A stretch of 62,994 nucleotides of DNA from Spirosoma fluviale. Lineage in GTDB: Bacteria; Bacteroidota; Bacteroidia; Cytophagales; Spirosomataceae. The position numbers were made by a program, and so were the translations under genes. Shown here piece by piece: positions 1 to 62,994 of the stretch. The notes below the pieces were generated by a model that worked only from the letters and a program-made list of their open reading frames with translations, did no database searches and had not been told where the DNA came from. The first letter of the stretch is position 1; every line of letters begins with the position of its first letter. Location of the stretch: positions 1 through 62,994 of the forward strand of contig CAMDRO010000009.1 in NCBI GenBank assembly GCA_945906795.1, in the 5' to 3' direction.

Positions 1-1115
1 TCCGTTTCGCGCGAAAAATCACCATATTGACTCGTGTTTTTCATCCCATATTTTTCACGGGCGATGGAAATTAATTGGTCTAAATTTGCCTTCGTAATTC
101 CAAATCTTGCTTCTTGCGTTGGGTCAAATACAGGTGCAATTTGAAGTGGAATGGTTTCGGTCTGGCGATCATAGGCAATAAAATAATGAAGCTTATCTTT
201 AATTATTGCTCCTCCTAGTGAAAATCCTAATTGTTTTTGATCAATATTGGTTGTTCTTGGAGTTCCATTAGCATTGTACTCACTATTCATTGGAAAAAGT
301 TTATTGCCAAAGACAAAAGCACTACTTGCGCGTTGGAAAAAGAATGCACTTCCTTCCATAGTATTGGTACCATTTTTTGTCACAGCGTTTAGGGACCCTC
401 CTCCCATTCTACCTTGAGTGACGTCATAGTTATTGGTCGACACTTGATACTCTCGAATAGCCTCTTGTGAGATGGTATATGGGCCATTTCCTACAGCTCC
501 ATTCGTGTACATGTTCCTTGCATTTACTCCATCCATGGTCACGTTGGTCGAAGATATACGCTGTCCTCCAAAACTTCCGTTCTTACCTTGAAGTGGGGAA
601 AGCGCGGTAAGTGCTGTAAAGTTTCTTCCTTCCATGGGCAATTGCTTCATCTGTAAGGATGTTACGGCAATCGCCGCACCGGCACGCGCTGTTTCTTTGT
701 TGACAAATGAATTTGCACTCACTACCACCTCGGATAATTGAGTGTTGCTAGGAACCAACTTTCCGTCAATTCGTACCTTGTCTCCTTGATTTACAACATA
801 ATCTGAAAATTTCAAGGTCTGATAACCAACAAAAGAAAAGCTTACCGAATAGGGTTTACCTAAGGGTAATTGTTGCAATTGATATTCTCCGTTCACATTA
901 GAAATGGTCCCCGACTGAAATCCAGTAGACTCATTTTTAATTCTTACTGTGACTCCGGGAATAGCTTCCCCTTTTTCGTCACTAATTTTACCATAAATGG
1001 TCGCGTCTGTACCTTGGCCAAATGATTGATTTGATACCATCATGAAAAGCCCAAAAAACATGGTTAGGCTTAAAAAGTTCAGGATTTTACTACGTAGGTT
1101 TTTTGTCATTGTCAT
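1..1115 (-). CDS. TonB-dependent receptor, Oar-like, N-terminal part (runs off window)
   Basis: Outer-membrane receptor that would import a ligand using TonB energy; the substrate cannot be told. Read on the minus strand, the first 371 or so codons are open and the gene continues beyond base 1. Order seen: signal peptide ending around SNQSFGQG, a carboxypeptidase-regulatory-like beta-sandwich (GKISDEKGEAIPGVTV ... GEYQLQQLPLG), then the plug domain (KQLPMEGRNFTALTAL, VTMDGVNARN, GGGSLNAVTKNGTN). The plug with a preceding CarboxypepD_reg domain is the layout of Oar/OmpA-related TonB receptors. Two ATG codons two codons apart (1115 and 1109) could start it. The gene is divergent from the SGNH lipoprotein; the 210 nt between them must hold both promoters. 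The lack of the barrel and C-terminus here is only due to the window edge. Confidence 0.9.
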   Translation of the reverse strand, partial: MTMTKNLRSKILNFLSLTMFFGLFMMVSNQSFGQGTDATIYGKISDEKGEAIPGVTVRIKNESTGFQSGTISNVNGEYQLQQLPLGKPYSVSFSFVGYQTLKFSDYVVNQGDKVRIDGKLVPSNTQLSEVVVSANSFVNKETARAGAAIAVTSLQMKQLPMEGRNFTALTALSPLQGKNGSFGGQRISSTNVTMDGVNARNMYTNGAVGNGPYTISQEAIREYQVSTNNYDVTQGRMGGGSLNAVTKNGTNTMEGSAFFFQRASSAFVFGNKLFPMNSEYNANGTPRTTNIDQKQLGFSLGGAIIKDKLHYFIAYDRQTETIPLQIAPVFDPTQEARFGITKANLDQLISIAREKYGMKNTSQYGDFSRET

Positions 1116-1325
1116 TGATTATTATGTTAAAATTTTCACAAAATTATTTTAATTAGATCTTCAACATGTTGTGTAATTATTAATTAATAGGTGCTTGTTT
1201 GTGAAAAAAAGAGAGTATTTTGGGTTCATTATTGGCTAAATCTTAATTTAGTTTTAACATTAAATTAATTTCGGAGGTTAACTCATTGAAATAAAACAAT
1301 CTATATTTTCAATCGTTTTTCAATC

Positions 1326-2006
1326 ATGCGTAGATTTGCGGTTCTGTTTATTTGTCTTACTTTACTTTCGTGTCAGAAACCCGCTGGGAATGAAATGATT
1401 TCTAAGGACGATTCCACCTCTATTTCATGGTTGGCCTTAGGAGATTCTTATACGATAGGTCAGGGCGTAAATTCATCAGAACGTTTTCCGGCGCAGACGC
1501 TAGAACTTTTGAAATTGAGAAAGATTAAAACGGCCCAACTAACTTACATAGCAACGACGGGTTGGACTTCAGCTGAGCTTGATAAATCGATCAGTCAGCA
1601 AAATCTGGCCAATTATGATTTTGTGACGGTGTTGATCGGTGTCAATGATCAGTTTCAAGGAATTGACACGAGTGTATATAGTAAGAATTTTAAATCGATT
1701 TTGAACAAGGCCATTCAGTTGACTCGGGGGGAAAGCCAACATGTGTTAGTCCTGTCTATTCCAGATTATAGCTTAAGCCCAGAAGGCAAAAAACTCGACA
1801 CAACTAAAATTAAAAAAGAAATAGATCTCTTCAATGTGTTAAATAAAAAGCTGGCTAATAACTTCAAATGTCAGTACTTGGACATCACTGTTTTAGGTAG
1901 AGAGGCTAAAGCAAATCCCGCTTGGGTTGCTAAGGATGGTTTACATCCCTCGGCCATCGCTTATAATAATTGGGCCGAACAAATTCGTCTATTTATTGTC
2001 AGGTAA
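1326..2006 (+). CDS. SGNH/GDSL-family hydrolase lipoprotein
   Basis: Predicted lipid-anchored esterase of the SGNH superfamily acting in the periplasm or at the outer membrane. The N-terminus is a lipoprotein signal with lipobox LLSC, lipidated Cys at residue 16. Family blocks are visible: GDSY with nucleophile Ser41, the block-III Asn in GVND (residues 105-108), and DGLHP with catalytic Asp204 and His207. At 226 residues it has the usual size for a single-domain SGNH enzyme. Substrate is not predictable: the family covers acetyl-glycan esterases, lysophospholipases and thioesterases. It stands alone, divergent from the TonB receptor and convergent with the GH28 cluster, so it is probably monocistronic. 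The ATG at 1326 is chosen because it directly precedes the signal peptide. Confidence 0.9.
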   Translation: MRRFAVLFICLTLLSCQKPAGNEMISKDDSTSISWLALGDSYTIGQGVNSSERFPAQTLELLKLRKIKTAQLTYIATTGWTSAELDKSISQQNLANYDFVTVLIGVNDQFQGIDTSVYSKNFKSILNKAIQLTRGESQHVLVLSIPDYSLSPEGKKLDTTKIKKEIDLFNVLNKKLANNFKCQYLDITVLGREAKANPAWVAKDGLHPSAIAYNNWAEQIRLFIVR

Positions 2007-2256
2007 CTGGTGTAATTTTTTTTGAACTAAATTCTGAATTTAAGTCAAACTAAATCTGGGAATCTGTTTGTTTCATCTCTAAGATTCTACATTTGAAAGA
2101 ATTTATAGGCAAGATTTCTCAGGACAAAATCTTGGAATTCCGTGTATGTAAAAATCAATATATTTTTCTTCAAAATTAATGTAAGACCATTTATGAAAAA
2201 CGCATTATTGAAAACAATTTTGTTTATATATCATTAATATAAAGTTTTGACAAATT

Positions 2257-2296
2257 AAACCTAAGAATTAACTCATAATTTGGCGCTTAGGTTTTT
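2257..2296 (+). terminator. Terminator-like hairpin downstream of SGNH gene
   Basis: AAACCTAAG (2257-2265) pairs with CTTAGGTTT (2286-2294), and the right arm continues into a short T run. The loop is long (20 nt), so this is a weak terminator candidate, and it lies 250 nt after the stop codon. Confidence 0.35.
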
Positions 2297-2355
2297 CATC
2301 AGTTTATTGATCTTGATTATCAGTTTTTATGATGCTTAAATGGTCAAAAAAGCAT

Positions 2356-2388
2356 AGCTTTACTAACTTTTTAAAAGTTAGTAAAGCT
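2356..2388. terminator. 33-nt near-perfect palindrome, possible bidirectional terminator
   Basis: AGCTTTACTAACTTTT (2356-2371) is exactly complementary to AAAAGTTAGTAAAGCT (2373-2388), leaving one central base. It sits between convergent genes, where a terminator working in both directions would be useful. It lacks a long T tract outside the stem, so a protein-binding palindrome is the alternative. Confidence 0.4.
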
Positions 2389-2581
2389 TGAAATGGGGGT
2401 CTTAGATCCATATTTTTTTGAGCTTTTCAGATCGAATAATTTACAATTCTTTCTAAATTTTTTACGTTTTTTAGACAAGTATTCTACTTTAAAACCCTTA
2501 ATCCATCTTGGATAAAAGCTCTCAAATAGAGCTCAGGATTTCGGAAAAAATAGTTGGCTTTCGAGGGAAATTAAATCTATA

Positions 2582-3334
2582 TCAGTTTTTCATCATCAAA
2601 TTCTTGCCAGACGCATTTTTACAATTGACAAGGGTAATATTTTTCGACATCCCATCTGATTGTATTTCTGGCTCCGCGGTTTCAACGAATATATTTTCCA
2701 TGTTAAGCCCAACAATTTGGGCGAAAATGAATCCTTTAGCTTCTTTTACAGCAGGCTTTCTAATGCTAAGGCCTTTGATGCTGACTTGCTTGCATGCGGA
2801 AAATGAAATAAAATTTCCACAAGCATTTTGCAAATTAAAGCCTTCCATGTTGATGCCAGTGCAATTATTCATAGCAATCAAAGCAGGACTTGCTTGTAAA
2901 ATCGTTTCTTTCAAATATCCCTTTTGAATTTGCTTTTCGATTTGCTCTAGCACGGCCGGCCCCTGTCCTTCGATTACACCCTTTCCCAAAACTCCGATGT
3001 TTTTTTGGCCTTCGGCGATAAGTAAGGCTTTCGTTCCATTTACGCCACTGTAATCATAAATTGACGTGGTGCCAACCAACACGGCTCCCTCGTTTAGTTC
3101 AATGATTACATTTGATTTCAATTGGACCGTACCCGTTAAATATCGGCCTACATAAAATTTAAGTTTACCACCGCCTTTTTCACTGATGAAGTCAATGGCT
3201 TTTTGAATGGATGGTGTATTTAAAGTTACCCCATCTGATTTTATGCCAAACAACGATGCATTGTAGTCTTTTGCCAGCAAATGGATTTGACTAAGTAGCA
3301 GCAATAAAAATGTTTTTAAGAGCAATTTCTTCAT
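2582..3334 (-). CDS. GH28-like beta-helix protein, truncated and without the catalytic region
   Basis: Paralogue of the two full-length GH28 genes upstream, but only 250 residues against 494-495. The signal peptide (ending near HLLAKD), the N-terminal GIKSDGVTLN ... SIQKAIDFI block and the GKGVIEGQG turn match the full copies closely. After about residue 150 similarity fades, and the parts that carry the catalytic acids in the others (NNDGID and DxxDD) are absent. It could be a non-catalytic binding or decoy protein, or a decaying gene whose reading frame still happens to be open. It is the third gene of the minus-strand row, 121 nt after the 495-residue copy. Confidence 0.7.
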   Translation of the reverse strand: MKKLLLKTFLLLLLSQIHLLAKDYNASLFGIKSDGVTLNTPSIQKAIDFISEKGGGKLKFYVGRYLTGTVQLKSNVIIELNEGAVLVGTTSIYDYSGVNGTKALLIAEGQKNIGVLGKGVIEGQGPAVLEQIEKQIQKGYLKETILQASPALIAMNNCTGINMEGFNLQNACGNFISFSACKQVSIKGLSIRKPAVKEAKGFIFAQIVGLNMENIFVETAEPEIQSDGMSKNITLVNCKNASGKNLMMKN

Positions 3335-3455
3335 CTTGTTTTGATTTAATGTGCTCTTTTATGATAAAAATAGTCATAAATGAAGCCTTTGAATTTGTAT
3401 TTTATCTATTACAATTTGACAACCAACAGGAATAATACTGCTGAAAACCATCCTT

Positions 3456-4943
3456 TTATTTAATGATCAAATTACTGGACTTATAGGGAAAAACCTGTTG
3501 CTTCCCTTTGCTTTCAGGTTCATTCACCTGCAAGCCTGAGAAAGTAGCATTCTTGACATCGTCTAGAACCACACTAGGCCTATAATCTTTTTTAAGGGCC
3601 GTAAACGTGACATTTTCAAAGGTAATTCCTTCTGCATGCCGGACATAAAAACCCCAAGCGGGAAGTTCCTTGAATTGGGAGAACTCGGGATAGGCATCCC
3701 GCATTTCAGGAATTCCGTCAAGTTCCTCTGGAGTCAAGCCCCTTTTGGCATACATCGGATTTCCATTTCCAGGATATACAATTTGAATATTTTTAAGCGT
3801 TACGTTTTGGATTTTATTTTCAAGCAAACCTACAATACTGGCTGGGGAGATGTTGCGCGGCAAGTCTTCAATAGGTCCTTCAAAATTATAACCGACATCC
3901 GGTTTGCCCAAAGGTACTTCTGCGTAAACATTTGAGATGCTGATATTTTTCATGTAGGGTTTCTTGCCATTGCTCCAGCGATCACCAATCCTCAAGTAAA
4001 TCACATTTCCAGTATTAATGGAACGCACACCGTCAATCACAATATTTTCAATTTCACCCCCATCGACCGCAGCGAAAGTAATGGCTGAACGAAAAGTATC
4101 AAAAATGGTCAAGTTGGTGACTTTAAAATTTTTAAATCCTCCCCTCGATACGGTACCAAATTTCAGCCCGTTGGCACTCGACCGACCGACACAATTATCC
4201 ACCACCACGTTTTGGCATATATGTTGGGCCGAATGAGATTTGAAACAAAGCACATCATCCGCTGCGTCAAAATAGGAATTTTTGATTACCACCCCATCGC
4301 AGTCCACCACATCGATTCCGTCATTATTCCAATACGATTTGCTATCTACGGTAATATGGTCCACATACAGGTTTTTGCATTGGTCATAAGTTTGGTTCCA
4401 ACTGGCGGGATCTTTCAACGTGATATCCGTGATTTTGATGTTGGTGCATTCGCGGAAATAAATATTCTGTGGACGATTGGTTTCATTAGGCCGGTCGTAT
4501 TTCAACGGATCTGCGTAAACGCCCCGATGAATATAATTGACCATGTTGTTTGCCGTGATAAATCCACGGCCGTTGATTATTCCTTTCCCTGTAATCCCAA
4601 TATTTTCTTGGTTTACAGCAAAAATCATAGACATCCAACCGATTTTTTTATCCTTCACGTAATCAAATGGATTGGTCGATCCCAAAATTGTTGCCCCGTA
4701 ATCTAGTTGGAGCGTCACATTCGACTTCAAATATATACTACCTGTAACATAATTTCCTGATTCAAATACGAGTCGGCCACCCCCATGTTCATGGATGAAA
4801 TCGATGGCTTTTTGGATGGAACAAGAATTGAGGGTGATGCCGTCATTTTTGACACCAAACTCCGTGGCTATGTAATCTTTGGCCGAAAGCTGAAAGCCCA
4901 ACAGCAAGAAAAAGAATAGCGTAATTTTATTGATATAGGTCAT
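3456..4943 (-). CDS. Glycoside hydrolase family 28 protein (polygalacturonase-like)
   Basis: Predicted secreted or periplasmic pectin-type hydrolase; GH28 enzymes cut alpha-1,4-galacturonosyl or related bonds by inversion. It has a signal peptide (about residues 1-21), then a right-handed parallel beta-helix. Catalytic-type acids are visible in NNDGID (Asp208) and DAADD (Asp229/Asp230), followed by SANGLKFGT near 256-264, where classical polygalacturonases have GHG; loss of that His is common in rhamnogalacturonase- and xylogalacturonase-type members, so exact specificity is open. The 495-residue length is normal. It is the second gene of a three-gene tandem, only 12 nt after the 494-residue copy, so surely co-transcribed with it. 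Confidence 0.88.
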   Translation of the reverse strand: MTYINKITLFFFLLLGFQLSAKDYIATEFGVKNDGITLNSCSIQKAIDFIHEHGGGRLVFESGNYVTGSIYLKSNVTLQLDYGATILGSTNPFDYVKDKKIGWMSMIFAVNQENIGITGKGIINGRGFITANNMVNYIHRGVYADPLKYDRPNETNRPQNIYFRECTNIKITDITLKDPASWNQTYDQCKNLYVDHITVDSKSYWNNDGIDVVDCDGVVIKNSYFDAADDVLCFKSHSAQHICQNVVVDNCVGRSSANGLKFGTVSRGGFKNFKVTNLTIFDTFRSAITFAAVDGGEIENIVIDGVRSINTGNVIYLRIGDRWSNGKKPYMKNISISNVYAEVPLGKPDVGYNFEGPIEDLPRNISPASIVGLLENKIQNVTLKNIQIVYPGNGNPMYAKRGLTPEELDGIPEMRDAYPEFSQFKELPAWGFYVRHAEGITFENVTFTALKKDYRPSVVLDDVKNATFSGLQVNEPESKGKQQVFPYKSSNLIIK

Positions 4944-4955
4944 GTGATGTTTCGG

Positions 4956-6440
4956 TTATTTTTTGAGCAATACTTCGGAAGACTTGTAGACATGTACTTG
5001 TTTTTTCTTAGTGCTTTCTGGTTCGATGTACTTCATTCCGGAAAATTGCGCTCCTTGCACGTCGTCTAGGACAATAGCAGGTCGGTATTCTTTTCCTTGA
5101 GCGGTTAGGGTCACATTTTCAATGTTCAAGTTTTTAACATGCCGGACATAAAATCCCCAAGCAGGAAGTTCTTTGAATTGTGAATATTCAGGATAGGCAG
5201 CCGGCATTTCCGGAATACTATCTAAGTCAGCGGGCTTGATTCCTCTGTATGCATAAGTGGGGTTGCTATTTCCAGGAACAACAATTTGAATGTTGCGAAG
5301 GGTTACGTTTGAAATATATTGTCCAGGCAAACCTACGATGCTGGCAGGTGAAATATTGCGTGGAAGATCTTCGATGGGTCCCTCGTATTCCCGACCGGCA
5401 TCTGGCTTGGAGTTCGGGATTTCGCAATACATGTTTTGAATGGTGATGTTGTTCATGGAACCTGTTCGGCCTTTGTTCCAACGAGCACCTATTCTCAAGT
5501 AAATAGAGTTTCCTGTGTTATAAGCATATAAACTATCGACAAAAATGTTGTCAATCACCCCTCCATCGGGCGTGGCGATGGTAATCGCGGACCGAAAAGT
5601 ATCATATATTTTATTGTTGACAATCTTAAAATTCTTATAGCCCCCAGAGGTCACTGTTCCAAATTTTATCCCATTGGCACTCGACCTAGCGATATTATTT
5701 CGCACCACTACATTTTCACAAAGTTTGGTAGGGTCATGCGACTTAAAACAAATGGCGTCATCGCTGGCGTCAATAAACGAATTGCTAATAACGACATCCT
5801 TACAATCTACGATGTCGATTCCATCATTATTCCAAAAAGCCTTGCTGTCGACCGTGATTTTGTCAATTTTCAAGTTTTGACATTGGTCGCAAACCACCAC
5901 CCATTCCGCCGCATTTTTAACCATAATCCCTGAAATTTCCACGTTTTTACATTCGCGGAAATAAATGCCTTTAGGCCGACGAAGAGCGGGACGGTCATTG
6001 GCCAGTTCATCTTTTAGCACTCCTTTTTGGACTTGATCTAAGAGTGCATAGGCTAAATCTCGGCCTTGGCCATCGATCACCCCTTTGCCAGTTAATCCAA
6101 TATTATCCGCTTGGTAGGCTGTAATTAAGGACGAAAAACGGGGACCTTCTATGTTATAATCATAAATATTAGTGGACCCGAGCAAGGTGGCTCCTTCCTC
6201 TAAGTGAATGGTGACATTGGATTTGAGTTGGATCGTTCCGGTCAAATACCTGCCGACATAAAACACCAGTCGTCCACCCCCTTTTTCATGGATGAAATCG
6301 ATGGCTTTTTGAATGGAATTAGTGTTTAAGGTTGTGCCATTGGATTTTATGCCAAACATGGAAGCTTTATAATCTTCTGCATGTGCTTGAAAGCTGAGTA
6401 ATATCGTCAAAGGGATGACTAGGAATAGATTCTTTATCAT
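4956..6440 (-). CDS. Glycoside hydrolase family 28 protein (polygalacturonase-like), tandem paralogue
   Basis: First gene of the GH28 row. Signal peptide around residues 1-21 (ends AHAED), then the same beta-helix as its neighbour with long stretches of near identity (EGPIEDLPRNISPASIVGL, SQFKELPAWGFYVRH). Catalytic-type residues: NNDGID (Asp206) and DASDD (Asp227/Asp228), then SANGIKFGT. Two full enzymes side by side, plus a truncated third, point to local duplication; the full copies probably act on different bonds or chain lengths of the same pectic polymer. No GH105/GH43 partners or SusCD pair lie in the window, so this is not a complete utilisation locus by itself. Confidence 0.88.
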   Translation of the reverse strand: MIKNLFLVIPLTILLSFQAHAEDYKASMFGIKSNGTTLNTNSIQKAIDFIHEKGGGRLVFYVGRYLTGTIQLKSNVTIHLEEGATLLGSTNIYDYNIEGPRFSSLITAYQADNIGLTGKGVIDGQGRDLAYALLDQVQKGVLKDELANDRPALRRPKGIYFRECKNVEISGIMVKNAAEWVVVCDQCQNLKIDKITVDSKAFWNNDGIDIVDCKDVVISNSFIDASDDAICFKSHDPTKLCENVVVRNNIARSSANGIKFGTVTSGGYKNFKIVNNKIYDTFRSAITIATPDGGVIDNIFVDSLYAYNTGNSIYLRIGARWNKGRTGSMNNITIQNMYCEIPNSKPDAGREYEGPIEDLPRNISPASIVGLPGQYISNVTLRNIQIVVPGNSNPTYAYRGIKPADLDSIPEMPAAYPEYSQFKELPAWGFYVRHVKNLNIENVTLTAQGKEYRPAIVLDDVQGAQFSGMKYIEPESTKKKQVHVYKSSEVLLKK

Positions 6441-6877
6441 AGAATGATAGGTTTAGCGCAAAGTCCAAAAATCTCAAAACTTTTTTTATTTCAATTTGTT
6501 CAAATATAAATATTCTTTTATTTCTCTGCAATGAATTAAGTTTTTAATGATTATGAAACATTTACTTCATATGAAATGTTCATGGATTTGTTGGCGTCGA
6601 TCGAGTTTTTAAATTTAACTTTTTAACCCCTAATCAAGTGCTAAAACAAAAAATTGCATGTATTACTTGAACGTGCAAAATAATAAATGGACAATTTTAT
6701 ACATGGTATGTTGAATTCGTTTAAATATTGGACTCTTAAATTTTATTATTATTTTTGGTTTTAACCTATTTTTAAAACAAACCCGTAGAATTTACAATAT
6801 TCATTATCAAAAGCATTCATTAACACAATGAACGTCCTCTAAAAATGATTAATTGTACAAATTTTTAACTTAATCTC
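6441..6877. other. Divergent intergenic region, AT-rich
   Basis: 437 nt between the GH28 row (minus) and the sterol-desaturase gene (plus). It must hold promoters for both directions. No reading frame or RNA gene is recognisable, and no promoter box is clear enough to call. Confidence 0.5.
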
Positions 6878-8152
6878 ATGGAGAAATATGGTAAAATTTT
6901 ATTGATCATTATACCGATTTTCTTGGTATTTATTGTCTTGGAAAAATTGTATGGTCGTTATTTTAAAGGTGAAAAAATGAATCTGCTTGATACAGCAAGT
7001 AGCCTAACTTCTTCTATTACCATGGTGACCAAAAATGTATTGGGTTTAAGTTTTACTATCCTAAGTTACCAGTGGATTGCAGACCGTGTGGCTTTGACAC
7101 ACATAGAGTCAACATGGCCCACGTATATTATCGCCTTTGTTGTTTTAGATTTTTCACATTATTGGATACATCGGATTGAACATGCGAATAATTTTTTCTG
7201 GAATAGCCATATTGTGCACCATAGTAGCGAGGAATTTGATTTAGCTTGTGCCGTGCGTCAGCCTATTTCTTCATTTGTCAAAGTCTTCTCACTGTTCATG
7301 TTGCCAGCAGCTCTTTTGGGGATCTCGCCTATGGTCATCGCGACGGTCACTCCAATTCAGTTTTTCGCCCAATTCTGGTATCATACTAGGTACATAAATC
7401 GCATGGGATTTCTGGAGCATTTGATTGTTACCCCTTCGCATCACCGTGTTCATCATGCCTTTAACCCTGAATATTTAGACAAAAATATGTCCCAAATATT
7501 CATCATTTGGGATAAGCTTTTTGGTACATTCCAAGAAGAAAGAGCCGATGTCATTCCTATTTATGGTATAACTAGGCCTATGCGAACGTGGAATCCTATT
7601 AAAATAAATTTTATTCACTTATGGCTCTTGATTCAAGATACTTGGCGCACTTCTAATTGGAAAAATAAAGTTTTTGTTTGGACTAAGCCAACCGGCTGGC
7701 GACCTGCTGATGTAGAAAAAATGCATCCCGTAACTAAAATTGACGATGTGTATAATTTTGAAAAATACCACATTAAAAGGTCATCTTCTTTCATTTATTG
7801 GGTCTGGGTTCAAATCGCGATTATTTTTTTAGTGACAGCTTATTTACTTAAAAACATTGCGGTGATTGGGACACCTGATTTATTTATTTATGGGGGTTTT
7901 ATCTTAATTTACATATATGCCTTGACCGATTTTATGGATGGAAACCGGTCCTCTATTTTCTGGGAAATAGTAAAAGCTTGTTACGGAATATCAATCCTTT
8001 TATTTGTTGGTGATTGGTTTGGCTTGGACCATTTTTTTGCCCAATCTAGCAAAATAATTGTGGCTTATTTCGCCCTTTCCATTTTTGTCACAATGCATTT
8101 GGGAAAGGAAAATCAATTTGATACTTTGGCTCCCAATCAAAGCACTTCTTAA
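6878..8152 (+). CDS. Sterol desaturase / fatty acid hydroxylase superfamily membrane protein
   Basis: Integral membrane di-iron oxygenase family that hydroxylates or desaturates lipids, sterols or carotenoids. The histidine clusters that bind iron are present: HYWIH (94-98), HIVHH (111-115) and HHRVHH (188-193). Hydrophobic segments occur at residues 7-22, 50-66 and 84-94, with a C-terminal group of three or four segments (about 305-410), giving 424 residues, longer than the minimal 250-300 residue hydroxylases. The extra C-terminal membrane part is usual in the sterol-desaturase proteins of Bacteroidota. The substrate is unknown; a role in modifying membrane lipids or carotenoids is inference. 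It is followed by a 315-nt gap and appears to be transcribed alone. Confidence 0.88.
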   Translation: MEKYGKILLIIIPIFLVFIVLEKLYGRYFKGEKMNLLDTASSLTSSITMVTKNVLGLSFTILSYQWIADRVALTHIESTWPTYIIAFVVLDFSHYWIHRIEHANNFFWNSHIVHHSSEEFDLACAVRQPISSFVKVFSLFMLPAALLGISPMVIATVTPIQFFAQFWYHTRYINRMGFLEHLIVTPSHHRVHHAFNPEYLDKNMSQIFIIWDKLFGTFQEERADVIPIYGITRPMRTWNPIKINFIHLWLLIQDTWRTSNWKNKVFVWTKPTGWRPADVEKMHPVTKIDDVYNFEKYHIKRSSSFIYWVWVQIAIIFLVTAYLLKNIAVIGTPDLFIYGGFILIYIYALTDFMDGNRSSIFWEIVKACYGISILLFVGDWFGLDHFFAQSSKIIVAYFALSIFVTMHLGKENQFDTLAPNQSTS

Positions 8153-8467
8153 AATTGATGCATCCATCTTTTCCTTACTTCTTATAATATGGTGTCATTT
8201 GGAGCAAATTCATCTATTTTAAAATAGATAAACCAAATTGCTATTTTTCATAGGCTTCATTCTTTAGCTCTGATTTTATTTTCAGAAATTTTTTACTGTA
8301 AATAAAAAGATACATCATTTCTGATGTTGTTGCATAATTGAATAATTACATTACCTTTAGAAAAATCGGGTTAGATTATTTTCTAGCCGTTTTAAAACCA
8401 TTTTGTTTTAAAATTTAATTTTTAAAATTGGATTTTTTAATAATCTGTTAACCACTAATACTATTAG
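8153..8467. other. Intergenic region with an 18-nt palindrome
   Basis: No gene is seen in these 315 nt. A perfect AT-rich palindrome, ATCTATTTTAAAATAGAT, lies at 8212-8229, about 60 nt after the preceding stop codon; it has no T tail and may be chance in such AT-rich DNA. Confidence 0.4.
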
Positions 8468-9217
8468 ATGAAAAATCACCTAAAAAAGCGAGCCTTTTTC
8501 CAAAGGCTATGCAGTACAATTCCCCCTAAATTTGTTTGTCAGTCTTTATTTTTACTCTTTTTATATAGCCCAACAGCCTTCTCTCAAGATGGTTGGAAAT
8601 TAGGATTAGGCAATAGTGTGACTCGGTACAAGTTTTTTGATTCGAAGGGCGCGCCCATCACATTTCTAAAGCAAGGTTCAGGCAATTCCATTTTTATTTC
8701 AAAGGAAAGCGCGGTGATAGACACCTCCTCTTTTATTGGTCAAACGACGGAAAGGGCTGTTTACTTTCTAAATCACGAATTATTAACGAAGCTTTTGACT
8801 CATGTGACCTATGAATTAGGGCTCAATTTCAATCAGTATAATTCAGTGGGGGATATTCAAAAAATACCGGTCAACTACCAGACTAATTACCTAGGAATTC
8901 TTGCCGGCGCAGGCCCTTATTCTCATGTGCTGAATGGTTTTTATTTGTCCATCAAAGCGAACATTTCTCTTCAGAAAATTGTTCAGGGGACCCAACAGCT
9001 TAACAACCAATTTGTTGATTTAATGGATGAGCCCGAGTTTAATCGTGTAATGATTTTTCTAGGCTATTCAGCGACGTTGACTAAGAATTTGGCCAATGGA
9101 CTTTCTCTTTTTGTACAAGCCCAACAATCTCAATCCTACCATAAATGGGTTGAAGGCCAGGAGAACCTAAATTTTTCTGCAGTAAATTTTTCTTTCGGAT
9201 TGAAAATTGGAAAATAA
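8468..9217 (+). CDS. Secreted or outer-membrane protein of unknown function
   Basis: I do not recognise a family. It is 249 residues with a long N-terminal leader whose hydrophobic core (QSLFLLFLYSPTAFS) ends in a typical AFSQ cleavage site near residue 40. The rest shows alternating polar/apolar stretches (YELGLNFNQYNSV, GFYLSIKANISLQKIVQ, NLNFSAVNFSFGLKIGK) and a final aromatic-rich strand, as expected for a small outer-membrane beta-barrel. It is 21 nt upstream of the giant fibre gene and so in the same transcript; assistance in anchoring or displaying that fibre is an inference from this linkage only. Confidence 0.6.
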   Translation: MKNHLKKRAFFQRLCSTIPPKFVCQSLFLLFLYSPTAFSQDGWKLGLGNSVTRYKFFDSKGAPITFLKQGSGNSIFISKESAVIDTSSFIGQTTERAVYFLNHELLTKLLTHVTYELGLNFNQYNSVGDIQKIPVNYQTNYLGILAGAGPYSHVLNGFYLSIKANISLQKIVQGTQQLNNQFVDLMDEPEFNRVMIFLGYSATLTKNLANGLSLFVQAQQSQSYHKWVEGQENLNFSAVNFSFGLKIGK

Positions 9218-9238
9218 ATTTTACCTAACCTCATCATC

Positions 9239-12067
9239 ATGAAACTAGCCTATTTACTTTTTGCCTGTTTTTTCTTCTTCTTGAGCATAAGCTTGTTGGC
9301 CCAAAACAAGGCAATCAATTATCAAGCTGTAATCTTGGATCCAAATCCCATTGAAGTTCCTGGGGCTAATATGGCTGGCCAACCATTAGCTAAAGCCAAT
9401 ATATGTCTAAAATTTTCCTTTGTTAATTCAAAGGGACTTGTGGAATATACGGAAAGCCAAAAAACAGTGACAGATGATTTCGGGTTAATTAATTTAATGA
9501 TTGGGACAGGAAATAGTGGCTTGGTCTCTTCTAGTACGGGAATTTATCCAACTTTTGGTCAATTGAAATGGGATGAAAACCCAAAGAACTTAGTGGTTTA
9601 CATCAGTTTCGATCAGTGCCTTACTTATACATTGGTCAATTCTCAGCCCTTGCTTTATACTCCCTATGCGCTTTATGCTGATGCGGTGGATTTTAAAAAT
9701 GTGCGCGATTCTCCCACAAAAGTATCTTATTTTACAAATGATTTGGGGTATTTGATTCCCAAGGATTTGGAATTAATTAAGCAAAATGTAGCCCAAAACT
9801 CTATGTTGATTGATCAAAATCAGAAGGCGAATGTCGCCAATGATCAGGTGATTAATCAAACTTTGATAAATATTGGATCTATTCTAGATGATCATGCTGG
9901 CCAATTTGATGCGATGGGAACGCAGGTCGATGCTTGGGGTACAAAAATTTTGGATCATGATGGTCGATTAGACCAACAAAGTAATCGCATCAATACGAAC
10001 CATTCAATTGTTTTAGGCCAAATAGGGGAAGTAAATACTAAAATTTCAAACATAAAATCATCGGTTGATTTAATAGATCAATCCACTGAGAAATTATCAA
10101 GTAAGTCGAATGCAATCGATTTGGGTGCCTCTAACCCCTCTAGCCAATTATACCCCACTCAAAGGGCGACCAAATCATACGTCGATAATTCCATTTTAGC
10201 GGCTGTAGGTAGCGGGGTACCTGACGCAACCACCTTGGCCACCGGCAAATTGCAGTTGGCCGGCGACCTATCCGGAACCGCTACCAACCCCACCGTTCCT
10301 GGCTTGCGCAACAAAGAAGATTTAGGCAATAAATCCATTAATATTCAATCGGATGCTGGTTCTTATGTTAAATATCCTTCCGTGAAAGCCGTCAAAGATT
10401 ATATAGATAAAGCCACGTTGGGGATTGCTTTACAAGTGACTTTGGACGGGAAAGCGGATAAAAATTCGCCTACATTTACAGGAATACCCATTTTGCCTAC
10501 AGGGACAATGGGAGTGACACAATCTGTCACGGATAATTCGACTAAATTAGCAACGACAGCCTTTGTCCAAAAGGCTACATCAGGCATTGCTTTACAAGCT
10601 ACCGTGGACGGGAAAGCGGATAAAAATTCGCCTACATTTACAGGAATACCCGTTTTGCCTACAGGAACTGTTGGGGTGACGCAAATGCCAACAGATAGTT
10701 CCACGAAATTAGCTACAACCGCCTTTGTGTATCAGGCTACATCAGGAATAGTTTCTCAGGCAACGGTGGATACTAAGGCAGATAAAAATTCACCCACGTT
10801 TACCGGATTTCCAGTTTTGCCTACTGGAACTGTTGGGGTGACACAATCACTGGCTGATAGTTCAAGTAAATTGGCCACCACGGCCTTTGTGAAAAAAGCG
10901 ACGGCTTGGATTGCATCCCAGGTCAATGTTGATGCTAAGGCCGATCGGATTTCTCCTGTTTTTACTGGGACACCTACATTGCCTAGTGGTACGATTGCGA
11001 TTACGCAAGATCTTGGAAATAATTCAAATGCCATTGCCACGACGGCTTTTGTCTTGGCTAACTCCAACGCAAGTGGATATCAATCCATCACCACAGGAAC
11101 TGAAATTTCAACCAGTTCCACCACGGATGTACCTGTCAATGGAATGACCATAACGGCTATTGCTGGAAAATATGTAGTCAGTTTTAATAGCCAATATACC
11201 TTAGAGGCTGCGAATATAACTGGACAGGCATCGGTTGATTTAACAAGGGCTTACATTTTTTTAATGACTAAACCATTAACAATTTCTGGGCATGGGGTTT
11301 TGTATGGGTCAGGTAGTAATGGTGGAGAGGTACTTGGACCCGGGGTTTATTCGAATGCGGCAGCTGTCACAACAGCCGGGATTTTAATCTTAGATGGAGG
11401 GGGAAATCCAAATGCAGAATTTGTTTTCAATTTTGGAGCAGCTTTTAGTACGGGCGCTAGTTTTGAACTTGTACTAAGAAATGGAGCATCTGCTTGCCAT
11501 GTTTATTGGATAGTGGAGGGAGCCATCGCTTTGGGGGCTAATACCATTATGAAAGGATTTTTAATAAGCAATAATGGCGCAATTGCATTAGGTAGCAATT
11601 CGGCCGTTGACGGAAGTTTATTTAGTAAACTTGGGGCAATCGATATACTTAGTTCAACCGTTACCCGCTCGATTGGGTGTATTAATGATTTTGGAGCCTT
11701 AAATAATTTTGCTATTTATTCAAAAGTAGGTGCAATTTCAAACACAGGTAATTCCAAAATTACCGGAAACATAGGATATGATGGATTGAACGCTAGCCTA
11801 GTCACAGGATTTGATTCGGCTATTGTTTATGGGGAAATTTTCACCGCTGGAATCAGTAGTGCGATTGCAAATTTTAGCCTCTACCAAAATGGCACCATGA
11901 TCCCCTTTTCAAGTCGAAAGAGGGTGAGCAAATACAATTTGGGCGAAATAAATCTAGAGGCCATTGCCACTGTAGGAGCGGGTGAAAATATTGATGTTCG
12001 TTGGAATGTAGACACAGGAACCATCAAACTTCAAAATAGGGTTTTGACTATTTTAAGTGTTAGGTGA
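9239..12067 (+). CDS. Surface fibre: phage-tail-type repeats fused to a DUF3494 ice-binding-like domain
   Basis: Predicted secreted adhesin of 942 residues. Parts in order: signal peptide (about 1-22); an N-terminal domain as in tail-fibre-like Bacteroidota proteins (INYQAVILDPN ... LLYTPYALYADAV, to about 155); a coiled, Gln/Asn-rich linker (about 170-300); a collar motif TQRATKSYVD (near 305); four 54-residue repeats with the core ADKNSPTFTG ... KLATTAFV (404-619); then a beta-sandwich-like strand pair (622-658) and a DUF3494-type ice-binding module (about 658-865) recognised by PGVY, LDGGGNPNAEFVFNFG, NGASACHVYW and NFAIYSKVGAISNTG. The halves of this module come in swapped order compared with known ice-binding proteins. 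The tail (875-942) resembles the end of a C1q/TNF-like sandwich. No T9SS sorting domain is visible. It could bind ice, or use the fold to stick to surfaces. Confidence 0.8.
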   Translation: MKLAYLLFACFFFFLSISLLAQNKAINYQAVILDPNPIEVPGANMAGQPLAKANICLKFSFVNSKGLVEYTESQKTVTDDFGLINLMIGTGNSGLVSSSTGIYPTFGQLKWDENPKNLVVYISFDQCLTYTLVNSQPLLYTPYALYADAVDFKNVRDSPTKVSYFTNDLGYLIPKDLELIKQNVAQNSMLIDQNQKANVANDQVINQTLINIGSILDDHAGQFDAMGTQVDAWGTKILDHDGRLDQQSNRINTNHSIVLGQIGEVNTKISNIKSSVDLIDQSTEKLSSKSNAIDLGASNPSSQLYPTQRATKSYVDNSILAAVGSGVPDATTLATGKLQLAGDLSGTATNPTVPGLRNKEDLGNKSINIQSDAGSYVKYPSVKAVKDYIDKATLGIALQVTLDGKADKNSPTFTGIPILPTGTMGVTQSVTDNSTKLATTAFVQKATSGIALQATVDGKADKNSPTFTGIPVLPTGTVGVTQMPTDSSTKLATTAFVYQATSGIVSQATVDTKADKNSPTFTGFPVLPTGTVGVTQSLADSSSKLATTAFVKKATAWIASQVNVDAKADRISPVFTGTPTLPSGTIAITQDLGNNSNAIATTAFVLANSNASGYQSITTGTEISTSSTTDVPVNGMTITAIAGKYVVSFNSQYTLEAANITGQASVDLTRAYIFLMTKPLTISGHGVLYGSGSNGGEVLGPGVYSNAAAVTTAGILILDGGGNPNAEFVFNFGAAFSTGASFELVLRNGASACHVYWIVEGAIALGANTIMKGFLISNNGAIALGSNSAVDGSLFSKLGAIDILSSTVTRSIGCINDFGALNNFAIYSKVGAISNTGNSKITGNIGYDGLNASLVTGFDSAIVYGEIFTAGISSAIANFSLYQNGTMIPFSSRKRVSKYNLGEINLEAIATVGAGENIDVRWNVDTGTIKLQNRVLTILSVR
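10448..11095 (+). repeat. Four tandem 162-nt coding repeats (54 residues each)
   Basis: The equivalent codon of each unit (the residue before KAD) starts at 10448, 10610, 10772 and 10934, an exact 162-nt period. Units 1 and 2 share long identical stretches at DNA level, while unit 4 has drifted, which suggests stepwise duplication. The protein unit resembles short tail-fibre repeats of phages and forms the stalk of the fibre. Confidence 0.9.
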
Positions 12068-12073
12068 ATGGGT

Positions 12074-13513
12074 TTAATAAAAACTTTCCAATAATTCTAA
12101 GGCTTTTCGACTAGGTAATTCCTTGGTTTGAATGACTTTATCTAAGATTTGCACTTTTTGGTCTTTATTTGAAAAGCTAGGCCATGTAGGTAAACCTGAA
12201 CCATTTGGATTCCCTGTTTTGGCAAAATTGACCCAATAGGAAGACATTTTCTCACTTAATACTTGGTCTGCATCCTCAAAAGGCCTATTTACTTGATTTA
12301 GATTTGCATAAGCGTAAGGAACTTCACCCGTATGAAAAGCTCCAAAACGTGTTGCCTCATCGTATCCAGGAATCGCTCTTGTAAATTGGTACATAAAAAC
12401 GGGTGCCTTCCCCCGCATGTTTTGTGTTTTAGCCCATGTATGAACTTGGACTCCAAAGCTTTCATCTCGGCCTAAATTGAGGGATGAACTAGAAATTTCA
12501 GGGGGATATTGGCTTAATAATTCTGAGGAACGTGCACCAAAACGCTTTTCTATTGACGTTTTAAAAACAGTTGGTTCCGTAGCTTTAGAGGATAAACGAT
12601 CTTCAGCATTCCAGCCAACGAGGATTGGGACATCATTTTGTAAGCCTTTTTGGTAAATCTCAGGCATAGAGAAAGGAAGTACGTAACCGTCTGAAAAAGG
12701 GGAGGCGGAGGCGCCAACTTTCTGGATCGCCTCAGCTGGCAATTCACGTAGTTCGGCAAGAGATTTTGCACCTAATTTTGCAGCCCATTCTACTCCATTG
12801 GCTTCTGCTTGAGCTTTAGTCAGCGAAGGTCTTAGTGGGCTTGGAAGCATACTGCCTCCACTTTCGGCGATGGCCCTTTGAAATAAACCTTTTGCAAGCG
12901 GTGAGGCGCATAAAAAATTTACGGCAAATGCACCAGCGGATTGGCCAGCGATAGTGACCCGATTGGGATCACCTCCAAAGGTCGATATATTGTCTTTTAC
13001 CCATTTTAATCCTGCGATCAGATCTAATAAGGCATAATTACCCGATGACTGGTAGGTTGCTTCCTTGCTTAACTCAGGGTGGGCAAGGAATCCAAAAGTA
13101 CCCACTCGGTAATTAACACTGACGAAAACAATGCCTTTTTTTGCCATATTTTCACCGTCATAAATGGGGCAGGCAGTTCCACCGCTTCGGAATCCTCCGC
13201 CATATATATAAACTAAAACAGCCTTTTTTTCTGCTTTAGTTGCAGGCGCCCAAACATTTAAATATAAACAATCCTCGCTAATAGGCGAGTCGGGAATGAG
13301 ATATTCAGAGGACCAAAATGCAAATGGAGCTGGTTTTGCCTGCATAGGACTTGGCCCAAAAGTTTTTGCTTGTTTTATGCCAAGAAATTTCTGAATGGTA
13401 TTCTGTGCAGTTAATAATCCCGCCAATTTTCCTTTAGTGGTTTGAATAGTCACTTCCTGCGCCAACATAGATGCAGAAATAAGTAGGTAAATTAGGGTAA
13501 TTAATTTCTTCAT
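12074..13513 (-). CDS. Carboxylesterase, type B (para-nitrobenzyl esterase-like)
   Basis: Secreted alpha/beta-hydrolase. The signal peptide is residues 1-18 (ASMLAQ). Visible landmarks: SEDCLYLNVWAP (79-90), oxyanion-hole GGGF (105-108), nucleophile elbow GQSAG with Ser192, a likely acid in NAED (about 304) and catalytic His394 in GAFHTGEVPY. The 479-residue length fits the family, which hydrolyses small carboxylic esters; natural substrates are often unknown. The position next to glycan-modifying genes would fit removal of ester groups from plant polymers, but this is inference. The stop codon is only 6 nt from that of the convergent fibre gene. It lies 117 nt after the Gfo/Idh gene on the same strand, so read-through from the DUF1080-Gfo/Idh transcript is possible. 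Confidence 0.9.
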   Translation of the reverse strand: MKKLITLIYLLISASMLAQEVTIQTTKGKLAGLLTAQNTIQKFLGIKQAKTFGPSPMQAKPAPFAFWSSEYLIPDSPISEDCLYLNVWAPATKAEKKAVLVYIYGGGFRSGGTACPIYDGENMAKKGIVFVSVNYRVGTFGFLAHPELSKEATYQSSGNYALLDLIAGLKWVKDNISTFGGDPNRVTIAGQSAGAFAVNFLCASPLAKGLFQRAIAESGGSMLPSPLRPSLTKAQAEANGVEWAAKLGAKSLAELRELPAEAIQKVGASASPFSDGYVLPFSMPEIYQKGLQNDVPILVGWNAEDRLSSKATEPTVFKTSIEKRFGARSSELLSQYPPEISSSSLNLGRDESFGVQVHTWAKTQNMRGKAPVFMYQFTRAIPGYDEATRFGAFHTGEVPYAYANLNQVNRPFEDADQVLSEKMSSYWVNFAKTGNPNGSGLPTWPSFSNKDQKVQILDKVIQTKELPSRKALELLESFY

Positions 13514-13630
13514 TATTTATTTTTATGGGCCAATGAATATTTGGCGGTTTAATTGATTTGCAACGATCTCGCTAAATTTTCCTTTGCCATGTGCGCTATC
13601 ATATAGAATTTTGGTTAGATACAAAAAGGC

Positions 13631-15136
13631 CTATATCGCCAAATCCCCCCATCCTTTCCGATAATTTCTTCTTATAAATTGATTTGCAGACTCAAAATTA
13701 GTCACCCGCATATTTATTCCATCCCAAGTTAAAGCTTTATATCGACCACTGTATTTATATCCCTCCATTGTTCCATAAACTGGATCGCTCCGTTTCACTT
13801 TTTCACGAAGGTTAAAACTTCTTAACAGTAAATTTCCCAATAAAACGGTTTCCGTCAAAGGACCTGCATATCCTTCAAATGGAGAACTTACTTCTTTATT
13901 TCCATAACCTGCAATACTTGCATCAATCCATTGCCACCAATGTCCATCCATATCGCCAGGAACTCGCGCATATTTTTCGGGAATATGATTTGCGTTTTCT
14001 TGTAAACTCTTTGGGAATAATCGAGGATGACTCCCGCCCCAGCCACAAGAGATGGTGCCTTTGGTCCCTATAAATAGAGTCGCACCCTCAAAATCATGTT
14101 CACCAGGCCAATCGCCCAAGGCCTCATTCATATTCAAATCTGGATCTAATTCGTTCAAGCGTTCGGGAGTGATACCACCATCCATCCAAGACAGGTCTAA
14201 ATTCTTCCCATTCTTTAATGTAAACTTGTACTTCAATGAACTTGCCACAGGGCCACTTTCTGGATAGGCTGATTCTTTAAAGACTCCTTGATAAGTGGTG
14301 GAAGCACTTCCAGAAACCTCATGGGGATAATTTAATTGCAATAATTTAAACGGGGGCCCCATAATATGGCAGCCCATATCTCCTAAAGCACCCGTTCCAA
14401 AATCCCACCATCCTCTCCAATTAAATGGCACTAGATTTTCAATGTAATTTGTTTTTTGAGCCGTACCTAACCATAAATCCCAATTTAATTCTTTCGGAAT
14501 TCGGCTAGGTGTTTTGGGCCAAGCTATTCCTTGTGGCCAAACTGGCCTATCGGTCCAGCAATAAACTTTATTTACTTCCCCTATTAAATCAGTCTCCATC
14601 CACTCACGCATCGTTTGCATACCCTCACAAGAAGCACCTTGATCTCCCATTTGAGTGACAACTTGGTATTTTTTGGCTGCCTGAGTGATGATTCTGGCTT
14701 CATAAATATCATGTGTTAACGGCTTTTGCAAATACAAATGCTTTTTCATTTGCATGGCACGTAAGCCAACGATTGCATGATTGTGGTCTGGAATGGCAAC
14801 AGTAACTGCATCAAAATATGCATGCTCCTTATCAAACATTTCACGCCAATCCTGGTAAAATTTCGCTTTAGGAAATTGTTTACGTTTAGAAGCCGCTTGC
14901 CTATCGTCAACATCACATAAAAAGGCTATTTCTGAATTTTTATTTGGCGTATTGGCCAAATGTTTGATATCATTATCTCCTTCCCCTCCACAGCCAATCG
15001 CAGCAATGGCCAACTTATCACTTGGTGCGACAAAACCCTTGCCGCCCAATACTTGTCGAGGGAAAATAAAAAAACTAGCAGATGCAAGCACGCTTTTTTT
15101 TATAAAATCGGTGCGATTTATCGAATTCTTTTTCAT
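13631..15136 (-). CDS. Gfo/Idh/MocA-family oxidoreductase, exported
   Basis: NAD(P)-dependent sugar oxidoreductase family. The N-terminus (NRTDFIKKSVLASASFFIFP) resembles a Tat leader, but the twin arginines have become Arg-Thr. The Rossmann motif is AAIGCGGEGDND (about 43-54). The conserved catalytic-site motif EKP reads QKP here (LYLQKPLTHD). The C-terminal half is the beta-sheet substrate domain (GTGALGDMGCHIMGPPF). At 501 residues it belongs to the long, secreted Bacteroidota/Planctomycetes branch. It starts 17 nt after the DUF1080 gene and is co-transcribed with it; these pairs are thought to make and then cleave 3-keto-glycosides. A non-oxidoreductase activity such as that of GH109 is possible. 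Confidence 0.87.
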   Translation of the reverse strand: MKKNSINRTDFIKKSVLASASFFIFPRQVLGGKGFVAPSDKLAIAAIGCGGEGDNDIKHLANTPNKNSEIAFLCDVDDRQAASKRKQFPKAKFYQDWREMFDKEHAYFDAVTVAIPDHNHAIVGLRAMQMKKHLYLQKPLTHDIYEARIITQAAKKYQVVTQMGDQGASCEGMQTMREWMETDLIGEVNKVYCWTDRPVWPQGIAWPKTPSRIPKELNWDLWLGTAQKTNYIENLVPFNWRGWWDFGTGALGDMGCHIMGPPFKLLQLNYPHEVSGSASTTYQGVFKESAYPESGPVASSLKYKFTLKNGKNLDLSWMDGGITPERLNELDPDLNMNEALGDWPGEHDFEGATLFIGTKGTISCGWGGSHPRLFPKSLQENANHIPEKYARVPGDMDGHWWQWIDASIAGYGNKEVSSPFEGYAGPLTETVLLGNLLLRSFNLREKVKRSDPVYGTMEGYKYSGRYKALTWDGINMRVTNFESANQFIRRNYRKGWGDLAI

Positions 15137-15153
15137 TTTGCAATGGCTAAAAT

Positions 15154-15828
15154 TTATTTTTTCAATGACCTGATCGAGACTTCCTTAAAATACACAACAT
15201 CTTTATCCCCATGGTTTTGCAGTCCGATGTACCCTACATTTGGCCTTATCCCCGGATAGGGCTCAAAATCAAATTTGCGCACTGGAGTAGGTTCCCTTTC
15301 TCGATAATCCGTCACTAATTGATCATTTAAATGAACCAAGGTCCGAGGGCCATCCAACGTAATGATCATCGTATTCCATTCAGGCCCAGGTTTTCCTGGT
15401 TTATGCAAAGGTTTAGTCATGGCGTATAAGGTGCCGCTAATGTGGTATTCATCCTCATTTGAAGTCTCGGGATGATTGTCTATTTGGACTTCATATCCGT
15501 AAAATACAGGCATCCACGCTTCTTTTGGCTCGATCGGAATTCGAATAAACACCCCAGCATTGCTATTGAATTTTTGCATTTTATATACCACTTTGATTTG
15601 GCAATTTCCAAGCATTCCACCTGTCCAATACAATAATCCCATTCCTCCTTTACTCGCTAATAAACCTTTTTCAACAAAACGACTCCCTCCGCCTACATGT
15701 TTCCAACCCCTAAGGTCTTTTCCATTGAATAATGGTTTCCATGCCTGGCCATAACAAGCTTTTGAGAAAATGAAGTAAAAAAAAAATATTCCCAATAGGG
15801 GGTAGGTTATTTTAGTCAATTGTTTCAC
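15154..15828 (-). CDS. DUF1080 family protein (3-keto-disaccharide hydrolase type)
   Basis: Secreted jelly-roll protein of the family whose characterised members cleave 3-keto-glycosides. The signal peptide is residues 1-27 (ending CYGQ). Family marks: LFNGKDLRGWKHVGG near residue 34, NSNAGVFIRIP, EVQIDN, GPEWNTMIITLDG and a final PNVGYIGLQNHG. The 224-residue length is standard. It is the first gene of a transcript DUF1080-Gfo/Idh. No other member of a 3-keto pathway is directly attached, but a second, more distant DUF1080 gene lies at 34294-34986. Confidence 0.88.
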   Translation of the reverse strand: MKQLTKITYPLLGIFFFYFIFSKACYGQAWKPLFNGKDLRGWKHVGGGSRFVEKGLLASKGGMGLLYWTGGMLGNCQIKVVYKMQKFNSNAGVFIRIPIEPKEAWMPVFYGYEVQIDNHPETSNEDEYHISGTLYAMTKPLHKPGKPGPEWNTMIITLDGPRTLVHLNDQLVTDYREREPTPVRKFDFEPYPGIRPNVGYIGLQNHGDKDVVYFKEVSIRSLKK

Positions 15829-16227
15829 TTTTTTGAATTACATTATTTAATCAAATTAAAGGAATAATTAATGAAAAAAAAATAGATAAAATATTTTGTA
15901 GTAAAAATCAGTGAAAATTAAATAGTCCACATAGGATAGATCTTAGGGCATATTTGGCAGGCATGTTTCTGGCCAATGGTAAAAACAAAATGGACACAAA
16001 AGCTAAGCAATCAACGGCTTATGCTCATTTAAATAGGTTGATTAATGGCAAAAAGCCAAATAGCAGAATAATCATAATATATATAAATAGTATAAATTAT
16101 TTTTCACCAGAGAACAGATTTTTTTATCACGAACTGTACGTCGTCAAACTAAACTGGACTCGTCAATTGTCTGTAAAGGCCAAATGTTAATTTATAAAGT
16201 GGCTGGGAACAAAATCCATGTAAACTA
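15829..16227. other. Divergent intergenic region, no gene supported
   Basis: About 400 nt between the DUF1080 gene (minus) and the M14 peptidase (plus). An open stretch at 15954-16190 has no recognisable protein features, and I do not call it. A promoter-like pair of boxes begins at its right end and is listed separately. Confidence 0.5.
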
Positions 16228-16258
16228 TTTGATTATTTTGAGCTTAATTTTATCTTTA
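16228..16258 (+). promoter_or_regulatory. Bacteroidota-type promoter for the M14 peptidase
   Basis: TTTG at 16228-16231 is followed after 19 nt by TATCTTTA (16251-16258), one base from the TAnnTTTG consensus. The ATG lies 27 nt further on, a typical leader length. Confidence 0.45.
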
Positions 16259-16284
16259 TCATTATCAACAAACAATTTCAATCC

Positions 16285-18945
16285 ATGAGAAAATTTTTAC
16301 TCTTCTTTTTATTGGCATCTTTTACTTTGCATGCCCAGGTTCCAAGTCCTAAATCACATTTCGGTTTTAATATAGGTGATTCCTACCATTTAGCTAATTT
16401 CACCCAGACTGAGATGTACCTAAAAAAGATGGCAGCAAAATCAAATCGGATGAAATTGCAATCCATCGGTTTGACTGAGGAGGGTAGAAATCAATACATG
16501 GTTATTGTGTCGGACCCTTCGAATATCCAACAATTAGCTAAGTATAAAAATATTTCTCAGCGACTTGCTCGGGCAGAGAATTTGACTGAATCGGAGGCGG
16601 CTCAATTAGCGAAAGAGGGAAAGGCAGTCGTGTGGATTGATGGAGGTTTGCATGCTACGGAAACTGTGGGTATTCATCAGTGGATTGAATCGATCTATCA
16701 ATTTGCCACTCGCAATGATGAAGAGACCAAGAGGATCTTACAAAACACCATTATTCTGTTTGTACATGCGAATCCCGACGGGCAGGAATTGGTGTCAAAC
16801 TGGTACATGCGTAATTCAGATACTTTAAAAAGGTCTAAGGCAAATTTGCCTCGTTTGTATCAAAAATACATTGGGCATGATAATAACCGTGATTTTTATA
16901 TGATGAATATGAGTGAGTCTGTGAACATGTCTCGCCAACAGTACATCGAATGGATGCCTCAAATTTTGTATAATCACCATCAAGCAGGTCCTGAGGGAAC
17001 CGTTGTTGCTGGGCCGCCCTATCGAGACCCTTTTAATTATGTATATGACCCATTATTGGTTACTGGGATCGATGCTTTGGGGGCTGCGATGAGTTCTCGC
17101 TTGAATGCGGAGGGGAAACCCGGCTATACTATGAAATCGGGTTCCGCGTATTCCACTTGGTGGAATGGAGGTTTACGAACGACAGCATACTATCATAATA
17201 TTATAGGCTTATTGACTGAAATTATTGGAGATCCTAGCCCCTCAAGCATTCCTTTGGTACCGAATCGTTTAATTCCCAATGCTTCGACGCCATTTCCCAT
17301 CATGCCACAAAAATGGTTTTTTAAGAATTCGATTGACTATTCTCTTTCACTAAACTATGCGGTTTTAAATTATGCCGCTCGCTATAGAGAAGAGCTTTTG
17401 ATGAATATTTATCGGATGGGAAAAAAATCGATTGACTTAGGGTCTAAAGATTATTGGACGCTTTCTCCCAATAAGGTTGAAAAGTTGATGGAAATCTCGG
17501 GCGGCCAATATAAAAACAAGAGCGATAGCTTATTCCGGGTAGTATACAAAAATCCAAAGACCCGAGATGCCCGTGCTTATATTGTTAGCGCAAATCAGTC
17601 CACCTCTGCGGTATCTTTCATCAATATTTTGATCAAAAGTGGTATACGCGTTGAGAAAGCCAGTAAGGATTTTGAAGTTGGCGATAAAATATATCCCAAA
17701 GGCTCATTTATCGTGCAGGCCAACCAAGCATTTCGACCTCATGTCTTAGATATGTTTGAAGCTCAAGATCATCCAAATGATTTTCAATATCCGGGAGGAC
17801 CTCCAGTAAGACCCTATGATTCAGCAGGTTGGACTCCTGCTTTCACGATGGGGGTTGAATTTGATCGTATTCTTGAAGAGTTGAAAGGGCCATTTGAATC
17901 CATTCCTTATGGCCAAATTCAAGTTTCGAAATCAAATTTTGACATGGGTGCTTTTTATGCTTTCCCAGCAACGGACAATGGTTCATTTACTTTGCTGAAC
18001 GATTTGTTGAAAGCAGGCCTGCGAATTTTTAAAAATCAAAATGATTTTTATGTGGCTCACAGTTCTATTGGTGCTGATATTTTAGCTAAATCTTCGGTCA
18101 AAATTAGGGCATTAAGCGCATTGCCAAAAGATCTAAATCTAAAGATAGGAAAGAGGCGAATTGGTTTATGGGATACTTTTGGTGGATCTATGCCTTCTGG
18201 TTGGCTGCGCTGGATTTTAGAACAACATCATTTTGATTTTAAATTAGTGTTTGCCAAGGAGATTAATCGTGGGAATTTACGTTCAAATTACGATGTACTC
18301 ATTTTTGTTCGAGGAGCCATTCCTGCATTGAAGCCTGAGTCAGGCGAATTTGAAGAAAAGGAAGCTCTTGAAGCCGATATCCCCAATGAATATCATGAAA
18401 CAATGGGCAAAATAACCGTAGCTAAATCCATTCCATCTTTGCGTAGTTTTTTAGAGGCTGGAGGAGATATTGTTACGATTGGGTCGAGTGCCAATCTGGC
18501 CTATCATTTGAATTTGCCAGTTAAGAGCGCTTTGGTTGAGATGGTGGCGGGTAAAGAGCGAAATTTACCTGCTGAGAAATTTTATATTCCTGGAAGTGTT
18601 ATGCAGGTGTCGATGGACCAACAATCCATTTCAAATTGGGGCATGGGTCCGAAAGCCGATGTTTATTTTGGGGCAAGTCCCGTATTTAAATTGTCACCGG
18701 AGTCTATTTCTCATGGTGATCTGACTCCCTTGGCTTGGTATTCTTCCGAAAAAACATTGAGAAGTGGTTGGGCTTTTGGTCAGGCCTATCTTCAAGATGG
18801 TGTGGCCGCCTTTAAAGCCAAATTGGGCCTTGGGACTTTGTATGTCTACGGTCCAGAAATCACCTTTAGAGGCCAGACACACAGTACCTTTAAATTAGTC
18901 TTCAACCAATTATTTGATTTGAAGGCGGATGAAAAAGGTCAATGA
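16285..18945 (+). CDS. M14 family zinc carboxypeptidase-like protein, secreted
   Basis: Large secreted metallopeptidase-like protein of 886 residues. The signal peptide is 1-17 (LHAQ). The N-terminal half is the M14 fold: zinc ligands HxxE in LHATE (His123, Glu126), VHANPDGQEL, GHDNNRDFY (substrate-binding Asn/Arg), YNHHQAG (likely third zinc His) and LLTEIIGD with a candidate catalytic Glu. The C-terminal half (about 400-886) has no clear catalytic motif and probably contains a beta-sandwich and a class-I glutamine-amidotransferase-like fold (FVRGAIPALKPE, ITIGSSANLAYHL), a common extension in Bacteroidota homologues. Its substrate may be peptides or peptide-linked cell-wall material. A single-gene transcript seems likely. 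Confidence 0.85.
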   Translation: MRKFLLFFLLASFTLHAQVPSPKSHFGFNIGDSYHLANFTQTEMYLKKMAAKSNRMKLQSIGLTEEGRNQYMVIVSDPSNIQQLAKYKNISQRLARAENLTESEAAQLAKEGKAVVWIDGGLHATETVGIHQWIESIYQFATRNDEETKRILQNTIILFVHANPDGQELVSNWYMRNSDTLKRSKANLPRLYQKYIGHDNNRDFYMMNMSESVNMSRQQYIEWMPQILYNHHQAGPEGTVVAGPPYRDPFNYVYDPLLVTGIDALGAAMSSRLNAEGKPGYTMKSGSAYSTWWNGGLRTTAYYHNIIGLLTEIIGDPSPSSIPLVPNRLIPNASTPFPIMPQKWFFKNSIDYSLSLNYAVLNYAARYREELLMNIYRMGKKSIDLGSKDYWTLSPNKVEKLMEISGGQYKNKSDSLFRVVYKNPKTRDARAYIVSANQSTSAVSFINILIKSGIRVEKASKDFEVGDKIYPKGSFIVQANQAFRPHVLDMFEAQDHPNDFQYPGGPPVRPYDSAGWTPAFTMGVEFDRILEELKGPFESIPYGQIQVSKSNFDMGAFYAFPATDNGSFTLLNDLLKAGLRIFKNQNDFYVAHSSIGADILAKSSVKIRALSALPKDLNLKIGKRRIGLWDTFGGSMPSGWLRWILEQHHFDFKLVFAKEINRGNLRSNYDVLIFVRGAIPALKPESGEFEEKEALEADIPNEYHETMGKITVAKSIPSLRSFLEAGGDIVTIGSSANLAYHLNLPVKSALVEMVAGKERNLPAEKFYIPGSVMQVSMDQQSISNWGMGPKADVYFGASPVFKLSPESISHGDLTPLAWYSSEKTLRSGWAFGQAYLQDGVAAFKAKLGLGTLYVYGPEITFRGQTHSTFKLVFNQLFDLKADEKGQ

Positions 18946-18954
18946 TATTTTTGA

Positions 18955-19098
18955 AATTTAACCTACCCAGATATTTTTGATGATGGGGATAAAACATACC
19001 TTTTTTATCAAGGAAATAAAGATCAAGGAAATACTTGGTGGATCTCAAATGTCGAGGTAAAGTGGAATAAAAATGGACCATTTTTACCTAAAAATTAA
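18955..19098 (+). pseudogene. C-terminal relic of a glycosidase-like gene
   Basis: Right after the M14 stop codon, one frame stays open for 47 codons to a TAA and reads PDIFDDGDKTYLFYQGNKD, then TWWISNVEVKW. The DG.KTYLFYQGN pattern with a following TWWIS strand resembles the end of five-bladed-propeller glycosidases (GH43/GH32/GH117-like). There is no start codon or the rest of the gene, so this is a remnant left after a deletion that joined the M14 gene to the small membrane protein. Confidence 0.5.
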
Positions 19099-19108
19099 AG
19101 ATTATGTT

Positions 19109-19315
19109 ATGAAAAAAAACACTAAAACAAGGTGGTTGCTACAGTCGGCAGGAGGTTTGATTTTAACCGGTGCTGGCTTATCTTTAGCCATAGATGCTGG
19201 AATTTCAAAAATGCAAGGTGGGGAATGGTTTTGGTATGGTACGGCGGCGCTCATCATTTTCCAAGCAGGCCTTTGTTGCGTAATCGACTCGGTTCGCTAT
19301 AAAAATTTGAAATAG
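19109..19315 (+). CDS. Small membrane protein, two transmembrane helices
   Basis: A 68-residue protein from the ATG at 19109; an upstream in-frame ATG at 19073 lies inside the glycosidase relic and is less likely. It has a basic N-terminus (MKKNTKTRW), helix one around residues 9-30 (LLQSAGGLILTGAGLSLAID), a short polar turn, and helix two around 40-58 (WYGTAALIIFQAGLCCVID). The family is not recognised; the layout is that of small accessory inner-membrane proteins. It precedes the ceramidase-like gene by 74 nt on the same strand. Confidence 0.65.
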   Translation: MKKNTKTRWLLQSAGGLILTGAGLSLAIDAGISKMQGGEWFWYGTAALIIFQAGLCCVIDSVRYKNLK

Positions 19316-19389
19316 ACAATTTACTTGTCAAATTGTTTTAATTTGGGTCAGAGATCGATGTAGCAATCAGTTCAAATTTAATGGCATGT

Positions 19390-20796
19390 ATGAAAAAAAT
19401 TGGAAAGATTAGTCTGGCCATTGCCGGAGTTTTAGGGATTATTTTTATTCCTCTTGTTTTTTTAATTTCTTGTCGGGTTGACCATACTCCTTATTTCAAA
19501 TCTAGTTACTATCAAAAGACTGAAACCAGGTTGGACAGCCTAACGAAAAAACGCATAATAAGTAACGATTTCGTCGAAGCGGGATTTTCTAAAGTCAGTA
19601 TTACGCCTAGTGTAGGTAATGCGAAGGATAGTATGGAGTTGGGCCAATTTAAAGAGGCGCCCTTAGCAGGTTTTGGGGCTCGCAAAGGAAAAAGTGCTAC
19701 GGGTACGCATGATAGTATTTTCGTGAAAGCGGCCGCGATCAAAGTGGGTAAACAGTTAGTCGTGATTGTGGGAGCTGACATTTTAATTATGCCTCCTAAT
19801 ATTATCGATGAAGTTACATTAGTGCTCGAAAAGAAAGGTATTCCCAGAAGCCAAGTATTTTATTCCGCATCGCATACCCATTCCAGTATTGGGGCATGGG
19901 GGCCAGGATTTATAGGGGAACAATTTGCGGGGAAAGCAAATCCACACGTCAATCAATGGCTTGTGCAGCAAATAGCTCAGGCCGTCACAATGGCAATCGC
20001 CGACCTTAAACCTGCTCGGTTGGGGAATGGATATTTTAATGCAGCTCCTTATACCCGCAATAGACTTGTAGGCGAGTCGGGAACCAAAAACAATGATTTC
20101 AATTTTATTTCCATTCAGCAAAAAGGAGGATTAAAGGCTGTTATTGGCTCTTTTGGAGCACATGCCACGACCATTGGCGCAGACAATATGCAATTTAGTG
20201 CCGATTATCCTGGCTATTGGCAACGCAAAATGGAGCAGGGCTCAGTTGACCTAGCGATATTTTGTGGAGGCTCTGTCGGCAGTCAAAGCCCTTCTGGTGA
20301 AGGAAAAGGATTTGAAAAACCTAAAAAAATTGGGGAATCATTGGCCGATAGTCTTAAAATTCACTTAGCGAAGGTGGAGCTGAAGGATAAAATTGACATG
20401 TCAGCCATGAGTTTAAAAATAGACTTGCCTGATTATAACATTCGCCTAACGACCAAGCTGCATTTCTCCACTTGGCTTAGTAAAAAATTAATGCCATTAC
20501 CCGAAAATGTATATTTGCAAGTGATTAAAATAGGGAATCTTATTTGGTTGACCACACCATGCGATTTTAGTGGGGAGTTTGCGCGCCAACTCAAAGACGC
20601 GTTGGCCACCAAAGGATTTAATGCAAATGTCACTAGTTTTAATGGGAGCTATGTGGGCTATATTATCCCCGGGAAATACTTTTACTTGGATGCGTATGAA
20701 CCTAAAACCATGGGTTGGTTTGGGCCTAACATGGGGGAATATACTTTTGAGTTACTCCGACATTTATCTGAAATAATCGCGCAGCCTGTAAAATAA
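19390..20796 (+). CDS. Neutral/alkaline ceramidase-like lipoprotein
   Basis: Related to the N-terminal catalytic domain of neutral ceramidases, zinc amidases that split N-acyl-sphingoid bases. Seen: a signal ending LISC (lipidation or membrane anchor), AGFSKVSITPSVG, AGFGARKGKSATGTHD, GADIL, the metal-site ASHTHS, SFGAHATTIG, and GSVGSQSPSG in the position of the DxSP nucleophile region. Only the catalytic domain is present (468 residues); the C-terminal immunoglobulin-like domain of classical ceramidases is missing, which is normal in Bacteroidota homologues found near glycan genes. True substrate therefore uncertain. The Met at 19390 is preferred over 19381 because it gives a compact basic-then-hydrophobic signal. 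Confidence 0.8.
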   Translation: MKKIGKISLAIAGVLGIIFIPLVFLISCRVDHTPYFKSSYYQKTETRLDSLTKKRIISNDFVEAGFSKVSITPSVGNAKDSMELGQFKEAPLAGFGARKGKSATGTHDSIFVKAAAIKVGKQLVVIVGADILIMPPNIIDEVTLVLEKKGIPRSQVFYSASHTHSSIGAWGPGFIGEQFAGKANPHVNQWLVQQIAQAVTMAIADLKPARLGNGYFNAAPYTRNRLVGESGTKNNDFNFISIQQKGGLKAVIGSFGAHATTIGADNMQFSADYPGYWQRKMEQGSVDLAIFCGGSVGSQSPSGEGKGFEKPKKIGESLADSLKIHLAKVELKDKIDMSAMSLKIDLPDYNIRLTTKLHFSTWLSKKLMPLPENVYLQVIKIGNLIWLTTPCDFSGEFARQLKDALATKGFNANVTSFNGSYVGYIIPGKYFYLDAYEPKTMGWFGPNMGEYTFELLRHLSEIIAQPVK

Positions 20797-20862
20797 ATTG
20801 TTTATTACATCTGGTCATGGGTGCATAGGCAAATGGATTCCTTACTATAGCTTATAATCAAA

Positions 20863-20909
20863 AACGTTTAGGCAAATGGGGGTTTAAACTGTCCATCTAC
20901 CTAAACGTT
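20863..20909. terminator. Bidirectional terminator between convergent genes
   Basis: AACGTTTAGGCAAATG (20863-20878) pairs with CATCTACCTAAACGTT (20894-20909) with two mismatches and a 15-nt loop. It is placed between the ceramidase-like gene (ends 20796, plus) and the Gfo/Idh gene (ends 20923, minus). Confidence 0.6.
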
Positions 20910-20922
20910 CTTCATGTTTTAA

Positions 20923-22269
20923 TTACAATTTTGGCTCCCAGCCTTTTTCATAGTCACGTCCCCAAAGCTTCATTCCATCTTTATTTAAAATATGGCCATC
21001 AGCTGTATTTACCTCAAATGATTTCCCTATTCGATAAGATATATTGGCATAATGGCACATCATTTGGCTGATGGCACCTTCTTCGATCGGAGAGTTTAAT
21101 TTGGTTTCTTTACCACGAATGACATTGAAAAAGTTGGCCACGTGGGTGTCCGTCATGTCGCCACCGCCCCCTAAAGTATTACCTGCCTCAGATCCTTTGG
21201 ACTTACTATCCTTGATTTTCTTTCCTGCTCGGTCAAAAAGTGTGTAACCTTCTCGGTTCACAAATACACTGCCTTCGCTTCCATAAATGACCGTACCGCG
21301 ATCACTTCCAAAGGTTTTGTATCCGGAGCGACTCTTGCCATCCCATTGAATGATCTTATTTTCAGGAAATCGGAAAGTGGCTTCCATGGTGTCGTACATA
21401 ACCCAACCGTCATTTTTGAAATGTCTTTTGGCCGCTTCTACGTAGACATGTTCAGGATATTTAACTTGCAAAGCCCAGCGTGCAACGTCTAATTCATGCG
21501 TGGCATTGTTGCCTGTTTCGCCGGTTCCCCAGTGCCAACCGTACCAGTGCCAATTGTAATCCCAGGTGTCGGCGGTGTATTCTTGGTGTGGTGCAGGACC
21601 CTGCCATAAATTCCAATCTAATCCTTCAGGAATTGGAGCCTTTTTTTCGATCGGCACTTCCCCACGCTCGTTGGAATAAAAGGCTACTGCCTTATAAACA
21701 TCGCCGATAACCCCCTTGTGAATTTCAGCAATGATATCTTGGGATTCCCTCGCGGAACGCTGTTGGTTTCCCATTTGGACCACTTTACCGTATTTTTTTT
21801 GGAAGGCAACTAATAATTCCCCTTCGCGTGGATTTTGACTACATGGTTTTTCTATGTACACATGTTTGCCTGCTTGCATCGCCATCCAAGTACCTGGCGC
21901 ATGCCAATGGTCCGGAGTGGCATTAAAGATGGCATCTACGTTTTTGTCGTTCCAAACATCGTGAATGTCATTCACTAATTTGGCATTTCCTGTTACTTTT
22001 CCTTGTAAATCGCGGCCTACTTTTTCGCGTTGCTTTTTCATCACATCGCAGATATAGGCCACATCTACATTGTTGTTTTTGTTTTTTAGTGCAGCATAAT
22101 ATGCACTCACTCGACGGCCACAGCCCATGAGTGCGACATTTAATCGGTCGTTGGCGCCGATGATTCGAGTATAACTCTTTGCACTAAAAGCGGAATTAAT
22201 ATTTCCTAGGCTGATTCCTGCAGCCCCTAAGGCTACTTGTTGAATAAATTTTCTACGATTGTTACGCAT
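20923..22269 (-). CDS. Gfo/Idh/MocA-family oxidoreductase with Tat signal
   Basis: Exported NAD(P)-dependent oxidoreductase. A clear Tat leader NNRRKFIQQVALGAAG (residues 3-18) means it is folded with cofactor before export. Rossmann motif VALMGCGRR (about 46-54), intact EKP motif in YIEKPCSQNP, then HWGTGETGNNATHELDVARW in the substrate domain. The 448-residue size is usual for the secreted branch, which includes GH109-like enzymes. It stands alone between the terminator and the rhodopsin gene and is not adjacent to a DUF1080 gene, unlike the copy at 13631-15136. Confidence 0.9.
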   Translation of the reverse strand: MRNNRRKFIQQVALGAAGISLGNINSAFSAKSYTRIIGANDRLNVALMGCGRRVSAYYAALKNKNNNVDVAYICDVMKKQREKVGRDLQGKVTGNAKLVNDIHDVWNDKNVDAIFNATPDHWHAPGTWMAMQAGKHVYIEKPCSQNPREGELLVAFQKKYGKVVQMGNQQRSARESQDIIAEIHKGVIGDVYKAVAFYSNERGEVPIEKKAPIPEGLDWNLWQGPAPHQEYTADTWDYNWHWYGWHWGTGETGNNATHELDVARWALQVKYPEHVYVEAAKRHFKNDGWVMYDTMEATFRFPENKIIQWDGKSRSGYKTFGSDRGTVIYGSEGSVFVNREGYTLFDRAGKKIKDSKSKGSEAGNTLGGGGDMTDTHVANFFNVIRGKETKLNSPIEEGAISQMMCHYANISYRIGKSFEVNTADGHILNKDGMKLWGRDYEKGWEPKL

Positions 22270-22500
22270 AGCTTGAGTTTAAATAGATTTTTAAATTCAA
22301 TCGATGAAAACTCTTGGTTTAGAGGTTATCGATTTTTTGAAAGGATAAAAATAAGAAAAAAACTGAAAAAAAAGGATTTTAAAATGTAGCTATCACAGAA
22401 TAAATCTTTGAGAAGTAAAGCAACAGATTCTCCTCCCTCCATGTCGAATGAAATAGGGAAATAAGCTAGATTTTTTTTTGCTATAATGCTTGATTGCACA

Positions 22501-22535
22501 AAAAAAAGGAATGATCGATGACCATTCCTTTTTCA
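22501..22535 (-). terminator. Rho-independent terminator of the rhodopsin gene
   Basis: On the minus strand AAAAAGGAATG pairs with CATTCCTTTTT over 11 bp with a 9-nt loop, continuing into Ts. It starts about 16 nt after the rhodopsin stop codon. Confidence 0.8.
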
Positions 22536-22550
22536 AAACTGAAATAAAAC

Positions 22551-23276
22551 TTATACCGCTTCTGCTGCTGTAGCATTTTTTGCAATGGTATAAACAACAA
22601 GGCCAAAACCAATTTTGTTTATCGCATCTGCAATGTTATAAGCTAAGTCGATATTACCAGACATTCCTGATAATAAGTTACCTGGCAACATCATGTAGCC
22701 GATTGGATAGATTGCCCAACCTACTAATGTGAACCAACGCATTACGTTGTAACCAGACTTAACGGCCTCGTTAGTAGAAGCTGCTGCTAATTTAGAAGCC
22801 TCACCCATGTAGATTTCATAAATGATGATCGCCCATCCTAAGGTAGAGATGATACCCCACATCATGTTTTGTGCTGGAGCTACTGCCTCTCCAATGTATC
22901 CTGCAACTAACATAACCACAGAACCAAAGATTAAGCGAGATAACATACCTGGCTTAGCACCTGCAGGCTTCAAAATCAAATAATACTCAATACACATTAA
23001 TGGAACGGTTAAGGTCCAGTCAATGTAACGAAATTGTGTTGGAGACTCATGTGTCTCTAACCAAACACCGCGCATGTAGAAATAATGCACTGCGGCAATA
23101 AAAGTGATTAAAGCGGAGATCAATAAAGATGTTTTCCACTTATCGTTCACGGTACCTCTTTCTACGATGAAGAAGATAGAAGCAGCAAGCATCGACATAT
23201 ACCCGGTAAAGAAGGTAAATCCAATGTAATCTCCGGCAGCTAATGTGCCGTCTAATAGAATGTTCAATGTTTCCAT
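22551..23276 (-). CDS. Proton-pumping rhodopsin (proteorhodopsin type, green-tuned)
   Basis: Seven-helix retinal protein that pumps protons out of the cell in light. Key residues seen in 241 residues: proton acceptor Asp86, Thr90 and donor Glu97 in RYIDWTLTVPLMCIEYY (the DTE pattern of outward H+ pumps), His64 partner of the acceptor, and retinal Lys221 in NIADAINKIGFG. The spectral-tuning position (residue 105 of the marine reference) is Met94, which goes with green absorption. By-eye alignment of helix five (MWGIISTLGW) puts Gly141 at the site where xanthorhodopsin and Gloeobacter rhodopsin have the small residue that opens a window for a carotenoid antenna. It is third in line after crtY and blh, 111 nt downstream, and may have its own promoter. 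A terminator follows. Confidence 0.97.
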   Translation of the reverse strand: METLNILLDGTLAAGDYIGFTFFTGYMSMLAASIFFIVERGTVNDKWKTSLLISALITFIAAVHYFYMRGVWLETHESPTQFRYIDWTLTVPLMCIEYYLILKPAGAKPGMLSRLIFGSVVMLVAGYIGEAVAPAQNMMWGIISTLGWAIIIYEIYMGEASKLAAASTNEAVKSGYNVMRWFTLVGWAIYPIGYMMLPGNLLSGMSGNIDLAYNIADAINKIGFGLVVYTIAKNATAAEAV

Positions 23277-23387
23277 AATTGTTAATATGTTAAGATGTTT
23301 AATTGTAAACTGACGATGCCTACAAATGTTCCGTTAAATTATTGAAAAAAAATAGTATTTTATAATAATTATGCAAAAAAATATTTT

Positions 23388-24224
23388 TTAATGCTTAATT
23401 AATTGGTGCATTAATATAAAATGGGGGAGGGTCAACAAGGAAAGAAATATAAAGATGGGATATAATTGTAAGTCTTTAGAAATCAAGGTAATGTAAATTA
23501 TTCCCAAAAACATGGCGCCTGCTGAGAATGGAAGCAGTTTTTTATATAATGTTGCGATCTTCATATCCAAGTGCTCTATCAGACCTGTTATACTGTAGAT
23601 CGCGTGGCAACATGAAAAATAAAAAATAAAGGCGGGAATGAGGGGTAAAAAATATCCGGCAAGTAGAGTGAGTAAAGTATTGAAAAAATGATGGAAATTT
23701 TTCTTTTGAAACCCTAAAATTAAAAGACTCAGGGAGACATAAATGAATGAATTTGGAGTTTTTTGAGGGACGGAAACCTTCATTTGCTTGATAATTTCTA
23801 CAACTTCACTCCAATGGCTAAAAAGAATAAAAGTCAAAATACCGGAACCTAAAAAGAGGGTTCGCACCATGCTTAGAAACTTACCCTTTGGTGGGATTTT
23901 CTCTAAATCTTCCATATCTCCAAAGTGAAAGACACTAATGCCGATAAAAATAACAAATGCAAGGGTAGGTAGCAAGTACCAAAAAAGTGCGTAGACGGCC
24001 ATGATGCCGACGTAATAAGCAATAAATGGGGTTAAATGAAAGGATCGCTGATGCCTAGCAGCTATTTTTTTTGCAATTAAATGATCACCGGCTCCGTGCG
24101 GAATCCCAGTCAATACCAGTAATAGGCCAGCTACATATAGATCAATCGTTTTTTCCCAAGGACCGATGAGCCAATAGGCTATTAAATAAACGAAAGTCAT
24201 CAAGGCACCGATGTAGTTTTTCAT
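23388..24224 (-). CDS. blh: Brp/Blh-family beta-carotene 15,15'-dioxygenase
   Basis: Membrane enzyme that splits beta-carotene into two retinal molecules, the chromophore of the rhodopsin encoded next to it. Family motifs and likely iron ligands: GIPHGAGDH (His43, His48), SVFHFGD (His100), SCCHAIY (His207) and PHFILMH (His268, His273). It is very hydrophobic with about eight membrane segments and 278 residues, as usual for the family. The start overlaps the end of the lycopene cyclase gene by 4 nt (ATGA), so the two are translationally coupled. Confidence 0.95.
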   Translation of the reverse strand: MKNYIGALMTFVYLIAYWLIGPWEKTIDLYVAGLLLVLTGIPHGAGDHLIAKKIAARHQRSFHLTPFIAYYVGIMAVYALFWYLLPTLAFVIFIGISVFHFGDMEDLEKIPPKGKFLSMVRTLFLGSGILTFILFSHWSEVVEIIKQMKVSVPQKTPNSFIYVSLSLLILGFQKKNFHHFFNTLLTLLAGYFLPLIPAFIFYFSCCHAIYSITGLIEHLDMKIATLYKKLLPFSAGAMFLGIIYITLISKDLQLYPIFIFLSLLTLPHFILMHQLIKH

Positions 24225-25327
24225 CTAAAAAGGTGTTTGAGAAAAAGTGGGATATCTAATTGAGCCAATAAACGGATCTCCTGCCCTAATGTTGTTTTAT
24301 CGTCTAAGAATTGGAGTATCCTTTTTGTAGGTACTCTAGAAAATAGCCGATCCATTACTTCAGGGATTCGGTTCATTTCATTTTTCATGATTTTTAATAA
24401 CATTTGATCATAAAAGCGAAAGCGTCGTGGAATATGAGTTGGCCTATTCTGAGCTCTATTGACTGCATCCTGATGCATTCTGGTAAAAGCATAGCCTGTA
24501 GAGGCCTTTATAAATCCTCCGGCAGCGCCTATTTTAAATACATTTTCGGTATTTGTATCTGCATGAAAACCCATAGGTATAGTTCCCTCCTCTGTGGAAA
24601 TGACCTGGTAGGGTTGGGGATAATGTGTGTCCATGTAGGTATGCCAAATAGCTTCATATGCTTGCGCATCGTAGGGCAATTGGGTAAATACCGTCGTTTC
24701 TATGAGCGCTTTAGTTTGACTAAAAGGTAAAATATAATGAAAAATGGCCATTTCTTTTGTGGAAGCCGCTAAACTAAAGTCCATTAAAGTCAGGCAGGAT
24801 TCGTCTAGGATAGGCTGCACAAAATCGATGAATTTGCCGCTAAAATGTTGGTATATGAGCTTAGAATCCAAAGATTTTTTAGGTCTAGAGTCGGCGATTT
24901 TTTTGGCATAAAAAGTATCGCCATCGTCACAATGGACCGTATTGAATGCGCTAGCTTCCGTTGTTGCTGTGACCCATTTTTTCAGGTGGGTAACTCTTTG
25001 ATCATGTGGAATAAGCTCATTGAAAAAATAAGTAAAAAATCGATCAGAGGAAATATACTGATACTTTAAGGGGCTAATATCCGTTTGAATCGTTTTTCCT
25101 TTCGCTGAGACATAGGCCATTTTATCCCAGGACTTTTCCACTAAAAATGGGAAGCAAGCATGTTCATTATCTTCCCAAAAGCACCAACTTTTAGACGAGC
25201 GATCCCCTGAATCCAAGAGCAAAATTTTCATTTCCTTTTTGGAATCAGCCTGTAGGCTTTCATACAAAAGTTGTAAACCTGATGCCCCAGCACCTATAAT
25301 GGCAATATCATATATAACTGAAGGCAT
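24221..25327 (-). CDS. crtY: Lycopene beta-cyclase (CrtY/CrtL type)
   Basis: FAD-binding enzyme that closes both ends of lycopene to give beta-carotene. Dinucleotide motif IIGAGASGLQLLYES (10-24), then the cyclase mark SWCFWED (about 47-53), LKYQYISSDRFF, and the C-terminal GGFIKASTGYAFTRM that lines the substrate tunnel. 368 residues, standard for the family. It is the first gene of crtY-blh-rhodopsin; the earlier steps (crtE, crtB, crtI) are not in the window and must be supplied from elsewhere. A TAnnTTTG box lies about 60 nt upstream. Confidence 0.93.
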   Translation of the reverse strand: MPSVIYDIAIIGAGASGLQLLYESLQADSKKEMKILLLDSGDRSSKSWCFWEDNEHACFPFLVEKSWDKMAYVSAKGKTIQTDISPLKYQYISSDRFFTYFFNELIPHDQRVTHLKKWVTATTEASAFNTVHCDDGDTFYAKKIADSRPKKSLDSKLIYQHFSGKFIDFVQPILDESCLTLMDFSLAASTKEMAIFHYILPFSQTKALIETTVFTQLPYDAQAYEAIWHTYMDTHYPQPYQVISTEEGTIPMGFHADTNTENVFKIGAAGGFIKASTGYAFTRMHQDAVNRAQNRPTHIPRRFRFYDQMLLKIMKNEMNRIPEVMDRLFSRVPTKRILQFLDDKTTLGQEIRLLAQLDIPLFLKHLFR

Positions 25328-25387
25328 CTATATCATTATGGAATTATAAAATTGTACAAAATAAACTATATTTATTTTAATATGTTT

Positions 25388-25395
25388 CAAATTTA
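25388..25395 (-). promoter_or_regulatory. -7 box of the crtY-blh promoter
   Basis: Read on the minus strand TAAATTTG matches TAnnTTTG exactly and lies about 60 nt before the crtY start. A matching TTTG at the upstream position is not clear, so the call rests on one box. Confidence 0.35.
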
Positions 25396-25468
25396 GGATT
25401 TGTTCCTTTTGTAGGAAATGAGCCAAAAAACCTTCATTGATGAATAAAAAATTCAGTTATAATTTTTT

Positions 25469-27589
25469 TTAGGGATGATAAGTAGTGACGGAATGTTTTA
25501 ATACATCGGATGGATAAAAATACACCTCTTTGAATTTTCCCTCGGAATACATTTGGCCTTGATCGAAAAAATGAGGGGATTTAGCATCCCCATTTTCTCC
25601 CCCCGCCAGTAAAGAATAGGCTTTTATTTTAGGGCCAAATTCCACCGCAGCAATAAAACTATTTCCATTTACCCCATACCATTTTTTCGACCCTTGAATC
25701 GAGCGACTTGTGTAAGAGGGAAGCTGGCCCCAGGCCGAAGAAGTAAATGGAACGGAGATACTCGGCTTTGAATCATCCATTGAAATGACATCCTGGTTGG
25801 CAATCCGTTGGAAACGATTCAATTCGCCCCAAGGCAATCGCCATGTCCCAAAATCTTTTTCTAAATCTTTAATTACTTCTCTGAGTGCTTGGATCATTTC
25901 TTGTTTTGAACCAGAACGAGCATAATTTTCGAAGTTTTGAACGACGTCCGTTTCCCCTCCCAATAGGATGGGCTTAGGAATTTTAGGCATAATTTTCAGG
26001 CCCCAACGAACGGCCAGAGTTTGCGCTATGGAGGACGTGGAGGCGTTGAAATCCCAATTTTTCAATTCGTTCAAGACTTCAGCCAAATCCGATTCTTGTG
26101 AGGCCGCTTGTAAAAGTAAAGGCAGTAAGACTTCGAAAGCCATGAGCCGACGATCATATCCTAGATTGATTAAGGAATTAATGTCTAATTTATTTGTTTG
26201 GGAAAACAAACGAACCGCATTGCGATCGCGAAAATTTTCCCCATCGGGTGCCATATAGACCGGATAATCGGCCCTTTTCGGGCTAGATGTACCTGATACA
26301 GTAAAAGGAGTGGAGTTACAGTTTTGAATCCACGCCGTAGTGGGATTATAGCTGTGAACGATTTCTTCCAAGGGGTGAAGTCCTTTCCAATCGTTTTTGG
26401 ACGTGGATCCATCTTGGGGAACGCCCCAATCGAGCGTAGGATCTCTGCGGGGGACATAATTGCCATGCCAATAGGCTATATTTCCTTTATTATCTGCATA
26501 AATGGTGTTGTTGGAGGTGTTTGCACGCATATCCATGATGCGTTTAAAGTCGGAAAAGCCGGTTGATTTGGTTCTGAGCCAACTTTGAATCAAACTCTTT
26601 CTGGCCCGGTTATAGGAGCGAACGGAGATCCATTTTCCATTCCTAGCCGCTAAAATGGGGCCTCGGTGATTGAAATAGGTTTTTATTCGACGCGTGCCGA
26701 GTGAAATCCATTTTGTCTTCAATGGAATCCATTTCCCATCTAAGAGGTATTCCATGGTTCCTTGATTATTTCTTGTCGTTTCAACATATGCATCCGCCAC
26801 ATCTACCTGAGAAGAGGTATGCATCCACCCATTAAATTTATTAAATCCTTGATAGACAAAGAATTGCCCCCAAGTCACAGCTCCATACACGGACAAACCC
26901 TCTTCACTGTTGACATGCACCTCCGGCCTAAAATAAAAAGTTACATGAGGATTAATATACAAAAGTGGATTTCCAGATGCCGAAAGGGAAGGACCTATGG
27001 CAAAGCCATTGGAACCCGTCAATTTTTCATCTGGATTTTGGTATTTTACCTGGGTCAATTGCTTGGGTAAACCATAAAATAAGGCCGTTTCGTTTTCAGT
27101 TATGTCACCCGTGGATATGCCGCTAATGGAACCATCTGTCCACATTAATGGAAACCAAGGCTCAAAATGGGTGATTAATCGAGGTTTAATTTCAGGATGC
27201 TTCTTTAGAAAGTAATTGATTCCGTCTGCATGGGCATTCAATAGTTTTTTTAGCCAAAGCGGGCTTGTTTTGTATTCTTCTTTGGCCTCATTTGCGTCAA
27301 TGAGTAATTTGATGTATAGGTCATAGGCCAGTTCCTTGTCTCCTTTGACCTCTGACATTCGGCCTAATTTTTCAATATAATTCATTTCTACCCGCGCAAA
27401 ATCATCCTCACATTGGGCGTACATCAGGCCAAATACAGCATCGGCATCTGACTTTCCGTAGATATGTGGAATTCCCCATTGATCTCGGTGAATAGTGACT
27501 CTTTTCGCCTGAGCCTCGTAAGGACCTTCGGTTCTAGCCAGGCTCGTCAAAGAGAAAAATAGTAAAATGAGTGTCAAAAATGGATACAT
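25469..27589 (-). CDS. Penicillin acylase-family (Ntn-hydrolase) amidase, secreted
   Basis: Relative of penicillin and acyl-homoserine-lactone acylases, which self-cleave and then use an N-terminal Ser to split amide bonds. From the inner Met at 27589 (preferred; an upstream in-frame ATG lies at 27619) there is a compact signal peptide ending SLART. The alpha part holds RDQWGIPHIYGKSDADAVFG and an ER/DF stretch (CEDDFARVEMN); the beta part begins at the new N-terminus in GSNGFAIG (Ser203 counted from the longer start), followed by LLYINPHVTF and ARSGSKQEM. About 700 residues, usual for the family. The substrate may be acyl-homoserine lactones, N-acyl amino acids or antibiotics; sequence alone does not decide. 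Its 3' end is 141 nt upstream of crtY on the same strand. Confidence 0.88.
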   Translation of the reverse strand: MYPFLTLILLFFSLTSLARTEGPYEAQAKRVTIHRDQWGIPHIYGKSDADAVFGLMYAQCEDDFARVEMNYIEKLGRMSEVKGDKELAYDLYIKLLIDANEAKEEYKTSPLWLKKLLNAHADGINYFLKKHPEIKPRLITHFEPWFPLMWTDGSISGISTGDITENETALFYGLPKQLTQVKYQNPDEKLTGSNGFAIGPSLSASGNPLLYINPHVTFYFRPEVHVNSEEGLSVYGAVTWGQFFVYQGFNKFNGWMHTSSQVDVADAYVETTRNNQGTMEYLLDGKWIPLKTKWISLGTRRIKTYFNHRGPILAARNGKWISVRSYNRARKSLIQSWLRTKSTGFSDFKRIMDMRANTSNNTIYADNKGNIAYWHGNYVPRRDPTLDWGVPQDGSTSKNDWKGLHPLEEIVHSYNPTTAWIQNCNSTPFTVSGTSSPKRADYPVYMAPDGENFRDRNAVRLFSQTNKLDINSLINLGYDRRLMAFEVLLPLLLQAASQESDLAEVLNELKNWDFNASTSSIAQTLAVRWGLKIMPKIPKPILLGGETDVVQNFENYARSGSKQEMIQALREVIKDLEKDFGTWRLPWGELNRFQRIANQDVISMDDSKPSISVPFTSSAWGQLPSYTSRSIQGSKKWYGVNGNSFIAAVEFGPKIKAYSLLAGGENGDAKSPHFFDQGQMYSEGKFKEVYFYPSDVLKHSVTTYHP

Positions 27590-27779
27590 CGCTTGTTGAT
27601 AATTTGATAAAAATAGCAATAAAATCCGAACAGGAGTAATCTAAAATTATCTAGGGGTTAATCGCAGTGATCAAAGGGACGACACTTCGATTGAATAATC
27701 TATTGTTCGTTGGCTTGGCCACAGGCGAAATGTGTGCCTTGAATTGATTTTACTGGTTGGCCAACTCGATATGAAGTAC

Positions 27780-27960
27780 AACTCATCTTAACCGGATAAA
27801 ACCCAAATTAATCAATTCCAATTTTATCTACCTCCTTATATGATTTTTGAAGGATGAAATTCATCCATTTTGCTGTCTTATTTGCTGTTTTATATTTTTG
27901 GTAATTTTTTATTTAAAATGAATAAATTACTATATTCGATTAATCCATTATCAAATTCCA
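27780..27960 (+). repeat. Degenerate copy of the dispersed intergenic element (right half)
   Basis: AAACCCAAATTAATC, ATTTTGCTGTC, TTATTTGCTG and TTTATTTAAAATGAAT follow one another in the order seen in the right half of the clear copies at 53466 and 57880. The ends and the hairpin are not recognisable. It is the leftmost trace of the family; nothing similar was seen at 1-27 kb. The surrounding gap (27620-27980) has no gene. Confidence 0.35.
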
Positions 27961-27980
27961 TTTTATTGACGAGGTAAACA

Positions 27981-29750
27981 ATGCTGATGAATCCTTGCAA
28001 ATTTCTTTTGATTATACTCGCCTGTGGAGTCTCCATCATGAGTATGGCCCAAAAAAACATACACCCCAACGTCATTTTAATTATCACTGATGACCAAGGA
28101 TATGGCGACTTGGGAATTACCGGGAATTCATTAATTAAGACCCCGTACATTGACCGCTTCGCGAAGCAGAGTTTACAATTTAGTGATTTCCATGTTTCTC
28201 CCGTGTGCGCACCTACTCGGTCAAGTTTAATGACTGGCCGCTATTCCTTGCGAACCGGGATAAGAGATACCTATAATGGAGGGGCCACGATGGCTTCCAA
28301 TGAAATTACGATTGCCGAAATTTTGAAGCAAGCAGGTTATCGTACAGGATTATTTGGTAAATGGCATTTGGGGGACAATTTCCCTAGTAGGCCGATGGAC
28401 CAGGGATTTGATGAGACCTTAATGCACCTTTCAGGCGGTATGGGTCAGGTAGGTGATGTAACGACTTATTTTCAAAAAGATAGTAGTTATTTCAATCCGG
28501 TCCTTTGGAAAAATGGTCAAAAGGAGTCATTTAAGGGATATTGTTCTGACATTTTTGCAGCGAATGCCATCCATTTTATTGAAAAAAACAAAAGCAATCC
28601 ATTTTTCTGTTACCTCTCCTTTAATGCCCCTCATACGCCATTGCAAGTACCTGATTCTTATTATCAGATGTACAAAAATACCGACCCGTCCATTGAATTT
28701 GAAAGAAAAAACCCCATGCATCTTAAAATGAGCGAAAAGGACAAGGAAGATGCTCGAAAGGTATATGGCATGGTCAGCAATATAGACGATAACATAGGCA
28801 AATTACTTCAAAAAATCACTGATTTGGGAATTGAAGAAAATACCATCATCATATTTATGACGGACAACGGCCCGCAGCAATTACGCTATACGGCGGGTAT
28901 GCGAGATAAAAAAGGATCGGTTTATAATGGAGGAACAAGAGTTCCATTCTTCTTGAAATATCCAGCTTTGACGAAGGAAAGTAAAGTGATTGAAACGATG
29001 TCGGCCCACTTTGACGTGCTACCTACGCTCTCGGAATTGTGTCATGTAGATTTACCAAAAGATCGTAAGATAGACGGTAAAAGTCTTGTGCCCCTGATAA
29101 AAGGCAAAAAGGTCGATTGGTCAGATAGGTCATTGTTTACTTATTGGACCAGAAAGTATCCTGAACTTTACAACAGTATGGCTATTCAGAAGTCGGGGTA
29201 CAAATTAGTCGGACAAACTAATTATAACGCTTCCATCGAAGATTTCGAATTGTACCATTTGAAAAATGACCCAGAAGAGCTACACAATATAGTCAAGGAA
29301 AATAAAGCCATTGCCTTGAAACTGAAAACGGAATTAGATCTTATTTACCAGGATTTAATTCGATCAAAAAATCTGATAACCCCACCCAAAATTATCGTTG
29401 GCTCGAAAAAGGAAAACCCCTTGACCTTAAATCGAAATGATGCGGATGGTTCCCGTGGATTATGGGATCAAGAAGCCATATTTGGAAAATGGAACGTCAA
29501 TATTCTGAAAGGACGCTATAATTTCAGATTTAAGTTTATCAATCCAATAGTTGCCAAGGGAGACATGTATTTGGAAACAAATACAATTATCAATCAAATG
29601 AAGAATGATCAAAATACGGATGTGATTGAGATGAAAAATGTTTCTCTTCCAGAAATAAATGGCGAATTGATTCCTTACTATTTGATTAAGGGTAAAATGA
29701 TATTGCCATTTAGTGTTGAAATTGAAAAGGTGGATTTAAATAGCTATTAA
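27981..29750 (+). CDS. Sulfatase (arylsulfatase type), secreted
   Basis: Hydrolyses sulfate esters, probably from sulfated glycans. The signal peptide is 1-24 (SIMSMAQ). The formylglycine site is of the Cys type, CAPTRSSLMTGR with Cys76, so an FGE-type or radical maturase elsewhere is needed. Metal ligands: ITDDQGYGD (Asp37, Asp38) and FMTDNGP; GKWHLGD is the conserved substrate-binding block. At 589 residues it has an extra C-terminal beta domain of about 100 residues (GLWDQEAIFGKWNVNILKG ...) often seen in Bacteroidota. It sits alone between two intergenic stretches; the window has no other sulfatase. Confidence 0.93.
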   Translation: MLMNPCKFLLIILACGVSIMSMAQKNIHPNVILIITDDQGYGDLGITGNSLIKTPYIDRFAKQSLQFSDFHVSPVCAPTRSSLMTGRYSLRTGIRDTYNGGATMASNEITIAEILKQAGYRTGLFGKWHLGDNFPSRPMDQGFDETLMHLSGGMGQVGDVTTYFQKDSSYFNPVLWKNGQKESFKGYCSDIFAANAIHFIEKNKSNPFFCYLSFNAPHTPLQVPDSYYQMYKNTDPSIEFERKNPMHLKMSEKDKEDARKVYGMVSNIDDNIGKLLQKITDLGIEENTIIIFMTDNGPQQLRYTAGMRDKKGSVYNGGTRVPFFLKYPALTKESKVIETMSAHFDVLPTLSELCHVDLPKDRKIDGKSLVPLIKGKKVDWSDRSLFTYWTRKYPELYNSMAIQKSGYKLVGQTNYNASIEDFELYHLKNDPEELHNIVKENKAIALKLKTELDLIYQDLIRSKNLITPPKIIVGSKKENPLTLNRNDADGSRGLWDQEAIFGKWNVNILKGRYNFRFKFINPIVAKGDMYLETNTIINQMKNDQNTDVIEMKNVSLPEINGELIPYYLIKGKMILPFSVEIEKVDLNSY

Positions 29751-29870
29751 ATTCATGTTCATTCAACTAATAAATTGGACCCGTGATATCTTTTCTTTTG
29801 CTTGTTTATTTCTGAGGAATAAAATCTAATTTTACTTTTCAATAAATCGCATCATTTAAAATATTTTGAG

Positions 29871-30467
29871 ATGAAAACATTTTACATCATTGCTAGCATA
29901 GGCTTTTTGTTCCTCATGATACAATCGTATAAATTGATGAGCAATAATCTAAAAACGGAAAATCAAAAATACAGGTTGGTATTAAAGGATGCTCAATTTG
30001 AAATAAGGTTTTACCCATCCGCCACATTTGCTAAAATTTATAGCTCAGGGACTGATTATAAGTCTGTATCTAGTAGTGGATTTAGGAAATTAGCCGGGTA
30101 TATCTTTGGGGGAAATGACCAGGGTAAAAGCATTTCAATGACCGCGCCTGTCCGAATGGAAATGAGCGACAAAGGATCTTCCATGAGTTTTGTGATGCCC
30201 GAAAAATACAAAGAAGCTGATTTACCTAAACCCAAAGATGCAAGTGTCCATATTGTGAAATCAAGTCCTCAATATGTGGCTGTAATTAGTTTTGGCGGCT
30301 ATGCAGATGATGAAACGATCAGAGAAAAGCGCGATTTGTTATTAAAATTAATTCAAAAAAAGGGCATTAAAGTTGCCGGAGAATACTCATTTTTAGGTTA
30401 TAATGCTCCCTTCCAATTTTGGAGCAGAAAAAATGAAGTGGTTATTCCTATTGACTGGAAAGAGTAA
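29871..30467 (+). CDS. SOUL heme-binding family protein
   Basis: Member of the SOUL/HBP family, small proteins that bind heme or other tetrapyrroles. The N-terminus is a membrane anchor or signal (residues 5-22). The domain reads YRLVLKDAQFEIRFYP (start), GFRKLAGYIFGGN, ISMTAPVRME, MSFVMPEKYK and FGGYADDETI, ending with FLGYNAPFQFWSRKNEVVIPI, all typical for the family. 198 residues. In Bacteroidota a role in heme handling or in photoprotection is suspected but not shown. It is 120 nt downstream of the sulfatase and probably separate. Confidence 0.9.
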   Translation: MKTFYIIASIGFLFLMIQSYKLMSNNLKTENQKYRLVLKDAQFEIRFYPSATFAKIYSSGTDYKSVSSSGFRKLAGYIFGGNDQGKSISMTAPVRMEMSDKGSSMSFVMPEKYKEADLPKPKDASVHIVKSSPQYVAVISFGGYADDETIREKRDLLLKLIQKKGIKVAGEYSFLGYNAPFQFWSRKNEVVIPIDWKE

Positions 30468-30577
30468 AAAATTAAATGAATTGTTGTATTTTTTGCAAAA
30501 GGTAAATGATCAAGTTTCATTTTTATTAATGAATAAGATTGGTTAGATTTGTATCCAAATGAAGACAAATTGTTCAA

Positions 30578-30685
30578 ATGTACCTAATCGAAAAAACAGA
30601 TGAATTTGACAAATGGCTTCGGAAACTGAAGGATATAAGAGCTAAAAAATGGAAACTTCAAAATTTGATATTGCGGATTATTTAG
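30578..30685 (+). pseudogene. Stump of a HigB/RelE-type toxin gene (TIGR02683-like)
   Basis: The ATG at 30578 opens a 35-codon frame beginning MYLIEKTDEFDKWLRKLKD then IRAK, which is the characteristic start of addiction-module killer proteins of about 100 residues. After codon 25 similarity stops, and the frame ends at TAG inside the antitoxin gene. The catalytic C-terminal three quarters of the toxin are deleted, while the antitoxin that follows is whole. Confidence 0.65.
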
Positions 30686-30942
30686 ATAGTAATGAAATGA
30701 TAACTGAATACCTCAATGCAGTATTGGCTGAGGGAAACGATTCTGATGTCATTGTGGCCATAGGAAATATTGCAAAATCTATTGGCATGACAAAAATTGC
30801 TGCTGAAACGGGATTAAGTAGACCTAGTTTATATAAAGCCTTATCTAATGGTTCTAAGCCTCAATTTGAGACGATAATGAAAGTGTTACGAGCGATTGGT
30901 GGTCAAATACAAATTAATCCTGTTGTACAAGAAATGGCCTAG
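30649..30942 (+). CDS. Antitoxin of a HigBA-like module (TIGR02684-like), orphan
   Basis: 97 residues with an HTH of the Cro/C1 type: IAKSIGMTKIAAETGLSRPS, then LYKALSNGSKPQFETIMKVL and a C-terminal GGQIQINPV. The N-terminal DIADYLDSNEMITEYLNAVL is the family signature that contacts the toxin. In normal modules the toxin gene ends a few bases before this start; here the toxin stump overlaps it by 37 nt, a sign of an internal deletion that left the antitoxin intact. It may still repress its own promoter or neutralise a related toxin elsewhere. Confidence 0.88.
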   Translation: METSKFDIADYLDSNEMITEYLNAVLAEGNDSDVIVAIGNIAKSIGMTKIAAETGLSRPSLYKALSNGSKPQFETIMKVLRAIGGQIQINPVVQEMA

Positions 30943-30978
30943 TCTATGTAAAACTCTTATTTATTTGGAGCCCCAATT

Positions 30979-31037
30979 CGTATACCAGATTTGCTTTCAC
31001 CCCCATAAAAAAATCCACCTCATAAGGGTGGATTCTG
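30979..31037 (+). repeat. Partial copy of the dispersed element, serving as terminator of the next gene
   Basis: GATTTGCTTTCACCCCCATA followed by AATCCACC (31012-31019), a 7-nt loop and GGTGGATT (31027-31034) is the central part of the element with a changed loop. On the minus strand the hairpin runs into a T tract (TTTTTTTATGG), so it also terminates the large heme-binding gene that ends at 31062. Confidence 0.65.
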
Positions 31038-31061
31038 TTAGTCACAAATAGCGTTTGATGA

Positions 31062-34000
31062 TTATTTTAATGTACGGATATAAGATAATAAGTCTGCCAC
31101 TTGCTTATCGGTATAATTGTCAATCAAACCTTTTACCATGAAAGAGCGGCCTCCCAGAAAACCTTGGTTTTGGATGGACCCTGCGTCAATAAATACTCTG
31201 CTACCTCCCATAAAAGCAAGGGTGGTCCCGCGGGCATCTTTATTGACCAAATAACCTTCTATACTTTGACCATCTTTTTTTCTCACACGGTAAACCGCAT
31301 AATTTGATTCTACGGCTGCATCTGGATTGAGGATGGCCGTAATGATTGCTTCGTAGTCGCGGGAAGCAGAGCCGTCTAAGGCCGGTGCAATATTCTGTCC
31401 CTTATTGCCGACCTGATGACACAATAGACAAGTCTGAAAAAGTACCTTTCCTTGATTGGGGTTTCCTCCGTTTTTGTTAGCAATGGCCATGTATCTGCTA
31501 AGGTCCCCTTCAAATGCTTTCTTCTTTTCCTCTTCACGCTTTTTAACTCCTTCCATCATGGCTTGTCCACGTGGGTCACCGCGATGGGTATTGACAATGC
31601 GTTCTGCTGAAGAAAGATTGAAGGCCGACAAATCCAGCCCTTTTTGTTCATACACATTCATTAATACGGCAGCACTCTGGCGTGAGCCGGATAAAATACT
31701 GACCATTTCTGCTTTTTCAGTCGCTTTAAGATCAGGGATCCATTTCAGTAAAACCCTTTCTCCGTCATTGGGGCTCGCCTTTGAAAGGCTATTCAGTGCG
31801 GCTGCACGTACCTCAAAACTTAATTTTTTATTCTGAACAATTCGCATAAATACTTCTTGACTGGCTTTGGGATTAATCTCTAATGCTTTCAAGGCCAGTT
31901 TTAATGTATTATCTGAGCTTTGATCCTTGATTAATGAAACAATAGCGTCTCTTAGTTTTTCCATTTTAAAACGCCCAATCACATCCAGCGCCAGGTCTAT
32001 GTTGGCCTGCGAATCACTCTGAAGCAATATGTTGACTGGAACCAAAAGCATATTGGCCATTTCAGGGGATTGTACCTGAGCTAGATTTTGCAAAGCGAAA
32101 TTGATATACGCTGCGGCATTAACCGGATTTTGGACTACTTGCTTTACAGCCTCATAAATCTCTTGGTTGCCCAGCATTTCCGCAATGGCTATAAACGTAG
32201 ATTCGTCGAGTGTCGTGATATGAGTTTCAGGCCAAAATTTTAGAAAAGACTTTTCCCTTTGTCCAACAGGTAATGCTTGGATGGCCCACAATATATTTGC
32301 GACAGGAATATCGGTGGCGATCGGAGCGTTTATATACGTTTGTAATTCGACTGCGTATTGTTCGAGCGCCTTGCGGGCCAGAAAACGTTCAAATTTTCTC
32401 TCATAAGCCCCACCCATAGCATTCCCCGGGATTTCGGGTTTACAGGCACGAACCAGAATGTCAATAACAGACGGGTCGGCTCCGCCGGCTTCTGTCAGCG
32501 TACGAAGGACTTGAGAGCGGACAGCTGGATTCTTATCTTCTATGAGCTCTTTTAGTGAACTGGCCATTTGTGCCGGGAGTAGAGAAAAGCTGGTCAGGGA
32601 ACGAACAGCCTCACGCCTAAGATTGTGCAATGGGGATTTTAAAAGCGAAGAAAGAAGTTTGGCATCATACTGTTTAATTCCTTCCAATGACCATAGGGCA
32701 TGTATTCTAGTGACTTCATCCTGGGATTGGTCGGAAGCCATGGCTACAAGTTCCACAGCTAAGGTCTTAGTTTCTGAGATAGGGCGATCTGAGATCTGAT
32801 GCCATGCTGCACGTTTTTCCCAAAGTGAGGGTGATTTAAGGTGATTGACCAGTTCTTCCGTTTTTACCACATTTAAATCTGGGATCATTCGTGGTTTTTG
32901 ACTGACATGACGGATACGCCAGATACGGCCATGTGACTTATCCCGATCCGGATGTGTGGTCGGTAGTTCATTGTGGGAAATGATTTTGTTGTACCAATCA
33001 GCGATGTAGAGGGATCCATCTGGGCCAAACTCCATGTTAACCGGGCGAAACCAGTCGTCTTCCGAGGTCAGCAAATCCGGTACATGTTTCGCTGTAACCG
33101 TGCCATCCGGATTACGGACGATCTGAACTGCGTTGATCGAACTGGTGATCGGATTTGCCAAAAACGCTACATTTTTATACTCATCTGGAAATGACCCAGA
33201 GGCATCATCAGCAAATGCCGTTCCCGATATTCCTGTTCCACCCACACGGAATTCGTGAAGTGTAGGTATGAATGGCTGATAAGGACTGAGCCGTTCATTG
33301 CCAATGCCCGGAAAGCCCGAACCGGGTTCCATGGGGGCAACAGAATATCCCAAATCATTCGCTTCAGAACCATACCACTGACCATTCCCACGGAGCTGAA
33401 AGCCCCAAATATTATTGAGACCAGAACTGACCAGTTCCAGTTTTTTTGCATCCAAAGATAAGCGGGCGATCTTGCTGTAATCGATCTTCAGTTTTGCATC
33501 GCTTTTTAAAGAAGAAACTCCACTTTTATTGAGGGCGCCCTGGCTGAAATGAATCCAATCGCCGGGTGCCCGAATGAGCACATGCGCCATCGTGTGGGTA
33601 TCTGTAAAACCAAAACCGGTGAGTAGGGGAGTCCGTTGGTCTGCTTTTCCATCCTGATTGGTATCACTCAGAAAAAACAGCTCTGAACCTTGCACCACAT
33701 AAGCTCCATTCTTATAGGGTAAAATACTCATGGGAATAGTCAGGCCATCGGCCCAGATGTTGGTTTTCACGGGATTCCTGCCATACAGCTCAGAGAACAC
33801 CAGTATTTTGTCGGTACCTTTTGTTTTGCCCTGATAGAGATCCAATATCCGTTTAAAGTTCGGATGATTTTTCTGCGCTTCTGGGTCATCCATGAGTTTC
33901 AGTAAATCATTCCATTGAATGTCGGCGATCGGGTCCAAAGGGTACATGATTGCGGTCTGGGTCCAGAGCCTTCCCGCATCATCGAAAGTGAGGTCGATCG

Positions 34001-34199
34001 GGTTGATAAGACCGTCTCTTTCGCTGGCAACGAGTTCAACAATGAAGCCCTCAGGTACTTTGAATCCTGCAAGCTCCTGTTCGGGGGTATAAACCTGCGT
34101 GCGTACCGACTGAGTTTTTTTTGATTGAGCCAACACGGTGGGGGCAAATGTCAGGTTAGTGACCATTAAGGCTGAAATGAATACAAGGATAAGCTTCAT
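31062..34199 (-). CDS. Membrane-bound dehydrogenase-type protein with HEAT repeats and cytochrome c domain (PVC type)
   Basis: Large secreted redox protein of 1045 residues of the family first noted in Planctomycetes/Verrucomicrobia. Order: signal peptide (to about 24, VLAQ); a sugar-dehydrogenase-like beta-propeller (KVPEGFIVELVASERDG ... FGPDGSLYIADWYNKII, to about 410); a HEAT-repeat solenoid (about 430-880); and a C-terminal cytochrome c domain with heme motif CLLCH near residue 923 and a likely Met ligand further on. Followed by IRTLK at the end. Usually paired with DUF1080 proteins, and one lies 94 nt upstream here. It presumably oxidises a sugar derivative and passes electrons to periplasmic carriers. 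DNA of this gene pair is clearly richer in G+C than its neighbours. Confidence 0.87.
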   Translation of the reverse strand: MKLILVFISALMVTNLTFAPTVLAQSKKTQSVRTQVYTPEQELAGFKVPEGFIVELVASERDGLINPIDLTFDDAGRLWTQTAIMYPLDPIADIQWNDLLKLMDDPEAQKNHPNFKRILDLYQGKTKGTDKILVFSELYGRNPVKTNIWADGLTIPMSILPYKNGAYVVQGSELFFLSDTNQDGKADQRTPLLTGFGFTDTHTMAHVLIRAPGDWIHFSQGALNKSGVSSLKSDAKLKIDYSKIARLSLDAKKLELVSSGLNNIWGFQLRGNGQWYGSEANDLGYSVAPMEPGSGFPGIGNERLSPYQPFIPTLHEFRVGGTGISGTAFADDASGSFPDEYKNVAFLANPITSSINAVQIVRNPDGTVTAKHVPDLLTSEDDWFRPVNMEFGPDGSLYIADWYNKIISHNELPTTHPDRDKSHGRIWRIRHVSQKPRMIPDLNVVKTEELVNHLKSPSLWEKRAAWHQISDRPISETKTLAVELVAMASDQSQDEVTRIHALWSLEGIKQYDAKLLSSLLKSPLHNLRREAVRSLTSFSLLPAQMASSLKELIEDKNPAVRSQVLRTLTEAGGADPSVIDILVRACKPEIPGNAMGGAYERKFERFLARKALEQYAVELQTYINAPIATDIPVANILWAIQALPVGQREKSFLKFWPETHITTLDESTFIAIAEMLGNQEIYEAVKQVVQNPVNAAAYINFALQNLAQVQSPEMANMLLVPVNILLQSDSQANIDLALDVIGRFKMEKLRDAIVSLIKDQSSDNTLKLALKALEINPKASQEVFMRIVQNKKLSFEVRAAALNSLSKASPNDGERVLLKWIPDLKATEKAEMVSILSGSRQSAAVLMNVYEQKGLDLSAFNLSSAERIVNTHRGDPRGQAMMEGVKKREEEKKKAFEGDLSRYMAIANKNGGNPNQGKVLFQTCLLCHQVGNKGQNIAPALDGSASRDYEAIITAILNPDAAVESNYAVYRVRKKDGQSIEGYLVNKDARGTTLAFMGGSRVFIDAGSIQNQGFLGGRSFMVKGLIDNYTDKQVADLLSYIRTLK

Positions 34200-34293
34200 A
34201 ATTTTTCTATATGGGGTAGCAAAAATTGTATATATTTTTTGGATCGGCTATTTCGAACAAAGGCTAATTTTTTACAAATGAGATCTTTACTCA

Positions 34294-34986
34294 TCAGGGA
34301 ATTTCGGATATGGTCAGATCTCTGAACTCCACTTGGGCCACACCTCCGCTATGAATTTGAACGGCAATAACCCCCTTTTGAGGTATTTGGGGATCTTTTT
34401 CAATATATTCACAGGTTTTCACCCCATTAATGTACAATTCATGCAGATTGCCCTTGCAACGGATGATGTAGCTATTCCAACCATCTTCCTTGAGGAGGTG
34501 TTTGAGTGTGTTAAGATCTCCGCCGACCAGTTTGCCGCGGCGATGTTCATCATAAATATCACCCCAGTATCCATTTCCAATATCAGCCTGATATCCGACC
34601 ATTTTCCCTCCCTCAATGATGGAGCGATATTGAATGCCGCTATTGATCAAACCTGTTTTGGGATCACCAGATAAACGAAAAAGGCAGCGGAATTCAAAAT
34701 CACCATATTCCCGAGTGGTATACAAATAGGTGTTAGCAGGTATTTTATGGATACCATCCCCACTTCTGATCACGCTATCGGCCACAAACCACAGCTTTTC
34801 ATGCGTTGGATCGACTGTTTTCCAGCCCTTGAGCGTTTTTCCATCAAAAAGAGAAACGGCTTTGACGGTCGACTGGCCACATAGGTTTAATGAACTGAAA
34901 GCTAGGACAAACAATAGAGCTGGGATGCTGGGAATCAATTTTAATAAGCGATCTCTGTGATCAATTTTATTTCTATCTGCGTTCAT
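34294..34986 (-). CDS. DUF1080 family protein (3-keto-disaccharide hydrolase type)
   Basis: Secreted jelly-roll protein, 230 residues. The leader (hydrophobic core 17-35, ending LCGQ) is preceded by a charged stretch. Family marks: SLFDGKTLKGWKTVDP (45-60), TREYGDFEFRCLFR, NSGIQYRS, GYQADIGNGYWGDIYDE, NSYIIRCKGN and GVIAVQIHSGG. It is the first gene of a two-gene unit with the large heme-binding dehydrogenase; such units occur in Planctomycetes and Bacteroidota and fit oxidation of a glycoside followed by cleavage. G+C is high, as for its partner, which suggests the pair was acquired together. Confidence 0.88.
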   Translation of the reverse strand: MNADRNKIDHRDRLLKLIPSIPALLFVLAFSSLNLCGQSTVKAVSLFDGKTLKGWKTVDPTHEKLWFVADSVIRSGDGIHKIPANTYLYTTREYGDFEFRCLFRLSGDPKTGLINSGIQYRSIIEGGKMVGYQADIGNGYWGDIYDEHRRGKLVGGDLNTLKHLLKEDGWNSYIIRCKGNLHELYINGVKTCEYIEKDPQIPQKGVIAVQIHSGGVAQVEFRDLTISEIP

Positions 34987-35065
34987 AAGGATGCTATTTT
35001 GGGCTTGAAAAGTGAAAACCTTCGGCTTAATTTGTTTGTCAATAGGTCAAATTTTAAAATCCCAA

Positions 35066-36136
35066 TTATTTATGCGACTCGCTATAATGTTGCTTAAGAA
35101 TATCTTCGCCAAAATCATTTCCAGTTTCTCTGAATATCGCGTGAATGTGGTTGCCATCATTTTGAAAGCCCACATTGTCATACTCAATCAAGAATTCAGG
35201 GCTATGAATCCTATAATAATGGGGTTTATTATTCTCTAAACTACCAATCCATGCAAAGTACATGTTTTTAAATCCGGACTTTTTCATTTTATCTAAAATT
35301 TCATGTGCCTTTTCATGTTCAAAATTATGGACATATTCCTGAATGATAAAACTTAAATAGGCTTTTTGAACCTCTGAGAACTCCTCGGTTGAAATGCCTT
35401 CAAACGTATCGATTCGTTGTTTACTTTTGGGGTTGGTGATGATATCTTTGGGTATACTTTGGGACAAGAGGGCTTTTGCTTTTTGATTGTCGGTCAGGGA
35501 GTGTATCAACAAAAATCCATAATCTTCCTCTTTACTCAGCACGCGCAGTCCGGCATACTTTCCTGATTTAACTTCGGATGGGTCGGTGCCAATAAAATAC
35601 GGAGATACACTAATTTTTTTGCCATCCGTCGTCATGCTTAAAGCAATGTGATGGCCGCCGAGGCTAAAACTCCAATTTCCATCCATGGTAGGCATGCCAA
35701 AAAATGAAATATAATAATTACCATGATCCCAATGGAGGTTTTGAGTCATGGTAAGTAATTCTTTCTTTATTTTCCCATCGTCAAAGGCTTTTTGATATAA
35801 AACATTCAATATATCATCTAATTGCATGATGGAAGTGGTTTTTAAATAACCCTGCGAACTCAGTGTCTCACTTAATACGCGGTGAAATACCAGTCTACTA
35901 GAGTCGGATAAATCGCCATAGCGAATGCCCGGGCGAGGCATTTGGCCTACGGGCAAATTTGTCCAAAGAACCCTTTTTTTATCCTCAAAGGAGTATATAG
36001 CTAATTTTTGTTCTGCAATGGAAAGTGTGTTGATGAATCTTGTGGCCACTTTAACCAATTTGGCCGGTGTTTGCGCTTCTGTCTTTGAATAAATAGGTAA
36101 AAGAATGATAATTAGAAAGATGACTTTAATTTTCAT
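35066..36136 (-). CDS. DUF3500 domain protein, secreted
   Basis: 356 residues with signal peptide (1-21, KTEAQ). The DUF3500 fold is recognised from the order LYQKAFDDGKI, NYYISFFGMP, GNWSFSLGGHHIALSMT (about 165-180), the following VSPYFIGTDPSEV, LRVLSKEEDYGF, and the late HIHAIFRETGNDFG. The function is unknown; the paired His of GGHHIAL and the late His could bind a metal, but this is inference. The gene returns to the low G+C of the genome, in contrast to the upstream neighbours at 31-35 kb. It is probably transcribed alone. Confidence 0.85.
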   Translation of the reverse strand: MKIKVIFLIIILLPIYSKTEAQTPAKLVKVATRFINTLSIAEQKLAIYSFEDKKRVLWTNLPVGQMPRPGIRYGDLSDSSRLVFHRVLSETLSSQGYLKTTSIMQLDDILNVLYQKAFDDGKIKKELLTMTQNLHWDHGNYYISFFGMPTMDGNWSFSLGGHHIALSMTTDGKKISVSPYFIGTDPSEVKSGKYAGLRVLSKEEDYGFLLIHSLTDNQKAKALLSQSIPKDIITNPKSKQRIDTFEGISTEEFSEVQKAYLSFIIQEYVHNFEHEKAHEILDKMKKSGFKNMYFAWIGSLENNKPHYYRIHSPEFLIEYDNVGFQNDGNHIHAIFRETGNDFGEDILKQHYSESHK

Positions 36137-36194
36137 GGAATGAGGTTTAGGTAGATAAATATAATGAGAAAATTGTAATTATCATTTCCGATGT

Positions 36195-36343
36195 ATTTAC
36201 TTCCCTGAAATAAAAGAATCCACCCTTTTGAGGTGGATTCTGGTGTACCCAAAGGCCGTCTCGATACTGTTGCTAACAAATTTTAATCGGATCAAAATCA
36301 AACACTCCTTAAGGGAATACCAATTAGTTTGATGACGTACCAT
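36195..36343 (+). repeat. Dispersed element copy with hairpin and right end
   Basis: Contains the conserved hairpin AGAATCCACC/GGTGGATTCT (36215-36241), then GGTGTACCCAAAGGCCG, ACACTCCTTAAGGG and the right terminus CAATTAGTTTGATGACGTAC. The left half is missing. The right end touches the start of a gene relic at 36342, so the insertion probably cut that gene. Confidence 0.8.
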
Positions 36344-36458
36344 GAGTGGTAAAACTGGTTTATTAAAATACTACGTTACATTTGAATTTGATAAAGACGG
36401 GAAAATTGCATGGCAAGGTGAATATTTTAATGCAGCAGATTTGTCTATAGAGCGTTAA
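36342..36458 (+). pseudogene. C-terminal relic of a small (SnoaL/NTF2-like?) gene
   Basis: A 38-codon frame starting exactly at the element end reads YVTFEFDKDGKIAWQGEYFN and ends in TAA, followed at once by a strong terminator. The late strand with DKDGKI resembles the end of SnoaL-like proteins such as the broken gene at 39045-39563. The upstream body of the gene is replaced by the dispersed element, so this is a 3' stump with its own terminator kept. Confidence 0.45.
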
Positions 36459-36481
36459 TTTAAAATTTAATTCAAAAATAG

Positions 36482-36517
36482 AGTCCCGCAGAAATAATTT
36501 CTGCGGGACTTTTTTAT
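36482..36517 (+). terminator. Rho-independent terminator
   Basis: AGTCCCGCAGAAA pairs perfectly over 13 bp with TTTCTGCGGGACT across a 3-nt loop and is followed by TTTTTT. It belongs to the relic gene in front of it. Confidence 0.9.
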
Positions 36518-36741
36518 TAAGCTAAATGCGTATTTGGTCCACTATTTAGATTTTATAGAATGAAACCACTCCCCTATGCTAACTTGTTTACTTCTTTGTT
36601 TTGTTTAAAATGATGTAATTTTTTAATCTTTGGTAACATTAAACATTTCATACGGAAATACTGATCGACAAGTTTGACAACGGAGAATGGCATGAATATA
36701 CCTTAGAATCAATGGCATCTTTCAATGCTGTTTGGATTAAA
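36518..36741. other. Region with a faint element trace and a possible gene relic
   Basis: GAAACCACTCCCCTATGCTA then CTTGTTTACTTC (about 36561-36600) resembles the right half of the dispersed element as seen at 40680. After it, one plus-strand frame (from about 36645) reads DKFDNGEWHEYTLESMAS and stays open to the next terminator without a start; this may be another gene tail, but I do not recognise it. Confidence 0.3.
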
Positions 36742-36768
36742 AAATGGAGGCCAAAATGGCCTCCATTT
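36742..36768 (-). terminator. Terminator of the 244-residue secreted protein gene
   Basis: AAATGGAGGCCA pairs with TGGCCTCCATTT over 12 bp with a 3-nt loop. On the minus strand a T run follows (ATTTTTTAATCC). It begins 49 nt after the stop codon at 36817. Confidence 0.85.
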
Positions 36769-36816
36769 AAATTTAATACACTCAGCGTATTGATATCCAA
36801 TAAGATACAAATTTAC

Positions 36817-37551
36817 CTATTTAGATGATAAAGTGGGTTGCCTTGTTTGGAAATAAACATCTGTTTCAACAATATAATTACGCATAATCGCCATGTCTTT
36901 ATCATAAGAACCTTTGCCATAAAGTTCATCCCAGGTCCCTATCATAACGCCTCCAGCATCTAATTCCTTAACACCATTTCGAAGGCGTCGGATAAAATTA
37001 AGCGTGTTAGGACCCGTTGCTGCAGATGTAACAATATAACTCGACCCATTTTTGTTCCAGAAATTTTTGTATTTAGCTACCACATCCCAAAATTCTTGGG
37101 GTGGAGCAAATTTTAATGCCATACTCATTGTTCTACTCACTCTATTAGGGTTAGTGTCATCCGATTTCAATGGGGTATTACTATACATTGTCCTATAAAG
37201 TTGGATTCCAAACCCCGTTTGTTCTTCAATATGAGGCAATACATTTTCCCTCCAATTGTTCCACTGTTCTGCGGTATTTTGTGGAGCCGCTTCCCTTTGA
37301 GCCCAACTAAATCCTACACGGCCGACAAATCGAAATTGGCCGTTGTATTTACCCCCACCTATTTGGTAGACGGTTACTTCATAGGGGGAACCTAATTTCT
37401 GGTATTTGTCGACATGGCTTTCTACCGCGGCGCGAAAAGCTGCACCATGTCCCATTTTAATTTTGTACGTAGAACTTTGTAACGTTACTGACTGACTAAA
37501 TCCAGACAAGCTTATGCCCGTGAGACATAGAACTAAGAGTAATTTTTTCAT
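36817..37551 (-). CDS. Secreted protein of unknown function with two ABM-like halves
   Basis: 244 residues with a classic signal peptide (1-20, SLSGFSQ). I do not recognise a named family. Both halves open with a strand rich in Lys/Met and a helix, YKIKMGHGAAFRAAVESHVD (28-47) and MALKFAPPQEFWDVVAKYKN (about 147-166), each followed by a strand, as in dimeric alpha/beta-barrel (NIPSNAP/antibiotic monooxygenase-like) proteins. A duplicated ferredoxin-like fold is an inference from this pattern. It is divergent from the AraC-type regulator, and a 29-nt perfect hairpin lies in the shared promoter region, so regulation by that protein is plausible. Confidence 0.6.
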   Translation of the reverse strand: MKKLLLVLCLTGISLSGFSQSVTLQSSTYKIKMGHGAAFRAAVESHVDKYQKLGSPYEVTVYQIGGGKYNGQFRFVGRVGFSWAQREAAPQNTAEQWNNWRENVLPHIEEQTGFGIQLYRTMYSNTPLKSDDTNPNRVSRTMSMALKFAPPQEFWDVVAKYKNFWNKNGSSYIVTSAATGPNTLNFIRRLRNGVKELDAGGVMIGTWDELYGKGSYDKDMAIMRNYIVETDVYFQTRQPTLSSK

Positions 37552-37629
37552 GTGTTTTTTGGTTAATGTTTAAATGATTAATCAAAGAAAATTTATTTCC
37601 CAACTAATTATTTCAACATACATTGAAAG

Positions 37630-37658
37630 CTTGTTCCTTTTTCAGAAAAAGGAACAAG
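37630..37658. promoter_or_regulatory. Perfect inverted repeat in a divergent promoter region
   Basis: CTTGTTCCTTTTT (37630-37642) and AAAAAGGAACAAG (37646-37658) form a 13-bp perfect inverted repeat with a 3-nt centre. Both neighbouring genes point away from it, so a terminator has no obvious use; an operator for the adjacent AraC-type regulator or an mRNA leader hairpin fits better. Confidence 0.45.
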
Positions 37659-37732
37659 TTAAAAATCATATAATTTCAAATTAAAATGATATATTTCGTA
37701 AAATCCATTCTTTTATTTTTCAAAAATATACC

Positions 37733-38926
37733 ATGGAAGCCCTCGTGCCATTTTTTGGAGTTTTTACTTCTTTGATAATGGTTTACTATTTTATAAGGGT
37801 AAAAAAAAGGAATCTTTTTTTATTGTTGTATTTTCTATGCAGTAATATATTATTGTTGACCTATTTCGGACTGTATTTTTCCAAAAACACATTTTTGGAG
37901 GCCCTTTGTTTTGTTCATTTTATCCCATTGACCTATTTACTCGGCCCCCTTTTGTTTTTTTATATGAAGTATTCGTTAAGGCCAATCAGATTTCAAAAAA
38001 GAGACTTTATCCATTTGCTTCCTGCATTCTTTTGTTTCATATATACTATACCGTTTTATCTTTTACCTTTCAAAGAAAAAATTATTTTAGCTCATGAAAT
38101 TGTCAATATAAGCTTCAATTTTCATTTGAAAATTTCATTTTTCTCGCTAGAACTAATTCTCTATTGTCGTTCGATTCATTTGTTGATCTATGCCATATTT
38201 TCTCTGATTTATATGAAATTGAAATTTTACAGATTCATAAAAGTCCATGGACCTCTATCGAAAGAGTTAAAATCGTATACGCTTTTTATAACGCTCCTCT
38301 TAAGTTTACAAATCTTAATAACCGTTTATAACCATGGATTTACGTCCGTGGTTCAATCAAAATTCTATATACTATTTTGGGGCATTCCCTTGCATTTAAT
38401 TTTTACGAAATTATACTATTTCAGAGTCATGGGAATAGGGTTTTTTCTTCAAAATTTCTTCCTATTCTTCTTTCCATCCATCTTAACCAATGAGAAATTT
38501 GTGTTAAGGATTTTCTTAGATAAAAAAATTAAAAATGAAACAAACAGTTATATCCCCAATGATTTGAATTTCCAAAATAAAACGCAGATCTTGACCAAGA
38601 AATTGGCAGATTATTTAGTAGAATCAGCTATTATCGATCATCATTTCAGTTTAAAAAAAATGTCATTCGAATTAAATATTCCAGAAAGAGAGATATCAAA
38701 TTATTTGAAAAATAATTTAAATACAACATTTTGTGATTGGAAAAATAGCCTTCGATTGGATTATGCAACTAATTTGATCGATCAAGGAAATGCTAATTAC
38801 ATGACGATACAGGGAATTAGCCAATCCGTTGGGATTCAGTCGAGATCTAAATTTATTGATTTATTCAAAAAAAATAAGGGAATGACCCCTTCGGAATACA
38901 TTAAAAATAGAATTCACACGAAATAA
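37733..38926 (+). CDS. AraC-family transcription regulator with N-terminal membrane domain
   Basis: 397 residues. The first 250 or so residues form about seven or eight hydrophobic helices (for example LLLYFLCSNILLLTYFGLYF and FIHLLPAFFCFIYTIPFYLL), the rest is a cytosolic AraC-type DNA-binding domain with two HTH motifs: FSLKKMSFELNIPEREISNY (about 303-322) and IQGISQSVGIQSRSKFIDLF, ending with KNKGMTPSEYIKN. Such membrane-tethered AraC proteins are common in Bacteroidota and are presumed to sense a signal in or at the membrane. Many Phe/Leu TTT/TTA codons make it even more AT-rich than the surroundings. The divergent secreted protein is a likely target. Confidence 0.88.
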   Translation: MEALVPFFGVFTSLIMVYYFIRVKKRNLFLLLYFLCSNILLLTYFGLYFSKNTFLEALCFVHFIPLTYLLGPLLFFYMKYSLRPIRFQKRDFIHLLPAFFCFIYTIPFYLLPFKEKIILAHEIVNISFNFHLKISFFSLELILYCRSIHLLIYAIFSLIYMKLKFYRFIKVHGPLSKELKSYTLFITLLLSLQILITVYNHGFTSVVQSKFYILFWGIPLHLIFTKLYYFRVMGIGFFLQNFFLFFFPSILTNEKFVLRIFLDKKIKNETNSYIPNDLNFQNKTQILTKKLADYLVESAIIDHHFSLKKMSFELNIPEREISNYLKNNLNTTFCDWKNSLRLDYATNLIDQGNANYMTIQGISQSVGIQSRSKFIDLFKKNKGMTPSEYIKNRIHTK

Positions 38927-39044
38927 CCTGTTTTAGTATACTGTTTTCCTCAAGTAATAGGTATCAATTATTTTTTTGTGTATCATTTGATACACAGAAA
39001 TATTAATTTACATGTATTAATTCACCCCCCAAACAATTAAAAAA

Positions 39045-39563
39045 ATGAAAAAATTAGTAGTATGTATTCTTTTGTCAGCGTCAATAATCGCTTGTACATC
39101 CAAAGAAACAAAAACAACTGAAGCATCAAAGCAATAAACAGGTACTGTAACTCAAACGGGCCCCGATGTTGATTTAATTAAAAAAAGTATGACCACATTT
39201 GTAAATGCTGATTGGAAAAATTATGCTTCATGCTATACGGATAGTGCAAAAGCATTTCATAATGTTTGGCCTTCTGAAACTGATACTTCAGTAGGTGTAA
39301 GAATACCACAAATAATTAAGGTCTTTAAAAAACAAAAAGAATTAATTGATGGTAATATTACTCTAGGAAAAACTTATTATGAAGTAATAAGCATGCCTAA
39401 TGGTAATAAGTTCGGTCATCTTTGGGCTGAGTCATCCTGGATATCAAAAAAAGGTGTAGCTGGTAAATTAAATTTATTTAATTCGTACGGTATTAATAAA
39501 TAGGGTAAAATTACTTTCGAATTTAATATTTATGACACTAAAGATGTTGTAAATCTTAAGTAA
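39045..39563 (+). pseudogene. SnoaL/NTF2-like lipoprotein gene with two in-frame stop codons
   Basis: One continuous frame: MKKLVVCILLSASIIACTSK (lipobox IIAC) up to TAA after codon 30, then TQTGPDVDLIKKSMTTFVNA, NYASCYTDSAKAFHNVW, KTYYEVISMPNGNKFGHLW and FNSYGINK, a TAG, and GKITFEFNIYDTKDV to a final TAA. The pieces line up without frameshift as one lipoprotein of the SnoaL-like type. Only two single-base nonsense changes separate it from an intact gene, so decay is recent. If translated at all, an internal ATG at 39189 would give a 104-residue cytosolic fragment. Confidence 0.7.
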
Positions 39564-39658
39564 TTAACATTTTAAGAGTTAGGAAAAACACAAATTGGCC
39601 TTTAGCAATGGGGGCCTATTTTTATGGATTCCAGCAAACATCAAAACGGTAAATAAAA

Positions 39659-40654
39659 ATGCTTAGAAAAAATATCTTGGACTGTATAGGCAACACTCCT
39701 ATGGTCAAACTTAATAAAGTGGTGCCTCAAGACGCCGCTAATATCTATGTCAAACTCGAGTACTTTAATCCTTCTGGGTCTAAAAAGGATCGAATGGCTT
39801 TAGCGATGATAGAAGGTGCTGAAAAAAGAGGCACACTGAAAAAAGGCATGAGGGTAGTGGAATATTCCGGAGGAAGTACTGGGGCTGCGCTTGCGTTGAT
39901 TTGTTCTCTTAAAGGCTATCCATTTAGATTAATTACCTCCAATGCATTTAGTAAAGAAAAGATAAATATGATGCGCGCCTTAGGAGCCCAATTAGAAATT
40001 ATTGAGAGCCCTGATGGAAAAATATCAAAGTCCGTTATTGACGCCATGGTTTCAAGGGCTACTGAAATTGCCAAAGAACCCAATACTTTTTTTACTAATC
40101 AATTATCAAACAATGATGTGCTGGATGGATTTGAGCAATTAGGAAAAGAGATTATTGATCAATTAAAGGGTATAAAAGTCGATGCTATTTGCGATAGTGT
40201 AGGAACAGCCGGAACCCTTATGGGAATTTCACGCGCATTTAAAGGTTCAGATAGACCTCAATTTATTGCCTTAGAGCCTTCAAGTTTACCTGTTTTGACA
40301 TCAGGAGAAAAAGGATCTCAAAGTGTGGAAGGTATTGGATTAGGTTTTATTCCTGCACTGCTCGATATGAAACATTATGACAAAGCAATGGCCATCGATG
40401 AAAAAGAAGCCAGAGTCATGGCTAAGCGGTTGGCAAAGGAAGAGGGCATTTTTGCAGGAACATCCACTGGCATAAATGTGGCTGGAGCCATAGAAATAGC
40501 AAAGACATTAGGGCCAAATAAAAATATAGTGGTGGTAGCCTGCGATGCTGGATTGAAATATTTAAATGAAGGCCTGTATTTTATAAAGGCCAACACCATC
40601 TTACACGATTGGATCTTAATTAGATCAAAACCGAACCAGATTAATCCATTCTAA
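39659..40654 (+). CDS. Cysteine synthase-family PLP enzyme (beta-replacing), specificity open
   Basis: Fold-type II PLP enzyme of the cysteine synthase/cystathionine beta-synthase family, 331 residues. Seen: IGNTPMVKL (10-18), the PLP lysine in GSKKDR (Lys43), phosphate loop GTAGTLMG, SVEGIGLGFIP and a late GTSTGINVAGA. The substrate loop that in CysK is TSGNTG reads SGGSTG (70-75), so the conserved Asn is Ser here, which argues against plain O-acetylserine sulfhydrylase activity. No sulfur-assimilation gene lies near; the gene stands alone after a broken lipoprotein gene and before a degenerate copy of the dispersed element. Related enzymes make siderophore or antibiotic precursors such as 2,3-diaminopropionate. 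Confidence 0.8.
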   Translation: MLRKNILDCIGNTPMVKLNKVVPQDAANIYVKLEYFNPSGSKKDRMALAMIEGAEKRGTLKKGMRVVEYSGGSTGAALALICSLKGYPFRLITSNAFSKEKINMMRALGAQLEIIESPDGKISKSVIDAMVSRATEIAKEPNTFFTNQLSNNDVLDGFEQLGKEIIDQLKGIKVDAICDSVGTAGTLMGISRAFKGSDRPQFIALEPSSLPVLTSGEKGSQSVEGIGLGFIPALLDMKHYDKAMAIDEKEARVMAKRLAKEEGIFAGTSTGINVAGAIEIAKTLGPNKNIVVVACDAGLKYLNEGLYFIKANTILHDWILIRSKPNQINPF

Positions 40655-40800
40655 TTTTATCACCCTCTTTATACGATTTGTGTAAGATGAAATCACTCCC
40701 CTGTGCTAATTTGTTTGCTGCTAGGTTTTATTTTACTTAAAATGAATTAATTTGTACGTCGGTAATTCTTGGGCCAAAATCTTGAATAACAGAACCACAA
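40630..40800 (+). repeat. Degenerate copy of the dispersed element (right half)
   Basis: AATCCATTCTAATTTTATC, ATGAAATCACTCCCC, TGTGCTAATTTGTTTGCTGC and TTTACTTAAAATGAATT match the order of the right half in clear copies (TTGTGCTC..TTTGCTGCTTGG..TTTATTTAAAATG). TTGTACGTCGGTAATT near 40751 may be a remnant of an end. The hairpin is absent. Confidence 0.45.
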
Positions 40801-40812
40801 TTAATCAAAATA

Positions 40813-41961
40813 TCACCTCCCCTGTTTACTAATCTTCACCACACTTAATGACCCATTGGTTTGAGATGTCAAGGTTAACACATAATTTCCATCAGGTAAA
40901 TCAGCTAATTCAATTACCGTGCTTTCAGAAGAAATTTTCCCTTTTAAAACAGTTTTACCACTATAGTCATAAACCACATACATTGAACCCAAATTTTTTG
41001 AATCAACTCTTACATGAATTAAATCTTGCGTAGGATTGGGAAAAATTTGAATTGGCTTCCATTCAGAAGTGATTTCTAAAACATTTGAAGGATAAGGCTG
41101 CCCAACATAAACCATTAAATAGCTATTATTTTTAATTTTTAAAACACTAGGATCTCCACCTTGAATGTTTGTAGAAACATAACCTGACCAAATACTTCCA
41201 TTGGTAGAGTAATTGTACCATATAGTGGCACCACTTCCATAAAAACGTAATTCATTTGTATTTTCAATCATAAAATTTCCTGTCCAATTATGGAAATTAT
41301 CTGATGGAATGTTAGAAACAGGAGCGAAATTAAGTCCATCCGGCGATACGTAGTGATACGCACCTTGTTGAGGTGAGCCTATGGGTGACAAAAAGTGCCA
41401 ACTTTTATTAAAAAAAATAATTGCTGGGTCAATAACTTGATTAGTAAGTTCATCTACTCGCGAGCCTGATTCAAAGTTAAAATTAATCCCGTCTGAACTT
41501 TTGGCAGAATATGTATTAACGGTGGCATCTAAACCATTTTTAGGAATTCCATTGCTGGAGGAAAAATATATTCTGATACTATCATTACCAAATACAGTTA
41601 GTGTTGGATCAAAGGGCCTTTGATAATTTGAAGGTAAACCATTAACGACAATAGGTTTTGGTTGAGACCAATTACGACCATTGTCATATGAAAATTTTAC
41701 TGCAACCCTATCCCATGTTGGAGATAGTTTAGGTTGCCTAAACCATTGAAATGTAGCAATTAAAGTATCCCCTTTCCATTTTATGACAGATGGGACACCT
41801 GAAGAATCTTGAAATACAACGGGAGCATTGAATGTAATTCCATCAGAAGACCAAGCTATTTTCAAAGGATTGTTCCAAGGAGGATTCGCCTGACAAAAGC
41901 AACTTAATGCTAAAAGTTGTGACGCAAGCGCAAATATTAAATGACAAATTTTCATTTTCAA
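40813..41961 (-). CDS. Secreted sialidase-like propeller protein with T9SS sorting domain
   Basis: 382 residues: signal peptide (1-24, LALSCFCQA), a beta-propeller-like body with repeating Asp/Ser-Trp blades (KIAWSSDGITFNAPVVFQDS, KFSYDNGRNWSQPKPIVVNG, YSAKSSDGINFNFESGSRV, YYNYSTNG-type turns) as in glycosyl hydrolase/sialidase-fold proteins, and a C-terminal type A sorting domain (about 308-382: IQIFPNPTQDLIHV, VYDYSGKTVLKGKI, LADLPDGNYVLTL). It should be exported by the type IX system and anchored or released at the surface. No clear catalytic acid pair stands out; sugar binding or cleavage is inference. Confidence 0.75.
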   Translation of the reverse strand: MKMKICHLIFALASQLLALSCFCQANPPWNNPLKIAWSSDGITFNAPVVFQDSSGVPSVIKWKGDTLIATFQWFRQPKLSPTWDRVAVKFSYDNGRNWSQPKPIVVNGLPSNYQRPFDPTLTVFGNDSIRIYFSSSNGIPKNGLDATVNTYSAKSSDGINFNFESGSRVDELTNQVIDPAIIFFNKSWHFLSPIGSPQQGAYHYVSPDGLNFAPVSNIPSDNFHNWTGNFMIENTNELRFYGSGATIWYNYSTNGSIWSGYVSTNIQGGDPSVLKIKNNSYLMVYVGQPYPSNVLEITSEWKPIQIFPNPTQDLIHVRVDSKNLGSMYVVYDYSGKTVLKGKISSESTVIELADLPDGNYVLTLTSQTNGSLSVVKISKQGR

Positions 41962-42203
41962 TTCAAGCTTTTAGCTTTAGAAAGATTTATTTTAAGCCAA
42001 ACCAAAATTTACATCAAACCAAAATAATCTTTGAATTATATCCCACGTTGTCAAAATAAGACCACTTTCAAATATTAAGATTCCCTGAAATTGATAATAA
42101 AAAAGGGTTTAACCAATACAATTGGGATACTATAGGAACATGACAAGAAATGATTACAAATTATATTTTTGGTAGATAGGTATTCTTAAAAACTAGCTTT
42201 AAT

Positions 42204-43499
42204 TTAATCGATTGAGCGCTCATTCAACGTTTTTCTTTGAATTTTTCGGATGGCTGACTCAATGGATTTTTCAGGTTCTATGATATTATATTCTCCCCAA
42301 AAATCTGGGTCAGCTAAACTTAAAACTTTATCTGACATAATTACATTGGAGGTCAATTTTTGAGTATTTGGGTTCTCTTTGATGTCCTGTTTTTTCCAAT
42401 CGGTGACGGCCATTTCCAACGAGGTGCTATAGATCGTGTTGAATATTCTTTTGTTCCAATTTAATTTAAACGTCAAATCCCCACGAGAATAGGCAAAAAT
42501 CCATTTGCCATTTTGTTGTCGGTAGTTAATTTGATAGCGGACTTCTGTAGGATAAACATCAACACCAATAGGTTTTTTGCGCGTTAATAGAAGTCCTGAC
42601 TTAATTTTATCCTCTACATTTAGTTGGAAGGTAGCGCTTATGACAGCAAGACTTTTCACATCGATATACATTTTCCCATAGTAGAGAGGGCTTTCGTTTG
42701 TTGGTTTTTGTTTGAAAGCTAAAACCAACACTTGCTGATCATTTATTTGGGTAATATCCTCTAAACTAAAATCATATAATTCGAATGCATTTTCTGAAAA
42801 TATAAAACTGGGATATTTAATTAAATCAAGGTATAAGGCGGAAAAAGGGCCTCCTTGTAATTTAAAATTGACGGTGTCTAATTTAGTGTAATCAGCATTT
42901 TTTCTACCCTTAAAAAGATTGACTTGGTCTTGCGAACCTTTTGAAAAGGGCTGCTTTTGAATATTAACGATGGATTCAGAAAGGGAGACATAGCTACGCC
43001 GTTTTCGAATGGTTTCTCGATAAAAACCAGTCATTTGAATGGGGTCATCTCCATAATTTTGTAATCGATTATTTAATACCGCTAAAAATATACTTTTTGC
43101 ATCCACCACTTTCACCACCACTTCTTCGAGTATCGTATTGCTGGGTTCCAAATACAACACATTTTTTTCTGGCTTTAATTCTTTGATTGGAACAACTTTA
43201 TTTTTATATCCCAAAAATGAAATAATAAGGCTTGAATTCTGCTTTTCTGTTGGAATTTTAATTGAAAAATTTCCCTCACTATTGCTAATGGTAGAGATTG
43301 TTGTTCCAGAGACTATAATACTCGCAAAGATTAGTTCATCCCTTGTTTTACTATCCAAAATAGATCCTTTGAATTGTTTGTACGAACTGGAATCTGTCAT
43401 GTAATAGACTGAGAAACGGGCTTCTGATTGTATTTGAGCAAGAATCATGAAGAATAATCCAATGAATCCTCGAAAATAAAAGTGTAGGTTAGTTTTCAT
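42204..43499 (-). CDS. CarboxypepD_reg-like domain protein, exported
   Basis: 431 residues with a signal region (to about 26, QSEARF). The N-terminal beta-sandwich (KQFKGSILDSKTRDELIFAS ... LIISFLGYKNKVVPI, about 41-110) is the carboxypeptidase-regulatory-like domain that also heads TonB receptors. It is followed by a long domain (ILEEVVVKVVDAKSIF, QMTGFYRETIRKRRSYVSLS, KMYIDVKSLAVISATFQL) shared by a widespread group of Bacteroidota outer-membrane-associated proteins of unknown role. There is no plug or barrel. It lies 242 nt upstream of the sialidase-like gene on the same strand. No enzymatic function can be assigned. Confidence 0.75.
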   Translation of the reverse strand: MKTNLHFYFRGFIGLFFMILAQIQSEARFSVYYMTDSSSYKQFKGSILDSKTRDELIFASIIVSGTTISTISNSEGNFSIKIPTEKQNSSLIISFLGYKNKVVPIKELKPEKNVLYLEPSNTILEEVVVKVVDAKSIFLAVLNNRLQNYGDDPIQMTGFYRETIRKRRSYVSLSESIVNIQKQPFSKGSQDQVNLFKGRKNADYTKLDTVNFKLQGGPFSALYLDLIKYPSFIFSENAFELYDFSLEDITQINDQQVLVLAFKQKPTNESPLYYGKMYIDVKSLAVISATFQLNVEDKIKSGLLLTRKKPIGVDVYPTEVRYQINYRQQNGKWIFAYSRGDLTFKLNWNKRIFNTIYSTSLEMAVTDWKKQDIKENPNTQKLTSNVIMSDKVLSLADPDFWGEYNIIEPEKSIESAIRKIQRKTLNERSID

Positions 43500-43734
43500 T
43501 ATATGGATACAATAAAATTAATTGCCAAAAATTGTAATCAGTTTTCTGCCTTTATCTACTAATTTTTAATCTACATATTAAAGTATAAAACAAAATATTT
43601 AAAAATCAAATATAATGAATGAATTTATATGATCACATGTAATTAGAACTAAGTATTATAATTAACGATACAGCATTTATTTTATTTCTCATTTATGAAA
43701 ACTCTCTCTCTGGTTGAAATCATTCCTATTGCTT

Positions 43735-44010
43735 CCTAATGAGCTACCAAACCCCCTGAAAATACAGAATCCACCCTTTTGAGGTGGATTCTGGTGTACC
43801 CAAAGGCCTACTCGATGATTACACTATTGGATCTTAATCAAATCAATACGAAACCCATATTTTTCAATGCAAGAAAATTGGATTATTCAATTCGATTCAG
43901 TTGGGTTAAAATCAATTCTTTGTGCGCTCTTGTTTGCTGCTTGGATTAAAATGGGATGTGTTTTATTTAAAATGTATTGATTGCATCGTTCGAATTCATA
44001 AAGTATGACG
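43735..44010 (+). repeat. Dispersed element copy, hairpin plus right half
   Basis: Contains GAGCTACCAAACCCCC, the perfect hairpin AGAATCCACC/GGTGGATTCT (43766-43792), GGTGTACCCAAAGGCC, GAAACCCATATTTTTCAATG, GATTATTCAATTCGATTCAG, and TTGTTTGCTGCTTGGATTAA. Both termini are lost. On the minus strand the hairpin leads into a T-poor tract, so termination of the FAD gene (ends 44044) would be weak. The wider gap 43500-44043 has no gene. Confidence 0.8.
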
Positions 44011-44043
44011 ATGCACACCCTCACGTTGATTTGTCAATTTAAT

Positions 44044-45768
44044 CTACTTTAGTATTTGATGATTTTTAATTAATGCTTCACGTAATTCTTGGTAGGGAAC
44101 TTCATGTGTTTGGTAATTTTTGTCAATAGCAATACTGGCTGCAATAGCAGCAGATTGACCTAGTACCATAAATACCGGCTCCATTCGAATGGAACCATAA
44201 GCGATATGGGAAGATGAAAGGCAAACGGGGATAAACAAATTAGTAACTTCTGATTTTTTAGGGATGATGGATTTATAGCTAATTGGAAAAGGTGCATCGA
44301 CATGTGCTTCCACATTTCCTTCGTTTTTAACATATCCATTTAAGTCGACGTACCGCTGAATGGGATGAGAGTCCATTTGATATGCGCCTAGGCCGATCAC
44401 ATCTTGGGCAACAGCCAATGCCTCACAATCACGCTGGGTCATCACATAATCACTGACTAAGCGCCTTGCCTCTCTAATGTATAATTGGTCAGTCCAACCT
44501 TCATCTTGGCTAAATTCGTCTTGACACATTCCCCATTTGGAAACTACATCACGAACTTGTTTAGGAATTCTTGGATGATATGCCAAAGTCCACATTAAGC
44601 CTTGTTGGTACTTTTTATGTAAGGATGCAATTTTTAAACGGTCTTCATAACTAGCTTCGGGGTAGAGATAATTTTGACCAACAAAATCGGTTGAAAAGCC
44701 CTTTTGATTATTAGTATCCGTCTTTCGATTTGGCATCTCCGAATTTATCCAAGGCACTAAAGGATCCCCATAATCATACATTTTACTAATTTCACCTTTC
44801 GCGGCTTCATAATTGCGAAACAATAATTCATATTCTAATTCCTTGTAACCTATTGGTTTTTTAAACGGAATACGATTATCAGGATTATCTGTCAGAGTCA
44901 TTCGATAGCAATACGCTTGAATTTTATGATCGGCTTGCCCATCAATTCCAGGCTTTTCAGGACTGACAAATGGCAATAACCCACTTTTAGGATTACCCTT
45001 GACTAGATAAGGACTCACTCCCTCGATAAAATTATGGTGAATCGAATTCATGGATACTTTTTTATGCAAGGTCAAACTGACATTGTTTGCCTGAACTCCA
45101 TTTAAAGATTCTCCATATTGACTATTTGATTCTCGGCCTACTGTATAGCTGACCCCCGAGGCAGCCATCAAATCTCCTTCATAGGTACAATCCAAAAACA
45201 TTTTACCTTGATAAATCTGACCAGTTTCCATCTGTATCGATTTAATCACTTGCCTATCTCTTTTTACACCCGATTTTCGATTCAACCTCTGATGATAGAC
45301 AATCCGAATGTTAGGTTCTTTTTCTAGCATTTCATGATATACTTTTAAAGCTGCGGAAGGCTCAAAAGCCCACATTGCATCTTCATCGAAGGTATTATAT
45401 CCGACACCGCGATACGACTCCCTTTTTTGATAAATCCAGTTTTCTGGATTCAAATAATACTTTTTGATATTTTGATAAAACTCACGGGAAAGGCCTCCAA
45501 TAGCTTGCTTATTTCCAATATCAGTCTTGCCCAATCCACCCGTAGTAAGTCCCCCTATTCGATTAAAAGGCTCAATTAAAATTACTTTTTTACCCATCCT
45601 AGAGGCTTGAATTGCGGCAGAAACGCCAGCTGAAGTGCCTCCATAAATGACCACATCATAGGATTGAATATTTTGAGCAATGCACGTATTTTGTAATAAA
45701 AAAGTTGATAGGATAAGCCAAATGGTGCGGAGATGACCAAATATTGAAACTGATTTAGCGCTTAGCAT
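44044..45768 (-). CDS. FAD-dependent oxidoreductase (PF12831-type), secreted
   Basis: 574 residues with a leader ending near CIAQN (about 32). A strong FAD-binding N-terminus YDVVIYGGTSAGVSAAIQAS (39-58) with the following GKKVILIEPFNRIGGLTTGG, then FLDCTYEGDLMAASGVSYTVGR and a C-terminal GQSAAIAASIAIDKN; all are marks of the FAD_oxidored family that includes proteins annotated as xanthan-lyase-like. The presence of a flavin enzyme with a Sec leader is usual for this family in Bacteroidota, where it tends to sit in glycan loci; its substrate is unknown. It lies between two element copies and seems to be a single-gene unit. Confidence 0.87.
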   Translation of the reverse strand: MLSAKSVSIFGHLRTIWLILSTFLLQNTCIAQNIQSYDVVIYGGTSAGVSAAIQASRMGKKVILIEPFNRIGGLTTGGLGKTDIGNKQAIGGLSREFYQNIKKYYLNPENWIYQKRESYRGVGYNTFDEDAMWAFEPSAALKVYHEMLEKEPNIRIVYHQRLNRKSGVKRDRQVIKSIQMETGQIYQGKMFLDCTYEGDLMAASGVSYTVGRESNSQYGESLNGVQANNVSLTLHKKVSMNSIHHNFIEGVSPYLVKGNPKSGLLPFVSPEKPGIDGQADHKIQAYCYRMTLTDNPDNRIPFKKPIGYKELEYELLFRNYEAAKGEISKMYDYGDPLVPWINSEMPNRKTDTNNQKGFSTDFVGQNYLYPEASYEDRLKIASLHKKYQQGLMWTLAYHPRIPKQVRDVVSKWGMCQDEFSQDEGWTDQLYIREARRLVSDYVMTQRDCEALAVAQDVIGLGAYQMDSHPIQRYVDLNGYVKNEGNVEAHVDAPFPISYKSIIPKKSEVTNLFIPVCLSSSHIAYGSIRMEPVFMVLGQSAAIAASIAIDKNYQTHEVPYQELREALIKNHQILK

Positions 45769-45961
45769 ATATTACTATTCAAATGATTTTTTGAAGATAC
45801 GTTTTAAAACAAAAAATTATTACATACGAAAGAAATAATTTTTTAAAGATAATTCATGACAATTTGAAGTCATTAAATGAAAAAAAGAAGGATTCGACTT
45901 TACTTAGATACTTAAATGTCGTTCTATAAAATAAGAATCAAATTATTTTAAAAGATGCGTT
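45769..45961. other. Intergenic region, nothing recognised
   Basis: Together with the stretch after the element trace (46011-46198), this gap between two minus-strand genes has no recognisable gene. An AGCATTAGCAGCTGATGCT imperfect inverted repeat at about 46133-46151 may help end hipA transcription. Confidence 0.4.
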
Positions 45962-46010
45962 TGTAAAGCGTTAGCAAAATTGGATCAATAGAGTCTTTCT
46001 CCAAGGTTGA
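45962..46010 (+). repeat. Degenerate left end of the dispersed element
   Basis: TGTAAAGCGTTAGCAAAATT then GGATCAATAGAGTC matches the left terminus TGTAAATCGTCAGCAAAATT/GGACCGATAGAG with a few changes. Nothing of the element body follows. Confidence 0.5.
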
Positions 46011-46198
46011 ACTTAGTTGGTATTTTTTACCTGTAGTAAAATTTACAATAAACAATGATAATTCTATCTAAGGGTAATCCTGATTCAAAATGACGCGGCA
46101 AAAAGAATATTAGCCTAGATAAGTGGATTTTAGCATTAGCAGCTGATGCTGTTTTGGTGATTGTGGTTTGTTAAAGGTGGGACCGTATCAAATATATC

Positions 46199-47494
46199 CT
46201 AGAGCTTATAAAGAAGGGTTTTTGAAATCGCTTCTTTTAATTCTTTTTTTACGTTTGTTTGTGTTGCGAAATCATTCCATTTGCTAATAGCAAAACGTAC
46301 TTGATCGATGATTAAATGGGCTTTTTTGATGTTCATTTTTTGTGCTACTTGCAATAAGTCATCTCGAGTAATGTTCATTCTTTTCCCATTTATACTTAAT
46401 GAGTGCTGACTTACCCAGGAACTTCCGGGGCGATAAGCATGGCAAATATCAAAGGCTGGAGCTAATTTCCATTGACCTGTTTTGTCCATGATAAATGAAA
46501 AATTCTTCGTGTGATCATCGCAATTTCTGGCCATTACATTAAATACCATTCTGCGGTATAGTTGTTCTGCATCCGTGTAGGGTAAAAGCATGCTTCGCAT
46601 GGTTTCAAATAGCTGCTCATAGCTAAATGAGGTAATTTCATTAAAGTCACTGTGGGTAATGGCGCAAAAACTTTGAACATGAAGCTTTTCATTAGTAGCT
46701 TCTCTATCAAATCGCTTTGTCATAAAATGGGCTCTGTTATTTTCTTCAAACAACCTGCATTCGCTCATTTCAATCGATGCTTCTTTGGCCATTAAGTAAT
46801 AAGCCATTTCCACTCGACCATAACCCGATGAAGTACCTATTTGTTGATCGGTGACACCGTCAAATTTTATTAGCCACTGAGTGAATCCGTTCGGCGCATT
46901 TGCTTGCCCAGATTGAATTTCATTCGTGATGGGATTGAATGCGATGACGGCCTTTGCTCTAGCGCCACCTGCAGAGGTGCCTATTTTTAAAATATCACTT
47001 AAGACTTTTGCTTCCTCACTCGAAAGGGTCGTATTGAAATTTTGTTTTCCCAAAAGTATTTCTTCGGCCATCTGAATCAAGCCTTTTAACTCGATTTTAG
47101 TGGTCTCATTATATATTTTAGGTAACATGGGTTCAAATTCTAATGCCCCCATTCCTCTTTGACCTATAAAACAAAGTAACTCTACTGGATTCATGCTATC
47201 TGTGGGTCGTCCATGGCTAGCTAACCAGGCATTGATTAAACTATTTCCATATTTATCAGGTAATACATCGGCTAATAATCCGGGTAAACCTTTGAAAGTA
47301 GATGTACCTCTTAATTCAGGGAAGGAGAATATTTGTTTTTCTGCGCCTAAAATGGGCATTTTCAAGGGGGCTAAATCCCAGTTTTTAGTAAGCAATTTAG
47401 GTTCATATTCAAATGAAGCTAGTCCATTGGTATCATCCCAAACAATGGCTCCCACTCGTTCATTCCAGATATTGATCAATGCGGTTGAAATCAT
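46199..47494 (-). CDS. hipA: HipA-type Ser/Thr kinase toxin
   Basis: Toxin kinase of a HipBA module; HipA of E. coli phosphorylates glutamyl-tRNA synthetase and causes dormancy. 431 residues with both classic domains: N-terminal HipA_N (IWNERVGAIVWDD ... FSFPELRGTSTFKGLPGLLADVLPD) and kinase core. Visible active-site parts: phosphate/auto-phosphorylation loop IGTSAGGARAK (171-181), ATP-binding LIKFDG, catalytic NCDDHTKNF (Asp327 and Asn331 region) and metal-binding APAFDICHAY (Asp349). All key residues are present, so the toxin should be active. It is translationally coupled to the antitoxin gene by a 1-nt overlap (TAATG). Confidence 0.92.
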   Translation of the reverse strand: MISTALINIWNERVGAIVWDDTNGLASFEYEPKLLTKNWDLAPLKMPILGAEKQIFSFPELRGTSTFKGLPGLLADVLPDKYGNSLINAWLASHGRPTDSMNPVELLCFIGQRGMGALEFEPMLPKIYNETTKIELKGLIQMAEEILLGKQNFNTTLSSEEAKVLSDILKIGTSAGGARAKAVIAFNPITNEIQSGQANAPNGFTQWLIKFDGVTDQQIGTSSGYGRVEMAYYLMAKEASIEMSECRLFEENNRAHFMTKRFDREATNEKLHVQSFCAITHSDFNEITSFSYEQLFETMRSMLLPYTDAEQLYRRMVFNVMARNCDDHTKNFSFIMDKTGQWKLAPAFDICHAYRPGSSWVSQHSLSINGKRMNITRDDLLQVAQKMNIKKAHLIIDQVRFAISKWNDFATQTNVKKELKEAISKTLLYKL

Positions 47495-47844
47495 TACCAG
47501 TCGCTTTTAGATTTTTCAGTTAGGTTTTTTTTCCTGCTTGCTTTCTGGCGTTTGTTTTGTTCCAATTTTGCTAATTGTAGCGGGCTTAGCTGCGGTTGTT
47601 TTACCTCAAAATTTTGAAATAATTGAAGTTGTCCTAATGCTCTTAAAACTTGCAATAGGGAAAGCATCGTGGCGCCGCCTCCGTTTTCGATTTGAACTAA
47701 CGTTGATCGGTTGACTCCAGCTGCAGAAGCCACTTGCTGCTGAGTTTTATTCTGCTGTAATCGAGTTTGTTGAATAAACTTGCCTAGCATTTCTAATAGA
47801 GCAGGGTCGCTCATGGCGTGCCAATAATTGATTCCTTTTTCCAT
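47494..47844 (-). CDS. hipB: HipB-type XRE antitoxin
   Basis: 116 residues; XRE-type HTH at about 24-75 (IQQTRLQQNKTQQQVASAAG, then VNRSTLVQIENGGGATMLSL). It would bind HipA and the shared promoter. The C-terminal tail is very basic (KLEQNKRQKASRKKNLTEKS), longer than in E. coli HipB, perhaps for DNA or toxin contact. It is the first gene of the module; the upstream DNA holds two inverted repeats around a -7 box (listed separately), consistent with autorepression. Confidence 0.92.
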   Translation of the reverse strand: MEKGINYWHAMSDPALLEMLGKFIQQTRLQQNKTQQQVASAAGVNRSTLVQIENGGGATMLSLLQVLRALGQLQLFQNFEVKQPQLSPLQLAKLEQNKRQKASRKKNLTEKSKSDW

Positions 47845-47861
47845 TGTTAAGTTTTAGATTT

Positions 47862-47937
47862 ATGCCAAATTTTAAATTACGGCATTTTTGTTGGTAAATT
47901 CCATCACAAATATACATTATATTTATTGATGATGGAA
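47862..47937 (-). promoter_or_regulatory. hipBA promoter with flanking inverted repeats
   Basis: On the minus strand TATATTTG (47907-47914) fits the TAnnTTTG -7 box. It is embraced by TTCCATCA (47899-47906) and TGATGGAA (47930-47937), an 8-bp inverted repeat. A second pair, ATGCC (47862-47866) and GGCAT (47881-47885), lies between the box and the hipB start. Both are likely HipB operators by position. Confidence 0.5.
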
Positions 47938-47991
47938 AATAGCAACAATTATTTTAAAATAGGTATCATTTTTAATTATTTTATTTGTCAA

Positions 47992-48093
47992 TGTAAATCG
48001 TCAGCAAAATTGGACCGATAGATTTTATTTCTTGTATTGATTAATTTTAAACAAACCTATATTTCAACTGAAAACCCTTCTAATGAGGGCTTT
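47992..48093 (+). repeat. Dispersed element copy, left end
   Basis: TGTAAATCGTCAGCAAAATT then GGACCGATAGAT marks the left terminus; TTAATTTTAAACAAACC and ATTTCAACTGAAAACCC follow. In the last, the TTTCG/CGAAA arms of other copies read TTTCA/TGAAA, a compensated change. The body stops at the 3' end of the M28 gene, and AAAACCCT..AGGGCTTTTT there can end its transcription on the minus strand. Confidence 0.75.
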
Positions 48094-49362
48094 TTATTTT
48101 TTCAGCTTGGTCGTATCTACGCGGCTAGGGGTATCTTCCCCTGAAATGATACTCGTCGCGCTCTTAGCGATCGCCTTAATAATCTCGGTCATATTATCTA
48201 GGTCCAACGTCTGTACTTCATCGCTCGCCTTGTGGTAATTAGGTTCACTGTCCATCTTAGAGGTGGAAATGGTATGCGCTGGAACGCCTAATTCTGCTAA
48301 AGTCGCATTGTCTGAACGGTAAAATAAGTTTTGGTCTGGGTATGGATCTGGATAAAAAGTAAATGGAGATCCTGTTAAGTTCTTTTTCAAAATTTCACCC
48401 ATTGAAGACTTCTCATAACCCGTGATGTAGGCGCTATTTTTACCCCATTTACTTTCTGTACCAATCATCTCCAAATTAAACATGGCCATCACTTGGTCTG
48501 GATTAAATTGCTTCGAGAAATAAGTACTTCCGTGGCCACCGCTTTCTTCTGCTGTAAAGGCCGCAAAAATTAGTGTACGTTCGTTATCACGCTTTTTAGC
48601 GTAATATTTTGCCAGCATCATCACAGCGGTTGTTCCAGCAGCATCGTCATTCGCCCCGTTGTATATTGAATCTCCTTGCACGGCTTTCCCAATCCCTAAG
48701 TGATCATAGTGACCAGAGAAAATAACGTACTCATTTGGACGAGATTTGCCAGGAAGGATCCCCACGACGTTAGCTAATTCGAGACGTTCTACTTGTTGAG
48801 TCGCTGTGAATTGATACTTCGTAGGAATGGTATTGGCAATTACGAAAACTATGTTGGCCTGCGTTTCTCTGAGCGGCCCTCTGCCAGACAGACGCGGAAT
48901 ATATTTAGCAAAGCTTTCGTGCAAGAAAGCGATGGTCGGCTTTTTGGCATTCATAATCTTATAGGCATTTTGGCCAAAATTCGCTCCCTCCTGAATGCTC
49001 ACCACTTCGTAAGCTGATTTTTCGTCGAGTTCAATCGAAGACTCTTTGGAAATAATTACGATATTTTTTGCCTCTAAAGATTTTTCATCCATGCTTCCGG
49101 AAGCTGAAATTAGCGAAGACGTAAACATAGAGAAAGTCTGCAAATACATCCCGTTGGTCTTTTGCAATTTTGCCTTTTTGAATTCCCCTGCAATGAAATT
49201 CGCGGCCTTTTCAATGCCCGGCGTAAAGGGTTTTCTGCCCGCTAGCTCGTCTGAGGCTAAATAGGTTTCGATACGCTCCGTTTCTGCGCGCGTAATAATT
49301 TTGTCAATTTTCTGCGCCTGAGCTAGCAAGGGTAGCGCTAAGAGCAGTAAGATTTTTTTCAT
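48094..49362 (-). CDS. M28-family zinc aminopeptidase-like protein, secreted
   Basis: Secreted exopeptidase of the M28 family, 422 residues. Signal peptide 1-16 (LLAQAQ). The two-zinc site is visible: SGHYDHLG (His218, Asp220), NGANDDAAGT (Asp239/Asp240), AEESGG (catalytic Glu272, ligand Glu273) and further FNLEMIG with a metal Glu/Asp. A PA-like insert lies between 100 and 200, giving a lid around the active site. Probably trims peptides outside the cell. It is flanked by element copies on both sides and has no operon partner. Confidence 0.92.
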   Translation of the reverse strand: MKKILLLLALPLLAQAQKIDKIITRAETERIETYLASDELAGRKPFTPGIEKAANFIAGEFKKAKLQKTNGMYLQTFSMFTSSLISASGSMDEKSLEAKNIVIISKESSIELDEKSAYEVVSIQEGANFGQNAYKIMNAKKPTIAFLHESFAKYIPRLSGRGPLRETQANIVFVIANTIPTKYQFTATQQVERLELANVVGILPGKSRPNEYVIFSGHYDHLGIGKAVQGDSIYNGANDDAAGTTAVMMLAKYYAKKRDNERTLIFAAFTAEESGGHGSTYFSKQFNPDQVMAMFNLEMIGTESKWGKNSAYITGYEKSSMGEILKKNLTGSPFTFYPDPYPDQNLFYRSDNATLAELGVPAHTISTSKMDSEPNYHKASDEVQTLDLDNMTEIIKAIAKSATSIISGEDTPSRVDTTKLKK

Positions 49363-49439
49363 CGGACAATGTTTAATCCGACAATATTACACAATTACCT
49401 ACAGAAAGGATTGAACGTTTGGGAAAAGGAATCAGTCAG

Positions 49440-49687
49440 GCTGACTCGACAGCTTAAAATTTATTTTAATCGGATTAATACATTACAGGATTATTCTAGT
49501 CCAATTTCTTTGACTTATTCCATATGATTTTCGGTTTTTAAAATCAGTTCCTTGTGTTCTCCTGTTTACTGCTTGGTCCTAAAGGTGGTTGTTTTATTTT
49601 AAATGAAATTAATACTAAATTTGATTAAATAGGAAACAATAGGTAAGGAAAAGGCCATTTCGGTTTGACGAGGTACAGTGTAAATTA
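49440..49687 (+). repeat. Dispersed element copy, right half with right end
   Basis: TTTTAATCGGATTAATAC, AAAATCAGTTCCTTGTG, TGTTTACTGCTTGG, CCTAAAGGTGGTTG, TTTATTTTAAATGAAATTAA and finally CGGTTTGACGAGGTACA are in the same order as in the copies at 53466 and 57880. The hairpin and the left half are missing. The gap 49363-49758 has no gene. Confidence 0.7.
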
Positions 49688-49764
49688 AAAAGCTAATTTG
49701 CGCTTTAATATATCCTACTTGTTCAGAGAGTTATTTTTTATAAGTTGTTAAATTTTTTGTGGAT

Positions 49765-50553
49765 ATGAGGTTTAATTTATGTTTAGTATGGCTATTGATT
49801 AATTATCAAGTCTCATTAGCTCAAAACAATCGCTTAGAAACTACCAATAAAATTGGGTGGTACAGTTACACAGGAACTTTTAAACTATCAGAAAAAGTAG
49901 GAATACACACTGAATATCAATGGCGAAGAAATAACCTTATTACAAGCTGGCAACAAAGTCTTTTAAGAACTGGGTTAAATTACAATGTAAACTCAAGAGT
50001 TTTATTTAGATTAGGTTATGCATTGGCAGAAACGTACCCATATGGCGAGTATCCCCTAAATGGATTGGGTAGGAGTTTTACAGAACATAGAATTTTTGAA
50101 ATGGTTCAACTCTCACATAAAGAGGGTTTAGTAGATTTTTCTCACCGGTTTATGTTAGAACAAAGATTTATTGGAAGATATAGTTCGGCAAATGAGTACA
50201 AAGAAGACGAATTTCCACTATCCAGTAGAGCGAGATATATGATTCGTCTTCAGGTACCATTGAGGGGTAAAGAAATAAAAGATAAGACACCGTATGTTGC
50301 GGCTTATGATGAGGTTTTTATCGGATTTGGGAAAAATGTGAATGTAAATGTTTTTGACCAAAACAGAATTGGTATTTTAATTGGCTACCGCTTCAATAAA
50401 AATGTCAGAATCGAAGGAGGTTATTTAAATCAAACTTTACAATTAGGCAGACTAATTAACGGGAAAAATGTATTTCAGAATAATAATGGAATTATTATTA
50501 ATTCAAATTTTAATATCGATATGACGAAGAAAGCGGCAGGTAAACGTAATTGA
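49765..50553 (+). CDS. DUF2490 family outer-membrane barrel protein
   Basis: 262 residues from the Met at 49765 (preferred over 49759; the gap is two codons). Signal peptide about 1-19 (YQVSLAQ). The DUF2490 pattern is seen in WYSYTGTFKLSEKVGIHTEY, EYQWRRNNLITSWQQSLLRT, NSRVLFRLGYALAET and AYDEVFIGFGKNVN, with a final aromatic-containing strand; all alternate polar and apolar residues as in beta-barrels. The function of the family is unknown; it is commonly found in Bacteroidota outer membranes. A single gene between two element copies. Confidence 0.85.
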   Translation: MRFNLCLVWLLINYQVSLAQNNRLETTNKIGWYSYTGTFKLSEKVGIHTEYQWRRNNLITSWQQSLLRTGLNYNVNSRVLFRLGYALAETYPYGEYPLNGLGRSFTEHRIFEMVQLSHKEGLVDFSHRFMLEQRFIGRYSSANEYKEDEFPLSSRARYMIRLQVPLRGKEIKDKTPYVAAYDEVFIGFGKNVNVNVFDQNRIGILIGYRFNKNVRIEGGYLNQTLQLGRLINGKNVFQNNNGIIINSNFNIDMTKKAAGKRN

Positions 50554-50607
50554 ACTAATACATATTGAAAATTATTTAATATACTTTAAACGTTTTTTAG
50601 GGTTGAC

Positions 50608-50700
50608 GGTAAATTGTCAACAAAATTGGACCGATAAAACCATTTTGTTTAATTTTAAACAAACCCACATTTCACCTGAAAACCCCTCTCGTGCTACCCG
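50608..50700 (+). repeat. Dispersed element copy, left half
   Basis: GGTAAATTGTCAACAAAATT then GGACCGATAAAACC, TTGTTTAATTTTAAACAA (palindrome), CATTTCACCTGAAAACC and CTCTCGTGCTACCCGATT. The second hairpin has arms TTTCA/TGAAA in place of TTTCG/CGAAA. The copy breaks off before the large hairpin. Confidence 0.8.
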
Positions 50701-50753
50701 ATTAGCCACAAGGCTAAAAAACCGGCAAACAGGACATTCACTTTTTAAAGTTG

Positions 50754-50834
50754 AACGAGAGTAATTTTTACCTTCATTTTGACAACGAGAGTAATTTTTT
50801 AGTATTTTTGCCCTTATATTAATAACGAAAGTAA
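50754..50834 (+). promoter_or_regulatory. Promoter of the first fic gene with three direct repeats
   Basis: AACGAGAGTAATTTTT starts at 50754 and again at 50784, and a third, partial unit AACGAAAGTAA starts at 50824. TTTG (50778-50781) and TATTTTTG (50803-50810) form a promoter of the phylum type with a 21-nt spacer, so units one and two flank the -33 box and unit three follows the start site. The repeats are likely operator sites, perhaps for the Fic protein's own winged-helix part. Confidence 0.55.
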
Positions 50835-50852
50835 AACTGACACTTAAACATA

Positions 50853-51965
50853 ATGGCAAAATTTGACCGAAAAATTCCTTATAACGACTTGCCCTTGCTA
50901 CCACCAAAGGCAGATATAGAAACAAAACGCATACTTCGAAAAACAATTTCGGCTGGACGAGCATTGGCACAACTAAATGGAACTTTACTCAATTTACCCA
51001 ATCCTACGCTGTTTTTAGACACGATTTATTTACAAGAAGCGAAAGCGAGTTCAGAAGTAGAAAACATTATTACAACAAACGATGAACTCTACAAATCATT
51101 AGTTGCTATTAGAAAAATAGAAAATTCAGCTACAAAAGAAGTTTTATGCTACAAGGAAGCATTGTGGTTAGGCTTAGAAGAATTAAAAACAAAACCATTT
51201 ATAACAACCAATCTTTGTGTCAAAATAGTTCAGTGCATTAAACAAAATAACGCTTCAATACGAAATATCCCAGGTACTACATTGAGCAACATACAAGGCG
51301 AAGTTATTTACACCCCGCCGAATGGTGAAATGATTATTCGTGAGAAGTTAGCAAACTTAGAAAAGTTCACAAACGAAGATGAAATCATTTTTGGTGAGGA
51401 AAGTCGAACCATAGATCCATTAATAAAAATGGCCATGTTGCACTATCAATTTGAAGCTATACACCCATTTTCTGACGGTAATGGAAGAACAGGAAGAATT
51501 TTATTGTTATTGTATCTAAAACTTTCAGGCTTATTGGACACACCTGCACTCTACTTGAGTGAATATATTATTAAAAATAAGGTTGAATATTATAGGTGCT
51601 TACGGGATGTAACCGAAAAAAGCGAATGGGAAGATTACATTTTGTATATGTTGGATATGATTGAAGTGACTGCCAATAAAGGACTTAAAAGACTAAATAA
51701 AATCACTACTGAAATGGAAAAAACTGCCGCCGAAATCAAAAAGAAGTTGCCAAAAGTTTATTCTAAGGACTTGGTTGAGATTTTATTCCGTTTACCATAT
51801 ACCAAACGTCAGCATTTGATTGATGAAAATATTGGAAATTTGAAGACAGTTGGAAATTACTTGATAGCGTTAAAAGCAAACGGCTTTTTGAAATCAGAAA
51901 AAGTGGGGAAAGAGAAACTATACTTAAACCCAATACTATTAGAAATATTAGAGAACAAAGAATAA
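50853..51965 (+). CDS. Fic-domain protein (class II type) with C-terminal helical/wHTH part
   Basis: Adenylylating (or related) Fic enzyme of 370 residues. N-terminal cover region with an inhibitory motif SSEVEN (66-71, pattern S/T-x-x-x-E-G/N), which blocks the ATP site until it is moved. Catalytic loop HPFSDGNGRTGR (204-215) is complete with His204. The C-terminal part (about 290-370: KRQHLIDENIGN ... LKTVGNYLIALKANGFLKSE) looks like a winged helix. Targets unknown. The gene has its own promoter with direct repeats and lies between element copies; a second, unrelated-in-detail Fic gene follows 395 nt later. No Fic antitoxin (FicA/VbhA type) is encoded nearby, as expected for the intramolecularly inhibited class. 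Confidence 0.93.
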   Translation: MAKFDRKIPYNDLPLLPPKADIETKRILRKTISAGRALAQLNGTLLNLPNPTLFLDTIYLQEAKASSEVENIITTNDELYKSLVAIRKIENSATKEVLCYKEALWLGLEELKTKPFITTNLCVKIVQCIKQNNASIRNIPGTTLSNIQGEVIYTPPNGEMIIREKLANLEKFTNEDEIIFGEESRTIDPLIKMAMLHYQFEAIHPFSDGNGRTGRILLLLYLKLSGLLDTPALYLSEYIIKNKVEYYRCLRDVTEKSEWEDYILYMLDMIEVTANKGLKRLNKITTEMEKTAAEIKKKLPKVYSKDLVEILFRLPYTKRQHLIDENIGNLKTVGNYLIALKANGFLKSEKVGKEKLYLNPILLEILENKE

Positions 51966-52039
51966 CAACTGATAACAGCACCTACACGCAAGGATAGAGG
52001 ACAATTGATAACTCGACAATAAACCAACAAATAGGAATT

Positions 52040-52236
52040 TGTAAATTGTCAGCAAAATTGGATCGTTAAAGGGGTTATTTCTTGAATTGTTTAATTTTAA
52101 ACAAAGTTTCATTTCGATCGAAAATCCCTCTCGTGCTACCTGTTTTGCTTTCGCTTCCGTAAAATAAAAGAATCCACCCTTTTGAGGTGGATTCTGGTGT
52201 ACCCAAAGGGAATACCAATTAGTTTGACGACGTACA
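52040..52236 (+). repeat. Complete short copy (197 nt) of the dispersed element with both ends
   Basis: Left end TGTAAATTGTCAGCAAAA followed by TTGG; right end CCAA followed by TTAGTTTGACGACGTACA. Reversed, the right end reads TGTACGTCGTCAAACTAA then TTGG, so the ends are 22-nt imperfect inverted repeats with about 16 matching positions. Between them lie TTGTTTAATTTTAAACAA, TTTCGATCGAAA and the hairpin AGAATCCACC/GGTGGATTCT (52169-52195). The right half seen in long copies is deleted from CCCAAAGG to the right end. No target-site duplication is obvious. The gap 51966-52360 contains no gene. Confidence 0.85.
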
Positions 52237-52280
52237 ACATACATAGGATAAGCCAAAAAATCTTCAATTTTTTAAATCGA

Positions 52281-52358
52281 ATATTTGCGAATAAATACGA
52301 ATATAATTATAGGTTTTATCCAAATACATTTTCGTATATTTACGGATAAATACGAATA
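52281..52358 (+). promoter_or_regulatory. Two 23-nt direct repeats upstream of the second fic gene
   Basis: ATATTTGCGAATAAATACG plus AATA at 52281-52303 recurs as ATATTTACGGATAAATACG plus AATA at 52336-52358 with two changes, the second ending 2 nt before the ATG. Around the second copy TTCGTAT and ATACGAA form an inverted pair (52331-52356). Likely operators, possibly bound by the Fic protein's C-terminal winged helix. Confidence 0.6.
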
Positions 52359-52360
52359 AA

Positions 52361-53404
52361 ATGAGTTTATTGATCAATAACCTTCGACTTGATTTGGACA
52401 TGAAATTAATGTCTGAATTATCCATCATTGAACGCTTTGATGCTACCTGGTCTAATATAGAAAAAAGAGATCATGCGACATTGAAGCAATTGAAGTCGAT
52501 CGCGACAGTAAAAAGTGTGGGTGCTTCCACAAGGATTGAGGGGTCAAAAATGACCGATGATGAAGTCGCTGTGTTCATTGAGAAGATACATATATCTGGT
52601 TTTGAAGAACGAGATCAACAAGAGGTAGCTGGATATTTTGAGACCCTAGATATTATTTCCGAAAACTTTACATCGATTGAAATTACGGAAAGCCAAATTA
52701 AGGGCTTGCACAATCTTTTATTGAAATATGGAGAAAAGGATGCTTGGCATCGAGGTCAATACAAACAAGTAAGTAATGTGGTGGAAGCCAATTTGCTAGA
52801 CGGCACGAAACAAATTGTTTTTAGGACAACTGATCCAGGTCTTCAAACGCAGGATGCTATGGCTCGTTTAATCGAGTGGTATCATCAGGACCAAGAAACT
52901 TTTCCACTGGTTAAAGCCGCTTTGTTTGTATATGAATTTTTAAGTATTCATCCATTTCAAGATGGCAATGGAAGACTCAGCAGATTATTGGGCAATTTAC
53001 TTCTTTTAAAAAATGGCTATACTTGGATGCAATATGTAAGTTTTGAGCATGAGATTGAAAATAGAAAATCGGCATATTACAAAGTACTTATGGATGCACA
53101 ACGTAATAGACCAGGTGAAAACGTAACTGAATGGCTAACATTTTTTGTAGGTTGTTTAAGTCATATTCAAAGCAATTTATTGTTGACATTAAATCAAAGT
53201 AGGAAGCTCACTGATTCATTAAGTCCACGAGAAGAAAGAGTCCTATTTTTTATTCATAATCATCCTAGAAGTGGATCAGGTGAGATTTCAAAAAAATTGG
53301 ACATAGCACTTCCTACCGTGAAGAAAACGCTTACAGACTTATTGGTTAAGGGAATCATTTCAAAAGAAGGGCTTGGAAAAGCTACCGTTTATTATAGCGT
53401 TTAA
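52361..53404 (+). CDS. Fic-domain protein (class II type) with C-terminal winged-helix domain
   Basis: 347 residues. N-terminal helix bundle with inhibitory motif STRIEG (56-61), a complete catalytic loop HPFQDGNGRLSR (197-208, His197), and a flap rich in VSNVVEANLLDG. The C-terminal 60 residues (SLSPREERVLFFIHNHP ... GSGEISKKLDIALPTVKKTL) form a winged helix-turn-helix, so it may bind DNA and regulate itself. The architecture differs from the first Fic gene (50853-51965), and the two share little sequence outside the motif, so this is not a recent duplication. It is bordered by element copies. Targets cannot be predicted. Confidence 0.93.
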   Translation: MSLLINNLRLDLDMKLMSELSIIERFDATWSNIEKRDHATLKQLKSIATVKSVGASTRIEGSKMTDDEVAVFIEKIHISGFEERDQQEVAGYFETLDIISENFTSIEITESQIKGLHNLLLKYGEKDAWHRGQYKQVSNVVEANLLDGTKQIVFRTTDPGLQTQDAMARLIEWYHQDQETFPLVKAALFVYEFLSIHPFQDGNGRLSRLLGNLLLLKNGYTWMQYVSFEHEIENRKSAYYKVLMDAQRNRPGENVTEWLTFFVGCLSHIQSNLLLTLNQSRKLTDSLSPREERVLFFIHNHPRSGSGEISKKLDIALPTVKKTLTDLLVKGIISKEGLGKATVYYSV

Positions 53405-53465
53405 CATTATCCGCATGTAGTCAACAAAAGGAGTAGAGACAAGAGAGTAAAGATTAAAGATTTGG

Positions 53466-53835
53466 TGTAAATCGTCAGCAAAATTGGACCGATAAAACCA
53501 TTTTGTTTAATTTTAAACAAACCCACATTTCGATCGAAAGCCTATCTCGTGCTACCCGATTTGCTACCGCTCCCATAAAATAAAAGAATCCACCCTTTTG
53601 AGGTCGATTCTGGTTTACCCAAAGTCCGAGTCGATAGGTTTACTAACAAATTGTAATAAGATCAGGACAAAACCCAAATTTTACAAATCAATAAAATTGG
53701 ATGATTCAATTCGATTCGAGTGGATTAAAATCAGTTCCTTGTGCTCATTTATTTGCTGCTTGGACCTAAAGGTGGTTGTTTTATTTAAAATGATATTAAT
53801 GCTAAATTCGAATCAAAATTAATCACTCCTTAAGG
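53466..53835 (+). repeat. Longest copy of the dispersed element (about 370 nt)
   Basis: Left end TGTAAATCGTCAGCAAAATT, palindromes TTGTTTAATTTTAAACAA and TTTCGATCGAAA, CATAAAATAAAAG, hairpin AGAATCCACC/GGTCGATTCT (53585-53611, one mismatch), then the full right half (CCGAGTCGATAGG, GATGATTCAATTCGATTCG, TTTGCTGCTTGG, TTTATTTAAAATG) up to AATCACTCCTTAAG. In place of the right terminus there is a new left end, so two copies are joined head to tail. The gap 53405-53943 has no gene. Confidence 0.85.
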
Positions 53836-53892
53836 TGTAAATCGTCAGCAAAAAGTGGACCGATAGAGGTTATTTCTTAGGGAGTGTTTCCA
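53836..53892 (+). repeat. Isolated left end of the dispersed element
   Basis: TGTAAATCGTCAGCAAAAAG then TGGACCGATAGAGG, TTATTTCTTAGGGAGTGTTTC. It is nearly identical to the isolated end at 61040-61093. CTTAGGGAGTGTTTCC is the inverse of the ACACTCCTTAA seen near right ends, so the terminal repeat extends to about 50 nt. Confidence 0.8.
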
Positions 53893-53943
53893 AACAATTA
53901 TTAAATTACAAAATGGAAACAAGAAAAAGCAAACAGCAGAAAA

Positions 53944-54894
53944 TTACATCAAAGACATCCAAGCTACTTTAAGCACAGTATCATGTTCTTTTCCAATGAT
54001 GTCTCTGTAAAGTTCTGGTCTTCTAGCATTTAAATATCTGGTACCTCCTGCTTTTTCTATATTAGCATGAATTAATTCTGCTGAAACATAGGCGTCATCA
54101 AATGTTCTGCATTCTGCCATAATATCACCAAAGGGATCAATAATCATTGAACAGCCATTTTTTAATTGATCATCATCCATGCCTATGGGATTAGAGAAGA
54201 TCACATATACGGCATTGTCATAAGCTCTTGAGGGCAGCCATTTCATTAGCCATGCTCTGCCTTTTAAACTATCAAACTCGTTGATCAGTGTCATGGGATC
54301 ATTGTGGCGATTATGCCATAATGCAGGATCAACAAATCCAGCACCTGGTCTGGTAGAAGGCGTACACATGGTTACATGTGGCATAAAAATGATCTCAGCG
54401 CCTAATAATTTTGTGGCCCTTACATTTTCAAAAATATTATTATCATAGCATATGAGTATGCTACATTTCCATCCTTTCAAATCAAAAATGCAATATTCAT
54501 TTCCTGCACTTATGTATTTATTAATAAAGGGGCTTAATTTTCTATATTTGGCAATAAGCCCATTTTCATCCACACATACATAGGCTTTGTATATATGATC
54601 ATCTTTATCTTTTTCAAATAATCCTGCTAATAAAATAATTTTATATTTTTTTGCAATACGAATTAAAGATTGAATAGATTCTCCATCCGGAATACTTTCG
54701 GCCACTGTTAAAAATTCCTCTTTGTTTAATTTTGAAGCGAAAGTGTAACCAGTAATAGAGCATTCATGAAATGAAAGTACTTCAATACCTTCTAAAGCCG
54801 CTTTTCTAGCTAGTTCATCGATCACCGAGAGGTTATAGGCTTTGTCGCCACTTTTATTTTCAAATTGAGCGGTAGCTATTTTGATAGGGTTCAT
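53944..54894 (-). CDS. Carbon-nitrogen hydrolase (nitrilase superfamily)
   Basis: Cytosolic amidase or nitrilase-type enzyme, 316 residues, no signal peptide. The catalytic Glu-Lys-Cys triad is visible: Glu44 in LSFHECSITGY, Lys119 in KYRKLSPF and Cys149 in ILICYDNN. Also GRAWLMKWLPSRAYDN and SNPIGMDDDQ. Branch unknown; similar single-domain proteins hydrolyse N-carbamoyl or amide compounds. No operon partner: an element copy on the 3' side and a 200-nt non-coding stretch with another copy on the 5' side. Confidence 0.9.
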   Translation of the reverse strand: MNPIKIATAQFENKSGDKAYNLSVIDELARKAALEGIEVLSFHECSITGYTFASKLNKEEFLTVAESIPDGESIQSLIRIAKKYKIILLAGLFEKDKDDHIYKAYVCVDENGLIAKYRKLSPFINKYISAGNEYCIFDLKGWKCSILICYDNNIFENVRATKLLGAEIIFMPHVTMCTPSTRPGAGFVDPALWHNRHNDPMTLINEFDSLKGRAWLMKWLPSRAYDNAVYVIFSNPIGMDDDQLKNGCSMIIDPFGDIMAECRTFDDAYVSAELIHANIEKAGGTRYLNARRPELYRDIIGKEHDTVLKVAWMSLM

Positions 54895-55093
54895 ATTTAT
54901 TTAATTTTAGAATGAATCTAATATATATTTTTGTCTTTTGAGATATTTTAACCTAATAATTGAATATTGGAATTGTATAGGTAAGTCCTTATTTATTTGT
55001 TTAACTCTTAAGGGTTTTTTTAGTGTTGACAAAGGGGATAATGGTTGGGCTTGGTATATGGGTATTTAATTTTGAGAGAGTTAAACTATTCAA

Positions 55094-55252
55094 TGTAAAT
55101 CGTCAGCAATCATTGGACCGATAGAGTCTTTTCAATAGGAGTGTTTAATTTTAAGCAAACCCTCATTTCGATTTTAAAATCGTCTCGTGTTACCCGATTT
55201 GCTACCGTTCCCGTAAAATAAAAGAATCCACCCTTTTGAGGTGGATTCTGAT
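55094..55252 (+). repeat. Dispersed element copy, left half with hairpin
   Basis: TGTAAATCGTCAGCAATCAT left end, GGAGTGTTTAATTTTAAGC, a palindrome CGATTTTAAAATCG in place of TTTCGATCGAAA, CGTGTTACCCGATTTGCTAC and the perfect hairpin AGAATCCACC/GGTGGATTCT (55223-55249). It stops 60 nt after the 3' end of the small lipoprotein gene (55312, minus). The gap 54895-55311 contains no gene. Confidence 0.8.
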
Positions 55253-55311
55253 GATTGAGATAGATTTGGTTGAACTATGCTCATTTAAACAAGATTCAAA
55301 AGCGAGAGATG

Positions 55312-55692
55312 CTAATTAAGGACACCTAAATTACAGATCTCTATATTTATTTTTTTACTTGGAATTGGACTAAACGCTTTACATTGAGGGCAAGTTTGAA
55401 CTATTGGATTCTTGGGAATAGAAAAATAAAATTCATCACCCTCTTTTATAGTGGACGGAAAAGTGCAGATGCTTTCTAAGCCAAAAACATTTTGATAGGT
55501 AGTATTGGTTAATGGATTTTGCCAACTAGGTTCATACAATGCCTTATCTACATCACCTTCAGTTATCTGAATTACATAATTCATGCAAACACCTTTTAAT
55601 ACCAACTTACCTTTAAAACAAGCGGGTGATAAATTTTGCTTATTGCAAGAACTAATTAAAAGAATAAATAAAGTGACTAAGTATTTTATCAT
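55312..55692 (-). CDS. Small Cys-containing lipoprotein of unknown function
   Basis: 126 residues; lipoprotein signal with lipobox ISSC (Cys16). The mature part has five further Cys, including a CPQC pair (VQTCPQCKAFSP, about 98-110), which may form disulfides or bind a metal. I do not recognise a family. It lies at the end of a minus-strand group (lipoprotein, barrel, this gene), but 275 nt separate it from the barrel gene, so a shared transcript is uncertain. Confidence 0.6.
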   Translation of the reverse strand: MIKYLVTLFILLISSCNKQNLSPACFKGKLVLKGVCMNYVIQITEGDVDKALYEPSWQNPLTNTTYQNVFGLESICTFPSTIKEGDEFYFSIPKNPIVQTCPQCKAFSPIPSKKINIEICNLGVLN

Positions 55693-55967
55693 TATCGTGA
55701 ATATTATTTAATTTTTATTTGTTTATAAATAATATACTACATCAAACTAATTGGACTTCTTCTTACAGGTGTTTAATCTAGATTTGAATTTAAGTATTCA
55801 TTTTTTTCTTTGCAATATTTGACTGTTTTTATTTTCTTATTGTTGAATCATCTTTGATTTTAATTCGAGTCCCCGCACGTGTTGACCATTAAATATTTTT
55901 GAAGGAAATTTTAAATTATATTTTTTAATCTTTTCGATTTCAAAATTTAAATATTTAAAGATGTATT

Positions 55968-56648
55968 TTATAAAATTTTGGGACAATCCAGGATGTTTAT
56001 TTTGTAAATTAATTTAAAATTTAGCGTGTAAAATAAATCAGGACCGTTTTGAATGGAAGTATTCGAAAATTCTTTGGTATTGGTATCGGATAATCCATCC
56101 AATAAATCAGTGTTAGTATATCTATAATCTAATTCTAAAGCTAAAGTAATTTTTTTGTTGATTGCAGTTTTAACTCCTATTCCAAAAGGTACACTTATTG
56201 CTGATCGCATGTCCCCGCCCCTAACTTTGTTGGCTATAATACCGACTCCACCGAAAAGATAGGGATTAAATTTATGATTATACACCCCGTATTCATATGA
56301 GGTACTTAATTCTATTAAATCGGTGGTAAAACTTTTGCCTCTATAAAAATTTGATGCAAAGGAAGAACATGAATCATAATATTTGTCACTTGAATTAAGC
56401 ATTACATAATTTAAATTAAATCTATGTGTTAAATGTTTTTTAAAGGAGTGGGATACTTCTAACCCAGCTGAGACTCTAGCAGATTTTAGGGCAGTTGTTG
56501 TGTAATTTCTAAATGGAGCAATGTCTCCAAAATAACCAGTTGAACCTAATGAATAAGCCATATAGGTAGTTTTAACAAAAGGCTTGTAAAAAGGATTTTT
56601 ACCAAACATCAAATTAGAAATTAAAAGCAAAGCGAGTAAATACTTCAT
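55968..56648 (-). CDS. Outer-membrane beta-barrel protein of unknown function
   Basis: 226 residues with a short signal peptide (about 1-16, LLISNLMFG). The body shows repeated amphipathic strands (TAYSLGSTGYFGDIA-like start, VSAGLEVSHSFKKHLTHRFN, LIELSTSYEYGVYN, PYLFGGVGIIANKV, VPFGIGVKTAINKKITLALE, LDYRYTNTDLLDGLSD) as in porin-like PorT/OmpW-size barrels. The start codon overlaps the stop of the preceding lipoprotein gene by 4 nt (ATGA), so the two are made together and probably work together. No known family assigned. Confidence 0.65.
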   Translation of the reverse strand: MKYLLALLLISNLMFGKNPFYKPFVKTTYMAYSLGSTGYFGDIAPFRNYTTTALKSARVSAGLEVSHSFKKHLTHRFNLNYVMLNSSDKYYDSCSSFASNFYRGKSFTTDLIELSTSYEYGVYNHKFNPYLFGGVGIIANKVRGGDMRSAISVPFGIGVKTAINKKITLALELDYRYTNTDLLDGLSDTNTKEFSNTSIQNGPDLFYTLNFKLIYKINILDCPKIL

Positions 56649-57499
56649 TTTTCTTTTCCTGTTATTTGTAAATCAAATGCGGTAGAACCACCCCTATCTA
56701 CTAGAATTAAGGCAATTATATTGTCACCCTGTTTTAAAAAATAAGGAGGTATATTTCCTGAATATTCCCATCGATAAGTGTAACCTTCATCATAACCTTT
56801 GGACACAAAATTCCCATTCACATATAATTCATAACCATTATCAACACCTAAAAAATACTTAATGGTGCTTAAATCATAATTTTCTAAATTAATTTTAGTT
56901 CTAACATATAAAGTTTTAAAGGTCGGCCATAAAGTATTATAATTGAAGAGAGAATCTACATTATTAGATTTCAAACTTCCAAAAGGAGCTTGGCCAATAG
57001 GCCAAGTTCCAAAAGTTGTTTTCCAATTTGAAGGTGGTGCTGTAAATGTATATTCCCAGTAAGATTTTGGTTTTACGATCAACGTGTCTATTTCTGGAGA
57101 CTTAGTGGTGAAACTATCAATTTGACTGTGTGTTTTCCCCACAGAATTTATGGCAAAAGCCACAAAATAGTAAGTAGTTTTACGTTTCAGGTTGGTTAAT
57201 TTAGAAGTGAATGAACCTTTCAATCCATCGCCAAAATTTATTAATGTACCTGTTTCAATTAATTTGTTTTTTTTATCTGAAAATATAAAACCGCGATTTA
57301 TCGCTGTGCACAAACATCCTTCATTGATTAAATCTCCGATAATATCAGCGGATGATATGGTAATATTTTTAGCTCCACCAGTTTTTATAATTGCTAGAGT
57401 TTTGGGTGCTTCTGGAATTGTGCAACCGAACAGTAATATTCCGGAAAAGAAAATAAAAATGGTTTTAACACTAATGAACCTTATCATCTTTGACTTCAT
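56645..57499 (-). CDS. Lipoprotein with FN3-like and beta-sandwich domains
   Basis: From the Met at 57499 (an upstream ATG at 57541 adds a basic tail and is less likely) the signal ends in lipobox LFGC. Then a fibronectin-III-like domain (SSADIIGDLI ... TTYYFVAFAINSVGKT) and a C-terminal galactose-binding-like sandwich (YWEYTFTAPPSNWKTT, WPIGQAPFGS, KYFLGVDNGYELYVNGNFVS, GDNIIALILVDRGG), a fold also found in carbohydrate-binding extensions. It may bind a ligand at the cell surface and pass or present it to the barrel encoded next, with which it is translationally coupled. Exact role unknown. Confidence 0.65.
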   Translation of the reverse strand: MKSKMIRFISVKTIFIFFSGILLFGCTIPEAPKTLAIIKTGGAKNITISSADIIGDLINEGCLCTAINRGFIFSDKKNKLIETGTLINFGDGLKGSFTSKLTNLKRKTTYYFVAFAINSVGKTHSQIDSFTTKSPEIDTLIVKPKSYWEYTFTAPPSNWKTTFGTWPIGQAPFGSLKSNNVDSLFNYNTLWPTFKTLYVRTKINLENYDLSTIKYFLGVDNGYELYVNGNFVSKGYDEGYTYRWEYSGNIPPYFLKQGDNIIALILVDRGGSTAFDLQITGKEK

Positions 57500-57631
57500 T
57501 TTCAGAACTAAGTGTAGTTTTTTCGACTTCTTTTTTACCAAATAATTTCTAACGAAATTTTATGATTTTTTAATAAATCATTTGTCTAAAATATACTAAT
57601 CTAGGGATTCTTTAAGTTTATCAAAATCAAC

Positions 57632-57798
57632 TTATTCCACTAATACAAGATCAAGTAATTTTTTAACTTCTTTCAATTTTACCAGAGCACTTTCCTTTGT
57701 AAACCCTTGGGAAACTATTTCTCAGTTAAGATTGCTTCATCAATATCAATAGAATATGAAGGACATATGCCGCAAACTCTTTTACCAATAATTGCCAT
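57632..57798 (-). pseudogene. Frameshifted small gene of unknown family
   Basis: From the ATG at 57798 the minus strand reads MAIIGKRVCGICPSYSIDID and ILTEK to a TAG; in another frame it continues as PKGFTKESALVKLKEVKKLL and ends in TAA at 57632. Joined by one frameshift it would be about 55 residues with a CxxC pair. Family not recognised. Confidence 0.35.
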
Positions 57799-57879
57799 TT
57801 TAGAACTTAAAAATTAAACCAATGTACCTTCTAAATTTTATTAAAACAATAATTGTTTAATTAATGGCTAGAAGATATC

Positions 57880-58250
57880 TTTTGGTATTGTTTAAAATTA
57901 AACAAACCCGAATTTCGTCCGAAAACCCATCTCGTGCTACCTGTTTTGCTACCGCTCCCGTAAAATAAAAGAATCCACCTTTTTGAGGTGGATTCTGGTG
58001 TATCCAAAGGCCGAGTCGACAGGTTTACTTTCAAATTTTAATCGGATCAAGACGAAACCCATATTTTACAAATTAAGAATATTGGATGATTCAATTCGGT
58101 TCAGGTGGGTTAAAATCAGTCTTTTGTACTCTCTTGTTTGGCGCTTAGATTAAAATGGGATTTGTTTTATTTTAAATGGAATTAATGCTAAATTAGATTA
58201 AATTGGAAACACTCCTTAAACAAAAGTTCAATTTAGTTTGACGACGTATA
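57880..58250 (+). repeat. Long copy of the dispersed element lacking only the left tip
   Basis: Palindrome TTGTTTAAAATTAAACAA (centre changed, arms kept), TTTCGTCCGAAA, CTCGTGCTACCTGTTTTGC, CCCGTAAAATAAAAG, hairpin AGAATCCACC/GGTGGATTCT (57970-57996), GGCCGAGTCGACAGG, GATGATTCAATTCGGTTCAG, TTAATGCTAAATTAGATT, GGAAACACTCCTTAAAC and the right terminus ATTTAGTTTGACGACGTATA. It lies just in front of the TauE/SafE gene; the gap 57542-58266 has only this and the small gene relic. Confidence 0.85.
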
Positions 58251-58266
58251 TTAAAATGTATTTAAA

Positions 58267-59124
58267 ATGGTTAATATCATATGGTTAGTATTGGTTTTAT
58301 TTGCCTTATTATATATTTATGTTTTTGCTGTTGATATCATTAAAAACAGAAACAATCTTGAAAATGTAAGTTGGGTTAAAACGGGACTTATTGGTTTTGT
58401 GGTAAACTTTTTTGACGTATTGGGTATTGGTGCGTTTGCGCCACAAACAGCTCTTTTAAAGTTTACCAAACAAACCTCCGATAAATTAATTCCAGGCACT
58501 ATGAATGTGGCAAACACATTGCCGGTTTTAATTCAGGCGCTCATTTTTATTCAAGTTGTTGAAGTGGAGCCTATAACTTTAGTCGTTATGTTTTTAACCG
58601 CAATGATTGGTGCAATTTTGGGTGCTGGTATTGTTGGAAAACTTTCCGAGAAAAATATAAGGTTAACCATCAGTATTGCATTATTAATTACAGCAGGTTT
58701 CATGTTCGCTAACAAAATGCACTGGATACATGGCGAAGGTGTGGCGATTGGAATTCATGGATGGAAATTAGTTATAGCAGGAGTTGTTAATTTTATTTTA
58801 GGTGCCATGATGACTGCTGGCGTTGGTTTATATGCACCCTGTATGGCGTTAGTTTATATGTTGGGATTATCACCTCAGGTGGCGTTTCCTATCATGATGG
58901 GATCATGTGCGTTTTTAATGCCACCGGCTTCCTATAAATTTATAAAATCAGGAGCTTATAATAAAAAAGCGGCATTAGGGATGGCTATTCCTAGTATTTT
59001 TGCTGTGTTGATTGCTGCATTGATTATTAAATCTTTACCATTGGATACCTTAAGATGGTTGGTGCTTATGATCATCTTATACACTTCAATAACCATGTTT
59101 TTGAGTGCTATAAAAAGTAAATAA
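58267..59124 (+). CDS. TauE/SafE (TSUP) family membrane transporter
   Basis: 285 residues, about eight hydrophobic helices. TSUP marks: KTGLIGFVVNFFDVLGIGAF near the start, MNVANTLPVLIQALIF, MTAMIGAILGAGIVGKLSEKN-like middle (here FLTAMIGAILGAGIVGKLSE), and GVVNFILGAMMTAGVGLYAP with a following MGSCAFLMPPAS. The family exports or imports sulfite, sulfoacetate and other organic anions. It is 42 nt upstream of the serine dehydratase gene on the same strand; the pairing suggests transport of a small carboxylate made or used by that enzyme, but this is inference. An element copy ends 16 nt upstream, so the promoter may lie within its right end. Confidence 0.88.
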   Translation: MVNIIWLVLVLFALLYIYVFAVDIIKNRNNLENVSWVKTGLIGFVVNFFDVLGIGAFAPQTALLKFTKQTSDKLIPGTMNVANTLPVLIQALIFIQVVEVEPITLVVMFLTAMIGAILGAGIVGKLSEKNIRLTISIALLITAGFMFANKMHWIHGEGVAIGIHGWKLVIAGVVNFILGAMMTAGVGLYAPCMALVYMLGLSPQVAFPIMMGSCAFLMPPASYKFIKSGAYNKKAALGMAIPSIFAVLIAALIIKSLPLDTLRWLVLMIILYTSITMFLSAIKSK

Positions 59125-59166
59125 AAGGCTAAATATTAGTTGTCAATTTAATTAAAGCAAAAAGGT

Positions 59167-60744
59167 ATGTCAAATTATCCAAGTATATTTAATGATGTTA
59201 TTGGTCCAGTGATGCGAGGTCCCTCAAGTTCGCATTGCGCCGCCTCACTTCGCATAGCAAGAATTTGTCGTGATTTGATGGAAGAGCAAATCAAAGATAT
59301 TTTAATAACGTTTGATCCAAAGGGTTCATTAGCGACTACACATAAAAGTCAGGGATCAGACATGGGTTTATTTGGTGGATTTTTAGGTTGGGAAGCATAT
59401 GATGAACGTTTGCAAGATTCCGAAAAACACTTAGCCACCTCAGGAATTAATTATTCAATTAAAATTGATCATTTAGCTGAAAAGCACCCCAATACTTATC
59501 AAATATCATTGATCAATGATAAGGAAACCAGAGAATTAGTTGCCATTTCAACCGGAGGTGGTATGATTGAGGTTATTAATATTGATGGAAATAAAGTTTC
59601 AATAGCGGGCGATTATTTTGAAACTTTAATTTATTGCACAGAGGCTACAAGTATCATTAATTATCTAGAGGCAACGGTAGTATTTGATGAAATCAATTTT
59701 CATCATGGTGATCATTCTTTCATTGAAATTAAATCTCAAAATAGAATACCTGAAAATATTTGTAATGAAATAAAGCAAATGCCTACGGTAACTTTTATTA
59801 AAGCGATTAATCCGGTGCTTCCAATAATGGCACGAAAAAATATAAAGGTTCCATTTATTTCTTGTAATGAAATGATGGAATACAATAAAGGCAAAAATAA
59901 AGCACTCTGGGAGTTGGCTGTTGATTATGAGAGTATCCGAGGCAATATTAGCCCTGCATTCGTAATGGAAAAGATGAAAGAGATTATTCAAATTATGCGT
60001 AATGCAATTGATACAGGATTAAAAGGAACTAAATATAAGGATCGCATTTTAGGGAGTCAATCTCCTCATTATAAAGAATTATTTGAAGCGAATCAATTAA
60101 TTGGCGGCGACGTTATTAATAAAACTATTATGTATGTTTCTGCCATTATGGAGGTTAAAAGTTCAATGGGTGTTATTGTTGCTGCTCCCACTGCAGGTTC
60201 CTGTGGTGGATTGCCAGGTGTAGTATTTGGTACTGCAGATTGTATTCATAATAATGAAGACGCAATTATAAAAGCAATGTTATCTGCTGGTTTAATTGGT
60301 GTTTTTATTGCAGCGCATGCAACTTTTGCAGCCGAGGTAGGAGGCTGTATGGCGGAAACGGGTTCAGGTGGTGGGATGGCAGCCGCTGCGCTCGTTGAAA
60401 TGAATGGCGGAAGTTTGGAGCAATCAATCGCAGCAGCTTCACTAGCACTTCAAAATTCATTAGGTATCATTTGTGATCCCATTGGCAATAGGGTTGAAGC
60501 ACCTTGTCTTGGCCGCAATGTTATGGCAGCAACTAACGCTATTTCATGTGCAAATATGGCATTGTCAAATTATGAGCATCTAATACCACTTGATGAAGTT
60601 ATTGAAACTATGAAGGCAGTGGGTGATCAAATTCATCACACATTACGTTGCACGAATCTAGGTGGGCTATCTATAACAAATGCTGCCAAAAAAATAGAAG
60701 CTTTACTAGAGGAAAATCCACCTGTTTTTTATAAAAGCTGTTAA
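59167..60744 (+). CDS. L-serine ammonia-lyase, iron-sulfur type
   Basis: Converts L-serine to pyruvate and ammonia with a [4Fe-4S] cluster. 525 residues with the fused beta (FNDVIGPVMRGPSSSHCAAS at 8-27, a hallmark) and alpha domains. Cluster cysteines: GSCGG (about 346) and the CDPIGNRVEAPC pair (436 and 447). Also AETGSGGGMAAAALVEMNGG. The length is somewhat above the bacterial single-chain enzyme (about 455), because the beta domain carries an insert around residues 80-230. It forms a probable operon with the TSUP transporter before it. An orphan location for an amino-acid enzyme, but the next genes on the other strand also act on amino acids. Confidence 0.9.
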   Translation: MSNYPSIFNDVIGPVMRGPSSSHCAASLRIARICRDLMEEQIKDILITFDPKGSLATTHKSQGSDMGLFGGFLGWEAYDERLQDSEKHLATSGINYSIKIDHLAEKHPNTYQISLINDKETRELVAISTGGGMIEVINIDGNKVSIAGDYFETLIYCTEATSIINYLEATVVFDEINFHHGDHSFIEIKSQNRIPENICNEIKQMPTVTFIKAINPVLPIMARKNIKVPFISCNEMMEYNKGKNKALWELAVDYESIRGNISPAFVMEKMKEIIQIMRNAIDTGLKGTKYKDRILGSQSPHYKELFEANQLIGGDVINKTIMYVSAIMEVKSSMGVIVAAPTAGSCGGLPGVVFGTADCIHNNEDAIIKAMLSAGLIGVFIAAHATFAAEVGGCMAETGSGGGMAAAALVEMNGGSLEQSIAAASLALQNSLGIICDPIGNRVEAPCLGRNVMAATNAISCANMALSNYEHLIPLDEVIETMKAVGDQIHHTLRCTNLGGLSITNAAKKIEALLEENPPVFYKSC

Positions 60745-60800
60745 ATAAATTGAGTTAACGTAAGAAAATATGAAAATTAACAAAATATGAACTTTGCAAA

Positions 60801-61039
60801 AAAATAAAACGTATTTCATTCATTCTTTTCATGTTAATCATAGGGAATACTATTTTTTCACAACCCGTTGATCGTTTTGTAAAAGTGATTGTTGTCGCGG
60901 ATCATGGGGATTAGTTATATTAAAAAGGAGAAAATGTTAAGTTCACTATTTCAGTATATAAAAATGGGAACTTGGTTAAAGATGCTAAAGTGCGGTTTGA
61001 AATTGCTACAGAAAGACAGGAGCCAATAAAAAAAGAAAC
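60801..61039 (+). pseudogene. N-terminal relic of an acetyl-xylan-esterase-like gene
   Basis: A signal-peptide-like start (KRISFILFMLIIGNTIFSQP) is followed by VDRFVKVIVVADHGD, then TAG, LY, TAA and KGENVKFTISVYKNGNLVKD, AKVRFEIATERQEPIKKETV. This resembles the Ig-like N-terminal part of Bacteroidota acetyl-xylan esterases, where the interrupted codons would be Trp and Lys. At 61040 the frame runs directly into a left end of the dispersed element, and nothing of the esterase follows. The start codon is also out of frame. Confidence 0.55.
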
Positions 61040-61093
61040 TGTAAATCGTCAGCAAAATTGGACCGATAGAGGTTATTTCTTAGGGAGTGTTTC
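61040..61093 (+). repeat. Isolated left end of the dispersed element, inside a gene relic
   Basis: TGTAAATCGTCAGCAAAATT, then GGACCGATAGAGG, TTATTTCTTAGGGAGTGTTTC. It is almost identical to 53836-53892 over its full length. It abuts the esterase relic on the left and the stop codon of the minus-strand dehydrogenase gene on the right. Confidence 0.85.
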
Positions 61094-61094
61094 A

Positions 61095-62348
61095 TTAGTT
61101 ATTGAATCTTTCAGGATGATAAAAACTAATGTCAATACTAGTAGGTTTTTCTTCAATGATTTCAGCTACTAATTTTCCAGTACCTGCACCCAAACTTAAT
61201 CCGATCATTGAATGACCTGTTGCGATGACCAAGTTATTTATTTTTTTCGAACGACCTAAATAGGGTAAGCCATCCGCAGAACAAGGTCGGTATCCATACC
61301 ATACTTTATCCCAACTAGGTGTGGGTATATCAAATTCAGGAAAAAATTGTTTAACTGCTTTTAAAATGCCTACCACTCTGTTGATTTGCGGAGCAGCCTT
61401 CGTTGTTGTAATTTCCATAGTTCCACCAAAACGCATTTTATTTCCATCCATGGGTGTAAGTGCGACACGCCCTTCCATTAAAACCGATGGATAATCTGTT
61501 TGAAATGGAGAATCTTCCAATGTAACTGAGTACCCTCGTCCTGGCATCAATGGCATTTTAATACCTAATTTTTGAACCAACTCCCTACTCCATGAACCAG
61601 TAGCTAAAACCACACAATCCGCTCTATATTTATTTTTATCGGTGATCACCGATTGAATTTCTCCATTGTTTAATTCAAAATCAACCACTTCCTCATTTAA
61701 ACAAAATTGAACGCCTTTTGATTTTAAATCTTCAATTAATTGTTTCATTAATTTATTCGGATACAAATGCGCATCACATTTAAAATAGATCGCACCCAAT
61801 GCATTAATTTTATGACGGGGCTCTAGAGCAAACAATTCATCCTGCGTTAACAATTGCGTATCTGTTAATCCTATTTCATGTGCACGCTTTATTGTATGAT
61901 ATGCATCTTCTGCCACTTTTTCAGTTTGAAATATCTCTAATAAGCCTTTATGTTCATAGGCAAATTTGAATTGAGGCAGCTTGGCCCATTCCTCATAACA
62001 ATGTTGACTCAACATGGCATAATCTTTTAAAGGAATGGCAGCCTTATCTACATTTTCAGCGGTGGCCATTTGCATAAACTTTAAACCCCATTGCATTAAA
62101 CTCAAACTTAATCTAGGTTTAACATAAAAGGGGCTTTGTGGATTTAACATCCACTTTAATCCTTCTTTCACGATACCGGGCGTTGCTAATGGAATAAAAT
62201 GACTAGGACATACATATCCAGCATTACCATAAGAGCAATTATTTAAAATATCATTTTGATCAATGACTGTAACTTGATGTCCCGCTTCTTGTAAATAATA
62301 AGCGCTACTTAATCCAATCACACCCCCGCCTAGTACAACTACCTTCAT
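61095..62348 (-). CDS. D-amino-acid (D-hydroxyproline type) dehydrogenase, FAD-dependent
   Basis: 417 residues of the DadA-like branch of FAD oxidoreductases. FAD-binding motif VVLGGGVIGLSSAYYL (3-18) with the acidic end VTVID; YGNAGYVCPSHFIPLATPG near residue 40; GRGYSVTLEDSPF; and C-terminal GTGHSMIGLSLGAGTGKLVA that closes the FAD site. It is 85 nt after the proline-racemase-type gene on the same strand, an arrangement known from trans-4-hydroxy-L-proline breakdown (epimerase then cis-4-hydroxy-D-proline dehydrogenase, as LhpA/LhpB). This context makes D-hydroxyproline the best guess; plain D-amino-acid dehydrogenase is the alternative. The stop codon lies against an element end. Confidence 0.87.
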   Translation of the reverse strand: MKVVVLGGGVIGLSSAYYLQEAGHQVTVIDQNDILNNCSYGNAGYVCPSHFIPLATPGIVKEGLKWMLNPQSPFYVKPRLSLSLMQWGLKFMQMATAENVDKAAIPLKDYAMLSQHCYEEWAKLPQFKFAYEHKGLLEIFQTEKVAEDAYHTIKRAHEIGLTDTQLLTQDELFALEPRHKINALGAIYFKCDAHLYPNKLMKQLIEDLKSKGVQFCLNEEVVDFELNNGEIQSVITDKNKYRADCVVLATGSWSRELVQKLGIKMPLMPGRGYSVTLEDSPFQTDYPSVLMEGRVALTPMDGNKMRFGGTMEITTTKAAPQINRVVGILKAVKQFFPEFDIPTPSWDKVWYGYRPCSADGLPYLGRSKKINNLVIATGHSMIGLSLGAGTGKLVAEIIEEKPTSIDISFYHPERFNN

Positions 62349-62433
62349 ATAATAGTTTAAAGCACGAATTTCGTTAAAATTGCGTTCATTTCCCCAATAA
62401 ATTAAGTGGAATTATTTAAAAGATAAAAAAGGC

Positions 62434-62994
62434 TTATACCACTTGAAAACCGCTTGCATAAGGGTCATCAGCGGGATCAATGGATATGGTATTAAATCCT
62501 ATTATCTTGGCCCAACCCTGAATAGAGGGTATAATTGCCTCCTTACCGCCAATTTCAGTCATGGCTTCCACCTTCCCAGTAAATACTGATCCTATAATAC
62601 TTTCATGCAAAAAGGCCTCTCCTTGCTTTAATTTACCCTTCGAATACCAATGGGCTAATCTTGCAGATGTACCTGTTCCGCAGGGCGAGCGATCAATGGC
62701 TTTATCACCATAAAAAACCGCGTTTCTTGCCGTATTTTTTTCATCCAATACTTTTCCAGTCCACAAAATATGAGAACATGAATTAATGGTGGGATCCAAA
62801 GGATGTTCAAATTTATGCGCAGCGTTAATGCGTTTACGCAATTCTCCACTCCAAGCAATTAATTGCCCAGCAGTATAATTTTCAATCCCTTTAAAATTTT
62901 CTTGCACTTCAACAATGGCATAATAATTACCACCATAACAAACATCAATATTTAATTCCCCTAAATCAGGGCATTGTATTTTTAAATTTTCGGC
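62434..62994 (-). CDS. Proline racemase / 4-hydroxyproline 2-epimerase family protein (N-terminus off window)
   Basis: The open frame continues to the window end (the apparent GTG start at 62907 is internal), so about 187 C-terminal residues are visible. Marks: ELNIDVCYGGNYYAIVEV (the conserved D.AYGG.FYA block), SHILWTGKVL, the second catalytic Cys in IDRSPCGTGTSARLA, HESIIGSVFTGKV and a final IIPSIQGWAKIIGFNTISID. The first catalytic Cys would be upstream, outside the window, so racemase/epimerase versus dehydratase cannot be fully decided, but the CGTGT Cys argues for a two-base epimerase. It is the upstream member of a transcript with the D-amino-acid dehydrogenase, pointing to hydroxyproline catabolism. 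Confidence 0.9.
   Translation of the reverse strand, partial: AENLKIQCPDLGELNIDVCYGGNYYAIVEVQENFKGIENYTAGQLIAWSGELRKRINAAHKFEHPLDPTINSCSHILWTGKVLDEKNTARNAVFYGDKAIDRSPCGTGTSARLAHWYSKGKLKQGEAFLHESIIGSVFTGKVEAMTEIGGKEAIIPSIQGWAKIIGFNTISIDPADDPYASGFQVV

Follow-up and report, generated by a model that had tools for sequence, protein, structure and literature searches.

Why should one non-coding repeat recur many times in a single direction among genes of unrelated function? The question is raised by a 62,994-nucleotide stretch of the Spirosoma fluviale genome (contig CAMDRO010000009.1, the whole of which is referred to here as the window), for which an earlier note had listed 14 main positions of such an element. 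A profile built from the copies gave 15 matches in the window (E <= 1e-2) to one element of ~392 positions, all located between 27.8 and 61.1 kb and every one of them on the + strand, with E-values ranging from 7.8e-102 to 5.2e-5 (starts at 27756, 30983, 36198, 36557, 40585, 43692, 47993, 49435, 50609, 52041, 53467, 53837, 55095, 57884 and 61041). This confirmed the repeated, unidirectional element and recovered 13 of the 14 positions, together with the 'trace' reported at 27780 (profile match 27756..27948) and an additional partial copy at 36557. The remaining position, 45962, was missed by the profile and holds only a left end, 25 bases long, of which 3 are mismatched. The further claim that no copy occurs in the first 27 kb held for the element body, for which no profile match started before 27,000 in the window, but not for an isolated right-end inverted repeat on the - strand (16137-16150). 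No Rfam model matched positions 27000-62994 at the gathering threshold, and a structured RNA family was rejected on that basis.

The majority of the copies in the window are partial: those at 27756, 36557, 40585 and 49435 retain the right part only, those at 47993, 50609, 53837 and 61041 the left end only, and those at 53467-53835 (model 1-371) and 57884-58248 (model 34-392) come closest to full length. The copies, here called junctions, and the related ends are listed below with model positions in brackets.

16137..16160, - strand: right IS-type end standing alone beyond the array and pointing the opposite way; exact 14-base match.
27756..27948, + strand: right half of junction (156-356), degraded; left-most array copy, with the lowest consensus identity among the 15 copies; E 2.2e-19.
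30983..31047, + strand: fragment reduced to arm and terminator hairpin (88-157); E 3.8e-8. The hairpin also sits where the terminator of a - strand gene ending at 31062 is expected.
36198..36330, + strand: terminator, core and start of right arm (103-234); the next feature is a right end, 36326-36339.
36557..36678, + strand: second partial right part (257-391); E 2.8e-11.
40585..40762, + strand: right half of junction (156-346); E 5.1e-25.
43692..43998, + strand: junction lacking the left end (47-352); E 2.3e-65.
45962..45986, + strand: degenerate solo left IS-type end.
47993..48081, + strand: left end and start of left arm (1-82); E 2.5e-17.
49435..49675, + strand: right half of junction (155-392), with right end at 49662-49675; E 1.9e-40.
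50609..50707, + strand: left end and left arm (1-100); E 1.5e-24.
52041..52236, + strand: internally deleted junction with left end, left arm, Val-type terminator, core and right end (52221-52236); model 1-164, E 7.7e-49.
53467..53835, + strand: near-full junction (1-371); E 1.2e-100.
53837..53970, + strand: left IS-type end running into the truncated start of an IS transposase gene, OrfA; profile match 53837-53889, E 5.2e-5.
55095..55253, + strand: left end, left arm and terminator (1-150), stopping at the core; E 3e-39.
57884..58248, + strand: best junction (34-392), with right arm and right end to 58248; E 7.8e-102. Left arm ~57884-57959, terminator hairpin 57970-57997 and tRNA-end-like core ~57998-58011, boundaries judged by eye from the model.
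61041..61095, + strand: solo left IS-type end (1-46), the right-most copy; E 2.5e-6.

As had been stated previously, the genes between the copies belong to unrelated families and lie on both strands, with a HipA-like protein and two Fic proteins among them.

27981-29750, + strand: sulfatase (Pfam PF00884).
29871-30467, + strand: SOUL haem-binding protein (Pfam PF04832).
46199..47844, - strand: HipA-like toxin (46199-47494) and HTH antitoxin-like protein (47494-47844) (Pfam HipA_C, Couple_hipA, HTH_3).
50853..51965, + strand: Fic protein, SoFic-like (Pfam Fic_N, Fic, SoFic-like_C).
52361..53404, + strand: second Fic protein (Pfam Fic).
53944..54894, - strand: carbon-nitrogen hydrolase (Pfam CN_hydrolase).
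58267..60744, + strand: TauE-like permease and iron-sulphur serine dehydratase (Pfam TauE, SDH_alpha, SDH_beta).
61095..62348, - strand: FAD-dependent D-amino-acid dehydrogenase-like protein (Pfam DAO; top NCBIfam matches below cut-off).

A probable origin of the element is indicated by its surroundings in the window's own genome and in relatives. A left-arm block with its terminator directly abuts an intact tRNA-Val(TAC) gene in 11 genomes (G000, G005, G006, G008, G009, G014, G018, G028, G029, G030 and G033) and a tRNA-Glu(TTC) gene in five (G000, G011, G016, G026 and G028). When the tRNA-Val loci of 16 genomes were compared, the block was absent from G015, G016, G020 and G024, and the insert-free loci of G012 and G019 consisted of the terminator hairpin followed by unrelated DNA. 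tRNA-derived sequence is also carried by copies within the arrays: among 64 internal copies that span the terminator, 44 keep a recognisable tRNA terminator (33 Val-type, 13 of them exact; 8 Glu-type; 3 of the G006 tRNA-Val type), while 20 show none within 4 substitutions. Several internal copies further hold the last 13-15 bases of the tRNA, and Glu-type copies additionally contain CCGTACGG from the tRNA-Glu acceptor end.

No tRNA gene is present in the window, where the contig stops first, and the assignment of this array to tRNA-Val rests on terminator type and on synteny with G006. The terminator of the junction at 52041..52236 is identical to that of the genome's own tRNA-Val. In G006, which is a single contig, the fetched island contains 4 copies, all +, and terminates at tRNA-Val; the SOUL gene lies 47 kb from this tRNA, on the side and strand that the window predicts. 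This was the one island in the 55 kb fetched from that complete genome, and elsewhere in it a single 32-base BLAST match was obtained, unconfirmed by the profile. In array-less genomes, the left flank of the window gave only weak matches 18-92 kb from tRNA-Val, and their strand was not the one that the window would predict.

Extending the profile search to the window's own genome and its relatives, as the earlier note had proposed, showed that the single-orientation pattern continues beyond the window. Across 32 contig stretches with at least two attachment-site (att)-containing copies each, 107 copies share the major direction and 4 run against it (95 vs. 4 without the window), whereas random orientation would yield ~33 minor copies and never fewer than 20 in the 2000 draws made. 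The rule belongs to the att part: with one tied contig dropped, att-containing copies were 106 same vs. 3 opposite, compared to 18 vs. 8 for IS-type ends alone (Fisher p 8e-5). The suggestion of a repeat family whose spread or retention depends on direction was only partly borne out, as the ends alone are mixed, unlike the att-containing copies. A bias imposed by replication direction was set aside as the less likely cause: the orientation rule follows the tRNA, and G006 showed a single island in the 55 kb fetched. The one-way direction of the repeat would be set by the tRNA target. The pattern that would speak for an ordinary repeat, i.e., scattered copies in both orientations and unlinked to variable genes, was looked for and was not found.

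The arms on both sides of the core share a two-box motif, AGCA-N8-AGCACRA, in equal direction. This motif, picked after inspection of the sequences, is exact in 60/84 left arms and 20/47 right arms, and its 81 occurrences all fall within elements, with 0 in the remaining 1,852,398 bases on either strand. The motif test alone was significant; direct-orientation local alignment of the two arms was not (250/1000 shuffles).

The DNA between copies varies and is exchanged between species as units. Cassettes have a median length of 2.6 kb, and 62 copy pairs have only the right flank in common, 68 only the left and 22 both. By single linkage, where chaining is possible and undetected copies could alter the cassette splits, 17 of 47 cassette clusters were found in at least two genomes; among clusters with a neighbour known at least twice, the neighbour differs in 9/10 on the right and 7/10 on the left. 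The TauE-dehydratase unit (58267..60744) has a ~95-96% identical counterpart in G003 and G029, and the sulfatase-SOUL unit (27981..30467) is matched in G009, G016 and G018, with SOUL alone in G006. Between tRNA-Val and tRNA-Glu arrays, three pairs have 128-206 bp of cassette DNA in common (90-97% identity, non-contiguous with the element), which only suggests exchange between the two kinds of array.

Taken together, we consider it likely that the repeats represent attachment-site junctions within an additive array of cassettes anchored at a tRNA. Copies at tRNA 3' ends, an orientation fixed to the tRNA and inter-copy DNA recurring with other neighbours all favour the 'cassette-like array' that had been suggested as one reading. 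In the proposed mechanism, a cassette would consist of one to a few cargo genes flanked by a right-arm block on one side and a left-arm block on the opposite side. As a circle it would integrate into the 3' end/terminator of a tRNA gene, namely tRNA-Val(TAC) or, in the sister array, tRNA-Glu(TTC). The tRNA would be kept intact, and each integration would leave a copy of the tRNA end and terminator where the incoming cassette meets its predecessor. Successive integrations at one tRNA, which with the window's orientation would form the right end of the array, would thus stack cassettes with two-armed junctions between them, all in the same direction. We infer that the cassettes move as circles, that the integrating enzyme is a tyrosine recombinase whose family occurs in G006, G030, G032 and G033, and that older cassettes lie farther from the tRNA, the sulfatase-SOUL unit thereby representing the distal, old end of the array. 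Likeness to the consensus rises in the window toward the putative tRNA side (13 copies of at least 60 columns; column-adjusted rho 0.71, p 0.007). Less favourably, the degradation gradient was positive in only 13/20 stretches with at least 3 copies (6/7 with at least 5). Neither an excised circle nor an empty-versus-filled strain pair within one species was seen.

The candidate enzyme is a 429-aa tyrosine recombinase encoded in G006, together with a small HTH_17 protein, 2.7 kb from the island's tRNA-Val. G030 has an orthologue of 97% identity at 3.1 kb from tRNA-Val and G033 one of 85% at 2.5 kb, and recombinases of this type were found at >=85% identity in 4/38 genomes of the genus (G006, G030, G032 and G033). 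There was no match at E <= 1e-3 in the large-array genomes G000, G003, G008, G009, G016, G026, G028 and G029, which are mostly incomplete MAGs, although a completeness of 98% is given for G009 and G028. A serine recombinase (PF00239) was detected in 3/10 large-array or related genomes and was set aside as the agent, given its absence from G000.

That the candidate family is missing from these genomes counts against the proposed mechanism and is what a different reading would expect, namely that RecA-type homologous recombination between direct copies is the main reshuffler and site-specific integration belongs only to the past. The copies are 60-90% identical to the consensus and closely spaced, and switch points are scattered within the junctions, from ~29 to 237 in 14 right-sharing pairs and from 6 to 231 in 14 left-sharing pairs, 7 of which score below 2; mapping of a single crossover point found no common position. 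Given this scatter, homologous recombination between direct junction copies probably contributes to the reshuffling of cassettes. As the main process it is possible but unlikely, since acting alone it leaves unexplained the first arrival of foreign cassettes, the tRNA ends in the junctions and the two-sided motif. In addition, copy ends are enriched at the core (15/117 internal ends, p 1e-4, from about 8 independent cassettes), which was not observed for internal starts (6/103, p 0.27). Same-direction recombination sites that separate swappable cassettes, with toxin-antitoxin-like cargo, are also found in chromosomal integrons, in which case the copies would be attC sites. A 347-aa recombinase of G000 does match integron-integrase models, but below cut-off, as in all 3 intact G000 recombinases scanned with the NCBIfam models, and its gene lies on another contig between an amidohydrolase and a glycosyltransferase gene. 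Furthermore, the element is ~392 bp long and encloses a tRNA end and a terminator, and the inter-copy genes occupy both strands. With no integrase above cut-off among the G000 recombinases scanned and with sites of tRNA content, an integron was rejected and is given a barely appreciable probability.

Resemblance to an ordinary MITE, i.e., a non-autonomous element moved by an IS transposase, whose tRNA-like core would be a chance capture and whose direction would have another cause, comes from the inverted ends TGTAnnTCGTCA...TGACGAnnTACA that bound many copies. Copy starts cluster at model 1-8 (59/161) and copy ends at 385-392 (33/150), and several genomes hold short derivatives (~135-153 bp) in which both ends are kept but the att core is lacking. 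An IS with an identical left end continues into an OrfA matching HTH_Tnp_1, and the sequence at 53837..53970 goes on like the IS left end in G000:C66 and C81; no intact copy of this IS was found, and its right end is putative. However, a target duplication of 3-6 or 8 bp accompanied 0/66 listed end pairings, even though each place was taken on both strands and loose pairings were included. Core and terminator match tRNA ends, and tRNA-adjoining blocks lacking the inverted ends also exist. A plain MITE was rejected on account of the missing target duplications and the tie of the orientation rule to the att part, and we regard it as highly improbable. No match was found in viral contigs (exact pattern), phages or plasmids, and a phage or plasmid origin was likewise rejected. 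A more speculative proposal, to which we give rather low probability, treats the element as a mobile attachment site: a full two-armed, tRNA-type att module between IS-type inverted ends would be planted beside ordinary chromosomal genes by an IS transposase, and a gene between two direct copies would become an excisable cassette. With a recombinase supplied in trans from another locus, such a cassette could pass from species to species and from tRNA-Val to tRNA-Glu arrays or back. If true, it would amount to an integron-like cassette-making system whose components are a tRNA attachment site and an IS.

The proposed tRNA-anchored cassette array probably belongs to a known kind of genomic island, of which it is an unusually compact and elaborate example. 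CIMEs, which lack a recombinase, keep both attachment sites and are stacked with their relatives in ICE/IME tandem accretion; such accretion involves one or two large elements, in contrast to the many tiny units described here. Chromosomal integrons, which have also been described in Alteromonas, differ by intI, for which nothing above cut-off was found among the G000 recombinases scanned, and by attC, which the element does not resemble when judged by its length and content, its sites probably deriving from tRNA ends. As described in the passages cited, additive flexible genomic islands of Alteromonas, 'Ca. Actinomarinales' and 'Ca. Methylopumilus' grow by successive cassette addition at a conserved tRNA target, with cassette ends marked by direct repeats of the tRNA 3' end (PMC4119200, PMC7771536, PMC10872708). 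Target, stepwise cassettes and repeats are thus similar, but the repeats described in those passages are short, whereas here ~392-position junctions with two arms and a terminator, often with IS-type edges, separate cassettes of 2.6 kb median length. In the account of Dehalococcoides, several ssrA islands lie in tandem downstream of one RNA gene, each flanked by a 20-bp direct repeat of the gene's 3' end, past which the sequence is also conserved, and 16/31 islands carry an integration module with a serine recombinase (PMC3146451). The tandem units at one RNA gene and their 3'-end repeats recall our array; the targets differ (tmRNA vs. tRNA-Val/tRNA-Glu), and the large-array genomes have no recognisable dedicated recombinase. 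Tycheposons, as described in PMC10872708, are tRNA-linked cargo elements of 4-200 kb with a tyrosine recombinase in aquatic bacteria, compared to small cassettes with a common long junction in this case. Among CC-licensed papers in PMC, no published description of this array was found; what is unusual in it are the long two-armed junctions, the lack of the G006-type recombinase in large-array genomes and the IS-type inverted ends around many junctions.

These results raise the question of how arrays stay dynamic where no dedicated recombinase was found. They also offer a clear explanation of why a puzzling repeat family runs one way only, in that the tRNA target would set the direction, and point to a compact cassette pool common to a genus of Bacteroidota from freshwater. 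In addition, the IS-type ends that edge the attachment site suggest a route by which ordinary genes may become cassettes.

The source genome (G000) is a draft of 2.63 Mb in 100 contigs, one of which makes up the entire window. A profile search detected 15 matches to one element between 27.8 and 61.1 kb, all 15 on the + strand, and a degenerate left end at position 45962 was recognized by motif only. The copy list of the earlier note was right overall and was off in small points. The full-length element comprises approximately 392 model positions, its sub-boundaries being our reading of the alignment:

Parts of the element (model positions)
1-36, left inverted end
~37-110, left arm
~110-145, terminator hairpin
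~146-158, short core similar to the 3' end of a tRNA
up to ~350, right arm
up to 392, right inverted end

A gene for an addiction-module antidote-like protein (dnstrm_HI1420; window 30649-30942) adjoins the fragment at 30983.

In relatives and on other G000 contigs, the left arm and terminator continue directly into an intact tRNA gene. By profile, the gene contacted was tRNA-Val(TAC) in G000, G005, G006, G008, G009, G014, G018, G028, G029, G030 and G033, and tRNA-Glu(TTC) in G000, G011, G016, G026 and G028. Weaker remnants of the block lie at tRNA-Val in G004, G017 and G021; in G012 and G019 this tRNA keeps the terminator, followed by unrelated DNA, and no arm block was found there in G015, G020 and G024. 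Since relatives possess tRNA-Val without the block, the block is not ordinary tRNA flank. In G016, tRNA-Val is adjoined by the end of another element (locus L086), and a similar end, likewise with a CTCTCGTTTACTTCTGTTTACTCTC-like stretch, occupies the 3' end of tRNA-Arg in G009 (locus L051, ~5900-6110); these ends seemingly belong to a second family of tRNA-targeting elements.

Pieces of tRNA genes are present in the internal copies. On the tRNA strand, Val-type copies carry CTAGTGGGACCACCAGAATCCACC..., which corresponds to the end of tRNA-Val together with the terminator, and Glu-type copies carry ...CCGTACGG...AAACCACTCAGG... of tRNA-Glu. Sixty-four internal copies extend across the terminator; of these, 33 were Val-type at ≤4 substitutions (13 exact), eight Glu-type and three of the G006 Val type, while 20 fitted none of these types; a further 14 copies were attached to a tRNA. 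Many cores are degenerate, with GGGTACACCA in place of GGGACCACCA, among them the majority of the window cores.

An exact arm pattern occurred in 32 stretches of a genome collection covering 84,980 species, with titles naming Cytophagaceae, Cytophagales, 'Spirosoma fluviale' and, possibly misnamed, one 'Chitinophaga pinensis' and one 'Flavobacterium sp.' MAG. Besides G000, 22 of 36 same-genus genomes gave matches, some of them weak; among 22 genomes outside the genus only G045 did so, with two short matches, and none was found in the viral contigs, phages and plasmids searched.

In 32 stretches with at least two copies containing the attachment (att) part, 107 such copies followed the major direction vs. 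4 the minor one, where random orientation would predict about 33 minor copies. Inverted ends alone were less strict (18 same vs. 8 opposite, compared with 106 vs. 3 for att-containing copies, one tied contig left out), so the direction rule is a property of the att part. Stacking at a single tRNA explains this one-way orientation. In G008 (contig C7, 13672-19595), the copies of one array block point in reverse; the block is bounded by right and left inverted ends and resembles a local inversion.

The outer 30-50 bp of the element correspond to the left end of an insertion sequence (IS), which we take to be IS3-type, whose OrfA matches HTH_Tnp_1. We infer its right end, since no intact IS copy was found.

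Locations of the IS with this kind of OrfA
Window 53837-53970
Ends of G000 contigs C66 and C81
Locus L122

Both contigs are interrupted at an identical position within this IS, as expected if it is present in several copies. Short forms of ~135-153 bp have both inverted ends without the att core, and none of 66 listed end pairings showed a target duplication. Copy starts cluster at the outer end (model 1-8; 59 of 161) and, among internal starts, at the arm edge (model 30-39; 30/103); copy ends do so at the outer end (33/150) and, among internal ends, at the core (15/117). The att block therefore occurs both with and without IS-type ends.

Copy pairs shared only the right flank in 62 cases, only the left in 68 and both in 22. 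The 89 intervals between copies (median 2613 bp) formed 47 single-linkage clusters, one of which combines different cargo, and undetected copies may divide cassettes unequally; 17 of the 47 were present in at least two genomes. Where a neighbour was known at least twice, it differed on the right in 9/10 clusters and on the left in 7/10. In 54 of 59 pairs, homologous cassettes had the same orientation with respect to the element.

G006 encodes a 429-aa tyrosine recombinase (Phage_int_SAM_5, Phage_integrase) 2.7 kb from tRNA-Val, immediately preceded by a small HTH_17 protein. Orthologues are present in G030 (97%; 3.1 kb from tRNA-Val), G032 (89%) and G033 (85%; 2.5 kb). The family had no match in G000 or the other large-array genomes, so their arrays may depend on a recombinase acting in trans, on one encoded by a missing contig, or on homologous recombination alone. 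The G000 recombinases comprise XerD (above cut-off), an XerC-like protein, a broken one and an unassigned 347-aa XerA/IntI-like tyrosine recombinase under NCBIfam cut-offs (contig C13, L075:1459-2502, -), neighboured by an amidohydrolase and a glycosyltransferase gene. A possible defence cluster is suggested by the other content of the 27-kb G006 segment with the recombinase (L060:6553-7203 and the G006 island): a resolvase, a DUF4007 protein, a PAPS-reductase-like protein, a helicase and a DNA methylase.

The motif AGCA-N8-AGCACRA, picked after inspection of the sequences, was exact in 60/84 left arms (77/84 at ≤1 mismatch) and in 20/47 right arms (35/47), in the same direction in both; all 81 occurrences in a 954-kb set lay within an element. 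These boxes are putative arm-type binding sites of a recombinase.

The left array end of the window is common to G009, G016 and G018. Its SOUL gene lies at 679,406-680,017 (+) on the single contig of G006, with tRNA-Val at 726,717 (-) and four copies, all +, between or at the two. Degradation of the window copies increases towards the left (13 copies, column-adjusted rho 0.71, p 0.007), consistent with displacement of older cassettes from the tRNA. Beyond the window, 13 of 20 stretches showed a positive trend, as did 6 of the 7 with at least five copies.

Repeated cassette insertion at a tRNA with tRNA-end direct repeats is described for additive genomic islands (PMC4119200, PMC7771536, PMC10872708), and the Dehalococcoides ssrA islands (PMC3146451) are a precedent for repeated insertion with direct repeats of an RNA-gene end. 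The array probably acts like both systems and shows several of their testable features: an intact tRNA at the border, direct repeats of the tRNA end, insert-free sites in some relatives and cassettes exchanged as units. Unlike these systems, as far as they are described there, it has a long, two-armed junction, small cassettes and IS-type edges, and the large-array genomes lack a recognisable dedicated recombinase.
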